Below are positions 1-64,000 of a DNA stretch of 64,000 bases, in pieces (the first letter of the stretch is position 1; every line of letters starts with the position of its first letter). This DNA is from Sinonovacula constricta (lineage: Eukaryota > Mollusca > Bivalvia > Cardiida > Solecurtidae). The stretch covers positions 29,701,994-29,765,993 of the forward strand of contig CM017561.1 of NCBI GenBank assembly GCA_007844125.1. The letters are read 5' to 3'. The translations under genes were made by a program, and so were the position numbers. The notes beneath the pieces were generated by a model. The model made no database searches, was not told where the DNA came from, and saw nothing but the letters and a program-made list of their open reading frames with translations.

Positions 1-2108
1 GTACTTAGCAATAATTAATAATTAGATGATTATCAGAGAACTTGCACTTTTTTGCATATGCATGATCGATTTATGCATAGAAGGTAAAGAAATGACAACC
101 AAATATGGTCTAGGTACAAGTACGAAAAGGGCGGGGAGGCGGAGGGGGAGTGGGACGGTGAGCGGACTTAGCTAACAAGCAACAGCGTGTCATGGGTACC
201 CCGCTTCTATGACGACTATACCAAGCTCAAACATGTATACAAGTTTAGACTGATAAACTCATTTGATTTCAATAAATAAATCTACATTGCAGATTGCAGA
301 ATCCTTCTAAAAAAAAAGAAGTATTTACATCAATTACACCCTAAATACTGATTATTAATTATCATTTGACATTATCTCACAACAATGAAGTTCTTCTGAT
401 ATGTTTGTTGTGAGTGATTGTTAATATCAAATTGTATAAAAGAATAAATGTAAGCTTAAGTTTTATAATTTTAAAGCAATTATCTTTTTCGGTAATGCAA
501 CATTATGGAACCTACTGCCACTGAGCACATATCCATAATACTTATAATCAAACCAGCGCTTTTACCTAAAGGGATAACAAAACGAAAACATTTACAAATA
601 TTAAACTTCAAAGTCGATAAAGCTTGCTAATTAGTGTCTAAAACACATTTAGGATTTATTCAGACATAACAAAACAATAAATAAAATGTGAAAAGGTATA
701 GAACGGAAGAAAACAATCTTATTGCATTTACAGTATCTGGTGTTCTATTTTTTATTACACAAAGTTTCTATCATCGAATAATACTTATCTACAATAGGCG
801 AATGTTTCATATTTTGTAATACGACAAATGGGTCTTATGACTATATGTATTTTACAGTTCGACTAAGGTAAAAGTAGTTTAATAATATCCACCCATGGTT
901 CAATATTTAAATTATTATTACAAACACATTTCAATATGCATAATACTAAGTCAGTATACTGGCTGAGTTTGATAAATAACTCAATAAAAAATATTAAAAA
1001 ATTATGAATAGTGCTTTTGTATAAAATGAAGCAAGCAGATAATTAAAATAAAATGAGGCAACGAACGGGAAAACATTAAGAGAATCGGTTATTGCATATA
1101 TTTCCTTTACAATACAACAGAAATAAAATTTATTTTGCATTTGCAGGTTGTTTCACATTATACATATCTTTTAGACCAGTGTAAATGGGCTCTTAGGAAA
1201 CGATAATAACAATATCAAATTGTATGTACACATTTTTAGACCAGCGTGAATGCTAATTATAATATATCAAATTCATTTCTGTAAAATAAACAAATTTCCC
1301 CATTTGTAACTCTTTTTCATCATGACAATTTGAAAATTTTAATTTCACCTATTGCTTTGTTTACATTCCGCAATATTGTAATAGCGTATTCGCATTCATA
1401 TATCTACATGGGCATACCTAGTTGGCGACCGCGAAGGCCGCAGCTTAGCTGGTTGTAATGTCCTCTACAAGATTAACCCAGATCAAACAATACTTGTTTG
1501 CCTGTCGTCATGACACAGACGAAAACATTCCAATGACATGTGAATACACAATTTCTATAGACTCAAACCCTGGCTCTAATAAACCGCTATTCATACCTAT
1601 GCATACACAAGCTTCCTCAAACTTCAGCAAGCGATTTGAAAGAAATTGTAATTTATGAAAGTGTACTTGCAGTGAATGATTTTCTGTTGTAATCGTGAAA
1701 AATTGTACTACTCCATATCTAAATACACTCAAAATAAGTTTGCGTTTTTATGTTCTGAATAGAGTTTGTTTTTCTCGATATACATGATTTGGTGTTAATA
1801 GATGAAAACGAATATAGACTTTTTATTTGCTGTTCATTTAACTACATGTATAAAATAAACACTTAAAAAAAGTGAAACATGAGAAATGTACAAATTTACA
1901 AGTCCTTTGACTGCAAAGCAATAAGAAAAGAGAACAAACGTTAATTAAAATACTGAAACAAAGCAACAACTTGTCAGCAGCAATGACTTGTTGTATTAAG
2001 TTTAACGAGGAAGGATATGAATTATTCATCTCATAATTAATATAGTCATAAATTAAAAAAAAATACATTTAAATTATTCGTTAAATCTTCTATTGATTCT
2101 ACTTTCAG
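1..2108. other. AT-rich non-coding DNA before the first caveolin exon
   Basis: No gene or clear repeat is seen here. The open frames are short, AT-rich and unlike any family I know. The first exon belonging to the caveolin exon at 2109 was searched for by its NRDPN-coding motif and not found. It probably lies upstream of the window, since the sister locus at 13651 has a 2.7 kb intron. Confidence 0.5.
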
Positions 2109-2444
2109 TGTGCCTTTCGAGGATGTGCTTGGAGAGACCGATGGGGTTACACGCCATTGACTGCGTTTGGTCGAACTACTTACAAATGCTTCGAGTGCTG
2201 GAAGAGCTTACTGTACAAGATTGCCACACTTTTCTGTGGCATCTGCGTCGGCAGCTACTGGGGCTGCGTGTTCTCCTGCATCGCCTGTGAACACGTCTGG
2301 TGCATCACACCAATGATGAAGGTGGTCGAGTTGAACTGCGCCATCTTCAGAAGAATCTACCATCTCTGCGTTGATTGCATCGTAGGTCCCTGCTGCGAAA
2401 CATGCGCTCTCTGCTTCAGCCAAATCAAGATACAGAAAGGATAG
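2109..2444 (+). CDS. CAV-like: Divergent cysteine-rich caveolin-like protein, last exon (5' part outside window)
   Basis: This is the second exon of a caveolin-family gene. Acceptor CAG ends at 2108 and the TAG stop is at 2442-2444. In the acceptor phase used by the sister genes the exon is open for 111 codons. From about codon 23 it reads as a caveolin: TYKCFECW, LFCGICVGSYWGC, EHVWCITPMMK and a SQIKIQKG tail. The exon is 336 nt against 333 in the intact copies. The extra 3 nt come from three separate 1-nt insertions, near 2118, near the GAGACCGATGGG stretch, and near 2181. The first ~20 codons are therefore out of the ancestral frame and the FEDV..EP signature is scrambled, but the downstream frame is restored. 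The cysteine matching CAV1 C133 is methionine here (TPMM). With 13651-16707 it forms a separate sub-branch. It may be a fast-evolving gene, a young pseudogene, or carry assembly errors. Confidence 0.6.
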   Translation, partial: CAFRGCAWRDRWGYTPLTAFGRTTYKCFECWKSLLYKIATLFCGICVGSYWGCVFSCIACEHVWCITPMMKVVELNCAIFRRIYHLCVDCIVGPCCETCALCFSQIKIQKG

Positions 2445-3126
2445 GAAATGCAATTATTTCATCAAAGCCGTTTTAAAAAGAAACAACTTAAAATTGGTCT
2501 TTAAAACTTAATGACGATATTGGGAAACGGCTGACAGTTTCAGCAATCCAACATCTGAGTTTTCATTTTTTTAAATGATATATGCTACTAATCTACATCC
2601 AAAACATGCAATGATATCGCGTTTAATGTGATAAAATGCAATTTCAACCGATATTAAAAGTGAAAAACTATATAGGATGCCCCTTTACGTGAAAAATTGA
2701 CCACACAACAAATATATCGCAAGTGCTTTTAAATTATTATTTTTTATTTTTTTTTATACCAAATTGATGTCTTTTTTTAGTGTATCTATATTCAGCTTTA
2801 TTTATAGTATTGTTTTGTAACCATTTGAATAAACTATATTTCCTCTATAAGATTATGTTGGTACATTATCCCAAACATTTATTATATCAGTTTCTCCATA
2901 TGCTATTCATTCAATCCGTTATTTTTTTCCCAAAATGTTCATTTTTCAATTTTATTTTGTACTCACATAACACTTTAATTGCCACATAATAAATTAATTG
3001 ATGTTCATGTAACCTAGAATGCTTTTTTCCCCTAATTATCATTTAAAGGTGGTACTACAGAGTTTGGGTCCCATTGTAAATCTCTCAAATATCCCAAATA
3101 AATTATCATTACATGAAAAGATCCAC
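2445..3126. other. Intergenic AT-rich DNA with an inverted-repeat element end
   Basis: No gene is seen. At about 3040-3056 the motif TTTAAAGGTGGTACTACAGA resembles the left end of the TTAA/AGGTGG inverted-repeat family (see 17592-18426). No partner end is obvious nearby. Confidence 0.4.
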
Positions 3127-3352
3127 CGGCCGCAATAGCTCAGGTGGTAGAGCGTCGGCTTGCGGATCGGGAGGTCGTGGGTTCGGACCATGGCCGGGTC
3201 TTACCAAAGACTTTAAAGTTGGTAGTAGTGGCTTCCCTCCTAACGCTCGTGTCTAAGGGGACAGCATTACGCCTGACTCGTCGGTGTCAGTATAATGGAC
3301 CGGCCGGGTTCAGTACCTGGGCACCTTATAAGTGCCCCTGCAGTAAAAGTTT
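3127..3352 (+). mobile_element. tRNA-derived SINE, family 1
   Basis: The head is tRNA-like, with an A box (AGCTCAGGTGGTAGAG) and a slightly altered B box (GGTTCGGACC). A unique body follows, ending near GGGCACCTTATAAGTGCCCC. A second copy on the opposite strand lies at 24642-24884. A tRNA gene is excluded because the anticodon arm and 3' half do not fold as a tRNA and the body is shared with the other copy. Confidence 0.75.
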
Positions 3353-3494
3353 GTGTATAAATTTTGGTCAGATTCCCCAACACAGGCATAGTATATTTTT
3401 ACATGTATTTGATAACGGCAAACTGATGCCACCTTTAACAATAATTATCGCCTTTGATATCATGATCAACCATACGCTGTCAATCTCTACTTCA

Positions 3495-3557
3495 ATGAAA
3501 ACCACAACAACAACAACAAATTTAAAAACAACAACAACAAAAACAAAACAACACACA
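3495..3557. repeat. CAA/ACA-rich simple repeat
   Basis: Short run of ACAACAACA and AAACAACAAC units following the SINE. It accounts for the Thr-rich open frame in this place. Confidence 0.7.
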
Positions 3558-3665
3558 AATTAGTCAAGAACACATATTTTACTACATTTGGAAAGAAAAA
3601 CAAATTTACTGTTCTCAAAATATTTGTTTGCGCATGGAATCACCAACAGTAACCATCGATAGGCG

Positions 3666-3755
3666 CAATCGGAACTCCTCGGGTAATTCCGTCCACGGGA
3701 CAATCATCATTCGTGAATTATCCGAGGTGTTCCGATTGCGATAGGCGGAATTAGC
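3666..3755. repeat. Palindromic foldback element (short copy)
   Basis: Arms of about 26 bp, CGCAATCGGAACTCCTCGGG and its near-perfect reverse complement ending TCCGATTGCG, flank a ~30 bp loop. The same palindrome recurs at 60704-60782, and a half copy lies at about 46714-46744. It therefore looks like a dispersed foldback MITE. Confidence 0.65.
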
Positions 3756-3759
3756 GTTG

Positions 3760-4408
3760 TTTCAGTGTGTTCTTGCTCTGTTCATCTTACCTGAGCAGTC
3801 TTGTGACAGTACAGTTATGACACGTGAGTTTGAGAAGTCTTGTAGTTAGCCCTGTCGGTCGAACACGATTTAACGTACGTTAATGTTCCGCACTATACTT
3901 AAAATGAAATCAAAATGCAGGAAATCAAAATGAAGGGCATTATTCAAATGAAGACATCGATTAATTAAGTAGATGCTCGGAAAAGAGGTCTGTGATTGCT
4001 ACAATTATTTTGTCTGTATTCGGGTCTGTACGTAATATAAATCCGTTCATAAATTGTAAAATGCCAAAACGACGGCGTTGAAGTAACTTTCAGCTTGCAG
4101 ATTGTTTATAAAAAGAATTGTACTTGACACCATGCCAGAACAAAGTACCTTAGTGAAAGTCTCTTTTTTCTTATTGACTTTTGACATGTGTATGAAAGAT
4201 ACAATGGTTAGAAAAAAATTAAACATCAAATCTTTACAAGTGTATCTGTCGTATGCTGCAACGTGTTTTTCTGACGTCAGCCAGATAGCCACAACAAATT
4301 GTAATTAACACCAAAAGATTTTACTCATAGTGATAGAGACGTCAATCACGCATTTTTTAAAATTTAAACAACATAAATGCAATTTGAGACAAATGTTTAT
4401 ATTTCTTA
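3760..4408. other. Unassigned DNA between foldback element and minisatellite
   Basis: No gene or repeat that I can support. Confidence 0.4.
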
Positions 4409-7400
4409 AACTACCACTTTCAATCACTATCACTACCACTACTACTACCACGTCCGCTACCACTTTCACTACCCTCGTCTCAACCATTTCTGCTACCACT
4501 TTCATTACTCCCGTCTCAACTACTTCCGCTACCATTTTCACTACCCCCGTCTCAACCACTTCTGCTACCACTTTCACTACCCTCGTCTCAACCACTTCCG
4601 CTACCACTTTCACTACCCCCTTCTCAACCACTTGTACTACCACTTTCACTACCCCGGTCTCAGCCACTTGTACTACCACTTTCACTTCCCGCGTCTCAAC
4701 CACTTGTACTACCACTTTCACTTCCCCCGTCACAACCACTTGTACTAACACTTTCACTACCCCCGTCTCTACCACTTGTACTACCACTTTCACTACCCCC
4801 GTCTCTACCACTTGTACTACCACTTTCACTACCCCCGTCTCTACCACTTGTACTACCACTTTCACTACCCCCGTCTCAACCACTTCCGCTACCACTTTCA
4901 CTACCCCCGTCTCAACCACTTCCGCTACCACTTTTACTACCCCCGTCTCAACCACTTCCGCTACCACTTTCATTACCCCCGTCTCAACCACTTCCGCTAC
5001 CACTTTCACTACCCCCGTCTCAACCACTTCCGCTACCACTTTCACTACCCCCGTCTCTACCACTTGTACTACCACTTTCACTACCCTCGTCTCAACCACT
5101 TCCGCTACCACTTTCACTACCCCCTTCTCAACCACTTGTACTACCACTTTCACTACCCCCGTCTCTACCACTTGTACTACACTTTCACTACCCCCGTCTC
5201 AACCACTTGTACTACCACTTTCACTACCCCGGTCTCAGGCACTTGTACTACCACTTTCACTTCCCGCGTCTCAACCACTTGTACTACCACTTTCACTTCC
5301 CCCGTCACAACCACTTGTACTACCACTTTCACTAACCCCGTCTCTAACACTTGTACTACCACTTTCACTACCCCCGTCTCTACCACTTGTACTACCACTT
5401 TCACTACCCTCGTCTCTACCACTTGTACTACCACTTTCACTACCCCCGTCTCTACCACTTGTACTACCACTTTCACTACCCCCGTCTCTACCACTTGTAC
5501 TACCACTTTCACTACCCCCGTCTCAACCACTTCCGATATCACTTTCATTACCCCCGTCTCAACCACTTCCGCTACCACTTTCACTACCCCCGTCTCAACC
5601 ACTTCCGCTACCACTTTCACTACCCCCGTCTCAACCACTTCCGCTACCACTTTTACTACCCCCGTCTCAACCACTTCCGCTACCACTTTCACTACCCCCG
5701 TCTCAACCACTTCCGCTACCACTTTCAATACCCCCGTCTCAGCCACTTCCGCTACCACTTTCACTACCCCGTCTCAACCACTTCCGCTACCACTTTCACT
5801 ACCCCCGTCTCTACCACTTGTACTACCACTTTCACTACCCCCGTCTCTACCACTTGTACTACACTTTCACTACCCCCGTCTCAACCACTTGTACTACCAC
5901 TTTCACTACCCGGGTCTCAGCCACATGTACTTCCACTTTCACTTTCAGCGTCTCAACCACTTGTACTACCACTTTCACTTCCCCCGTCACAACCACTTGT
6001 ACTACCACTTTCACTACCCCCGTCTCTACCACTTGTACTACCACTTTCACTACCCCCGTCTCTACCACTTGTACTACCACTTTCACTACCCCCGTCTCAA
6101 CCACTTCCGCTACCACTTTCACTACCCCCATCTCAACCACTTCCGCTACCACTTTCACTACCCCCGTCTCAACCACTTCCGCTACCACTTTCACTACCCC
6201 CGTCTCAACCACTTCCGCTACCACTTTCACTACCCCCGTCTCAACCACTTCCGCTACCACTTTCACTACCCCCGTCTCAACCACTTCCGCTACCACTTTC
6301 ACTACCCTCGTCTCAACCACTTCCGCTACCACTTTCACTACCCCCTTCTCAACCACTTGTACTACCACTTTCACATCCCCCGTCTCAACCACTTGTACTA
6401 CCACTTTCACTTCCCCCGTCTCAACCACTTGTTCTACCACTTTCACTTCCCCCGTCTCAACCACTTCCGCTACCACTTTCACTACCCCTTCTCAACCACT
6501 TGTACTACCACTTTCACTTCCCCCGTGTCAACCACTTGTACTACCACGTTCACTTCCCCGTCTCAACCACTTGTACTAACACTATCGCTTCCCCCGTCTC
6601 AACCACTTCCGCTACCACTTTCACTACACCCTTCTCAACCGCTTGTACTACCACTTTCACTTCCCCCGTCTCAACCACTTGTACTACCACTTTCACTTCC
6701 CCGTCTCAACCACTTGTACTACCACTTTCACTAAACCCTTCTCAACCACTTGTACTACCACTTTCACTTCCCCCGTCTCAACCACTTCCGCTACCACTTT
6801 CACTACCCCCTTCTCAACCACTTGTACTACCACTTTCACTTCCCAATTCTCAACCGCTTGTACTACCACTTTCACTTCCCCCGTCTCAACCACTTGTTCT
6901 ACCACTTTCACTTCCCCCGTCTCAACCACTTGTACTACCACTTTCACTTCCCCCGTCTCAACCACTTCCGCTACCACTTTCACTATCCTCTATTTAACCA
7001 CTTTCGCTACCACTTTCACTACCCCCGTCTCAACCACTTCCGCTACCACTTTCACTATCCCCGTCTCAACCACTTCCGCTACCACTTTCACTACCCCCGT
7101 CTCTACCACTTGTACTACCACTTTCACTACCCCCGTCTCAACCACTTCCGCTACCACTTTCACTTCCCCCGTCTCTACCACTTGTACTACCACTTTCACT
7201 TCCCACGTCTCTACCACTTGTACTACCACTTTCACTACACCCTTCTCAACCACTTCCGCTACCACTTTCATTACCCCCGTCACAACCACTTCCGCAACCC
7301 CTTTCACTTCCCCCGTCTCTACCACTTGTACTACCATTTTCACTTCCCCCGTCTCTACCACTTGTACTGCCACTTTCACTATACCCTTCTCAACCACTTC

Positions 7401-10400
7401 CGCTACCCCTTTCATTACCCCCGTCACAACAATTTCCGCTACCACTTTCATTACCCCCGTCAAAACCACTTTCGCTACCACTTTCATTACCCCCGTCACA
7501 ACCACTTCCGCTACCACTTTCATTACCCCCGTCTCAATCACTTCCGCTACCACTTTCACTACCCCCGTCTCAACCACTTGTACTACCACTTTCACTACCC
7601 CCGTCTCTACCACTGTACTACCACTTTCACTACCCCTGTCTCCACCACTTCCGCTACCACTTTCACTACTCCCCGTCTCAACCACTTCCGCTACCACTTT
7701 CACTACCCACGTCACAACCACTTCCGCTATCACTTTCATTACTCCCGTCTCAACCACTTCCGCTACCACTTTCACTATCCCCCGTCTCAACCACTTGTAC
7801 TACCACTTTTACTTCCCCGTCTCAACCACTTGTACTACCACTTTCACTTCCCCCGTCTCTACCACTTGTACTACCACTTTCACTACACCCTTCTCAACCA
7901 CTTCCGCTACCACTTTCATTACCCCCGTCACAACCACTTCCGCTACCACTTTCATTACCCCCGTCACAACCACTTTCGCTACCACTTTCATTACCCCCGT
8001 CACAACCACTTCCGCTACCACTTTCATTACCCCCGTCTCAACCACTTCCGCTACCACTTTCACTACCCCCGTCTCAACCACTTGTACTACCACTTTCACT
8101 TCCCCGTCTCAACCACTTGTACTACCACTTTCACTACCCCCGTCTCTACCACTTGTACTACCACTTTCACTACCCCCGTCTCTACCACTTTCACTACCCC
8201 CGTCTCAACCACTTGTACTACCACTTTCACTACCCCCGTCTCTACCACTTGTACTACCACTTTCACTACCCCCGTCTCTACCACTTGTACTACCACTTTC
8301 ACTACCCCCGTCTCTACCACTTGTACTACCACTTTCACTACCCCCGTCTCAACCACTTGTACTACCACTTTCACTACCCCCGTCTCAACCACTTGTACTA
8401 CCACTTTCACTACCCCCGTCTCTTTCACTTGTACTACCACTTTCACTACCCCCGTCTCTTTCACTTGTGCTACCACTTTCACTACCCCCTTCTCAACTGC
8501 TTCCGCTACCACTTTTACTACCCCCTTCTCAACTGCTTCCGCTACCACTTTCACTACCCCCCTCTCAACTGCTTCCGCTACCACTTTCACTACCCCCTTC
8601 TCAACTGCTTCCGCTACCACTTTCACTTCCCCCTCTCAACTGCTTCCGCTACCACTTTCACTACCCCCGTCACAACCAATTCCGCTACCACATTCACTTC
8701 CCCCTCTCAACCGTTTCCGCTACTACTTTCACTACCTTCTATTTAACTGCTTCCGCTACCACTTTCACTACCCCCTTCTCAACTGCTTCCGCTACCACTT
8801 TCACTACCTTCTATTTAACTGCTTTCGCTACCACTTTTACTACCCCCGTCTCAACTGCTTCCGCTACCACTTTTACTTCCCCCTCTCAACCACTTCCGCT
8901 ACTACTTTCACTACCTTCTATTTAACTGCTTTCGCTACCACTTTTACTACCCCCTTCTCAACTGCTTCCGCTACCAGTTTCACTACCCCCCTCTCAACCA
9001 ATTCCGCTACCACATTCACTACCTCCTTTCAACCACTTTCGCTACCACATTTACTACCCCCGTCTCAGCCAATTCCGCTACAACTTTCACTACCTTCTAT
9101 TTAACCACTTCCGCTACCACTTTCACTACCCCCTATCTACCACTTCTGCTACCACTTTCACTACCCCCATCTCAACCTCGTGTACTACCACTTTCACTAC
9201 CTCCGTCTTAACCACTTCCGCTACCATTTTCACTATCCCCCCCCCCCTCAACCACTTTCGCTACCACATTTACTACCCCCGCCTCAACCATTTCCGCTAC
9301 CACTTTCACTACCCCCTTCTCAACTGCTTCCGCTACTGATTTCACTACCCCCTTCTCAACTGCTTCCGCTACCACTTTCACTTCCCCCTCTCAACTGCTT
9401 CCGCTACCACTTTCACTTCCCCCTCTCAACCCTTTCCGCTACCACTTTCACTACCTTCTATTTAACTGCTTCCGCTACCACTTTCACTACCCCCTTCTCA
9501 ACTGCTTCCGCTACGACTTTCACTACCCCCTTCTCAACTGCTTCCGCTACCACTCTCACTTCCCCCTCTCAACCCCTTCCGCTACTACTTTCCCTACCTT
9601 CTATTTAACTGCTTTCGCTACCACTTTCGCTACCCCCTTCTCAACTGCTTCCGCTACCAGTTTCACTACCCCCCTCTCAACCAATTCCGCTACCACATTC
9701 ACTACCTCTTTTTAACCACTTTCGCTACCACATTTACTACCCCCGTCTCAGCCAATTCCGCTACAACTTTCACTACCTTCTATTTAACCACTTCCGCTAC
9801 CACTTTCACTACCCCCTATCTACCACTTCCGCTACCTCTTTCACTACCCCCATCTCAACCTCTTGTACTACCACTTTCACTACCTCCGTCTTAACCACTT
9901 CCGCTACCACTTTCACTACCCCCGTCTCTACCACTTCTGCTACCACTTTCACTACCCCCATCTCAACCTCTTGTACTACCACTTTCACTACCTCCGTCTT
10001 AACCACTTCCGCTACCATTTTCACTATCCCCCCCCCTCAACCACTTTCGCTACCACATTTACTAACCCCGCCTCAACCATTTCCGCTACCACTTTTACTA
10101 CCCCCTTCTCAGCCACTTGCACTACCACTTTCACTACCTCTCTCTCAACAACTTTCACTACCTCTTTCACTACCCCTCTCTCAACAACTTTCACTGCCTC
10201 TTTCACAACCCCTCTCTCAACAACTTTCACTACCTCTTTCACTACCCCTCTCTCAACAACTTTCACTACCTCTTTCACTTCCCCTCTCTCAACAACTTTC
10301 ACTACCTCTTTCACTACCCCTCTCTCAACAACTTTCACTGCCTCTTTCACAACCCCTCTCTCAACAACTTTCACTACCTCTTTCACTACCCCTCTCACAA

Positions 10401-10888
10401 CTTTACACCCCTCCTCAACAACTTTCACTGCCTCTTTCAAACCCCTCTCAACAACTTCACCGCGGGCACCCCCGCGCAACAACGGGCACGACCGCGGGCA
10501 CTCCCCGAGCGCAACAACTACCGCTTTCACGACCCCCTCCAAACGTCACGGGCACACAACCCCGCGCGCAATCAACTAACGCTTGCACACCCCATCTCAA
10601 CAAACTTCACTAACTCGGCAAAACCTCTCCACAACTTTCACTACTCTTCACTTCACCTCTCTCAACAACTTTCAACTACCCTCTTCACTCACCTCTCTCA
10701 ACAACAACCTTTGACAACCACCTACACCCCTCGCAACAACGTCACTACCACTTTCACTACCCCTCTCTCAACAACTTTCACTACCTCTTTCACTACCCCT
10801 CTCTCAACAACTTTCACTACCACTTTCACTACCCACTCTCAACAACTTTCACTACCTCTTTCCCTTCCTCTCTCTCAACAACTTTCAA
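4409..10888 (+). repeat. 6.5 kb minisatellite array, 36-bp unit
   Basis: About 180 copies of a 36-bp unit built from three 12-bp modules (ACCACTTCCGCT, ACCACTTTCACT, ACCCCCGTCTCA). Unit variants are arranged in blocks: CCGCT versus TGTACT in module 1, CTACC versus CTTCC in module 2, and CTCAACC versus CTCTACC versus CACAACC in module 3. From about 8480 to 10100 many units read TCAACTGCTTCCGCT or TATTTAACTGCT. From 10120 the unit becomes CTCTCAACAACTTTCACT plus ACCTCTTTCACTACCCCT. The plus strand is almost free of G. Marker units recur at larger spacing (4656, 5231, 5913; also 9168, 9851), giving blocks of about 575 and about 682 bp. Because 36 is a multiple of 3, several frames on both strands stay open for hundreds of codons. 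Indels repeatedly shift the phase of those frames, so I do not call a protein. Confidence 0.95.
10441..10572. other. GC-rich interruption within the minisatellite
   Basis: The 36-bp pattern breaks down into a G+C-rich patch (GCGGGCACCCCCGCGCAACA, ACGGGCACGACCGCGGGCAC). The minisatellite then resumes at about 10740. It may be decayed repeat or a small insertion. No coding sense is seen. Confidence 0.5.
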
Positions 10889-11985
10889 TATGCTTTTCAC
10901 ACAAAGTGTAACAATTGCTAACCGAAATATGTCTAATTTGGTTCGTGATAAACAATTCTCACTTTGTTTGATACAAGAACATTTATGGAAGATTTTATGG
11001 CTCAGTATCAGCTTAATGTACGGACTATTTACATTCTTATCGAAAAATACACAAAACTTGCTCCCACGTCGTGTTTGAAATATGGCTGTTATTTCAGTAG
11101 ATACCATCGTACTTTCCTTACCTCATCTTGCCCAAAGATTCTTTTACTAGATGCTTTTCATTCGCCAGTCATTTTGAATTTAAATAACAATATTTTAAAT
11201 TATATAAAGATGTTATGAATGACGTTTATTAAGTCAGGCCCAATCACGAAATTCCGTAAGGTTTACGTTGAAGATAACACCTTTCGCCACATCCTAACTT
11301 CGGTACATTGTTGCATTGTCAAATTGGTAGGAAAACTTTATATATTTTTTTACAATAACGTTCATTATTTGTGTTAAATCATTTTAACAGTTTTTTACGT
11401 ATATTTTAAGTATATTTTCAAACTAACTGAAGCACTTCCCGAATTATCTAACTTATGAGAGTGCATTTTGGGGACTTCAATTTTCTTCTTTAGCCAGTTA
11501 TTTACGTTCATAAACTTATTCTTCCAGCTTCAAGTTATACTGCTTAAATACATTAACAACCTATAACATATTTGTGATTCAAATTTTGTTCATTTAATCT
11601 GTTCTAATATACAGCAACTAACGTCATATTTTATATGAGCTTTTCCTTAAAAAATGTACCCAGCCGCAATGTAAGGATGTAGCTGCAACTATTGTTGACT
11701 CAATTAAAAAATATGATAATAATTATAAATAATTACTAAATGCTCAAAAGTTGTTTAAAGTAATTAATTCTTTAAAGGACCATCTTTCTTTTGGGAGCTT
11801 ACTTAAAACATAAATAGGGTTTAACAAAAAGTAACAACGTGGCCTCTTATTTAAAGTCTCTCATCTCTACACAGTCACAAGATGTAAGGAACACACTGTG
11901 ATAAGAGCTTGTCTTAATAAGTTTTTTACTTAATATCAATGTAATGTATAAACGTTCAGGAAGCTTATTCAATCTTTTTTTAGGA
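10889..11985. other. Intergenic DNA
   Basis: AT-rich, with no gene. A short stretch at about 11820-11865 resembles the interior of the TTAA inverted-repeat family (AACAACGTGGCCTCTTAT, also near 20388). Confidence 0.4.
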
Positions 11986-12128
11986 CTCAATGTGAGATGG
12001 TCTTTCAGCCGACCTGCGGTGCGTCGGTGGTTCTACCCAGTTGTTTGACTAGGGACTTCCTCCACCAAAAAAAGCTATACGTCGCTCTATTGATCACAAT
12101 TGGTCGCCGTGATGAATTTAAAAAAAAT
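11986..12128 (+). mobile_element. 5'-truncated SINE, family 3
   Basis: Matches the body and tail of the SINE at 15694-15931, including CCGACCTGCGGTGCGTCGGT and the CGTCGCTCTATTGATCACAA region. The tRNA-like head is missing. Confidence 0.6.
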
Positions 12129-12534
12129 CAAAACAGAATCGATAAAATACAGTTAGTAAATATATCAAGCTGCCAAAATCCTACAGAAGCTTTCCATGGA
12201 TCCGGCTGTGTGGCATATTTTTAGCTCAAACAACTAAATAAGTATTTCCTGAAAGAAATTCTGTTCAAAGGTGCCCTAGATCCGTGAGAAAAATGTTGCA
12301 TACAATATCAAACAATATGACCAACAGGTAGCTTCTGTCTTTGGCTTTGCCATGTAGGATTCATTTTCAACAAATTGCTTTCTCCATGAAAGAAAAAAGG
12401 CATCTGAACATTTCAATTTCTTTTTAATTACGAGTTTACAGATGAAGAAGAAAAATGTGCTTCTTTAATTCGCCGCTAGAAGTTGCTGTTTTACAAAACG
12501 ATAACGGTTTATCGTTTCGATTTCTAAATGGATA

Positions 12535-12590
12535 TTTTATTATTATTATTATTATTATTACTATTATTATTATTATTATTATATTTTTTT
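12535..12590. repeat. ATT microsatellite
   Basis: About 18 imperfect ATT units, one interrupted by ACT. Confidence 0.85.
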
Positions 12591-12917
12591 CTCAAGTGTA
12601 TGGGGATATACATGCACGTTTATCAGCTGGTATGTTGTTCAGTGAAACAATTATGCAACGAAAATGGTGTACGTGTGATATATAAAAATAAATCCCCGAG
12701 AAAATGACAAGACAAGTATAATTAGAAAAATTGCCTTAATCCCATTCTTAAAATAATGGAGTCACATTTGCTACAAGAGTGAGGTAAATATGCCGGAACT
12801 ATACGAGGCCGATTCAACAAGTTTAATTATGGCATGGAAATAAATTACGTTGTGCCTTTCAAAATCTAAGGCAAAACAAATCATGCCCCATACACTACTC
12901 CCATTGAGACCGCAACC

Positions 12918-12966
12918 CCAAAACAACAACAACAACAACGACAACAACAAACAACAACAACGACAA
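12918..12966. repeat. CAA microsatellite
   Basis: Imperfect run of CAA/CAACGA units. Confidence 0.75.
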
Positions 12967-13134
12967 ATCAACGTGCTGACAAAAGTGTCAATTTCTTATT
13001 ACAAAATACAATGTTTGGCGAATCGTGTAGGTATTTAAGGTTAATCAACAAAAGCGTCCTTTAAAGATGTTCGCTTGTTAATACATCCCAGAAACACGAA
13101 TATGGTGATAATGTCGACGTCCAGCTAATTATTG

Positions 13135-13286
13135 GTGAAGGAAGACCCCAGATCAGCTAGAACCACTGGCGTACCACACGTTAGCTGGAGAACCTCCCCA
13201 CATCTAAGTTCTCGCCCAAACTGGTCCCAAGCGGTGAACGACTGAGGTGTCAGCGACTCTAACCGCTCGACCACTGGCGCACCTCC
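13135..13286 (-). mobile_element. tRNA-derived SINE, family 3 relative
   Basis: On the minus strand a Ser-tRNA-like head is visible (GGTCGAGCGGTTAGAGTCGC), followed by a body with GGGGAGGTTCTCCAGCTAAC, comparable to the GGAAGGTTTTCTAGCTGACC of the 15694 copy. The B box is degraded. Confidence 0.55.
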
Positions 13287-13779
13287 TCTACTGAATATGT
13301 GGCAACAATATTATTGTTAATTAAATGACTTTTAAGCGTTAATCAGACGCACATTTTAAGTGGTGAAGTTTTAACAACAGACGACAGTGTCTTGCAACTT
13401 TGTTATAAGTGCATTTCACTTTTCTTTTGTTTCTATTTCTATTTCTATACTACTAATTACTCTCGTTGAAAATCTTTTGTTTCCGCCCGTTCCAGGCGGT
13501 TAACTTGTCCGTCTGATATCTTAACCTGGGATATGTGTTTACAAATTGAGCCCGGCATGTTCGGTGTGACAGAACCTTTTTCAGGTGGTCAGGAGTAGCA
13601 AGAACGTTTCAGCGGACATATTGTTCTGACAGAGACTCAAACCTACAACCATGGGCGAACTCAACCTTGTGAACAGAGCCCCAACAACCTTAATGCGCAC
13701 GTGAAGGTAAGACAAAAGCACCGTGTGACCGCTTATTAAAAGTAAACGTTAATAATGTGTGTAATCTTCAGATCACTGT

Positions 13780-14396
13780 TACGTCAAATACAGCTTCTAC
13801 CATATACCCTGTATACAGCTTCCGCCGTATGCAGTTTCCCTTGATACAGCTTCCCTTGATACAGCTCCCACCGTTTACCCCGTATATAGCTTCCACCTTA
13901 TACAGCTTCCACCGTATACAACTCCCACCATATTCCCCGTATACAGCTTCCACCGTGTACATCTTCCCCCGTATGCAGCTCCCACCGTATACAGCTTCCA
14001 CCGTATACAGCTCCCACCGGATACCCCGTATACAGCTTACACCGTATACAGCTTCCACCGTATACAGCTTCCACCATATACAGCTTCCATCGTATACAGC
14101 TTCCACCGTATACAGCTTCCACCATATACCCCGTATACAGCTTCCACCGTATACAGTTTCGCCCGTATACAGCTTCCACCGTATACAGCTCCCACCGTAT
14201 GTAGCTCCCACCGTATATCCCGTTTAAAGCTTCCTCCGTATACAGCTTCCCCCGTATACAGCTCCTAACGTATACCATGTATACAACTTCCACCGTAAAC
14301 AGCTTCCACCCTATACAGCTCCCACCGTATACAGCTCCCACCGTATACCCCGTATATAACTCACCACCCTATACAGCTTCCATCGTATACAGCTCC
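13780..14396 (+). repeat. 16-bp minisatellite in the pseudogene intron
   Basis: About 35 imperfect copies of ACCGTATACAGCTTCC, with CTCCC/CTTCC variants and occasional ACCGTATACCCC inserts. All frames stay open on both strands, so the 140-156 codon frames here reflect the repeat and not a gene. Confidence 0.9.
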
Positions 14397-14399
14397 CTG

Positions 14400-15690
14400 T
14401 GGTGCTCTATCCGATGACAAACAACGATGACTGCAATGGATAGAGCTTCCATCGAGACTTTATACGTCAAGATTTTGACGGAAGAAGCTTTGTTAGACCC
14501 AATCTCATTAAAATCATATCCTAATTTCCCTCATCTACTGTCCGTGATTAGGATCTGACTACATCGCATAAGAGGTCGTGTCAAAATGTCCATTTTTAAG
14601 TAGAATACGAAAGGATTTTCAACGCAACCCACTGCGAAAACGCTTTCGTTATCCGCCATGACAACTGCAGCGAGCGAGTTGTGAATGTATTTACCAGTGT
14701 TACTAAAATAAGGATTTCTAGTTCAAAACTTCTTTTTGTTGGATGGTTTATACATATTTGTAGAGGTTATATATGTCTCTTTTGAAATATGTAAAGTTAA
14801 GTTTAAGAATGTGTGTACGCGACCCTTTACCATTAAAATTTTATAGCGTGTAGAACGTTGCTCGCAGTATACCACAAGATTTTGTTGCCGAGAATTTCAT
14901 TGGCTACTGAAAAGGATCAATTTGAGGTGAACCGTAATGGGAAGTCATCAGATCCTATTACGCGTGATACTGAAGCTGATTTAAATGAGATTGTGTTAGA
15001 CCACACTTTTATCAACTCACATTTTCACGAAAAAAATTGCATACACAACAGGTTAAGTAGGATACAAAATAGGTGCCTTTAGAAAGGGTTTGGCACTAGA
15101 AGCACATATTCGGTTGACATAAGAAAACACCATCAACTTTGTTGTCTCACACAACAAATTGGATCTAATCTGTACTCTGTCTTGACTCTTTCTCTCTTTC
15201 CTCCCGTCCATCAGTAGTTCTGTCATTTGTTTGGTTAATATATAATGCTAGAGCGTTGTTATGAGATTGTGTTTGTAATTAGGGCTATCGTGTAGTTAGC
15301 CATTGTTTTTTTTATTAAAATGGTGGTTGAGGGATGATTAAAATGCTCATGTCATATAATATATAATTTCAGTTTCTTAGACTAATAGTTTTATAATTTT
15401 TATTAAAGTTAGCGGACGTTTGTAATATAATGCATCACCAAGTCAAATCTTTTCGTGTAACGAAATGCTCTGCCTACCCTATTGAAAACGCACTTTTTGA
15501 CTAATATCTCCAATACCTCGGACAAATAGCTAAAATAACTCAGACAAATACTTGCACCAACTCGGACAAATAGCTACGACAAATTGCTCAGCGATCGTAT
15601 TCGTTTAAATAAACATACACAAACATGCTATAGAAGTAAGAAACAACACTATTGATAATATTTTTTTCTGCTGATATGCAATTAATTACA
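14400..15690. other. Intronic DNA of the pseudogene
   Basis: No gene. AT-rich unique-looking sequence. Confidence 0.4.
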
Positions 15691-15693
15691 TAG

Positions 15694-15931
15694 AGGGCGC
15701 CCGTGGCGTAGTTGTAGAGTCGCCGACTTGTAACTCCACTGACTGCATAGCCTCTCACCGCGTGGGTTCGAGTCCCGTTCGGGGCAAAGGACATAATATG
15801 GGAAGGTTTTCTAGCTGACCTGCGATGCGCCGGTAGTTCTACCCAGTCATTTGTCTGTGGTCTACTTCCACCAAAACAGCTGGACGTCGCTATAATGATC
15901 ATAATTGGTCGCTGCTATGAATCTCAAAAAC
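15694..15931 (+). mobile_element. tRNA-derived SINE, family 3 (best copy)
   Basis: The head has an A-box-like GTGGCGTAGTTGTAGAG and a perfect B box GGTTCGAGTCC. The body has CTAGCTGACCTGCGATGCGC and ACAGCTGGACGTCGCTATAA. The tail is AAAACAAAACAAAAC. Relatives or fragments lie at 11986, 13135, 16903, 41793, 58483 and 61512. Confidence 0.75.
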
Positions 15932-16902
15932 AAAACAAAACAATTAATTATCGGTTTGTATACGAATTGTGTATTACAGTTACTTTGAAGTCACGCTAAA
16001 CTTGCATTTAAATTGAAGCCGATACATTATTCATGTTTGATTGACCTATTAATGGAAAATCCATATTAGTTTCGAATTATTTAAACAGCTATGTGGTTAA
16101 AACATGTACATTTGCATTGTAAGCATACTGTTCCAACGACAAGATAGGCAGTGGGTGCGGATTTATGATCGATATATTCACTGTGATTGCCTATTCAGTT
16201 TAAAGTGGTGTCCGGCAGTTTAAACCAAACATTTTTCCTCAGATAAACAAATTAAGTCATTGTTTCTTGAAAAATTCTTGCGAAATTGTGTTCATTGATG
16301 CCTTATATCTACGTGAACAGTAAAGCATAAATCCCCACTTGGTATTGTTTGTCATTTTTTTTAACTTTCAGTGCGCCTTTGAGGATGTGCTTGGAGAGAC
16401 CTGATGGTGTACACGCCATTGACTGCGTTTGGTCGAACTACTTACAAATGCTTCGAGTGCTGGAAGAGCTTACTGTACAAGATTGCCACACTTCTCTGTG
16501 GCATCTGCATCGGGAGCTACTGGGGCTGCGTGTTCTCCTGCATCGCCTGTGAACACGTCTGGTGCATCACACCATTCATGAAGGTCGTCGAGATGAAGTG
16601 CAGCATCTTCAGAAATCTCTGCCATCTTTGTGTCGGCTGCCTGCTCGGCCCTTGCTGCGAAACATGCTGCCATCTTCTTTAGTAAAATCAAGATACAGAA
16701 AGGCTAGGAAAATGTCATTATTTCTTAACTGTTATTATGGCGATATATATCGAACTTTTGCGACTTTTGCAGCAATGTTCGAAACAAATAACTTTAAATC
16801 GACTAATCAACCAAGATGGGATTTTTTTTCATTCGTTAACAAGCTGACATAATCCCCAGAAACGACTTAAGGTATCGCTAACGGCTGAATATGCCACTTA
16901 TT

Positions 16903-17090
16903 TACCTTCGCTGACTCCTCGACCGTCCCGGCCGGGCGAAAATTTTCTTGCGGTGAGGTCTTTCGCTTGACGTTCGGTGTCTTAGTGGTTCTACTGAGAC
17001 ATTTGTTTGCAATGATCCTTCGTCATGAAAAGCTTGACGTCGCTTATAATGACTATTATAGTGTGGATACGAAGCACTGAAAAACAACCT
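16903..17090 (+). mobile_element. Diverged SINE fragment, family 3
   Basis: Shares the order of body blocks with the 15694 copy (GTGGTTCTACTGAGACATTTG, GCTTGACGTCGCTTATAATG, then a tail with ACAACCTCCGCCACC). There is no recognisable tRNA-like head. Confidence 0.45.
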
Positions 17091-17099
17091 CCGCCACCA

Positions 17100-17591
17100 A
17101 CAACAAACGAATACAATTTAATTCCATGGCATTTAGTGTAAAGAAAAAAAGTATAAAAGTAGGCCAGGAAAAAAAAAAAGAAACAGTGCTCTCCAGTTAA
17201 TTACAATGAATTTTTACAAGACCATTCTAGTTTTTGTAACAAAATGGCGACACATCATAACGATGTTAGTGCTTTTAACAATATCTGATATTAACAATAT
17301 CTGATTGTATATTTAGGTGATATACAGTCGTTGTGTGTATTAATAATTTTAATTATTAATTTTAATATATTGCAACTCGTTGAATAAAAAGTTCTCCATT
17401 TACATATCGTTTCTTTTCTTCAAGGACTTTCCCCCATTTTTTGTTATCCTAATTTCTTCAATCAATTCACATTTTCCACAAAAATAGTCTTTCCCACTCT
17501 AATTTTAACTTTTTAACTCAATTCCATATGACGTCCACTCCAGTTATCTCCTAAACATCTTATCTATACACCGTATATAAACTTAGTTCAT
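17100..17591. other. Intergenic DNA
   Basis: AT-rich, with nothing supported. Confidence 0.4.
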
Positions 17592-18426
17592 TTAAAGGTT
17601 ATATCCGACAGTTCCGGGGAGATATGATATCATTTATGCATAACCTCATACTTCAGTTAAACTAAAGGTTGTTTATTGCACTGTCTATATCATTAGACAG
17701 CAGATAAGGTGAAATAAATAGAGGGTCTGAGATGTGTGTTCATTAGTTACTGAAAATATTAACCGAGTTGGATACAATGATACGAAACGAGTTTGTATTT
17801 CCAGTATCTAATGAACACGAATATTAAATTCTATTTATCATATAACCAAACCATCAGCTGTTTTTTGTTTTGTTTACAATGCATCATCTTTTTTATTGTA
17901 TGAACAGTTGGCCTTTACATGTGTAATTCGGTTTGGGAGAATCCGCACAAAAATAGTTCCACTCTTTACTCGACCATTCTCGATAAAAAGGGAGCAGATT
18001 CGTTTATAACATGACTATAATGTTATTTTTTATTAATTAAAACAAGATTGTCACACGTCACACAACGATAAATAACTAGTGTGTTACCAAAAATAGCGAA
18101 TGAGTGTTACCTCGCGCTCGCGCGGTAGGTTATGTGATAATTCACTTTATATGTTTATTCTTTCCGAAACTATAAATAAGCCCAATGGGATTTCAGCTAA
18201 AAATAGATATCGACGTCCATAGCTGATTACTCGCAAAGGTCACGTGGTTTTCTCAGTTAAAAATAGCTAACTATGCATCGTGGCTAGGATAGGAAACACA
18301 ATTATTTGTAATGACAAAATGGGTTTTATGCTTAACTTTTCGCATTGGCGATTTTCAGGTAACTATAAATAAATTAGCTGCATGAGAGAAAACAAAGTGA
18401 ACCAAACTGTCGTATACCACCTTTAA
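17592..18426. mobile_element. TTAA-type inverted-repeat element carrying an inner foldback unit
   Basis: The ends are TTAAAGGTTATATCCGACAG at the left and CTGTCGTATACCACCTTTAA at the right. They are inverted copies bounded by TTAA, the target duplication typical of piggyBac- and Kolobok-like elements. Inside are a palindromic B unit (about 17718-17835) and an A unit (about 17837-18147), the same modules that form the array at 41933-47186. No transposase is visible, so it is non-autonomous. Related ends occur at 20184, 24957-25755 and 27658-28127. Confidence 0.6.
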
Positions 18427-18429
18427 GTT

Positions 18430-20180
18430 TTGATGCTTTTTTTATTTGTCCTGCTATCTACAGCTGGTATCCGATAGTTTGCCTGTATCAATTACATATA
18501 ACAATGCCATACAGCTGCTTAGGGGAATTCTGGACATACATTTCTGCATAAACACATACTTTAGTCTAAGTAAAGTAGGCTTTGAATACTATATACAGTA
18601 AAAACCTCTCCAAAAGGCACCTCTGGTCAGCAACAACCTCTTAGCAGCAACACTTTTATTTCCCCATAAGTTTTCAGTGCACTTTCACCCCTGAGCAGCA
18701 CCACCTCTGAGTAAAGGTAAACGGGCATTCAAATGCGTATATTGTCAGACAATAAAAATCTAAAATAAAACACACTTTAAAGTGTATTCTTTTCAAACCT
18801 ATCAATAGGTACGATAGCGATCTCTTCTAAAGAGCGTATACCCAGATGAATATATAACTTGATCTAACAAGATATTAGAAGTGTTAAAAATCGCCTTTAC
18901 TTAGACTAAAATGCGTGTTTATGAAGAGATCATGCCAAAATTTCATCAAACAATGGTTAGATATTGTTTTGCTTCCCTTTTTACAACGATGTATGGCATC
19001 AATGAACGGCACTTCTCACGGCCTTTTCGTGTAACACTAGTTTATTAAAAGTGCGCAAAGTTAAATAAAATTCCCAAGCTGGCATAATAACTAGGGCAGT
19101 GATATAGATATATATCCTTCTGATTAAAAAAAAAGAATTTGCACCTTTAAGAGAAATGAAAAGAAGCTTTATGTCCACATAAAAAGATTGTTTTAATCAA
19201 TACACATGTTGCCCTTCATCCGATTCTAATTGTAATATGGATTCAATATGCCCACATGCATTTGTTTACTCTGGTGAAATTATGCAATCAATAAAGATTT
19301 CAATCCTATCAATGCAAGCAACGCACCCAAACTTTTGGGTGGATCTAGCAGGGTAATATGGGGTAGGGATAGGAGTCCGGACCTTCCCTGAAATTATAAA
19401 AAATGCCTATCATGAGTGTATTTTTCAATAACTCAGAGTGTGTCACATCTTTTTGGCACTAGTAGTATTATTGTTACACGTGTGATATGAGATATGACGA
19501 ATACGCCCGTATTTACGCCTAAACTGTCTTAAAACGCATTGACATTTAACTGCATGTTCGTGTAAAGACACACTTTCTAACACTAGTCCTTCGAGAGCAT
19601 GCCCCCAGACCACCTAACACTACTTGTACTTATGGTTTTGCTCAATTTGACCTCTTCTCTCATCCCATGAAAAGATTTGATTATAGAATGTTTTTTGCTG
19701 CCGAGAATACAAGCAGTTTAGACTCTTGGAAAAAAGTTTCTAGCTGCGTCTGAAATCCAGACAATGACCTTACTTGGCTGCTACATTTGAAAGGTTTCTG
19801 TGGAAGCCGGCCACCAGACCCACTAGCACGATTGGGGCTTGCTCAAATAGGACCACAACGCAAACAAAAAAAAATCCTGGATTCGCCATTGAACCCTGCA
19901 TAGGTAAGTATGTTTAAGAGAAATCAAAGACATGCATATTGTGTATTATTAAATGGAATGTTCAGTTTTAGCTTTTTAATATTTAAAATTCCCCATGATT
20001 TTTTCTTGTCGATAAACTTGGCATGTTAGCAATTAACATGCGAACCATTTACCTGGTAACTACAGATGTACAACACTCTGCCCAGGTCTTAATCTACATT
20101 CAATAAATTCAAACGGCCGTATCTTAATAGATGGCCCGCACACTGTCCCGACAACGTTTCCTCATAAGCTCTCTTTCCCT
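18430..20180. other. Intergenic DNA with inverted-repeat fragments
   Basis: No gene. At 18464-18500 there is another copy of the left inverted-repeat end (GGTATCCGATAGTTTGCCTG). At 18598-18730 a degraded repeat reads like AACCTCTCC..GGCACCTCTGG. Otherwise AT-rich unique-looking DNA. Confidence 0.35.
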
Positions 20181-20183
20181 TTT

Positions 20184-20500
20184 AAAGGTGGTATCCAACA
20201 GTTTGGACAAAAATGTTTTCATTAAATATCTAAATAAACTATTGTCACCTAAACAGATCTCACAAAATGCTGTTTATTGATGTCCTACACATGTCTGAAA
20301 AGTGTACCATAAAGCCACACTCGTCATTACAAACATGTATTTCCTATCTAAGTCACGCTGCACAGTTAGCTATTTTTAAACTAAGACAACTACGTGGCCT
20401 CTTATGTTACTTTTCATATAGTAAGTTCAAAAAGCTTGTTTATTTGCTTATAATGAGACTTAATAATTTTATTGTAAGAGTACAGAATGCATATTTCTAG
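20184..20500. mobile_element. Fragment of TTAA-type inverted-repeat element
   Basis: Left end TTAAAGGTGGTATCCAACAG, followed by interior sequence shared in inverted form with 25440-25700 (ATTTCCTATCTAAGTCACGC is the complement of the 25575-25600 region). No matching right end was found. Confidence 0.45.
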
Positions 20501-20873
20501 ATTCGTTGGTAGATCCCTATATAAGATACCATTATCACACATTATAAGTTATAAACATGAATTTTCTTAAACGTAACGTGATATAATACATCTGAATTTA
20601 ACATTTCATGCACTCTTTTTGCGTAATGTCAAGCCACAATTGCTACCACAGTAAGAACATGTATTGTTAGTAGACAACATGTCTCGTTCGTTGTAAACGA
20701 CTTCTGAACTACTTTCATTCATGAAAACAAATGTCAACAAACGGGGTTTACATATAGCAAATCAAAATGTTATATTGAACTGAGAACGTGAGACGCTTAG
20801 TTTACACGTTACGTCATAGATGTTAACATATAATAGTCTTTTTTCATTGATTTCTCGTGTTTTTTGTAGATGA

Positions 20874-20976
20874 TTTATTTGCATTGGAATTTGTTATTGA
20901 CTATTATTTGTATTGTATGCTTAATTGCTTATTAACTGCTTAGAATGAGTTTAATAAAGTTGAGTTGAGTTGAGTT
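20874..20976 (+). mobile_element. Possible non-LTR retrotransposon 3' tail
   Basis: Similar to the reverse complement of 47667-47790: both contain TGGAATTTGTT, ACTATTATTTGT, TTGTATGC.TAA.. and end in GTTGAGTTGAGTTGAG. The simple-repeat end and the variable 5' extent suggest 3' ends of a LINE-like element. No reverse transcriptase is visible. Confidence 0.35.
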
Positions 20977-20979
20977 ATT

Positions 20980-21770
20980 ATTTTTAACCATTTAGCACAT
21001 TTTTTGTTTCACTGAAAAATCACAATCTAAATGACCACTATTTTTCTTGCTAATATGTTTCCTTATATTATCTTAAGTAATCTTTAGGTTTATATGTATT
21101 TCATTGTTCTAAAATACCATCCTTTTTATTCAGTCGAATTGATTCAAATAAGATATAATGTTAATTTGTATCAATCACTAGTGTGAACATCGATTGGAAT
21201 TTAGTGTATTTGGTCTTATATGACATTGAAAGGCTATAATATGATTGTTTTAGATATTTGATTACTATTACTATTAAGGTATATTTTTATTACTATTAAG
21301 GTATATTTATAACAACGTATAATAAATAACTTAGAATTTATCTGGAAAATAAATATTAGAGCAAGACAGAAGTTCAGTTAAATTTGTTTATTTTAACGAA
21401 CATTAAGGTATACACATATATTACTATACAATAAATGCGAATCTAAATATCACAGTCAGAAATAAATAATCTGAAACAAAGCAAGTCGCCAATGGATGAT
21501 GTTATTGCTACAACAATTCATCACGGCCAGAAATCATGGATTCTATGTACATCTGAACTGTTTCGACTCAAGTTTAAAAAGCAAAAAAGTATCCAATTAT
21601 CCAAAATAAGATGATATACCAATGTTTAAAATCAATTTTATGAGTTTTTGGATATCCGTTGAGTAGTCTCTATTTCCGTGAGCTGATTAACATTATTCAC
21701 GTTGCACTGTTTAATTTACGCCGTTTTTTAGGGCCAATCAGGGCCGAGTCTGATGATAGTCACAGGGAGA
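20980..21770. other. Intergenic DNA and probable 3' UTR of the next caveolin
   Basis: No gene. A minus-strand AATAAA at 21387-21392, about 385 nt after the stop codon of the caveolin at 21776-22863, is a possible poly(A) signal. Confidence 0.4.
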
Positions 21771-21775
21771 GGTTT

Positions 21776-22863
21776 TTACCCTTTGGTAATCTTGATTCGG
21801 CTGAAGATCATACCACAAGCCTCACATACTGGACCACAACAACACATGATCATGGTTCCCCATATCTTCTGGATACAGCCTGAGCAGATGGCGAAGTCCC
21901 TCATGCATGGAGTGTAGATCCAGACATGGTTGAATGCTGTCGCGGCGAAGTTGCAGCCCCAGGCGAGAGCAATGCAGATACCACAGAGTACGGTGAGCAC
22001 TTTGTAGCAGAGGGACTTGCCGCATTCGAAGCAGTTGTAGCTGCACTTCCATATGCAGTCAATGGACCGAACACCTTCTGGCTCTCCCAGGACATCCTCG
22101 AAGCAAACCTGCAAACACATTTAAGTTCTGTTTAATTTCTGTTTGGAAATAGGTACATGCCTAATTTTAATGATATTAACATTATGCATGCTTAAACAAC
22201 AACGCCTTAAAGCGTTTCAGGACGAAAGTCGTACAACGTTACATTGTGGTCCACGTTTAAAGTTTTCCTAAAATATATTTCTCAGAATTAAGTATGAAAT
22301 CACAGCACCTCTCACCACAACTATATGTAAATCATTTTACTGTACGGTTTCAAGTTGTAGCTATCAAATAATAACATCGAATATAAAAATGAATATACCT
22401 TTTGATATATGATATCGTTAGAAAAGGTTCTAATTCTTATTCATAATCTGATATTTTTTATTATACAAAGACATTTTTAGTATGTATATTACTATTCTGG
22501 TTCATTTACTTGGTCTATGACGTACTTTATCTTGAAAAGAAACAACGCATCAAGTATATTTAGTTTAAACATAATCAGTGGCAATTTTAAGTATTAAACT
22601 CGAAATATTAAAATCAGAATAATTGACACAAATAGCAGCCATACATTTTTATATACATAGAAAACACTTGTACAATACTTGGACTGAGTCGAATAGCTTA
22701 TGTGACAACAATATGTTTTGAAGAAAAATCATCAACATTTAACTTTTATTCTAGTTTAAAATGACTAGCAATATTTAGTAATACTGCTAAAAGTTAGACC
22801 TACCTTAATGTGATTGTTTAGATCGTTGGGATCTCTGTTGTTCATATCAAGCTCGCCACCCAT
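21776..22863 (-). CDS. CAV-like: Cysteine-rich caveolin-like protein (130 aa, two exons)
   Basis: Exon 1 is complement(22804..22863), 20 codons, MGGELDMNNRDPNDLNNHIK, donor AAG|gtaggt. Exon 2 is complement(21776..22108), 110 codons plus TAA, acceptor ttgcag. The ATG follows CAAA, a good context. The protein has the caveolin signature FEDVLGEPEG (about residues 23-32), a scaffolding-domain equivalent DCIWKCSYNCFECGKSLCYK, an intramembrane hairpin with VLCGICIALAWGC, then FNHVWIYTPC and the C-terminal SRIKITKG. By family knowledge it would sit as a hairpin in the cytoplasmic leaflet and oligomerise. Exon 2 encodes 17 cysteines. All three palmitoylated CAV1 cysteines (C133, C143, C156) have counterparts, and CAV1 P110 is cysteine. 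The N-terminal ~50 residues of CAV1 are absent. Its tail (K-I-T-K-G) groups it with 55429-57749. A TATA box lies 88 nt upstream. Confidence 0.9.
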
Positions 22864-22950
22864 TTTGATTATAATAAGGTTTGAGACCTTGTTAAGTCAA
22901 AATATCACTACTGAGCCAGGGACACTGAGACATGAAGCACCCTTTCCGTC

Positions 22951-22958
22951 CTTATATA
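22951..22958 (-). promoter_or_regulatory. TATA box of the caveolin at 21776-22863
   Basis: Minus-strand TATATAAG, 88 nt before the ATG. Four other caveolin copies have one at a similar distance. Confidence 0.65.
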
Positions 22959-22979
22959 CTGTTGTCAAAGGTAAATTGT

Positions 22980-24628
22980 TGCTATGGATGTTAATTATTG
23001 TGAATAAACCATGTTAGTGTACCCCCACAAAAAAGGGGCGGTCTTAAAAAATTTTGGGACTCAATCAAAATCACTCGTTACAACTGTCAGGGGATTGAAT
23101 AAAAGCTATATTGACATCAAAAGGAAGGCCAAGCAATCATTTTTTACGTACACACAGAAAAAATCCTAGCTTCTTTGTGTGCTAAATATAGTGACCAATT
23201 CTATTCGAAAGTCATTATATTCAAATTTTTGTTCAAAAACGATAGTACCGCGTGCTTATTGAAATACGTAGAGTTAGCCTACACTACAAATACATACGCT
23301 CATAACGAAGGTGATGTTGGTTTCCTGTGGACTTAACATTTAAAGACATGAAAATAAAGTTTCCTCTCTATGTTTAAAAGTAATGGATAATTATAACATT
23401 TAAAAACTGTGGGTTTTATTGTTTTAATAAGTAGATCTATTTGTTAAACTTAATCTATCGTGTGTCGTGTGTAGTTGGTATTACTTCATTACTTTTTTTT
23501 CCATACTTGTAAAGAAGAAGACAACATATTTAGGTGTTTGTTAAGTATGGCATTCAGTATGTAAGAATTAACGAAAATGAACATACAGTTTCTCTATGTT
23601 AACGTTTTTATACTTATGGATATTTTTATACTATTTTAACGTTGTGGACAGCTTGAATTATGTTTTAGACATTTTTTTTCGTAAAACCTTTAGAATCTTG
23701 ATCTACTTGTAGTGAAATTATAGTGAATACTATCCGTTTTTTTTTCTTCACGCTTATTGACAAGTGATTGCGGCGTTTTTTAAGTAAGTTATTCGGTATG
23801 TTATGTTTAAATTAACAGACATACAGTTTCTCAGTTTAAACTTATAGTTATGGATATTTTTTGTACTATGTTAACGCTGTAGACAGGAGGAATAAGACAA
23901 TTTTGTTAAGTCCTATTTCAGTATCTTATTCATGCTTTTTTCAACATTTTCCCCCTCACTTAATGTATTGTTGCCTGTTAATTGCTTGTCGTCTGATGTT
24001 TTTTGTTTGATGTTTGATCTATTTTAATCAGCCATGTAATTGAGATTGAATGATTATTTGTTTCTGTACTTTTACTGTTTACTCACATATCTTGACAAGA
24101 AGAATAAATAATAAATAATTTTGATGCTCGTTTATTTTCAAGCTGTTAATAAGATACGCGAATTCTTATACATACGCGAAAACCTATACATTTTTATGTT
24201 TGAACGATTGTTTTTTATTATTTTATACAGGCATGACAGATTAAATATTTTAAATTGTGTTCAATAGCCATTCTTTACATGGCTACTATGGCTACTATGT
24301 CTGTTAAAGAGTACTTAGATAAGTGCTGAATTTATTTAAGAAGAATGCACTTTAGTATGTTCTGATCTAATGAATTTATTTGGGTAAAATACATCAATAG
24401 TTTTAAGATTCTTCTGGGCTAGTCAGAACATGATAGTGATTCGACATCTACAAATAACATTTAAATTAGAATCCTCAGATAAACAAGCTACTGTCATTTA
24501 TAAAATTGTCCCAAAACCTCATCTCTCTTTTGAATTATTTATATAGAATGATTCCCTCACTCAAAACTGTGTATACGTACATGAACGCATTTTAAACTGA
24601 CAATTGTTCTTTCAAAATATGACAAGAA
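22980..24628. other. Intergenic DNA
   Basis: AT-rich with many T runs. No gene or repeat can be supported. Two loosely similar stretches (23570-23650 and 23800-23885, both with ACATACAGTTTCTC.. and TATGGATATTTTT..) suggest an old local duplication. Confidence 0.4.
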
Positions 24629-24641
24629 GCAAAGAAGTTGG

Positions 24642-24884
24642 GATTGGGATTGGGATTAGCCAGCATTTTGCCGATACTGCGCAGCGACATTTCTATCATT
24701 ATAGCACAGGGGCACTTATGAGGTGCCCAGGGAACTGAACCCGGCCGGTCCATTATACTGACACCGACGAGTCAGGCGTAATGCTGTCCCCTTAGCCCCG
24801 AGCGTCAGGAGGGAAGCCACTACTACCAACTTTAAAGTCTTTGGTTAGACCCGGCCGGGGTTCGAACCCACGACCTCCCGATCC
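24642..24884 (-). mobile_element. 5'-truncated SINE, family 1, with 13-bp target duplication
   Basis: Body identical in order to 3127-3352 but inverted, with a B box GGTTCGAACCC. The 3' tail on the minus strand is a CCCAAT repeat. GCAAAGAAGTTGG flanks it on both sides (24629-24641 and 24885-24897), a target-site duplication typical of LINE-driven insertion. The tRNA-like head is cut off before the A box. Confidence 0.8.
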
Positions 24885-24956
24885 GCAAAGAAGTTGGTAA
24901 AGTGCGGTTTTAGTGCATGTTTCTGCAGCTTTAAACACAACATATATGCAAGTCTG

Positions 24957-25755
24957 AAAGGTGGTATCCGACAGTTTGCCTATATCTAATATATGTAACA
25001 ATATCTGACCTCTTTTGGGGAACCGGACCTGGTAGCGCAATCGGTAGAGCGTCGGCTCCAGGTACGGGTTCGATCCCGAGCCGCGACATACCAAAGTCGT
25101 TAAAAATGGTAGTGGTATAGCTCCCTTGCTAACGCTCAAGCAAATATAAGGGTAGTTCCACGACTGGTTGGCCCGGTGTCAGGATAATGTGACTGGGTGT
25201 GGTATCATGCCAGGTGTTCACGGCATGATATACAAGGCAGCACTACATCTGTTTCAAGTGGACACCGTCTCCAGGTAACTGAAATACTGTTGGTAGGACG
25301 ATAAACCCAATAAACAAATTTTTGGTGTATTTTTACATAATTTATGCAGAAAAAAAATAAAAAAATATTTCAGTCTAATCTTTGACGGTTTTCAACAGTA
25401 TCTCCATTTTAAGGCAGTAAAACTCGTTAAACAACACTTAAACTGTTTTATTCTTTTCAAATCTATAAATAAGAACGATTATGATTCCTGCTAAAAATAG
25501 ACATCGACGTCACGTGGATGAGCTAAAACATAAGTGGTCACATGGTTTTCTTAGTTTAAAAAATAGCTGACTGTGCAACGTGGTTCAGATAGGAAATATG
25601 TGTTTGAAATGACGATCGTGGCTTTATGGTTCTTTTTTTCAGACAGGTGTAGTACATACATAAAAAGCATTTTGCGAGATATTTTCAGGCAACAATGGTT
25701 TTTTGTGATGTTTAATGAAAATATTTTTAGGTCCAAACTGTCGGATTTCACCTTT
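24957..25755. mobile_element. Inverted-repeat (TTAA-type) element with a SINE inside
   Basis: Left end AAAGGTGGTATCCGACAGTT; right end AACTGTCGGATTTCACCTTT, inverted. The right end abuts TTAA, while the left flank has decayed. The interior has the TAGCTGACTGTGCAACGTGG motif seen in other family members. It is interrupted by the SINE at 25023-25318. Confidence 0.65.
25023..25318 (+). mobile_element. tRNA-derived SINE, family 2 (best copy)
   Basis: tRNA-like head with A box (TAGCGCAATCGGTAGAGCG) and B box (GGTTCGATCCC). The body includes AGTCGTTAAAAATGGTAGTG, AAGGGTAGTTCCACGACTGG and AGGATAATGTGACTGGGTGT. The 3' end is GGACGATAAACCCAATAAAC. Other copies: 26444-26633, 28808-29113 and 54307-54604 (minus). 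Confidence 0.8.
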
Positions 25756-25759
25756 AAGC

Positions 25760-26440
25760 CCATCTTACAACTGCATCACTTCATTCCTATGAATCAAACA
25801 TGTCTTGTGTATAAAGTTTACTTGGCCTTGTAATATCAAGATATAGAATGTCTATTTATCATGGCTTCATTCTTTGGTTATTCATTTTTTCGTTGTCTTC
25901 ATTCAAAATGTGATAAAAGAGATCAGTTGATGGCCTCCAATTCAATTGCACCAAACAAACTCGAATTGAACATAAAGCGATAGTTGAGCCATACAGTACG
26001 TAGGCCCCATTGTTGAGATTGAATAAAAGCCCCGCGAAAGCTGATAAATATACGGCTCACACCTGTTTAAAACAGTTTTTATGAACTGTTTATTGTTAAA
26101 AATCAATTATCACATTATAATTCAGTTAGGTTTAGTTCACATAAGCATTGTTCTCGACATTTGCCATTATCGGTACTTGATAAAATAGAGATGAACTTTT
26201 ACACATGATGTGTTTTAAATTTACTTGCTACTTATTCTGGCTATGAAAGTTGGTGTCGAAGCGGATTGTTCAATTTTTCACTACACCCAAACAAGAAAGA
26301 TTAAACTTGCTGAAGAATATCTTTTCTTTTCTTATTAGATTGAAGTTTTAGCTAATTAATACTGCTAAAATATGTTCATCAGTTGATGTGTTCAAATATA
26401 ATTTTAATATCATATTGTAGAGTTATAAAACTATGTTTAA
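25760..26440. other. Intergenic DNA
   Basis: No gene. The 3' part (26200-26440) shares an inverted match with about 54610-54775 (CTGCTAAAATATGTT, AGAAAGATTAAACTTGCT), so a longer repeat surrounds the SINEs at 26444 and 54307. Confidence 0.45.
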
Positions 26441-26443
26441 ACT

Positions 26444-26633
26444 AAAACGCAATCGGTAGAGCGTCGGCTCCAGGTACGAGAGGTCCCGGGTTAGAGCCCG
26501 GTCCGCGACTTACCAAAGTCGTTAAAAATGGTAGTGGTATAGCTCCTTGCTAACGCTCAAGCAAATATAAGGGTAGTTCCACGACTGGTTGGCCTGGTGT
26601 CAGGATAATGTGACTGAGTGTGGTAACAGTAAA
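26444..26633 (+). mobile_element. 3'-truncated SINE, family 2
   Basis: Starts in the A-box region (CGCAATCGGTAGAGCGTCGG) and matches the 25023 copy up to the GGATAATGTGACTGAGTGTG block, then stops. Confidence 0.7.
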
Positions 26634-26639
26634 TTACTT

Positions 26640-27655
26640 GCTGTCTTCTTCGATGACACACAGTTAATAAATTATTGATAAAATTATATGAATTTATGAA
26701 CGTATCAGTCAATTACATAACACTTAAGGTATTTTTTGATATAATATATCATATAAGTTTTAAAAAGTTATTGCATAAAATAAATAAATAAATATAAGAT
26801 ATACTCCTGAGTATCGAAATTATAGCTTTAAGGTACAACACGAGAAAGGATTACCCTTGAAATGTATATTATTGTTAGAATTATCATGGCGATATTCCAT
26901 TTATGCGGAGACGCATGTCTGTGCTGCCTTCATATTGAATAAATATTCCATTTACACCTGGCATGATACCACACCAAGTCACATTTTCTTGACAGATGGG
27001 GGTTGCGACAGGGGAAGGGGCGTGGGGGCGTGGGGGGCGTTGGTGGGCGGGGGGGGGGTAGGGAAAGGGCGATCGGTCGTGAAACCATCCTTGTGTGAGC
27101 CTAAGAAAGAGAACTACACCAATACCATTTTTTACGACTTTGCAGCGACCCTGGTTTAAAGTGGCGCTCGGCCGATTGCGTTAGAACGTCCCGAATTAAA
27201 TGTGCAAAAGGAGTTGTAGCACGATGTTAAATAGCATTCATTTAGTCCAACAATATTAAAACACCAATATGAAGTATAAAATAGCATTTGCAATACTTGC
27301 CTAACCAACAAATTCATTGAGAATAATATATCGCAAGCTCATGTCAAAGTTATATAAAATACAGTTTTTAAAAGACGAATTGTATCGTAACTGCTAAGTG
27401 GTAACTGTATACGATCAAATTTGACATCTGAGATCATTTAAGTGCATGGGTGTGATAGAATTTCGTATATATGGCATTGCTATTGCGAATACACGTTCAA
27501 CAGATTCTGCCCCGAGAAGTTTCGTATGTTAAGATGTCTCTATGAAATAAATATCGAATCTAAAAGTATAACAGCGTTATGTCAATTAAAATTGTGGGGT
27601 TGCTAGCAATGAGCGCCGTCTTTCTCAGTGGTGTGTGAAGTCCTCACACTGATGC
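26640..27655. other. Intergenic DNA with a G-rich run
   Basis: No gene. Contains the G-rich tract at 26998-27068 (separate entry) and, just before it at 26955-26985, an inverted fragment of SINE family 2 (ACCTGGCATGATACCACACC). Confidence 0.4.
26998..27068 (+). repeat. G-rich tract with quadruplex potential
   Basis: At least eight runs of three or more G within 71 nt, including a run of ten, separated by short spacers. By base pattern it could fold as a G-quadruplex. No gene lies immediately downstream. Confidence 0.6.
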
Positions 27656-27657
27656 TT

Positions 27658-28127
27658 TGAAAGTGGTATCCCACAGTTTTCCTTTATCAAATGTATGTGA
27701 TTATAATTTTTTAACTGCTTGAGGGAAGTTTTTGGTATTAATTCTTACATTATTTTCAGAAAATACGATAGTAAAAACAATCAATTGTTAAGCAATACCA
27801 ATCATGAAAAATGTTAGTCTTAATGTTAATCTCACATTCTTTCCAAATCTATAAATATATATGCTACCGATGTCGTATCGAATTACCCGGATGATGCTAT
27901 AATATGATCTCAAAAGCAAATGGTCACTAAGTAAAAAATATCTTACTGTGCAGCGAGGCTCAGATCGGAAAAACATGTTTATAAAAACGAGCCGGGTGTT
28001 ATTTTACCTTTTCAATAGCTGTATGATATGATATCAATAAACAACATTCACTGAGATATATTCAGGTAATAATAATTCATTTGGTTGATGTGAAAAAATG
28101 TCAAAACGGTTCGGATATCACCATTTA
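27658..28127. mobile_element. TTAA-family inverted-repeat element (diverged)
   Basis: Left end GAAAGTGGTATCCCACAGTT; right end ACGGTTCGGATATCACCATT. The ends are inverted relatives of those at 24957-25755, and the interior has CTTACTGTGCAGCGAGGCTC, as in the family. Confidence 0.5.
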
Positions 28128-28129
28128 GT

Positions 28130-28670
28130 CTTAGAATCAACGAAAACCTACTATTCGCGACAAACATCACCCATTCAATATTAAATAACAACTAATCATT
28201 GTTAGAGAAGATCTGGAACTAATTCCGCTAAACCCTTTTACTACCCAGTTACCTTCTGCAAAACTGTTAAACCGGGCCAGGTTTGTTAACGGCGATATGT
28301 ATTCCCACCCATGTACAAAATAAAATGACGAAACCTGGTAAAAATAGTGTTTTATTCAAAGAAATATCTATTCTTTAAGATTATTTATCGCATTTTATAT
28401 TTTATATTTGCGCGTAACATAAGTGCATAGTTCCTTTTGTCTACACGACTCATTATATGTCATTGGCAACCAGAAGCAGGATGTCACCCCACCCCCTCCA
28501 CACCCTCCCAACAACCAGGTAAAAGAGTACGAGTTGTAAAAACACATACATGTAACCTTAAAATACTAAGATTTTATGTAAATTTAGTTTGTTAACTGCT
28601 TAGATCGAAGTTAGGGTCCCCTACTATGTATATATATATATTGTATTTACTGTGAAAAAGTTGAATGGAT
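28130..28670. other. Intergenic DNA
   Basis: No gene or repeat that I can support. Confidence 0.4.
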
Positions 28671-28678
28671 CTTGATAA

Positions 28679-28740
28679 ATACCCCCCCCCCCCCACACAC
28701 ACACCACCGCCCTCCCCCCCTCCCCAAATTTTCTATATCC
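28679..28740. repeat. C-rich low-complexity tract
   Basis: C run, ACACAC repeat and CCTCCCCCCTCCCC. It ends at TATCCGCCCCTGAG, a motif that recurs with C-rich DNA at 32160-32173. Confidence 0.7.
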
Positions 28741-28807
28741 GCCCCTGAGCAAACGGTAAGTCAAATGATGATGTTCTATAACCTCTCTAGTAGGTACAAC
28801 CGACCGA

Positions 28808-29113
28808 CCGGACCTGGTAGCGCTATTTTGGGAGGCCCCGGGTTCGATTCCAGGCTAAGACATACCAAAGTATTTAAAAATGATAGTGGTGTAGCCCCCC
28901 CCCCCCCCCCCCCCCCTGCTAATGTTCAAGCAAATAAAAGGGTAGCCATACGACTTGTTGGCCCGGTGTCAAGATAATGTGACTGGATGTGGTATCAAGC
29001 GAGATGTCCGTAGCATGCTATACACAGTGAAGGCAGCACTATATCGGCTTCAAATGGACATCCATCTCAAGATCACTGAATACTGTTGGTGGGACGATAA
29101 ACCCAATAAACAA
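28808..29113 (+). mobile_element. Degraded SINE, family 2
   Basis: Matches the 25023 copy over its length, with a damaged A box and a B box GGTTCGATTCC. A homopolymer of more than 20 C at about 28896-28917 has expanded inside it. The 3' end is GGACGATAAACCCAATAAAC. Confidence 0.7.
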
Positions 29114-29119
29114 AAAACA

Positions 29120-29785
29120 ATCGATCGAGCTTAACTACTAGAGGCTGCTTTTGCTTACAATGGAATGCACCAAAAACATGCACCGAAGTGAATGCCATCT
29201 TTTCACTGGAATCGTTTTTTTGGATTTGCAATTGCAATTCAAATGTAAATAGGATTCTTTACAGACTGTCATTATTCATTTCCTGTAAAGATTATGTATT
29301 GGATCCTTTGGAAGCTTAATGTCATCTGTGTAATATGGCTTATACTTCAACATTAAAGGGGATTCCCAGCTGACTATTGAACAGAAATTTACAAGCAGCA
29401 ATACTTTCGAGGTCAGAAATCAAGAAGAATGCTAATACATCGAAACAACGCAAATGTTGTAGATGTTTAAACAATGTAATATATTTTGAATTTCATAGAA
29501 CACTAACGTATTATAAGTTGACATGATTATTTCTAATAACATTTTACTGAAAAGTGCTTTTACTAAAGTATTACCAAAAGCTATCAATAATAAAAAAAAA
29601 TAAAGTTGTATTATAATTTTTCAAAATAATGTGATATAGGATTGCTTTTGGTGAGTTGAAAATTGAAATTATTTTTTATTAAATTACATAACTGTCGTAT
29701 ACCATTTGAGCACGCCCTTTAATGACATACATCATTAATGCGTGTTTTTGGCATGTCACCTAAGAGACACCCCCCCATTTTGCAT
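29120..29785. other. Intergenic DNA upstream of a caveolin promoter
   Basis: No gene. At 29693-29722 there is a right-end fragment of the TTAA inverted-repeat family (AACTGTCGTATACCATTTGA). Confidence 0.4.
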
Positions 29786-29790
29786 CTTCA

Positions 29791-29798
29791 TATAAATA
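29791..29798 (+). promoter_or_regulatory. TATA box of the caveolin at 29906-30859
   Basis: TATAAATA, 115 nt before the ATG. Confidence 0.65.
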
Positions 29799-29905
29799 CC
29801 CTCCCAAATTACATAACATCACAACATTTGCACCAAGAAGCCAGTGGTTGAAGACGACCACCAGTTTTGTTGGACTTGTTTTAAAGTTCCATAAAACATC
29901 TCAAG

Positions 29906-30859
29906 ATGGGTGGAAACGATTTGGATTTGGAGAACCGCGATCCAAATAACCTCAATGCGCATGTTGCTGTACGTAGAACAATTTTTAAAAATATTTTAAA
30001 TTAGTTTTGTTGCTTTTATTTTATTCATTTATTTAATTTTATGTTATTTTATTATTTACGTTTTATTGCTCTTTAAGATGTTTTTTTTTTCTCTTACGAA
30101 TCTCAGGGTCAACGCAAATACTTTGTTAAACATTTAGACATTATTCATTTGAACGATCTGCTGTCGCTGAAATGTTCATGCACATCATGTTAACTTCATG
30201 AATACTAAACACTTGAATTAACGCTTTAAAAATAAATAAATAAAGGTTACGTCAGAAAGAATGATTCGAAAAGGTAAATTTCTCTTCACTGAAAATGTTC
30301 AAACACATATTTCTGCAGTTTTAGTAAAATGCCGATTTAAATGCAATGTACAATTTCAAAAATAAGAAGCATAATATTATTGTATAGGACAGAAAATGTT
30401 TTGTTGATTTCTTAAAATACAACATAAGATCTTTGTCTGGTGTTCTTAATTCCTTTTCCTCTTGCCGTCTAATTAAAACAGCATCTGAAATTGTATCTAC
30501 TTTATATATTTTCATTTGTCTTTTAGTGTATGTTCGAGGATGTCCTCGGCGAGCCAGAGGGTGTCCGATCCATCGACTGTATCTGGCGCTGCACCTACAA
30601 GTGTTTCGAGTGCTGCAAGGGATGCTGCTACAAGTTAATGACCCTCTTTTGTGGCATCTGTATCGCCATCTTCTGGGGCTGCGACTTCGCTGTCACCGCC
30701 TTCAACCACGTATGGATCTTCACCCCCTGCCTCCGAGATTTTGCCATCGCCATGGGCTGCCTTGGAAAGGTGTCGAGGATTTTCCTGGATTGTTGCTGCT
30801 CGCCCGTGTGTGAAGCCTGTGGCATGTGTCTGAGTAACATTCGTGTTAAAAAGGTATAA
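29906..30859 (+). CDS. CAV-like: Cysteine-rich caveolin-like protein (131 aa, two exons)
   Basis: Exon 1 is 29906-29968 (21 codons, MGGNDLDLENRDPNNLNAHV plus Ala, donor GCT|gtacgt). Exon 2 is 30527-30859 (110 codons plus TAA, acceptor ttttag). The exon starts C-M-F-E-D-V-L-G-E-P-E-G, the caveolin signature. The scaffolding region is DCIWRCTYKCFECCKGCCYK: CAV1 W85, F92 and Y100 are kept, while G83, A87, T91, V94, T95, W98 and F99 are Cys. The hairpin segment is LFCGICIAIFWGCDF, with Cys at CAV1 P110 and an Asp within the membrane stretch. The C-terminal part has FTPC, MGCLGK and DCCCSPVCEACGMC, containing the equivalents of the three CAV1 palmitoylation cysteines. There are nineteen cysteines in all. 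AATAAA at 31134-31139 is a likely poly(A) signal. It is closest to the locus at 34119-35210, with which it is convergent. Confidence 0.92.
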
Positions 30860-31133
30860 CACTGAAGGCAAAGAGGAGCGTGTATCATGAACGAAGTGCG
30901 GACATTTTGCTGATGTTTTTCTCAGCGTGAAATAGGACAGGAAATAGGACAGGAAATAGACTATGTCCGGCTACATAATTAAGGAACAGACTAAGACATG
31001 TAGCTGTTCTCATACGGCAAGTCTCGAGTACTTGATTTAGTCTGCTCAATGGTATTATCTACAATATATGTTTAGATCTATTTCCTTTTTGTATAAATAT
31101 ATAGTTCTATTAAAGTTGGTGAAATACGTTTTC

Positions 31134-31139
31134 AATAAA
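31134..31139 (+). terminator. Poly(A) signal AATAAA
   Basis: 275 nt after the stop codon of the caveolin at 29906-30859. Confidence 0.5.
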
Positions 31140-31149
31140 AATTGGCATG

Positions 31150-32238
31150 TACTTTATGTGATATTTTGTTGTTCATTTAAATGTATTCTTGCGCAAAAAC
31201 CACATTTTCGTCCTCGTTGTTCGTTTATCTAAAGTGACATTATTTCTGACAAAGTCGTATATCTGAATATTAAACAACACTACAAAGTTACGTATAAATT
31301 CGCATAAATCACATTTACATATAAAAAGTTAGCATATGATTTTACTCTTTACACGATTCTGTATTATTTATCCGACATCAAATCTTGCAAAATTATTATA
31401 ATACTAATATAGTATAATATAGAAATGAATATTAACGTTTTAGAGAATATCACACAAGCACACAATACTTTTGAAATATATTGCTTACTGTTAATGATTT
31501 GACTGATATTAAATTGTGCAATTACCTATTTGGTATTACTAAATATCACATTATTTTAAGAGCATATGACTAAATTGCGTCAAGTTGACAAAATTTAAAT
31601 GCGTATTCGTCGTCAATGTATTATTAAAAGCTAAGTTTAATTAGAAATTGATGATCGGTCCTAGCACAATATCAAAACTGTATTATTTCTAATGTTTGCA
31701 ATTGGATTGACAATTGACAAAATTTTAGGAATGTATGATCGCATACTGTCGATTTTCAAAAATACCACCACCACCAACAACAACAACAAAACACACACAA
31801 AAAAAACAACAACAACATATAAAAAAAATCAAACGCATCCGCAGATCATCACTTATATTATCTTAATGTATTCCATAAATATATTATAAAAGACTCTTTG
31901 AATAACAGATTGACCTAGGCCCCCCTATTTTTCGACGACCAACAAAAAAAAGTATTTTGCCCTTAAAAGTGAGCAAAAAGATAAGGAAATTATGCCCCAC
32001 AGATGCTTGGAAATCGTATCTCAGTGCATCTAGAATTCAAAATTTTCTGGGGGAGCCCCCTCCAGACCCCCCGCCGCAGATTTCGCGCCTGCGGCGCGAT
32101 CAGCTCCGGCCTGTGGCCGAATGTTACTCCCTCGCCCCCCCCCCCCTATTCTGAAATCCTGGATCCGCCCCTGACCATACTTTTATGTGGTTATATACTC
32201 TGTGTGAAAATCAGTCAATGTGATCAATAAGACGTCCT
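31150..32238. other. Intergenic DNA
   Basis: No gene. ACC/AAC-rich simple repeat at 31763-31820. At 32035-32175 there is a GC-rich repeat end with a long C run and CTGGATCCGCCCCTGA. Confidence 0.4.
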
Positions 32239-32616
32239 TCCTAAGATATCTTCAAAAATTCTAGAGATCGTATCATGTCAATTCTTCGGTAGATATCTTC
32301 AAAAATACGGGAGAGCGTAGCTTGTCAATTCTTCGGTAGATATCTTAAAAATACGGGAGAGCGTAGCTTGTCAATTATTCATTAGATGTCTTTAAAAATT
32401 CGAGAGATCGTAGGTTGTCAATTCTTCGTAAGATATCTTTAAAAATTCTAGAGATCGTATCTTGTCAATTCTTCGGTAGATATCTTCCAAAATACGGGAG
32501 AGCATAGCTTGTAAATTCTTCGTTAGATATCTTAAAAAAATACGGGAGAACGTAGCTTGTAAATTCTTCGTTAGATATCTTAAAAAAATACGAGAGAGCG
32601 TAGATTTTCAAGAATT
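32239..32616 (+). repeat. 47-bp tandem repeat, eight copies
   Basis: Period 46-48 bp, counted from AGATATCTT starts at 32244, 32291, 32338, 32384, 32431, 32478, 32525 and 32573. The unit contains ATACGGGAGAGCGTAGCTTG and TCAATTCTTCGGT. Two unit types alternate: AAATACGGGAGAGCG and AAATTCTAGAGATCG. Confidence 0.9.
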
Positions 32617-32639
32617 TCCACCTTACAGGTCTGCCTTCA

Positions 32640-33925
32640 AATGTTTAATTTACTAATAAAATAAATATTATTATGTGTTATAAAGCTAAAACATAAGCAT
32701 ATCATGTCAATAAGTAGTCCTTCTATGACAAATTAAGGATATGTTTTACAAGTAATCATACCGACAATCAATGTCAAGTTCGATATTTCTTGACGAAATT
32801 ATTAATATATGTATCAATAATCATTTTAATCAAAGAAAGTTTCATGCGGATGGGGGATGTTTCCCATCCCATTAAAGTATAAGATGACTTTTGCACATGT
32901 CTATTTAGAAAACTGCGTCTTTAACCCCTTATTTCTTTGAAAAGTCACTTGTGAAATTCAGCAGCCTCCCCTCCCTCTTTTGACGAAGCAGTCGGAGCTA
33001 TCTCCACTGGCCCTAAAGTGAGTCGGTCCCTTTAGTCAACTGACCGTTCCAAGGCGGATACTGTTTTTGTGTCTTTTTTGTGTGTTTTTTTTTGGTCAGT
33101 GACTCATCACAGACTTTTTCTTACATTTACAATCGGCTTGCATGTGAACACCCTTGTACTTTGCAATTAAAAATGGTATAATTTGCAATGCTTCATACCA
33201 CTTTGTCCTATCCGTATGCACAATAGCTATGACTTCGAGATATCCTCAAATGCGCACTTACTTCGACCTAGTAGTCAATAGACAAAAATTACTTTAAAAG
33301 CTAATTTTTTTAAATGTATGTGTTGTCACAACTCTAGACTTTTACCTGGTTGGAGGAGGTGGGGGTGGGGGTGGGGTGTGGTTTGGGGGGGGGGGGGTGC
33401 ATTCTCCATCCCCACCCCATGGATCCATCCATGATGGCACCTGATGGCACCGAGATAACAACTGGATCACGGATCCTAGTTTGGCATTAAGCACGGGAGT
33501 TTGTCATCGGTTTTGTTGTACATTCCTTCACTGTTAAATGTTTTTCTTTGTTTTAGAATATTACTTATTTCCTATCATCTAGATAAATAGTCAAAGCTAG
33601 TAGCGATTTTTTTCTCATATCTTTCAAGCCATAGAAACGTTACTTTTTAATCGATTGGTATAAACTAAAATTATACAATAACTGGGGCTTTAGTTAATGT
33701 AGTTCTTTACATAGTTTATAACTGATCATATAAATATACTTTATAGCAAAATTATTATTATTATTATTTGTGAGTATTAATGAGCATGTTACATATTAAT
33801 TATGAAAATTATTGAAAATTGAATCTGACACAATTTAGGGTAACTTTTTGTTTCTGGATGGAGTTTCGACTGAAAACTTTGTTAAGGTCACATACAGAAA
33901 GCATATGCAGAGGTGTAAATAAGTT
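32640..33925. other. Intergenic DNA
   Basis: No gene. A G-rich tract lies at 33352-33398 (several runs of 4-14 G), with GGATCCATCC following at 33420. A short ATT repeat is at 33757-33770. Confidence 0.4.
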
Positions 33926-33931
33926 AAATCT

Positions 33932-33937
33932 TTTATT
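33932..33937 (-). terminator. Poly(A) signal (minus-strand AATAAA)
   Basis: About 180 nt beyond the stop codon of the caveolin locus at 34119-35210. Confidence 0.4.
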
Positions 33938-34118
33938 CCGTAATCATCAACAAAAAATATAAAATATTCACATAGCACCTGAAAGATTTAAAAAAATATA
34001 ACACCAATACGCAATCGTCCCCTCTTATATTTTGAAATAAAAAAGATAGTGTGCATATTTCACAGGAAATAACATATAGTCTATATCACAGTGTATGCTT
34101 TCGAATCCGTTGCTAAGG

Positions 34119-35210
34119 TTACATTTTCTTAATACGAATGTTACTGAGGCATGTACCCCAGGCTTCACACACAGGCGAGCAGCAACAATCCAGGAAAATC
34201 CTGGCAATTTTCCCAAGGCAGCCCATGGAAATGGCGAAATCTCGGAGGCAGGGAGTAAAGATCCATACGTGGTTGAAGGCGGTGACAGCGAAGTCGCAGC
34301 CCCAGAAGATGGCGACACAGATGCCACAAAAGAGGGTCATTAACTTGTAGCAACATCCCTTGCAGCACTCGAAACACTTGTAAGGTGCAGCGCCAAACGC
34401 AGTCGATGGATCGGACACCTTCTGGCTCGCCAAAAACATCCTCAAAGCACACCTGTGAGACCAAAATGTTCAAAACTGTTGTTAGATATGATGCAAAAAT
34501 AGTTAAAATATCAATAAATCACGCAATGGTTATTTTTACTATACTCAAAAATATGAAATAGAGCAAAACAGATATTATGCCTTTTGCGAGTGTTTGAAAC
34601 TATATATGGTTATAACTATGATTTTTTATATCGCTAAATGCTAAACTAACATTTGCGATGTCTTTACTACCTTAAATGCTATTTTAAATGCTGCCACCAA
34701 AATAAATTTTCATTATTTGCTATATATATTGTTAACTGTCGAATTGTCAAACTCTTGCAAATTGATAACCTTTTATGTTTTTGTTTTTTTTTATATATAT
34801 TTTTGTTGTTGTCATGAGAAGTTCAGCTAAAACACTTTCTTGTTGTTGAAAATACTGATAAACACAACACTTTGGTGTCATTTTGTGAGCAATTAAACGT
34901 TTCTGCAAATAATGTGCATAAACTGAATGCATGTTAATTGTAAGATAATACTAGTAGTAAATAGTATCATAATGTGATATGATATGATAATATGATTCGT
35001 ATTATATATAAGTAGTCTATTGTGTATATTGAATAATCACTGACATCACGTATCAACATAATTGTACTTATTTCAATTAACGAATATATAATAAAACGTA
35101 TAATTATATGATATAATCAGCGTACCAATTATACAATTATAAGTACGTACCCGAATGTGATCATTAAGATTGTTTGGATCCCTATTCACCAAGTCCAAGT
35201 CACCAGCCAT
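34119..35210 (-). pseudogene. CAV-like: Cysteine-rich caveolin-like locus with a single +1 frameshift
   Basis: Exon 1 is complement(35151..35210), 20 codons, MAGDLDLVNRDPNNLNDHIR, donor CGG|gtacgt. Exon 2 is complement(34119..34452), acceptor cacag. Exon 2 begins V-C-F-E-D-V-F-G-E-P-E-G-V-R-S-I-D-C-V-W and is intact to Thr-Cys-Trp-equivalent codons. There the sequence reads ACCTTACAAG where the sister at 29906 has ACCTACAAG. The extra T makes the exon 334 nt instead of 333 and shifts the frame. Downstream the ancestral frame is fully open and highly conserved (KCFECCKGCCYK, FWGCDFAVTAFNHVWIF, SNIRIKKM). No good TATA box is visible, only a weak TTTATT about 65 nt upstream. The high conservation means either a very recent pseudogene, a sequencing or assembly error, or recoding. 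Confidence 0.8.
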
Positions 35211-35214
35211 CTTA

Positions 35215-36470
35215 AATTTGCAAGTCTGTTCGGTCTAGCTGCGACTTACACTTACCACAACTACACTCTGAATAAAGAAGAAACCCGTCTGCTTGGCTAA
35301 TACCCATCAATCCATGCATCATTTGGCCCCTTAGAAACAGGGTGGGCATGAATAATATTATATTGGTATTAATATGTATCTTTTTTTATTCATCTTCATA
35401 TAATGCAAGTGAAAAGGCGTTCTAAAGTGTATTTCTTTTGAAATAACTTTCAGTGCGTTTGATGCGTTTAATGACGTTTGGCTCATTTGCATATTCATAC
35501 AACTCTACACTTACTTAATGCAAATTAAATTAAGACTGTAAATTCACACACATTATGGGTGGATATGTTTTGGATTGAGTTAAATAAAATCAATTAATAA
35601 ATTTGGATGAAGTCCCGTTTTTTCAGTTTCTAAGTGTACTTCTTGCAGCTTTAACACAGTGACATGTAAAGTATATAAAACTTTATGGAATATATAAATC
35701 CTCCGCCAGCAAATTAATGAGAATCCATCCGCCCGAAATCATCGCAAAGAGACAGAGAGAAAAGGAAAAGAGGACCAAGAGCAATTAAATGCGGTTTGGA
35801 TTAACATGACGTGTATATATTTGTTATCTAAAATCAAATGTCTCTAGACTTGTTTGCTTTCTAAACGGGATCGGTATAATTTGTAAATTATAAATGTTTA
35901 AACTTTAATTATCCTTACCTGTCAATTATTATTCACATTTATTTTAACCTTATATATATATATATATATATATATTTTATGTAAATTTTAAATTAGTTGT
36001 ACTTTATTTACGTTAAGCCTGGTCATTTTAGGCGCCGCATGACCTAAATAATTTTTTCATATCTTACTAATGTAATAAAAAAATACAAAATACAAAATCG
36101 AAAAACTATTTGACTATCCTAAAATGTGGTGCCGACAGTTCGCTTATATTAAATACACCATTCTTACACCCACATATAGTCAAAATTCGCTTTCTGGGTA
36201 ATTTGGAATGATAAATTGATATCTGATCAAAGGGTTGGCGCGTTCTTTTTTTAGCGATTTATTTCAACTTAATAAGAAAGGTAGTGTGATGTAACTGGTA
36301 GTAATGAAATACTTAATCCGATTTAATTTCATTTTTTCTATCAATTTTAGAGGCTGGTTTTCGCTCTAGAATTGACTTTGAATCTTACGCAACGGTCCTT
36401 GCGCCGATTGACTGTTCCAAAGTGGTAACTGTTGATTTTTTTCTCTGTGCAAAATATCTGGTCTCAGGGT
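35215..36470. other. Intergenic DNA
   Basis: No gene. TA dinucleotide repeat at about 35951-35975. A fragment of the inverted-repeat family is at 36123-36150 (GTGGTGCCGACAGTTCGC). Confidence 0.4.
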
Positions 36471-36491
36471 GTCTGTGTGTGTGTGTATGTG

Positions 36492-36582
<91 letters not shown>
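36468..36582 (+). repeat. GT dinucleotide microsatellite
   Basis: About 55 GT units, with two interruptions near the 5' end (TATG, GCG). It explains the Cys-Val and His-Thr open frames on the two strands. Confidence 0.95.
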
Positions 36583-36599
36583 CACTTTTACATTACGTT

Positions 36600-37560
36600 G
36601 TGCGTGTATATGCCTTTGTCAAGCTCATATTTTAATATTTATGGTATATGTGGTCATAGAACCTTTTCATATTTTCTTTTTGTGTATTCTTCGCCCTATG
36701 GATTGATATAGTAACACAGCTCTTTCATTATCACCAGTCAGCAACGCATGTTTTATTTAAGTGACATAAAACGGTCTGGTAATTCTTCGATTATTCGAAA
36801 AATAGATATAATATACATGGTCACCTTCCGTCTCTATAGAAACATGATATCAACTACCGCTATTTATTGCGAAGATATAACAATTTAAAATCATGGTTAT
36901 TGATTGACACAATGTATTGCGTAATTTGTCATTATCCAGGCAAGAATCGAACGATAATGGGAAGTAATAACAGTTCTGGATGTACTTTGACGATGATTAA
37001 TTTTACATAATTTTACATGTGCTTCATTATGAACAGAACAGAACATATTTTTATTCAGATTTGTACTCACGTACGTCATCGTATTATAAATATAATATAC
37101 AAATATAGTATCCGGTTTAGTTATTAATATGGAGGAGGAGAAATAAAAATGAAAATATATTAAGCTTTTTGTGTGGTAGTTGCATTATAAAAGACATAAA
37201 AGAAACAACATTAGAGAATGAATTTTATGTATTATTAACGCTTATGTTACTTCTTACTAAGTTTGCTTTCTTGTTAAAAAGAGCGAGATAGATAGGAATG
37301 TTCTTATCTTTTGAATCAAACAGCAAACACATTTTATATACAGACGGTCTATTATACAAAGTTGAGTTGAGGTATTTTCTTCTTAAATCAGTGTATACCG
37401 GGCATATACAAATAAAATGAAAAACATTATGTAAACAAAGAAAAGATGAAACCGATCTAATGTAAACATTTGCTCAAACTCTATTACAAATGTATATACG
37501 TTTTGAATTGTTAAATATGAAAAAGTCCTATAAGAAATACGTCATGAAATGTAATAAATA
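36600..37560. other. Intergenic DNA
   Basis: AT-rich. No gene or repeat supported. Confidence 0.4.
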
Positions 37561-37562
37561 TA

Positions 37563-38078
37563 GGATCTGATATTCGTGCGCCTTAGATACTGAAAATATT
37601 AAAATCGTTGGATGAAATGATATGAAACGAGGCTCTGCCGACTTTCGTATCATTTTAGACAACGAGTTTAATATTTTCAGTATCTAAGGAACACGAATAT
37701 TAGTTTCTTTTTATCAGACAACCAAAACATTAGCTGTTTTTGTTTGCCATGCATGATCTTTTTATGATATGAACTCTCTACCTTGACATGTGTAAATCGG
37801 TTTGGGAGAATCCGCACAAAAAATAGCTCCACTCTTTACCCGACCATTTTCCATAAAATGGGAACAGATTCATTTATAACACGACTAAAATGTTCTTTGA
37901 TATTAATTTCAAGTAAATTGTCCAACAAAATACATAAAACGGCGACAACAAGAGATCAGGAAATGACATATAGACTACACGTACTTAATGACGTCACACT
38001 ACGATAACTAACTAGTGTGTTACCAAAAATAACGCATGAGAGTTTTATCACGCTTGCGCGGTAGGTTATGTGATAAAG
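37563..38078 (-). mobile_element. B-A foldback unit, single copy
   Basis: The palindromic B module (about 37570-37700, arms with CTGAAAATATTAAA and TTTAATATTTTCAG) is followed by the A module in inverted orientation. The A module ends in ACGCTTGCGCGGTAGGTTAT and GTGATAAA. The same two modules are found at 17718-18147 and in the array at 41933-47186. Confidence 0.65.
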
Positions 38079-38084
38079 TACATT

Positions 38085-39060
38085 ACAGTCCTGATAGGAC
38101 GAATATGACGACAACATAAAATACATGCACAGGGAGATTTTAGCGACACTCCCACACTGTTGCCACACTGCCAAAGTAACATTGTTGTAGTACTGATTGG
38201 GAAACTATGAAATAGTCCTGTGAGAATTGTTACATGTAAAATTACGTCAACAAGCGTTACAATCCTAAATGATAAATCCGATGAATCAGAGGACAAAATA
38301 AATATCATTAATGGATGCAGAGTATGAATAGGTCTTAGAATTCTTTCTTGCAACGTAAGAATGATTTCACATATTTTCTGCAACTAGTCTATACTTTAGA
38401 ATTGAAAATTCCTTCATATAAACTAAAGATATGGCTACGTTAGTTTTCGTAGACATGGCCCTTTTTATATTTTTTAATACAAAGTAGGTACACGTCTTTT
38501 TTGTTTAACATTAATAAAACCATGTTAATTTTATTATATGCAATAACTTTGAACAGTACGTACAATTTTGTTGCTGGCTGATGTTGAGTTTAAGACACCA
38601 GGGAAGGCTAATTAGACGAAACGTGTTGTATTTCAGTTTTCAAGCTGCACAATTATTTGTCTTATTGCTTTAAGGTTATAGTTTGACGTGACCCGTCCAA
38701 GTGATGATCACTATGAATTTTATTTGAACTTATATTTAATGAATAAAACAAAATAAATAAAATTAATAAATACAACTTTGAGGTTTTTATTCTTTCTTTC
38801 TTTGTTTTATATAGAAATATTTTTTACTATCCAAACCTCTTGGGTGTACAAGAAACAAAAAAGAAAAGCAACGATAATAAACGTTTAATTAAAGGAAACA
38901 AAATACAGAGAAGGAAATTGGTAGAAATAAAATAAAATGTATAGATATGTCATGCAATACTAAGAGCATTTATCTGCTTGGTGACAAAAGTCAATAGTTT
39001 AAAATCTTTGCACATTTAGATGTTATCTGTGCCCCTGTCAAAGTATGATTGTTAAAATAG
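38085..39060. other. Intergenic DNA and probable 3' UTR
   Basis: No gene. A minus-strand AATAAA near 38786 is a possible poly(A) signal for the caveolin that ends at 39066. Confidence 0.4.
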
Positions 39061-39065
39061 CACGG

Positions 39066-40458
39066 TTATGATTTTTTAATACGGATGTTACTCAGACACA
39101 TGCCACAGGCTTCACAGACAGGCGAGCAGCAACAATCCAGGAACACTCGCGAAATCTTTCCAAGACATCCCATGGCGATTGCGAAATCTCGGAGGCAAGG
39201 AGTGAAGATCCATACGTGGTTGAAGGCGGTGAGAGCGAAGTCGCAGCCCCATGCCATGGCGATACAAATGCCACAAAAAAGGGTCAAGATTTTGTAGCAT
39301 AGTCCCTTGCAACACTCGAAGCATTTGTAGCTGCAACGCCAGACGCAGTCGATGGAGCGGACGCCCTCTGGCTCACCAAGAATATCTTCGAATAAGCACT
39401 GAAACAATAAGCAAAACATCCTTTTATTATTTACTTATTTATTTTATTATTTATTGTTAGTAATAACTTCACTTTATCACAAGTAGTTAAATCAAGGTTT
39501 AAATTGGATTGGAGACGTTGCCCTTCTATGGCAGTTTAAAGTGCTCCGAAAGCCGCAACATCTAGTCAAGAACTGTTTTGTTTAACTATTACACGTTTAA
39601 CGATGGGTATGAAAACTTGATGTGCTGTAAAATACGATGTGCTCATGCTGATTAATGTCAAAGATACTTACATATTAAAGTTAACGGATTAATAAAGTGC
39701 CTCATTAATAAAAATTAACATAAATGATACGATATCTACATCACATTCAATCATTTGGAAATGTTTTAAGTAATTCTTAAACTGATTGCAATGCCTACAG
39801 TGTAACACGTATCCAGTTTGATATTTACAGTGTTAAAAAATGTAAGACAAATACATTCCATCATGTATTTTATGTATATACATTTGGATGACATTTCTAT
39901 ATATGTCGACGATTTTTATCTCGGATGCCTTTTGAGATTTTTTTTCTCTGTTTTTACATTTTATTAAGTTTCAGAAGTCACCAGCAAAATCCTTTACCAG
40001 AGACTATCATTACTGATGTTTCCTTTCATCTGCTGTTATTATAACTTATATAATGTTATGTTACTTCCTCAGAGCCTTGCTCGTCGAATGAGTTGACATA
40101 AACTTACAAAAACCGCTTTTTAATAAAAAAAAAATTGGTTTTTCTTTCTCAATCGACTAGTTTATGACAAGCCGTTTTGTTTTGTGCATACACAGCCTAT
40201 GTGCGCTATATTCCAATGTACATAGAAGAGTTAAACATAATATATAAATGTTTGTTAAATCCTATTTATTTAACTGAAGTTTAAATATATACGAAGTAAA
40301 TATATAATTAAACAAATTCTAACATATTCACTGAATGGCGTTTGTAAATTTTAAATGTTTTCTGCTTTATTTTAAGACCCAGTCATCATCCTCACCTGAA
40401 CGTGGTTATTCAATCCATTCGGATCCCTATTCTCCATATCTAAATCAGCGCCACCCAT
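39066..40458 (-). CDS. CAV-like: Cysteine-rich caveolin-like protein (131 aa, two exons)
   Basis: Exon 1 is complement(40396..40458), 21 codons beginning MGGADLDMENRDPNGLNNHV, donor CAG|gtgagg. Exon 2 is complement(39066..39398), 110 codons plus TAA, acceptor tttcag. The signature reads FEDILGEPEG. The scaffolding-equivalent is DCVWRCSYKCFECCKGLCYK. The hairpin has LFCGICIAMAWGC with Cys at the CAV1 P110 position. FTPC, AMGCLGK and DCCCSPVCEACGMC hold the equivalents of CAV1 C133, C143 and C156. It has eighteen cysteines, all in exon 2, and ends NIRIKKS. The frame is unbroken and the splice sites are canonical. A TATA box lies 83 nt upstream of the ATG. It belongs to the sub-branch with 29906, 34119 and 49519 (tail SNIRxKK). 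Confidence 0.92.
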
Positions 40459-40540
40459 CTTGAAGTTCCTTGTGTTTTCACAACTGTAGTTGCACTACCA
40501 ATCCCCAGTGCTCTGTGCCTCTCCAAACGTTCTCTCATCT

Positions 40541-40546
40541 CTTATA
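40541..40546 (-). promoter_or_regulatory. TATA box of the caveolin at 39066-40458
   Basis: Minus-strand TATAAG within CTTATAAGAG, 83 nt before the ATG. Confidence 0.55.
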
Positions 40547-40559
40547 AGCCCACCTGCCC

Positions 40560-41790
40560 TTATTGCTTCATTTCTCCAAGGATACGAATTGAAAGGTCAA
40601 AGGTTATATGAAGACATTTCAAATGAATTCAGATGTGAATTGCGGATTAAAAATACCTACACCGATTGAAAAAAATTTTTTTTCAATTAAACTACTACCT
40701 TATTAGCATAATCCTTGCTGGCTTTTTTATTGAACATCTTTTTCTCTACAAAGCATAGAGTCTTGTTAGAGTCTTGTTAAAATTGAATAAAACCTCCCTT
40801 TTGAACCTAATTTAAGTGTTCAGTGTAATATTAAGCAACTGTTATTGTACTATTTATGTCTTTATAGCTTTTCTTGCATATAACTTTCCTAGCATTTACC
40901 TTTAAATGTCTCTTTTGGGTAGTATGGCGTTCTTTACAGTGTTTATTATTTATAATTACTTTATATTTATACCTTAAAATGGGCTCTTTTAACATTATTT
41001 TAGTACCAATTTACTTATTTATTTAGATATCGGTTAACAGGTGGTACCCGACACGCAGGGGAGCATCCAGAAAACTTTGGTGGGTGTATGAATCAAGATC
41101 CATATAACTTTACTGCAGTAAATATATATATATATACATCTGGAAAAAAGTTAAGCACCCCTAATATTTTTGTGTATAAAACAAAAAAATCAGTACGCAG
41201 ATATAGGCAAGAGTATCATGCACCCCGTGCTTTTGGCAAAAAGCAGTTTGCCCTTGCAACATCTATGGGTATTTATAACGCATATTGTGCGTAGTTCAGC
41301 ATTCATAACGTGATTATGACGTCTGCCCGGTGGAATGAGACGTAGGGTCGAGGCAGTCATCCATGCACGTGGAGGGTTCACCCGGTATTGACCAACTAAG
41401 GTAAAAAATTGATCCTAAGACATCAAATAGACTTTTTACTAAGACACTGTAACAAACAATATATATATATACAGTAAAGGACCCTAACTTAGACCTAAGC
41501 AGTCAACAAAATTTACTTAAAAAGCTTAATTTTCTTTAAGCTTACATGTATGTGTTTTCACAATTCTATTCTTTTACGTTGTTGGTGGTGGTGAGGGGAA
41601 GCATCCCCCAATTACCCCCCTGGATCAATCCGTACTGACAAGTCGCCTTGATATCAATTACATGCAACAATAGCTAACCATTGTTTTTCGGTATTTGGGA
41701 AGATTGCTGGTCAAATTCCTGCTTTTAGGTTTGTTAATACTAAATATTACATGTATGACAATGCAAGTAAAAAATGCTTAATTTCTTATT
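40560..41790. other. Intergenic DNA
   Basis: No gene. At 41040-41060 there is a possible inverted-repeat end (GGTGGTACCCGACACG). A GGTGGTGGTG run and a C run lie at 41580-41630. Confidence 0.4.
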
Positions 41791-41792
41791 CT

Positions 41793-41900
41793 TGGGTACG
41801 CCGGTGCTGTAGTAATGGAGTAGTGGACTTGTTACTCCTCTGACTGCTGGCCTCTAACTTCGGGTTAGAGTCCCGGTCGGTGCGGAGGACTTACTGATGT
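41793..41900 (+). mobile_element. SINE head fragment, family 3 relative
   Basis: tRNA-like start (GCTGTAGTAATGGAGTAGTGG) and B box GGTTAGAGTCCC, followed by GTCGGTGCGGAGGACTTA. The body is cut off where the foldback array begins. Confidence 0.5.
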
Positions 41901-42202
41901 TACGTTATACCCAGAGATTTGTCCGATATTCCATTTTATCACATAACCTACCGCGCGAGCGTGAGGTAACACTCATGCGTTATTTCTGGTAACCCACTAG
42001 TTAGTTATCGTAGTGTGACGTCATTATCGTAGTGTGACGTCATTAAATATGTGCGGTGTATGTGCCATTTCCCGATCACTTTGTTGTCACCGTTTCATGC
42101 ATTTTGTTGGACAATTTCATGTTAATTAATAAATAGATAACATTTTAGTCGTGTTATAAACGAATATGTTCCCTTTGTGTGGAAAATGGTCGAGTAAAGA
42201 CT

Positions 42203-45200
42203 AGTCTGGTTCCCAGCTTCTATTGCAAACATAATAGAAGTCTGGCATTGACGAAACAATGGCCGACGCAATGATAGCTGTAAGTTAACCAAATATTTTC
42301 AAAATGTGGTTCATCGGGATATTGTTCAATTTTCAATCGATATGTATATATAAAATTCTTAAAGATAATTTTTCTTTTCGTGGAGCATTTCCGTATGTTA
42401 TTTTTTTAATTTCAATAAGTTGAGTACTTTTCGGACAAATACGAAGATTGTGATATTTCGGATATGTAATCATAAGTTCTCTTGTAAAATGATTATAAAA
42501 TTATTTTCTTTTGCATTGTGATCAATACGAATGTGTTTTAGTTATGTTTATTGAGGAAGTATTACATTGCCATGCGGACGCTACATATATTATCTTAAAT
42601 GTAAATGTTACAATATAATCAAAGATATTGTGCTTATATAGTTATTGTGGGATGCTTGTTATGTCATTTTATTAACTTACTTGAATATTTCATCATTTAC
42701 CATGTATATGAAAGAGCTCTATTTTAAAATTAGAGCATTCTAAGAATTGCACAATATGTGATGTTATTCTTACTGTTTGATCCACCTAGACACATGCTCC
42801 TCCTTTTTGTGTTGATAGAATAATTTTAATAGAACCTTTACAATGCCAAAATGCAAAGACTTAAGAGTAGAACATACAAACTAACAAATAAGTGAACATA
42901 AAAAATAAGGAGTCTTAAATGTTGTAGAAACTTCAGATTTATTGTCTTAAATCAATGCAAACTTTAAAAAATAGTTTTCTTAAAGTACTGAAGATAAAAT
43001 TGTGTTAAAATTGTTTTAATGTTGTTAATTTATATAAAAAACACTTAAAAATTGACAGCAAATAATAACAATGAATATGCAAATGCTAAGTCAAATTAAG
43101 TAAGTGTTTTTCACTCATTTGTTTGGACTTCATGCTTCCTGAGGACTTTTCTTACAGAAACATTACCAGTATTTCATTTTATAAAAGCATTTCTAGTTAA
43201 TTTTTGTCACCTTCAAAGGAAAGATTTGGCAAATGTCACACTAGTTGTGTAAATAACACACTCTATTCTCTTAAATCATTATTTAATATTGTTATTAAAA
43301 ATTCAAATTGAATGAAAACCAAATTAGTGGCAATAATACCTTTCTGTATATCTGACATTGTTATTAAACAACAACAACAAAATAATCAAAATAATGATAA
43401 ACACTCAAATCATTTTTAACAAATTCCATTAATCAGATCTAAAAGAAATAACAACAACAACAACAACTAAAAAAGTCATAAAAAGAATTTTCCTGTGAGT
43501 TAAGTATACATGCACACAGTAATATTTTAAAACATTTCAAATGACATTGCTGGTGATGACAAGGGATGGCAGTTAACTTGCTTATGTTTTTGATAATCAT
43601 ATACCGAGGTTTAATTTAGAATTATCATGCATAAATGTTTGCTTCAGTTCCCAGTGCATAGTAGAACTAACTCACTGTACATAAACAATAATTATATTGA
43701 CCAGACTTCGTGTTAATATAAGTTGTCATATTAGTATCATGTTACACATTAACTGACATGTGGGCTTAATTTTAACTTCTTATTTTTCATTAGATAATGT
43801 AATATCTTTATATGCATGTTTCATGTAAATAGTCTATCGATTTATTAATTTGCATATCTAAATATTTCAGGTGTCTGGCAAAACAAAAGAGAAATCAACA
43901 TACTGGTAAGCCAGGTTTTTTAAATATTCTTACAAAAGTACTCCCTTTGAATGACCAACTTATATTGATGTGATTAAGATGATAAATGCAAAAAATGGTA
44001 TTTGATCCTGACTGCAATTGGTATCAATTAAGCTTTTTGAGATGAAGCTTTTTAAAATAGAAGTATTATTTCATCAGTTCTTCAACAATTAGACCTATTA
44101 TTGGTACATGGAGGATGAAAGACATTTTGTAGTGTCCGTAACACATATTTAAAAAACAATGTGTAAACTCTTTTTCTGGTCTCAGATAAGTCACATCTTT
44201 TTTATTTCTTTTAAGTTACCAGGACTGTCTTTCATCAATCAATTGGTATATACATTATATATGTTAAAATACATTGATTATCCTGATTGGCCCATGTAAG
44301 AAGTACATTAATTTCAGGGTTATGTCCTGTTTGGCAGAAAATCAGACTAGACAATAATATTTATTTCACTTTTTTAAATAACTGCAATCAAACCAAACAT
44401 TTATTAGCAAAAACAACTTTGAGAACATGAAAAATGCCTTATTTAGAAGCATATTAATATTTGTGTTGCGGACACTACACCGTTGCAGACAAAGCTTTTC
44501 TTTAAATGCGAAAAAACCTTAAGGCATTTGGTGAAAGCGCTTGGATTGTAGAAACATGTGCCCAAGGCAATTTATATAACAGCAAAGTAAACTTTGTATC
44601 TCCTGTTTTTAATGTGTGAAGCTATGTTGCGGACACTACAAAATATTACCATTTGCAGGTGTGCAAGAATGACATAATTAAAAACATTGCACACAAAAAA
44701 CTAGTTCAAAGTTAGGTATGTTTTTGTGTTAAATACATATAAATCTTAAAAAATAAACTGCAAATCATTTTAATATTAATTTCTTTTTCAATTCATTGGC
44801 TTCTTATATTTAGTTTGAAAGAAATTGTCAAAATGTATAGCAAACTCCACTTGTATACAAGCCCCTGTCATATTTTTTCTTAAAAATTGATGAAACAAAA
44901 AGTTTATAAAACTAGAAAGAAATGTTTTTAGTGAAATATAACCAATGAGTATAAATTGTTAATGCAAAATATAATATTTTGCTATGCAAAATTAGTAATT
45001 TTTAAATGATACAACATAATGCTGAAAAACCATCATTTTTAGCTCTTCAAATTAATACTATACACCATACAGTGCATATTGTCATGTTGCATACCATTTT
45101 TCAGCTAAAACAACATCCTAGCTGCATAAAAAATATGTTTTGCTGCAAACCTATTACTAATAACTTCTATAGGACTAAATAACATGATCAAGTTTAAAAA

Positions 45201-45776
45201 TGGACAAATATAGTGAAAATGGCGGTAAAAAAGTAATAATAAGGTCTCCTTACCAAATTTAACATGCCACTCCTAGGGGCCGTATTCACAAAGCATCTTA
45301 AGTCAAAACTTAAAATTATTAAAATTTTCTTAACACCATTACATTTATACTTTTGTTTTAAAATGACATATTTTTGCATAAAAGAAATGTTTTATAAATG
45401 CATTTTACACAGATGTAATGATTTTCAATATAAATTACCTAATGAAGGAAATATGGGGAACTGAAATTTTCACTTAAGTTATTTTTAACTTAATATTTAT
45501 CAATTAAATAAATATTCTCCGAAATTACACTATGTGTAAATTTGTCCGAAAAATATTCAACTTGTCAGAAATGTAAAATCTCATCATAAGAAATAGCTCC
45601 TTAGCAACGCTTTACACGAATGAAAACTACAACATTGATATTGACCAGAAAATCAATACTCTCACAATGAACCACCTTTTGCTATTAGCTCGTAAACTTA
45701 CCGTTTCCATCGCCGCCGCCATTATTTCGTTTGTGCCTGACCCTTTGTTTAGACAAAGGGCAGGTAATTCAGACTA
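42203..45776. mobile_element. 3.57 kb TIR transposon inserted in an A module (non-autonomous or unrecognised)
   Basis: AGTAAAGACT stands on both sides (42193-42202 and 45777-45786). The undisturbed sister A module reads GTCGAGTAAAGACTGGAACT at about 46890, so this is a 10-bp (or 9-bp) target duplication around an insertion. The termini are inverted: AGTCTGGTTCCCAG at the left, AGTCTGAATTACC read inward from the right. Similarity continues about 85 bp in, and both ends contain an ATG-start exon-like stretch followed by a splice donor. Left: ATGGCCGACGCAATGATAGC, then T|gtaagt. Right, inward: ATGGCGGCGGCGATGGAAAC, then G|gtaagt. A 35-nt exon-like piece with cag and gtaag borders lies at 43871-43905 (VSGKTKEKSTYW). 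No transposase domain is visible in the AT-rich interior. Confidence 0.75.
43871..43905 (+). other. Candidate 35-nt internal exon of the TIR element
   Basis: Preceded by ATATTTCAG and followed by GTAAGC. If joined in frame to the left-end ATG exon (MADAMIA) it would read on as VSGKTKEKSTYW. No continuation exon was identified. It is only a suggestion of a spliced gene carried by the element. Confidence 0.3.
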
Positions 45777-47288
45777 AGTAAAGACTGGAACTATCTTTTG
45801 TGCGGATTTTTCCAAACTGAATTACTCATGTCAAGGCCGACTGTTCATACTATACAAAGATGATGCATTATAAACAAAAACAGCTGGTGTTTTGGTTATG
45901 TCATAAATAGAAGATCTGATTTGAGTGGTCATTAGGTACTGAAAATATTAAACGAGTTGAATGAAACGAAACGAAACGAGGCTCTGCCGAGTTTCGTATC
46001 GTTTCAAACAACGAGTTTAATATTTTCAGTACCTAATGACCACGAATATTAGATTAATCTACCGCGCGAGCGTGAGGTAACACTCATGCGTTATTTTTGG
46101 TAACTCACTAGTTAGTTATCGTAGTGTGACGTCATTGTCGTAGTGTGACGTCACTAAGTATGTGTAGTGTTTATGCCATTTCTCCAGATCACTTTGTTGT
46201 CGCCGTTTTATGCTTTTTGTTGGACAATTTTATTTTAATTAATAAATAGATAACATTTTAGTCATGTAATAAACAAATCTGTTCCCTTTGTGTGGAAAAT
46301 GGTCGAGTAAAAACTGGAACTATCTTTTGTGCGGATTCTTCCAAACCGAATTACACATTTCAAGGCCGACTGTTCATACTATAAAAAGATGATGCATTGT
46401 AAACAAAAGACAGCTGGCGTTTGGGTTATGTGATAAATAGAATCTAATATTCGTGGTCTATAGGTACTGAAAATATTGAACTCGTTGTCTGAAACGATAC
46501 GAAACTCGACAGAGCCTCGTTTCGTATCGTTTCATTCAACTCGTTTAATATTTTCAGTACCTAATGACCACTCATATTAGATCCTCTATTTATCACATAG
46601 CCACCGCGCGAGCGTGAGGTAACACTTATGCGTTATTTTTGATAACTTACTAGTTAGTTTTCGTAGTGTGACGTCATTGTCGTAGTGTGACGTCATTACG
46701 TTTATGTGCAATCGAGGACGGAATAACCCGAGGAGTTCCGATTGGTATATTTGGTGTACATGCCATTTCCCGATCACTTTGTTGTCGCCGTTTTATGCAT
46801 TTTGTTGGACTACTTTAATTTTAATTAATAGAAAAATAACATTTTAGTCATGTTACAAACGAATCTGTTCCCTTTGTGTGGAAAATGGTCGAGTAAAGAC
46901 TGGAACTATCTTTTGTGCGTATTCTTCCAAACCGAATTACACATGTCAAGGCCGACTGTTCATACTATAAAAAGATTATGCATTGTAAACAAAAACAGCT
47001 GGTGTTTTGGTTATGCGATAAATAGAATCTATTATTCGTGTTCTTTATATACTGAAAATATTAAACTCGTTGTCTAAAATGATACGAAACTCGGCAGAGC
47101 CTCGTTTCGTATCACTTTATCCAACTCGTTTAATATTTTCAGTATCTAATGAACACTCATATCAGATCCTCTATTTATCGTATCCACATACAGAACCAAT
47201 AGGGATCTTCTTTATATATGCAAGTAGAAACTGTCTCAGGGTCTCACTCCGACAGAAGTATAATATTGTTTGTGGTCAAGTAGCTGTC

Positions 47289-47317
47289 GTTTTTTTTTTT
47301 TTTTTTTTTTTTTTTTC
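47289..47317. repeat. Poly-T run
   Basis: Homopolymer of about 28 T followed by CCCC. Confidence 0.9.
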
Positions 47318-47319
47318 CC

Positions 47320-49510
47320 CATCTATGATAAATTAATTGAGATACCGAAGTCACGCATGCTATCTAACACAGGACACACGCACATATCCCAACGTAACTC
47401 AGCATTTAAAGAAGACGTCCGAAAGTAAAACATACATTGTTTCCATATTTGCAATGCTATTTCTGACTCTTTGAGTCCGAGACCATCTCAAAGGTCCATC
47501 TTCCAGCAGTTTAGGTTTTGTTTTTTTTCACATTGAAAAACTTTTTATTACAAATTTGTGACTTATTTGCATTGTTTTGTAACACAAAGAATTAGGTAGG
47601 ATCGTACGTATGTAGCTTTCCCTGTAGATACCATTTTCTCTTTGCTTTTAAGCTGTTTAGTGTATTGCAACTCAACTCAACCCAACTTGATTACACTCAG
47701 TACCGCTCTCAGCGGTTAATGAGCGGTTTAGCATACAAAACAAATAATAGACACAACAAATTCCAGTCCAAATAATACACATACAGCGTCTTCTTGTTAT
47801 AATAGAGGTATGGTTCTTTTAACGTGTTCTACTGTGCTAATGCATATTTAATCGGCAAACGTTTTACTTGTGATCATTGTATATACACATTTGAACGAGA
47901 AGCCGAAACGTATGGGGATATGAATAATTTGACGATCTGTATAAGATGCGAGCCACGAGCCATGATTTCTTTGTTATAACGATAATGCTCATATATTCTT
48001 AAAATGCTTTGTAATAAATGGTGTAGTTCAAAATAAAAAAAAGCAAAACGCATCAATAAATTGTGAAACGTGAAAAATAAGGTGAAAAAAAAAAACGATT
48101 CTAAAATGGAACACGATACAAATGTAAATCGATTGCACGAATGCAATACGCATAAAACGCCGTTTAAAAGAAGTTGTGTTTATTTTTCTATGTTATCAAG
48201 ATTCAATGAAGCTTGGGAATGGGTGTTTAAACATTTAAATAAACGGTGGTAAATTCTTTAAAGCAACTTGAGGACCCTTATCAACATATATTAAATATAA
48301 ACACTAGTCAATAACCGGTTATTTATATTTAGTTGACGTTTAGTTTATCATAGCATTGGGATCTTCAATGTACTGAGGCGTAACTTACATGAATAATTTG
48401 AAATGCGGAATTTGATTGGCTAGTCGTCAAGCACAATTTGATTGTTTGAAATTTAGAAATATACACCACTGAATATTACGATTCCTAAACCGAAAATGGT
48501 CTCTGGTTCTAGTCAAAACTTTAAAAATAGATAACCTTAAAAAAAAAAAAAAAATTAGAAAAATATTTTTCTTTTTTGTAAAGTGCGGTTTATTTAGGCT
48601 TCAGAAAATGTTTGATATTTATAATTATTTTACATTATTTTTCTAATATGGCAGAGACCAATTTTTGCGTTTAACTCTTGAAAAGGGCAATTTGCCGAAA
48701 ATTTGAGTGTGAGCGTTTATAGATAAAATATGCAAGTTTAATGATAACAAAAATGTAATTTGTAAAAGGCTCACACAAGGATGTTTTTAATAGTGCGTTA
48801 ATTTAAATGTTTTAAGACATCATGTTTTGGATATAAAATTATGCAAATTTGGTATCAGAATAGATAATACAGTCAAATATAATTTGTTTGTTTATTGCTT
48901 GTTTTAGGTAAAATAGAGAAATGATACTAAAGCAACGGGCATGTTAAGATAAAAATAGAAAAATAATAAAATATAAAATATTTATATCAACACAGTACCC
49001 ATCAGACATATTGAGCTTACAAAACAGACCAGTTCATTACGCTTATTTAGCGTGAAAATTGTAATAAACTCAGAAATACGATAGTCATGATATTTCGATG
49101 GGATAGCAAGGTACAGATACAAGCTTGTGGTACAAGTGCGCACTTAATTGTCGAAATTATTAAAACAATTTAAACTTGTGCGTACTGTAACAAATAAATG
49201 ATACATTGAGAAACATATACAACTGTGTTTTAGTTTAACACGTGTCTTGATTAATTGTCTGACTGAATCTATTTTAACATGGTATTTGATTCATGGGAAA
49301 AAACCAGTGTATATATTTTAAATTCCATCGACGTTTGATTCTATTTTCCACCGAGAGATGTTTTGATTATCGTCATTTCATTGATAGTTTTGCATAATAC
49401 TTATTACCTAATGTCTTGCTTCGAAAATGGACGCTGTTTTTTGTACATAAAATCCACGAATATCACCACGGCGAACAAATAATTTTCCCATGCCAGGTAA
49501 GGAAGAAATG
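47320..49510. other. Intergenic DNA
   Basis: No gene. 47667-47790 is an inverted relative of 20874-20976 (possible LINE 3' tail). At 48678-48706 a block GAAAAGGGCAATTTGCCGAA is shared with 55733-55760 in the intron of the last complete caveolin. Otherwise AT-rich. Confidence 0.4.
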
Positions 49511-49518
49511 TAGCAAAC

Positions 49519-50564
49519 TTATGCTTTCTTTATACGAATGTTACTGAGGCACATGCCACAAGCTTCACACACAGGCGAGCAGCAACAATCCAGGACCACT
49601 CGAAAAATCTTTCCAAGACATCCCATGCAGATGGAGAAATCTCGGAGGCAGGGAGTGAAGATCCAGACGTGGTTGAAGGCGGTGATAGCGAAGTCCCAGC
49701 CCCAGAAGATGGCGATACAGATGCCACAGAACAGGGTCAAGAGCTTGTAGCACAATCCCTTGCAACATTCAAAGCATTTGAAGCTTGAACGCCAGATGCA
49801 ATCGAACGAGCGGACACCTTCCGGTTCCCCAATCACGTCTTCAAATTGGACCTGTGTAAAAAAAAATTAAGCCACGTATTAGGAATTTGTTACAGGAACT
49901 CTGTTGTTAAAGATTTCGAAAAAGGTATAAGAAATATGTTTATTCTGAGTATATGTTTTGAAAGACGTGTGAAAATAAACTTGTCACGAAACAATGAACA
50001 TGTCTTCGTTGTATTATATATTTTAAATCATTGAGAAAGTTGCTCACTTTTATTTATTTGTGTTAATTTGTTATTTATACGCATTAAAATACGTAAACCA
50101 TTGTAGAAATGTTGCATTTTATTATCTTTTAAACAATACACATTTTCCGCGGCACTTTTCAATAACAGTTATAACAAATACACAGTTTTGTCTCAATACT
50201 GCATTCGGATTAATTCGGCCTTTTTTTACTTTCACGTTCTTCGCCGAACGTGTACGGAAAGGACTGAAGATGATGCGAAGTTCAACATTTATTATGAAAT
50301 ACTTCCCGTCTAATTATATATATATTTTTTAAATTATTTAATCCCGTTTAGTTACATTCCCTACTGCTGTATTCAAACTTTAAACGTAGTTTAACTATAA
50401 ATAACGTTATGTTTGCGGTTTTTTTTAAATAATATATTATTACACTTCTACTGTTTAAATTCAACTAAAAACGTTATTAAACATCTAAAATGCAAAACAT
50501 TACATACCAGAATATGACCGTTAATCTCGTTCGGATCACGATTTTCCATATCTGGTTCACCCAT
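49519..50564 (-). CDS. CAV-like: Cysteine-rich caveolin-like protein (129 aa, two exons)
   Basis: Exon 1 is complement(50508..50564), 19 codons, MGEPDMENRDPNEINGHIL, donor CTG|gtatgt. Exon 2 is complement(49519..49851), 110 codons plus stop, acceptor cacag. The signature is FEDVIGEPEG, the closest in this cluster to the vertebrate FEDVIAEPEG. The scaffolding-equivalent is DCIWRSSFKCFECCKGLCYK, with fewer cysteines and Phe at CAV1 F89. The hairpin is LFCGICIAIFWGWDF, Cys at the P110 position but Trp where sisters have Cys. FTPC, CMGCLGK and DCCCSPVCEACGMC follow, and the tail is NIRIKKA. Sixteen cysteines. It may be the least derived of the cysteine-rich set. A TATA box lies 108 nt upstream. 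It is divergent from the gene at 55429. Confidence 0.92.
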
Positions 50565-50671
50565 TTTAAAAAGAATTCACAATTGTTTTTAAATCCCAAA
50601 CAATAGTATTCCAAGATATCGCCCCCGACGTTCAGCTTGGACCTGGCATGACAATCACCTCTGACGACGTG

Positions 50672-50679
50672 CTTATATA
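50672..50679 (-). promoter_or_regulatory. TATA box of the caveolin at 49519-50564
   Basis: Minus-strand TATATAAG, 108 nt before the ATG. Confidence 0.65.
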
Positions 50680-50719
50680 CCCAAGGGACGTGCAGTTCCA
50701 AGCCTCGCCATGGGAACAT

Positions 50720-52365
50720 ATGACGTCACACAACCTCTGACCCCCTTTTCCACCAAATAGCTTTAATGTGTGCCTATTAATTCATTAACGGCATCTACTT
50801 GCACGAATACCCTACACTATATATCTATCACGTGACTACGTTGTATAATCGTTATCAATGAATCTTTTCTTTTCAAAATGAAAGGATGGCAAACTTATAA
50901 TGGATGTACATGCTCAAACAAACGATGTTTATTTGCTATCCCAAATATAATAATTGGCAAGCATGTTGTATGTAAAGCTATTGGAAAAGCATATTCATTG
51001 GCATAATCATTCAAACAAGTTCATAAATAACAACAAAGAATGCCTATTTAATAGACGACCGAATGTAAAAGAGAGTGAGCACTCTTTATAATCGTGAGAA
51101 TCACTGGTATAAAAACCCTGTGTAAGGATACATTAGGGATGCAATCGCATTATCCATAGATACAAACAGAATGCACAAAAATTTGTCAACGAAAGAACGT
51201 CAATACATATGTTTGTTTGAAAGTATTTTATGCTGTTCCAGTTTGAAGCAATTGGCAGTCGTTATATGTTTGCTAAAAAGCAACACGTCGTCAAAAACAA
51301 TATTTACAAACAGATGTAAAAAGTATATCTGAACACGAGTTTTGATGTCTTTCAAAATGTTTGTGTTGTGTAAAGATGAAATAATGAAAAGCGCTCAGTG
51401 ATTAATTTGCTATTACGACGACCTGCGTTTGTTTAAGCACGAGCGACAGCATAACGAGATTCAAACCTTATATTTACATTTTTATTTACGTTTCAGAAAA
51501 GATCTTTGTTTTGCGTTGTATGGTTAGTGTTGTAAAATTTCAATAACAAGTTCTACTACGCAGGGAAATTCTGTTCTTTTCAACAGCTCTTTTGTATTAT
51601 TGGCCTAAATATTTTCTCTTGCCAAGACTGTTTGGTAAGACCAGCTGAATATTGAGAAAAGAGAAGCGACATCATGAAGAGAAAAGCGACACCTGGACAG
51701 TCTGAAGCTTGGCAGGCCAGCGTTACACTTTTGCAAGCAAGACCCTAAATTATTCGGATTTTTTTTTTATGATTAACTTTCATTAAAGTAATATGTTTAT
51801 ATGTGTTATCCCGATATATTACCTTAATGACTGTTATCTAAAGCCACTGCCAAAATTCCCGTCCGGAACTAAGGCTCGTGCTCACCAACCAGTCTTAATC
51901 CTAAGTCATGCCTTAAACTCAAGTCGCCATTTCCACAGCAACGCAATAAGGCTTAACATTGTAGTTTAAACGGAATTGTAAGGTCACAATAGCGAAGTTA
52001 AACTGTCATGCAAAATGTTAGACATGTCGTTTAATATACAGTCAAACTTGTATTAAGCAGCCACCCAAGGAACAGACTATAATTGGCCGCTAAAGACAAG
52101 TTGGCTACTTAACACAAAATATGATATTATTGTATTTTGAGAGATATTTCTAACTGACAACCATTACTTGAGCCATTCTTACTAAAGACTGGTTGTTGAA
52201 TTAGAGCCCATATTTTTCCATCAATAGAAAGGTTAAGTAAATATAGTGTGATAAAGTCAACGTGCATATGCAAATTATGAGTATGCAAAGACATATGTTC
52301 GGGTTTAACAAAAACATGTGGCATTCGGCGTGGGAAATAATAGGGTTATTTTTAAATTCAAAATG
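50720..52365. other. Intergenic DNA
   Basis: No gene. 52030-52115 (GTCAAACTTGTATTAAGCAG, TTGGCCGCTAAAGACAAG) looks like the end of a dispersed repeat. Confidence 0.4.
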
Positions 52366-52379
52366 GTAGTAGTGGTGGC

Positions 52380-52476
<97 letters not shown>

Positions 52477-52560
52477 ATAATAATAATAATAATAATAATA
52501 ATTATTATTATTATAATGTTGTTGTTGTTGTTGTTGATGATGATGATGATGATGATGATT

Positions 52561-52591
<31 letters not shown>

Positions 52592-52592
52592 G

Positions 52593-52630
<38 letters not shown>

Positions 52631-52652
52631 GCGATCGTGATGATGATGATAA
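52366..52652 (+). repeat. Compound trinucleotide microsatellite
   Basis: In order: GTA units (about 52374-52474), AAT units (52475-52500), ATT units (52500-52514), GTT units (52517-52536), then GAT units (52537-52652). Each block differs from the previous by one base of the triplet. The long homopolymeric open frames on both strands derive from it. Confidence 0.95.
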
Positions 52653-52689
52653 CAAAAACAATCTTCTTTAAAGCTCTACATAATCGATC

Positions 52690-54305
52690 AAACAAAATAA
52701 TTAATCGAGATTACTTATGAAATGTTTTGCATTGAAAAGTTCAACGGTAGTTACAAGGAGTAAACAGGTAATAGAGGTATACATGCATCATGCGATATCC
52801 AACAGGTTGTGCGAGAGAGGTGATGGGGGAGGGTGATGAAGGATTCCTGCAAAGAATGTGGACAGTTGTCAAAGTTCTCTGTAGGACTGGTGGTTTCTGC
52901 GACGAATGACTTTTAGCAGAGAGAATGCTTCATTACAGAGTAGGAGGAGTCGAAAGAACTTGGCATTTGGTATTTGCCGACATAAAAAGGTCCATTCCGA
53001 AGCCATGTATGACTTGAAGCAGTTCCAAAACAGATGAATAAATTGAAATAACCAACCAGAGCGATGTTGTATGGCGCTTGGCAATGTATTTATTAAATTG
53101 TTAGTATTATTCTTAGTATTATTGTTTATGTGTCAAGTTTTTTGTTTGTTATATCAATTTCTCTATACATTATATGCATACAAACAAGTGTATAATAAAT
53201 GTCAAGAGGTATCTTCAAAGGAAATTCTAAAATTTAAGCTGAAAATTAAGGAAAATGCCTTCAAACCCTATCCAAACAACCGAAACAAAATTTTCTACCT
53301 AGGAAACGTTTACAAGTTCTAAAAGGACAAACCAACGAATAGCTGGGAGTTTATCTGAAGTTATTTTTAGGCCTACTACAAGAGAGGCAGGTTATGTATG
53401 CAGAAGTTATATCTGCTGTATAATACAGCGTTTATTGGCGGCTCGCTGAAGCGCGACTCCTGTATGATGGGATGCTCTCTGAAAGGAGTACGTTCTGAAA
53501 GTGAGTCTATTTTGCGGGCGTTCATTACTCTGATATCACGGGTCCTAATTCGGTGATTAGCATTCTTTTTTTTTAAATTTCGGTAAATGATTTTATAAGT
53601 GTATCGCATCGAAATACACTCATTTCATATAGTAATTTATACTGCCAAATGATGTACAACGACTGGCAATTCATCGTACAAGAAAATTCGTTGATGCGAA
53701 ACATCAAAGGAGACGCAAAAAAGAGGAAGAGGTAAATAGATTAAAGCAATACGTGAGCATGTAATAAAGACATTTGAAACGTTATGATTTTTATTTGAAA
53801 GTTCTCAGTATACTATAAATCCAGAGAGAAAGTATATATATAACTTATATTTCTGAGGCCATAGAATGGTTTAAAACAACCCCCACCCCGCAAAATCCGA
53901 CACCATTTTATAGGTTTTCATATTTAACATATGTAGAAAAGCGCGTCGCCAACGATTATTCGAAAGCAATGCGTGTTCTTGACTTAAACGGGCCAGTGGA
54001 AAACAATCCGGTACACCAAATGATTCCCGGTTTGTAACAATCATATACTTAAATAAAAGTGTTCATTTCTGTTAGAAAATCAGACAAGTTCTTGAGACCC
54101 TGGATTTTGTTTATATAAACCATTTCTGTAAAATTCTAATTTCTAGTATGGCAATATTTTACCTCAGTACAAACTCGTGCAAATCTATTAAAGCTGGGAA
54201 GTATAAATACTATAGAATATACTTACTATCAACTTTTTCTCGCAATTATTCAATGAAACGTAGACAACAAGACACAGTTTCAGATATGCTAGAACAAGTG
54301 TTTGT
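52690..54305. other. Intergenic DNA
   Basis: No recognised gene. The minus-strand open frame 52869-53084 (71 codons) has a mixed, protein-like composition (IRRRNHQSYREL end), but it has no match I know and no splice or start support. Confidence 0.35.
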
Positions 54306-54306
54306 T

Positions 54307-54604
54307 GTGTTTATCGTCCCACCAACAGTATTTCAGTTATCTGGAGACCATGTCCACTTGAGGCAGACATAGTGCTGCCTACACTGTGTCTAGCATGCCG
54401 TGAACACGTGGCATGATACCACACTCAGTCACATTATCCTGAATCGGGCCAACCAGTCGTGGAACTTCCCTTATATTTGCTTGAGCGTTAGCAAGGGACC
54501 TACCACTACCATTTTAACGACTTTGGTAAGTCGCGGCCCGGGATCGAACCGGGGGCCTCCCGTATCGTGAGCCGACGCTCAACCGATTGCGCTACCAGGT
54601 CCGG
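54307..54604 (-). mobile_element. tRNA-derived SINE, family 2
   Basis: Inverted full-length relative of 25023-25318: B box GGTTCGATCCC and A-box region TAGCGCAATCGGTTGAGCG on the minus strand, body AAAATGGTAGTGGTAGGTCC, end GTTGGTGGGACGATAAACAC. Confidence 0.8.
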
Positions 54605-54609
54605 TATAT

Positions 54610-55285
54610 TCTTGTATAAGCATAGTTTTGTAACTATATAACATAAAATGAAATTTGAAAACATCGACAGATAAACATATTTTAGCAGTATTAATTAGCG
54701 TGAACTTCAATATAATAAGAAAAGATATTCTCTAGCAAGTTTAATCTTTCTTGTTGGGCGTAGTGAAAAATTCGGCCCGGTCTAGTGCAAGTGTGTACAA
54801 GAATACTTAGAGCTTATTGCACGTTTTATACTTATTTTTGCATTTAAGACATAGCAGCTGCTATTCACAACATCCAAATCAATTGTTTGATTTCTGATAA
54901 TGCTCTCCAAATATCGAATATTACTTTTCTCAAATTTGTCAATATGTCAATATGTCAACTGCATTGAAGTCTGTGTAAACAACGTTCATTATTATATCGA
55001 TAAAACATAAGGTCAAACTTACGTCAATGGAAGGAGGTGATGTACCATTCAGTAGAGGCCTCTTTCTATCAACTTACAATGAGAGGTGTTGTTATTCCTT
55101 AAATATCGATTCTTCAATTGCCCCAGTATCCAATTAAAGCGGTCTAAAAACAGGACTTTTTTTTAAGTGTAAACATACCGTTTGGAATATTGAAGAGGCT
55201 TATCGGCGTAAGAAGTCGATTGTCTTTTGTCCCAAGTTGTCTGAAGACACACTGAAGCAACCCCTGCTGGTCCACGGGAGGCTGA
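54610..55285. other. Upstream region of a caveolin gene
   Basis: No gene. 54610-54775 matches 26265-26440 in inverted orientation, extending the shared repeat around the SINE copies. Confidence 0.4.
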
Positions 55286-55288
55286 GTC

Positions 55289-55296
55289 TATAAAAG
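55289..55296 (+). promoter_or_regulatory. TATA box of the caveolin at 55429-57749
   Basis: TATAAAAG, a near-consensus TATA box 140 nt before the ATG. Confidence 0.75.
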
Positions 55297-55428
55297 CCCA
55301 AAGTGTTCCATAACAACCGGACTCTTATTTTTTGGACGGTTTCAGTTCGCTAGAAGGTCCGTGTACCGCCAAATTATAGTGAAGAACTTTAAGCTCAAAG
55401 TCCAGATTGTCAAAAAAGTGTTGTTGTC

Positions 55429-57749
55429 ATGGAGCTTGATATGGAAAACCGAGATCCAAATGATCTCAATAACCATCTGAAGGTAAATTGGATCTTTGAT
55501 ATAGTTTACAATATTGTAAATTGTTACACTATTTTTTTTCCTCTTAAAACGCTCACAGTCAAAATTTCGGCAACTTGAGTAATAATATACAATTAAATGA
55601 CGTTCAGTAAATGGCGGGAAAAACGACGTTGTCCTTATAGGACGTTGACGTCGTTTCCGTGCTTGTATAATAAGACAGCGCCTATTATCGTTGGTAATGG
55701 TGTAAAGAGAGCAATTGTTTGTGTTTATCTCTTGAAAAAGGCAATTTGCCGACAATTTGAGGGGACACTTGCACTTTACCTGGTACGTAAAAATGCTCTG
55801 TTGGTAATGTTGAGTTTCATTTGCCATAGTTCAGTTTTCTATATTGTTTCACGTTTGATGTTATGGTGTATCGGAGCTACCGCCCCCGAACACCCGTTTT
55901 AAAAAGCGACAGAAACATGAGCTTTAATCGTTATTTCACAGGGCTGGAAAAATATGGTAGTCCGACGTCCCGGACAAGTAAAAATGCAGTTTCGGGCTAC
56001 TGGTCATTGATCATTAAATTAGTCCCGGACAATTCATAAATCGGCAGTCGGACATGTGACCATATAAACAACGTTTTCTAATTAGCGACGAAGGCAGTCC
56101 ATTACACGACAGGAGCATTTATCAGCAACACGTATAGGCGGTACATGTACAATGCATGTACACGTTTAAAACAGCAAATCGCGATTGCGCGATATATAAA
56201 CGCTTCTAGACAAAATAAATAAATAAAAGGAACAACTTGATTTATACCTTGTTTGTTAGTTGTAGATATGATAAATATGTTGTTTTGTTCGTTAATTGAC
56301 AACGACGCATATTTTCGGACAAGTCATTTTTGTCCAGGTAATGAGTCCGGGACTAGTCGTTGAAAAGGATTTTTTTCCAGGCCTGATTTCTTGTTGAGAA
56401 ATGTTCCAGTCGTTGTTTAATTGCCATTTACTCATTTATACGTTAGTAAAAAGGGTTTTGTAATATTTAAATATATGCATATATATGTTTATGCGTACAT
56501 GGTTTATCCATATGTGTATATCTCTATATACTTTTTATAATACAATCAGGGTTAACACTATCCTTATGTTAATAAAATAAAAGGCATTATTAAGCATCCC
56601 AGTCTTTTAAGGCTGAATTCTTTCCAATGTATGATGTTTCATTCTGTAAATTACTCATGTTTGAATAATCATTGTCGCACACGTCTTTGGCATATATCTA
56701 ACTGGACACTCCAATGTTATATACATGTTCGTACGTGTCTTTATCAAATACCTAATTGGACACTCCAATGTTATATACATGTTCGCACATGCCTTTATCA
56801 AATACATAATTGGACACTCTAATGTTATATACACGTTCGCACATGTCTTTATCAAATACATAATTGGACACACCAATGTTATATACACGTTCGCACATGC
56901 CTTTATCAAATACATAATTGGACACACCAATGTTATATACACGTTCGCACGTGCCTTTATCAAATACCTAATTGGACACTCCAATGTTATATACACGTTC
57001 GCACGTGCCTTTATCAAATACCTAATTGGACACTCCAACGTTATATACATGGACGCACGCGCCTTTATCGTATACATAGTTGTACATGCCATTATTATTT
57101 ACATGGTCGCACATGTCTTTATTATTTACATGGTCGGACATGTCTTAATTTTTTATATGGTCGCACGTTTCAATTAATTACATGGTCGCACATTACTTTA
57201 TTATTTACATGATCGCACATGCCTTTATTATATACATGGCCGCACATTTGTACTAAAGTCCCTATATCGCGTTTATAATTTAACAAATACCCGTTGTTAA
57301 AGAGATGTTAGCTCTGATATATAAAAGCCTCATATTTTAATTACTTCAATAAAGCGAGTTTAATTGCATGTATTGTATGCGTAAATCTAAAACGTTATGT
57401 CGTGTTATAACTTCAGGTGTGTTTCGACGACGTATTAGGCGAGCCTGAAGGAGCGCGGTCAATCGATTTCATTTGGAAATGTAGCCACACATGTTTCGAA
57501 TGTGGCAAAAACTTCTGCTACAAGTTGCTCACCACCCTGTGTGGAATCTGCATAGCCTTCCTGTGGGGCTGTGATTTCTCGCTGACCGCCTTCAATCACA
57601 TCTGGATACTCACTCCCTGCATGCGAGACTTCAGCATCTGCATCGGCTGTGTCAGGAAGGTTGTCAACATATTCATTGATTGTACATGTGGACCGATCTG
57701 CGAAGCTTGCGGTCTATGTTTCAGTAGAATAAGAATAACGAAGGGCTAA
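55429..57749 (+). CDS. CAV-like: Cysteine-rich caveolin-like protein (128 aa, two exons)
   Basis: Exon 1 is 55429-55482, 18 codons, MELDMENRDPNDLNNHLK, donor AAG|gtaaat. Exon 2 is 57417-57749, 110 codons plus TAA, acceptor cttcag. The signature is FDDVLGEPEG, with Asp for the usual Glu. The scaffolding-equivalent is DFIWKCSHTCFECGKNFCYK, the hairpin TLCGICIAFLWGC with Cys at the P110 position. FNHIWILTPC, ICIGC and DCTCGPICEACGLC follow, and the tail is SRIRITKG. Sixteen cysteines. The equivalents of CAV1 C133, C143 and C156 are kept. Its best relative in the window is 21776-22863. The 1934-nt intron is the longest among intact copies because it contains a hAT-like MITE and a 54-bp tandem repeat. 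AATAAA at 57931-57936 is a likely poly(A) signal. Confidence 0.92.
55939..56385. mobile_element. hAT-like MITE in a caveolin intron
   Basis: Inverted ends CAGGGCTGGAAAAA and CAGGCCTGGAAAAA, then GTCCCGGACAAG-type blocks inverted between both halves (GACGTCCCGGACAAGT; GAGTCCGGGACTAGTC). CAGG-type ends are usual for hAT elements. Only ATTTC is shared by the flanks, so the 8-bp duplication is not confirmed. Confidence 0.55.
56690..57245 (+). repeat. 54-bp tandem repeat (27-bp dimer) in a caveolin intron
   Basis: GGACAC occurs at 56704, 56758, 56812, 56866, 56920, 56974 and 57028, an exact 54-bp period. Each unit is a dimer of two diverged 27-bp halves (TTATATACATGTTCGCACAT; TCAAATACCTAATTGGACAC). 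After about 57060 only the 27-bp half continues (TTATTTACATGGTCGCACAT). As 54 is divisible by 3, 145-150 codon frames are open on both strands. Confidence 0.9.
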
Positions 57750-57930
57750 CCCGGGCTCTGATGTGCAGCCATCTTCTGTAATAACAGTCGCAAAAGGAAC
57801 GGATATTTGAAGGATGTGCGATATCCGCCATTTATATTACTTTTTTTCATTTTTGTTATTTACTTTAATTCTCCAGAAATTAATTTGTAATTCAAAACAA
57901 TTCTAAACCAATGACATAGTGACGGTTTAT

Positions 57931-57936
57931 AATAAA
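57931..57936 (+). terminator. Poly(A) signal AATAAA
   Basis: 182 nt after the stop codon of the caveolin at 55429-57749. Confidence 0.5.
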
Positions 57937-57959
57937 CCATTTATTTTAGAAAACTATAT

Positions 57960-58480
57960 GTCTAGTTTTTAAAAAGAATTGTTTTTTAAACATTTGAATT
58001 TTACGGAAAATATGTTTCTATCTTTTTTGTTTTTGTTTATTCGAAACAGGCAGCGACACATTTTTAAATGAAAAGCAGAAAAGGCATTTAATTTATTTAA
58101 CATATTGTCAGAATCAATTTTCTTTAAGACAGTTTTCATGTAATGAATTACTTATTGTATTTAATAAGAACCGTGTTAATCTGGTAAATTTAATGATTGT
58201 GTGAATTACACAAGTGTATTATTTATCTTCGGTCAACATTGTCACTGAAATCAATTATGTTATAGATTGTTCTGATATAAACACGATGCATTTTTTTTCT
58301 GTGATATTTGTTGTGCGTTACATTTTTTGAATAAACCTTATACAACTTAGCGTTTGTATTTTATCAGCAGAAAATATGTCTTCAAAACATATGTTCATGG
58401 GAGGGAATTATGTTTGGATACTACCATTTCATAAATTAACTGAAAGACGCGAGACGCGGGTCAGGACAGTGACTGTAGAG
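57960..58480. other. Intergenic DNA
   Basis: AT-rich. No gene seen. Confidence 0.4.
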
Positions 58481-58482
58481 AC

Positions 58483-59222
58483 GTCCGTGGCCGAGCGGTT
58501 AGAGTCGCCAACTTGTAACCCATCAGCCCCTCACCGAGGGTTCGAGTCCCAGAACTTTCAAGTAGGGAGGTTTTCAAGCTTACCTGCGGTGCGCCCCTCG
58601 TTCTTCACAGACATACTGTCTGGGGTCTTCATCTACTAATAGATAGTTTCCACATCAGTGAAAATCCCTTATCTTGGCAGCCATCTTTGATGGCAACTTC
58701 AAGGGGTTTTCAGATAAATTGTACAGAAGCGTAAATTTTATTTTCTTGTAATTTTTTCATTTCTGGTCCAGAAATGAAAAATTATACACCATGGAAACCT
58801 CTTGAAATTCTTTTTTTTTAACATACAATATTTTTAAAATTGGTAATTGCACACAAATTAATACAAATAAATAAATAAAATTATTGGGTCATCCTTAAAC
58901 AAAATAAACAGTGTGTCGTTTTTGGTTGTTTTTTTACCTTTTAAACTATCAAAATAAAGTTTTGATATTAGAGTACTTCATAAAAGCTGTAAAATTTGAT
59001 ATAAAATTCAGTAAAACAGACTGAAAAATGAAAACACAGAGGTTAGTTTAATACAGCACAGTCATACTTCCGGATTTCAGTCTACATTAGATTCTGCCTT
59101 CAAAGATGGCTGCCTTAAATTGTCTTATTAGTGCCCATGACATCACATGGAAACAATCTATATTTAGCTGGGCGTCGCCAATATGACCATAATTGTGCGA
59201 TGATACAAAAACAAAAACAAAA
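58483..59222 (+). mobile_element. SINE (family 3) interrupted by a MITE
   Basis: The tRNA-Ser-like head (CCGTGGCCGAGCGGTTAGAG, B box GGTTCGAGTCCC) and first body part lie at 58483-58637. The body resumes at 59162 with TTTAGCTGGGCGTCGCCAAT and ends in an AAAACAAAAACAAAAAC tail at 59222. The intervening 523 bp is a separate element. Confidence 0.7.
58639..59161. mobile_element. MITE nested in a SINE
   Basis: Inverted ends ATAGATAGTTTCCACATCAG (left) and ATAGATTGTTTCCATGTGAT (right, read inward), followed on both sides by GGCAGCCATCTTTGA. No open frame of note lies inside. The split SINE on either side defines the borders. Confidence 0.7.
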
Positions 59223-59224
59223 AC

Positions 59225-59870
59225 TATACAGTAAGCGTGTCGGTAAAATTTACAAAAGTTAACAAATCATATAAAACGGAGAGTTTTCTTAAGTATTATA
59301 CCGCATAATTCGTATTTTTTTCTGTATACACGTTTTATACAAGGATATCGTGGTAACATAGACCCGTACCTCATTAGTTCTTGACAATATAATCACGGAA
59401 AAATCTGTCATTTTACAGTCTACTATAAACAAACCAGCGGAATTTGGACTGAATATGTTCTTTGACTAGATTTTAAACCGTTAACCGCTTACGGTACAAT
59501 GCGAATATACATGAGCGCCAGCTTAATGTTGCTTCATGTGTTTAATACCGTGTCTTTAACTTCGTCCAAAGTACCAACATCCTCAGCAGGGCGCCATGCA
59601 TCTTTGAATGTTTCGCCCCTTTTAATACCAGAACACCCTAGCATGGCCGGGATACAGCCGGAACACCTCGGATAAGTCACGAATCATCTCTCGGGTGTAT
59701 GCAGGTAGTCGGATCACCTCGGCCATTTCCCGAAATGGGACTGCTTTTGTGTGCTTTTGTTTTTTATGCTATTTTCTATAATTGCCAGCTACCCTTTATT
59801 GTTGCAAGCTACCCTGTTAAAAAAAGTAACACTTGGTTCTTTTCTCTGAAAAGTGTCTCAAGGAACATCT
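59225..59870. other. Intergenic DNA
   Basis: No gene. 59645-59725 has pieces of the CCGGAACACCTCGGATAAGT palindrome family. Confidence 0.4.
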
Positions 59871-59875
59871 CCGAC

Positions 59876-60194
59876 CATTCTCTCACCAGAGGGCGTGCTA
59901 CACAAGTTTCGCTTACACCTCTGTCAACGCCCGGTGTACAAGATTCTTGTACAAATTATAAACAATGCATAAAATGCTCGTGAGATTATTTTGATCTCGG
60001 TATATTTTACTTAAAATGAAAATGGGTATTTTTATCTTTTTAGAACAATGTTTAAGATATATTTAAACCCAAATTTTCGGGGAACTATTTTGCGACATGT
60101 GACGATAGAATATCACGTACATGAGAACGACTTTTCCCGGCGTTGACAGAGGTGTAAGCGAAACTTGTGTAGCACGCCCTCTGGTGAGAGAATG
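59876..60194. repeat. Perfect 56-bp inverted repeat
   Basis: Arms 59876-59931 and 60139-60194 are exact reverse complements (CATTCTCTCACCAGAGGGCG ... GTGTAAGCGAAACTTGTGTA), separated by 207 bp of AT-rich DNA. Perfect identity points to a recent event. The spacer holds no gene. Confidence 0.85.
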
Positions 60195-60599
60195 CATCTC
60201 CGACATCTTGTTATTGACTCCTACACTATCTTGCCCATAAAAATGCACTCCACAAGGCACCGCTTTATACATGGTGCGGTTATTTAATGAAAATTTTAAT
60301 TCTTAATCTTGAATATACGTCCATTTAATGACGCAATACCTAGAGATATGTACCTGCTTCGTGAAAATACAAAAAAAACACAAAAAACAACAAAAACAAC
60401 AATAGTTTACAATAATGTTTATTGATACCAGGACACAATAAATAATATATAGAGTAATGTGATGTAAATTATATTACGTTATGTTTAAACAATGCAGAAT
60501 TACTATTGTACAACACTATATGTAAACATTATTTATCAAGCTGAACAACTTTAACAGCATGGTCGGAAATGATTCGGTTAGTAATTAACTCTTAGCCGG

Positions 60600-61050
60600 C
60601 TAATCACGAAATAATCACGCTTAGGCAAATACATTCGCATCATCTTCGACCCTTTCCGTACACGTTCAGATGTAAGTTAGCCGAGGTGATCCGAATGCGG
60701 CAAACAGTCAATCGGAACACCTCGGATAATTCACGAATCATCAGTGTCCCGCGGACGGAATTACCCGAGGAGTTCCGATTGGCAAACAGTGTCGATCTAT
60801 AACAGTAACCATCGACGAACTGACGCTATTTAACTGTAATCAATGGAAGGATGGCCTGAATTTAAACGGGGAATTCGCATCATCCTCGGTCCATTCCGTA
60901 CACGCTAGGAAGTAAAATAGCCGAGGTGATGCGACTGTGGCAAACGGTGTAGATCTATAATAGTACCAATTTTATTATCAACGACCTGACCTTGTTTAAC
61001 TGCAATCAATTGAAGGATGGCCGGAATTTAAACGGGATATTTATCAACTG
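60600..61050 (+). repeat. Tandem duplication containing a palindromic element
   Basis: Two related segments of roughly 240 bp start near 60640 and 60880. Each has ATTCGCATCATC, then TCCGTACACG, GCCGAGGTGAT, AAACxGTGTxGATCTATAA and CAATxGAAGGATGGCC. The first contains a complete palindrome at 60704-60782 (AATCGGAACACCTCGGATAA ... CCCGAGGAGTTCCGATT) that the second lacks, so the palindrome was probably inserted after duplication. Confidence 0.65.
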
Positions 61051-61059
61051 ACGACATTT

Positions 61060-61510
61060 GAGTCATATCTACAGCGATGCTTTATTATCGGATGTCAACC
61101 CTCCAAGGGAATAGCTGATGAATACACTTGTTTGTTTTTTCTTCTCAAAAAAAAACAAAAACACGAACGATCCCTTTTAAACAGAATCATTACACAACGG
61201 CCATATCATTGTATTGTTCTAGAGATAAGAATCGTCTACTTGAAATAAAACAATCATTTTTCTCAAATCTTATGTCACGTCGCAACAGCAAAAATGGGGT
61301 TATGATACATATGTAGCGGCGGCAAGATGCCACTGGCGGAGAGATGCACCAGACAAAGCTCTTGGTAGGACCACTGGCGAAACGCAGGTCGGATTGAAAT
61401 CCACTCTACATGAAAGTTTTCACCTATACGGTGGATGTCATTTTTTTTCTTATTAGTTTAAACCTATTTGTTTATAGTCGATTGGGAAACAAGTTCTTTT
61501 AACTTATATT
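61060..61510. other. Intergenic DNA
   Basis: No gene can be supported. Confidence 0.4.
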
Positions 61511-61511
61511 A

Positions 61512-61692
61512 ATCCCTCTCGACTGTTCACTTCCTGGGTAGAACCAGTACTCAGGTACTGAATACCTGGAGCAATGTGCAATAAATAGTCTTGCTCAAGG
61601 ACTAACATCACGTGGTCAGTTTCGGGGTTCGAATCACTGGACCCTCCGATCCGGAGTCCAACGTCCTAACCACTTGACCACGAACGCTCATT
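61512..61692 (-). mobile_element. tRNA-derived SINE-like element
   Basis: Minus strand: head GTGGTCAAGTGGTTAGGACG with B box GGTTCGA.CCCC, then a body with GATGTTAGTCCTTGAGCAAG and AGTACCTGAGTACTGGTTCT. Confidence 0.6.
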
Positions 61693-61699
61693 CTTTTCT

Positions 61700-62325
61700 T
61701 ATTTAAGGACCGTACGCGATGTATAGAAATATCGACACAACTTTCAACAGTAAAACCACAAATATTTTTTAAAACACATGTGAATTTATATTAGTATAAT
61801 GTAAAATTACTTCACATGTATGCGTATGAAAAACAAACAATTATCTTAACATTCTATCGTGTGATACAAACCACATTCCTTTAATAATTCTGAATTATGA
61901 GTGATTTAATTTCTGACCATTATTTATTTTTTGTAAGAATGCTCTAGATTATTAAATTATAACAAACTATATTTCAGCTAACTATTTATTGACTTAAAAT
62001 GAGAAAGACTGCAGTTATCAATGTTTTGAACAAATGCCACTGATAAAGTGAAAAAGGTGTAATTAAGGCACTTTTGAACATGTGTGCAGCTTTGGGGTTA
62101 TTCCAAAAACAGTGAAATAATAGACCTTTATAATAAGTCTATTTTAACGAACTGAATACATATAATATGACTGATAATTTAAGCTTACAGTATAATGTTT
62201 TGTATGGTCATAATCTAATACATGCAGAAATTAAGCAACTACATGTACATAAAAAACATTAATGGCAATATACGTTCAGGACATGCAATAGGCATTTAGT
62301 TCGGTCAACATTTAGTTCAAAGTTC
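61700..62325. other. Intergenic DNA
   Basis: AT-rich. No gene seen. Confidence 0.4.
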
Positions 62326-62329
62326 CTCT

Positions 62330-62790
62330 CAAATTTAGGCAAAGAACAAGTGAATCGCGTCATTTGCTGTTGGAATGCATTATTTGGAGACAGTACATTC
62401 AACAAGATACCTACTGACGTGAGATTCACAAAAAGTAAATCGCGTCATTTGCTGTTGGAATGCATTATTTGGAGACAGTACATTCAACAAGATACCTACT
62501 GACGTGAGATTCACAGAACAGGTAAATCGCGCCATCTGCTGTTCGTAAGTTTTACTTGAAGACGGTATATACAACAAGATACCTACTGACGCGAGATTCA
62601 CAGAAAAAGTAAATCGCGTAATTTGCTGTTGAAATGTTTGATTTGGAGACAGTACATTCAACAAGATACCTGACGTTAGGTTCACAGAACAGGTAAATCG
62701 CGCTATCTGCTGTTAGTTTGTTTTACTTAAATACATAATATTCAACAATATACCTTATGACGTGAGATTCAAACACCATTTAAGGTAGCT
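62330..62790. repeat. 86-bp tandem repeat, about five copies
   Basis: CGCGTCATTTGCTGTTGGAA-type starts at 62356, 62441, 62528, 62615 and 62699 (period 84-87 bp). The unit includes TTGGAGACAGTACATTCAAC and AAGATACCTACTGACGTGAG. The first two copies are almost identical. The repeat keeps a 101-codon minus-strand frame open. I do not call it a gene, because period lengths that are not multiples of 3 occur. Confidence 0.9.
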
Positions 62791-62799
62791 ATTCCCTAA

Positions 62800-63715
62800 A
62801 AAAAAGGGAAGATATTTATGTTTGTCTTCCAATTATGTCATTGTCTATCCGCTGTTGAAACGCTTTGGTTTGAGACTTTTTAATAAGTGCGTTATGCATA
62901 AACATCCCCTTCCAATTGCTCAGACATAGAATCTCGTTCAGGTAAATAAGAACTTTCGATTTTTATGAGTTTTGAGACATTGTTCGCATTTTCTATTATT
63001 AAAAAAAATCGGTTATTTATTAAACTCTGCAGTTACATTAATTTCAATAGATAATTGTTTTTAACACGTATTATCATTACCGAATTATGAATGCATATAA
63101 ATCACATTTAACCGTGTATCATGTTTCCTTATAAGATGGTAAACAATTGTAGTTCTTTGCAAAACAATGACAATGGTCAAATCAGAATCATTTGAATGCA
63201 CATTGAAGCTATATATATATAGTTATATGCTTTTTAGAATTGACAATAATTTAAGACAAACGGATCTCTTGCAGTTTCACATACTGTAACTTACGCAAAC
63301 CCATACTCTTAACGTCATTACTATATTTGTAAAAATGATGCGTTCTATACAGCGGACACACATATCAGCCTTTCTTTCGCTCAGAATTCTCCCGATATTT
63401 AAACAACGCATGCCTTGATCAACATAGATTACGCTTGTTACTCGTTCATATACCATCCTTTGCATTTAAACCGTTCTAACGTATCGATATATTTCGTGCA
63501 TCTGTTTAAACAGCTGCAATTCACACTGCTACAGTCACCACCGAAAGTAGATACACACTGTATTCCATCCTAAATAATGATACTTTCTTCTCTTTTCTTC
63601 GCTAGATGTATAAGATTAGCGAATTTTCCCTTGTCTCTGACAATATTGGAATAGACTTTCCAGTTTGGCTTTTTCTTTCCATGAGCAGTCGACGTTCCTG
63701 CCGGAGCGCCGTTCT
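62800..63715. other. Intergenic DNA and probable 3' UTR
   Basis: No gene. It lies downstream of the caveolin stop codon at 63723. Confidence 0.4.
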
Positions 63716-63722
63716 CGTACCG

Positions 63723-64000
63723 TCAGTCCTTAGTCGAGTGTATCCGAATGTTGCTGAAAATGTGACTTACAGCCTCAAAACAGGGCTGCACGAAGGATCG
63801 AACTAGCAGCGTGAAGACCCGAGACAGAGGCCGTACCTGTATGTTTAAGCTTCTCATTCCTGGTTGTAAGGTCCATATTTGAAGGAAAGAAAGGCATGCG
63901 AAATGGATACCCCAACAGAGCGCACAAGGAACCCCGCACAAGGCCGACATGAACTTATAACACCAAATCTTGGAGTCCGTAAAAATTCGGAAACTGGCGC
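63723..64000 (-). CDS. CAV: Caveolin, conventional type (C-terminal exon; continues past the window edge)
   Basis: Minus-strand open frame running from the window end to a TGA stop at 63723, at least 91 codons. It aligns without gaps to the vertebrate caveolin core: ASFRIFTDSKIWCYKFMSAL corresponds to the scaffolding domain and its exit. CGVPCALCWGIHFACLSF is the intramembrane hairpin with the turn proline (CAV1 P110) conserved. LQIWTLQPGMRS follows, then LSRVFTLLVRSF and the caveolin-typical FEAVSHIFSNIRI near the C-terminus. It is far closer to CAV1/CAV3 than the eight cysteine-rich copies. The positions of the CAV1 palmitoylated cysteines C133 and C143 are Gly and Arg, and C156 aligns with Val, with a Cys three residues later. 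The N-terminal half and signature lie outside the window. By family role it would oligomerise and build caveolae. Confidence 0.92.
   Translation of the reverse strand, partial: ASFRIFTDSKIWCYKFMSALCGVPCALCWGIHFACLSFLQIWTLQPGMRSLNIQVRPLSRVFTLLVRSFVQPCFEAVSHIFSNIRIHSTKD

What the first reader, a model, noticed from the sequence alone, without database searches (positions are those of the whole stretch)
2109..64000. Local expansion of cysteine-rich mini-caveolins, nine caveolin-family loci in 64 kb
Seen: eight loci share a two-exon plan and encode about 130-residue proteins with FEDVxGEPEG, a scaffolding-like stretch and FxxVWxxTPC, and carry 16-19 cysteines (CFECCKGCCYK, DCCCSPVCEACGMC). Known: vertebrate CAV1 has three cysteines, all palmitoylated. 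Inference: this is a lineage-specific caveolin subfamily, perhaps very heavily acylated, disulfide-linked or metal-binding, and not described in the vertebrate-based caveolin literature. Orientation is mixed (+,+,-,+,-,-,-,+,-), so simple unequal crossing-over does not explain the cluster.
Basis: partly seen in the sequence, partly recalled or inferred. Interest (0 to 1): 0.88.

Follow-up and report, generated by a model that had tools for sequence, protein, structure and literature searches.

The report
Cysteine-packed caveolin gene cluster
A stretch of what is likely a clam-type genome holds nine caveolin genes or gene remnants, and the five intact ones encode short caveolins with 16 to 19 cysteines where human caveolin-1 has three; the same cysteine-rich type turns up in many molluscs, and its cysteines are likely lipid-anchoring sites on what is predicted to be a disk that shapes the cell membrane.

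Summary
Nine loci match Pfam Caveolin, in the orientations given. Five are intact two-exon genes (128-131 aa, 16-19 Cys); the four pairs with a computable dS have omega 0.07-0.12. Three of the eight "mini-caveolins" are broken (c34 by one inserted base, c2 and c16 by several). The ninth, at the window edge, is an ordinary caveolin with 6 Cys in 91 residues. The cysteine-rich form is not private to this lineage: all 123 homologues listed have 11-23 Cys (median 15); of 84 with a name, 82 are molluscs (bivalves, gastropods, a chiton), one a nemertean, one a flatworm. The tree gives two groups, each with bivalves, gastropods and a chiton (the second weakly supported), plus a four-copy burst seen only in this genome. 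All five intact proteins have Cys at the three caveolin-1 acylation sites; the ordinary neighbour has none. In the spoke helices, though not in the scaffolding helix, the Cys lean to the hydrophobic face. That favours heavy S-acylation over metal binding, as an inference. Mollusc caveolins are in print; my searches listed no paper on this cysteine richness. A new variant of a known kind.

The parts
2109..2444 (+). c2: exon 2 of a diverged cysteine-rich caveolin, probably a pseudogene; three 1-nt insertions shift a stretch that includes the signature motif, and the frame is then restored
   Evidence: Pfam 2.2e-19; alignment; frame; exon 1 not in window
13651..13706 (+). c16 exon 1, decayed (56 nt, net loss of one base in the NRDP codons)
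   Evidence: nhmmer E 8.2e-5; sequence
16372..16707 (+). c16 exon 2, pseudogene: stop after CAFEDVLGET and further shifts
   Evidence: Pfam 6.2e-14 on the later part
22804..22863 (-). c21 exon 1 (intact gene, 17 Cys)
21776..22108 (-). c21 exon 2 with stop
   Evidence: Pfam 2e-35
29906..29968 (+). c30 exon 1 (intact gene, 19 Cys); TATA-like box at 29791
30527..30859 (+). c30 exon 2 with stop
   Evidence: Pfam 2.2e-32; CAV1 1.8e-26
35151..35210 (-). c34 exon 1 (frame open)
34119..34452 (-). c34 exon 2, broken by a single inserted base; downstream part still caveolin-like
   Evidence: Pfam 2.5e-20 on the downstream part
40396..40458 (-). c39 exon 1 (intact gene, 18 Cys)
39066..39398 (-). c39 exon 2 with stop
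   Evidence: Pfam 4e-33
50508..50564 (-). c49 exon 1 (intact gene, 16 Cys)
49519..49851 (-). c49 exon 2 with stop
   Evidence: Pfam 1.2e-35
55429..55482 (+). c57 exon 1 (intact gene, 16 Cys)
57417..57749 (+). c57 exon 2 with stop
   Evidence: Pfam 2.2e-35
63723..64000 (-). ninth locus: C-terminal part of an ordinary caveolin (6 Cys in 91 aa), cut by the window edge
   Evidence: Pfam 6.6e-26; CAV1 1.1e-24; stop codon

Best explanation
This is a cluster of caveolin genes, five of them intact and encoding short caveolins with 16-19 cysteines, in what is likely a heterodont bivalve; the proteins are predicted to form caveolin-type amphipathic disks whose many cysteines, likely membrane-facing, are likely S-acylated. 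Inferred working: exon 1 supplies the NRDPNxxN stretch and exon 2 the signature motif, scaffolding helix, spoke helices and C-terminal tail. Protomers would pack into a disk in the cytoplasmic leaflet. Fatty acids on the three caveolin-1 positions and on several of the added cysteines would anchor the disk harder, hold the oligomer together and gather ordered lipid. The gene cluster would give tissue- or condition-specific versions of such disks. Shown here: family, gene structure, selection, cysteine conservation, hydrophobic-face bias in the spoke. Inferred: disk, acylation, role. The duplications range from old to fresh.
For: Family: Pfam Caveolin in all nine loci; nearest solved sequence CAV1 at 1.8e-26. 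AlphaFold2 model mean pLDDT 87.1 (pTM 0.39), one helical run from residue 17 to 103 of exon 2; its only PDB match is the sea-urchin caveolin 9dn0, probability 1.00 but E 6e-3 and TM 0.45. Genes: splice sites and frames fit in five of the six loci with both exons recognisable in full. Of 25 homologues that sit on contigs of 708-1741 bases, 24 carry exon 1 joined to exon 2 (23 by pattern, P0096 by eye), as spliced transcripts would. Selection: of 10 pairs among the five intact copies, the four whose dS could be computed have omega 0.07-0.12 (one of them at dS 2.15); the other six are saturated. Cysteines: 123 of 123 listed homologues have 11 or more. Over 127 aligned proteins Cys stands at CAV1 positions 83 and 91 in 98%, 154 in 96%, 117 in 91%, 160 in 87%, 99 and 107 in 86%. 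All five intact proteins have Cys at CAV1 133, 143 and 156, the sites given as palmitoylated (PMC12337093, passage); the ordinary ninth copy has G, P and V there. In the spoke (108-169) Cys lie on the hydrophobic face of CAV1: mean cosine 0.37 against -0.04, p 0.002, and p 0.009 when shuffled only within hydrophobic and within other positions.
Against: No acylation, disk or expression data for this organism. In the scaffolding helix (81-107), where CFECCKGCC lies, the face bias is absent (p 0.28, strict 0.29; 0.22 and 0.47). Across the whole subfamily the three CAV1 acylation positions are Cys in only 53, 64 and 18%, less than several new positions. Conserved CxxC spacing (91/94 in 90 of 127, 160/163 in 83 of 127) would also fit metal or redox use. 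The PDB fold match is weak. The heterodont placing rests on tree position alone.
Confidence: 0.57

Rival explanations
1. The cysteines serve redox or metal chemistry: disks that hold many thiols would bind zinc, copper or cadmium, or sense oxidants, at the plasma membrane.
For: Conserved CxxC pairs (91/94 in 90 of 127, 107/110 in 82 of 127, 160/163 in 83 of 127). CAV3 is reported to be glutathiolated at one site (PMC10212548, passage). An 11-mer, if formed, would hold 176-209 thiols.
Against: Those pairs do not covary clearly (phi -0.09, -0.02 and 0.23), though positions that are nearly fixed, such as 91, give such a test little power. Conserved Cys lean to the hydrophobic face in the spoke, where cytosolic metal would have poor access.
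Confidence: 0.21
2. The cysteines are mostly unmodified packing residues: a moderately hydrophobic side chain that replaced larger ones in a short disk, without any special chemistry.
For: About 11.2 of 15.3 summed Cys frequency in region 81-169 sits at positions that are hydrophobic in CAV1.
Against: 56 of 89 positions there are hydrophobic anyway, so the enrichment is modest; Cys at 83 and 91 stands where CAV1 has Gly and Thr and is 98% conserved, which looks stricter than packing needs.
Confidence: 0.18
3. The cluster is mainly decaying duplicates with little function.
For: Three of eight cysteine-rich loci have broken frames; c2 against c16 has omega 0.35.
Against: Five intact genes, omega 0.07-0.12 in the four pairs where it could be computed, a TATA-like box 88-140 bases before the ATG in all five, and intact relatives in many molluscs.
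Confidence: 0.04

Closest known systems
Mollusc proteins deposited as caveolin-1-like or caveolin-3-like (Dreissena, Mactra, Mercenaria, Ruditapes, Mya, Aplysia and others)
   Same: Mostly about 125-135 aa, NRDPN exon-1 stretch, signature motif, 11-23 Cys.
   Different: This genome adds its own four-copy burst (c30, c34, c39, c49; support 100).
Vertebrate CAV1 and the 8S disk (PDB 7SC0)
   Same: Pfam family, signature motif, ungapped alignment over CAV1 residues 68-173 at E 1.8e-26; Cys at 133, 143 and 156 kept in the five intact copies.
   Different: About 44 residues shorter before the signature motif (it starts at residue 24 in c30, 68 in CAV1); 16-19 Cys instead of the 3 counted in CAV1 68-173.
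Vertebrate CAV3
   Same: More candidate acylation sites than CAV1 (six per protomer; PMC10212548, passage).
   Different: Still well below 16-19; CAV3 was not aligned here.
Type II caveolins and protostome groups of Han et al. 2025 / Kirkham et al. 2008
   Same: Likely where this subfamily belongs (not tested by tree); Mercenaria, Mya, Patella, Pecten and Pomacea genomes were in the Han analysis (PMC12330381).
   Different: Cysteine content is not discussed in the main text; supplements and the Kirkham paper were not read.

Membership tests
Caveolin (PF01146) | Match to the curated profile above its cut-off (25 bits) | tested here: met
   52.5-122.8 bits for eight loci, 91.3 bits for the ninth
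Caveolin (PF01146) | Signature motif (CAV1 68-75, FEDVIAEP) | tested here: met
   FEDVLGEP, FEDILGEP, FEDVIGEP or FDDVLGEP in the five intact copies and FEDVFGEP in c34; disrupted in c2 and c16; off the window in the ninth
Caveolin (PF01146) | Scaffolding and spoke helices | tested here: met
   Predicted helical run over residues 17-103 of c30 exon 2; ungapped alignment to CAV1
Type II caveolin | Pin motif (CAV1 49-60) | tested here: inconclusive
   Exon 1 encodes a stretch such as DLxNRDPxxLN, which resembles the CAV1 pin region as I recall it; exon 1 was not part of the structure job
Caveolin (PF01146) | Disk-shaped oligomer | not testable with these tools
   Single chains only; fold match to 9dn0 is weak
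Caveolin (PF01146) | Residence in caveolae or curved plasma membrane | not testable with these tools
   Needs cell work
S-acylated caveolin | Cysteines at CAV1 133, 143, 156 | tested here: met
   All three in the five intact copies; 53, 64 and 18% over 127 proteins; actual acylation untested
CxxC metal-binding protein | Covarying, cytosol-facing Cys pairs | tested here: inconclusive
   CxxC conserved, but phi -0.09, -0.02 and 0.23 for the three CxxC pairs, with little power at nearly fixed positions; hydrophobic-face bias in the spoke only

The most novel reading that the evidence does not exclude
Molluscs and kin keep a second kind of caveolin coat: a thiol-studded disk of some 180-210 cysteines per 11-mer, acylated across its membrane face into a lipid raft in miniature, with gene clusters supplying a palette of such disks alongside an ordinary caveolin that lacks the three caveolin-1 acylation cysteines.
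Probability: 0.26. Interest if true: 0.75.

Novelty: new variant of a known kind. Interest (0 to 1): 0.5.

Why it matters
Caveolin biology is built on CAV1, where acylation of three cysteines is reported to stabilise oligomers but not to be needed for localisation to caveolae (PMC12337093, passage). A natural subfamily with five to six times as many cysteines, many of them conserved, offers a direct test of what acylation does to disk assembly, curvature and lipid sorting. The ordinary ninth copy beside the cysteine-rich ones gives a natural control from one genome.

Tried and rejected
Rejected: 'lineage-specific subfamily' (relatives in 31 mollusc genera, a nemertean and a flatworm). Rejected: 'nine cysteine-rich genes' (three broken, one ordinary). 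Considered and dropped: a programmed frameshift shared by c2, c16 and c34. The extra base lies near the same codons, but c2 and c16 are each other's closest copies in the window (88.7% over exon 2) and carry other indels, and c34 looks like a separate event; an assembly error in c34 is also possible. Two printed values are not used: the omega for c34 against c21 (wrong anchor motif) and the c16 frame (started one base late; redone).

Led nowhere: the homologue search with the ninth copy found none (1 candidate), so its relatives and their cysteine counts are unknown here. Searching the window's own assembly did not complete, so copies outside the window are uncounted. Paper searches joining caveolin or caveolae with mollusc; evolution, invertebrate and cysteine; bivalve or gene family expansion; mussel; abalone; lophotrochozoa and cysteine-rich; oyster and tandem duplication listed 25 of 110, 20 of 145, 15 of 223, 15 of 144, 10 of 32, 2 of 3 and 2 of 2 papers; no listed title or opening abstract is about cysteine-rich mollusc caveolins. 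The CAV3 cysteine paper was not held. Fold search returned one chain only, so a family not listed there is not excluded.

Rows dropped: only the best 120 of 309 hits were listed. The tree used 82 of 123 homologues (the named ones without P0023 and P0024) plus 7 window sequences, two of them partial; it was rooted on one nemertean protein. The cysteine map used 122 of 123 (P0024, a tandem double, left out) plus 5 window proteins. The structure alignment used 87 of 123. The 25 short-contig homologues were picked by eye from the tables. Face bias was tested over several regions (81-107, 108-169, 81-169, 81-134, 135-169; the first three); p values are not corrected for that.
Full report
What was checked. 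Eight exon-2 reading frames in the window match Pfam Caveolin at 52.5-122.8 bits, cut-off 25, and a ninth at the right edge at 91.3 bits. The signature pattern, with up to 3 mismatches, occurs 7 times against 0.01 expected by chance. I name the loci by position in kb: c2, c16, c21, c30, c34, c39, c49, c57, and the ninth.

Gene anatomy. Exon 1 encodes 18-21 residues with the stretch NRDPNxxN and was found for c21, c30, c34, c39, c49 and c57. Joined to exon 2 at GT/AG sites (introns of 558-1934 bases), five give complete proteins of 128-131 residues: c21, c30, c39, c49, c57. A TATA-like box lies 88-140 bases before the ATG in those five and not in c34; such a hexamer occurs 3.9 times per kb and strand here, so this is suggestive only. 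c34 has one extra base in exon 2, which destroys the frame at the scaffolding helix. c16 has a decayed exon 1 at 13651-13706 (nhmmer E 8.2e-5; sequence), and its exon 2 stops after ten residues. c2 has three 1-nt insertions that restore the frame but scramble the signature motif; its exon 1 is not in the window. The ninth is an ordinary caveolin: 6 Cys in 91 residues against 16 in the matching 88 of c30, best solved match CAV1 at 1.1e-24.

Selection. Of the 10 pairs among intact copies, four have a computable dS: omega is 0.10 (c30-c39), 0.07 (c30-c49), 0.11 (c39-c49) and 0.12 (c49-c57, dS 2.15); the other six are saturated at synonymous sites. c34 downstream of its break against c30 has omega 0.11 and dS 0.37, so c34 was probably under constraint until recently. 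c2 against c16, over the part where both frames are open, has 0.35, synonymous and nonsynonymous rates still differing (Fisher p 0.014 on rounded counts), which fits decay after a constrained past.

Relatives. A search with the c30 protein gave 23 homologues and one with a 24-row alignment gave 309, of which 120 were listed. Together the listed ones are 123 distinct proteins; 84 carry a species name: 82 from molluscs of 31 genera, one from the nemertean Lineus longissimus and one from the flatworm Macrostomum lignano. All 123 have 11-23 Cys, median 15; Lineus has 16 and Macrostomum 14. So the cysteine-rich type is old and widespread, not local; whether it reaches beyond lophotrochozoans is open, since 189 weaker hits were not shown. 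Homologues on contigs of 708-1741 bases carry exon 1 and exon 2 joined in 24 of 25 cases (23 by pattern, P0096 by eye), as expected of spliced transcripts.

Tree. With 82 named homologues, rooted on Lineus, c30, c34, c39 and c49 form a private clade (support 100); c21 and c57 are older and group with these and with one Dreissena and one Ruditapes copy (92); all lie in a group with Mactra, Mercenaria and Mya copies (94) (ultrafast bootstrap). That is the basis for calling the source a likely heterodont bivalve. One large group (82) and a second (54) each hold bivalves, gastropods and the chiton Liolophura, which suggests a duplication before these classes parted; the second group's support is weak. 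The Macrostomum protein joins c2 and two heterodont copies (82-84), perhaps by long-branch attraction. Mixed orientation is then what an old, rearranged cluster would show.

Where the cysteines are. On CAV1 numbering over 127 aligned proteins, Cys stands at 83 and 91 (98%), 154 (96%), 117 (91%), 160 (87%), 99 and 107 (86%), 110 (76%), 94 (73%), 155 (72%), 163 (71%), 141 (68%), 143 (64%), 151 (56%), 133 (53%), 98 (43%), 156 (18%), with some lower ones. The five intact window proteins have Cys at all three CAV1 acylation sites 133, 143 and 156; the ordinary ninth copy has G, P and V there. CAV1 has 3 Cys in residues 68-173; that these are its only ones in the whole protein is recalled. With CAV1's own hydrophobic moment as an outside yardstick, the cysteines lean to the hydrophobic face in the spoke region (p 0.002; 0.009 under a stricter shuffle) but not in the scaffolding helix (p 0.28). 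CxxC spacings are common, and the three CxxC pairs do not clearly covary, a test of little power where positions are nearly fixed.

Mechanism. The best-supported reading is a caveolin-type amphipathic disk in the cytoplasmic leaflet, with heavy S-acylation on its membrane side. Family, gene structure, selection and cysteine conservation are shown; disk, acylation and role are inferred. If 11 protomers form a disk as in CAV1, it would hold 176-209 cysteines against 33. Palmitoylation of CAV1 is reported to stabilise oligomers without being needed for localisation (PMC12337093, passage), so more sites would plausibly mean a tougher, more raft-like disk. Redox or metal use is the main rival.

Known or new. 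Caveolins are known, mollusc caveolins are deposited, eight were counted in Aplysia (PMC9334734, passages) and mollusc genomes were part of the latest structural survey I found (PMC12330381; sections 7 and 8 and part 1 of 2 of section 10 read, and passages). That survey's main text does not use a word beginning with 'cystein' or 'palmitoyl'; its supplements were not read. Seven paper searches, whose lists were mostly capped, showed no title or opening abstract about the cysteine richness. I therefore file it as a new variant of a known kind.

Noticed in passing
window 4447-10392: A 36-base minisatellite of about 166 copies (87% matches) with strong strand skew, open in several frames on both strands.
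   Followed up: no
window 56699-57249: 54-base tandem repeats inside the intron of c57.
   Followed up: no
window 17710-18140, 37549-38077, 41935-42202, 45777-47179: Dispersed repeats shared between intergenic stretches of the cluster in both orientations, a possible aid to rearrangement of the copies.
   Followed up: no
window 34119-34452 against 30527-30859: c30 and c34 are 91% identical over exon 2, but the detected similarity stops near the exon ends; gene conversion or fast flank divergence could explain it.
   Followed up: partly
P0001 and P0025 (Dreissena polymorpha): Both are deposited as LOW QUALITY PROTEIN, a label that, as I recall, marks repaired frames, so broken copies may be common in such clusters.
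   Followed up: no
window 63723-64000: The ordinary ninth caveolin has no Cys at the three CAV1 acylation positions, yet has Cys at 99 and 107, two positions typical of the cysteine-rich type.
   Followed up: partly
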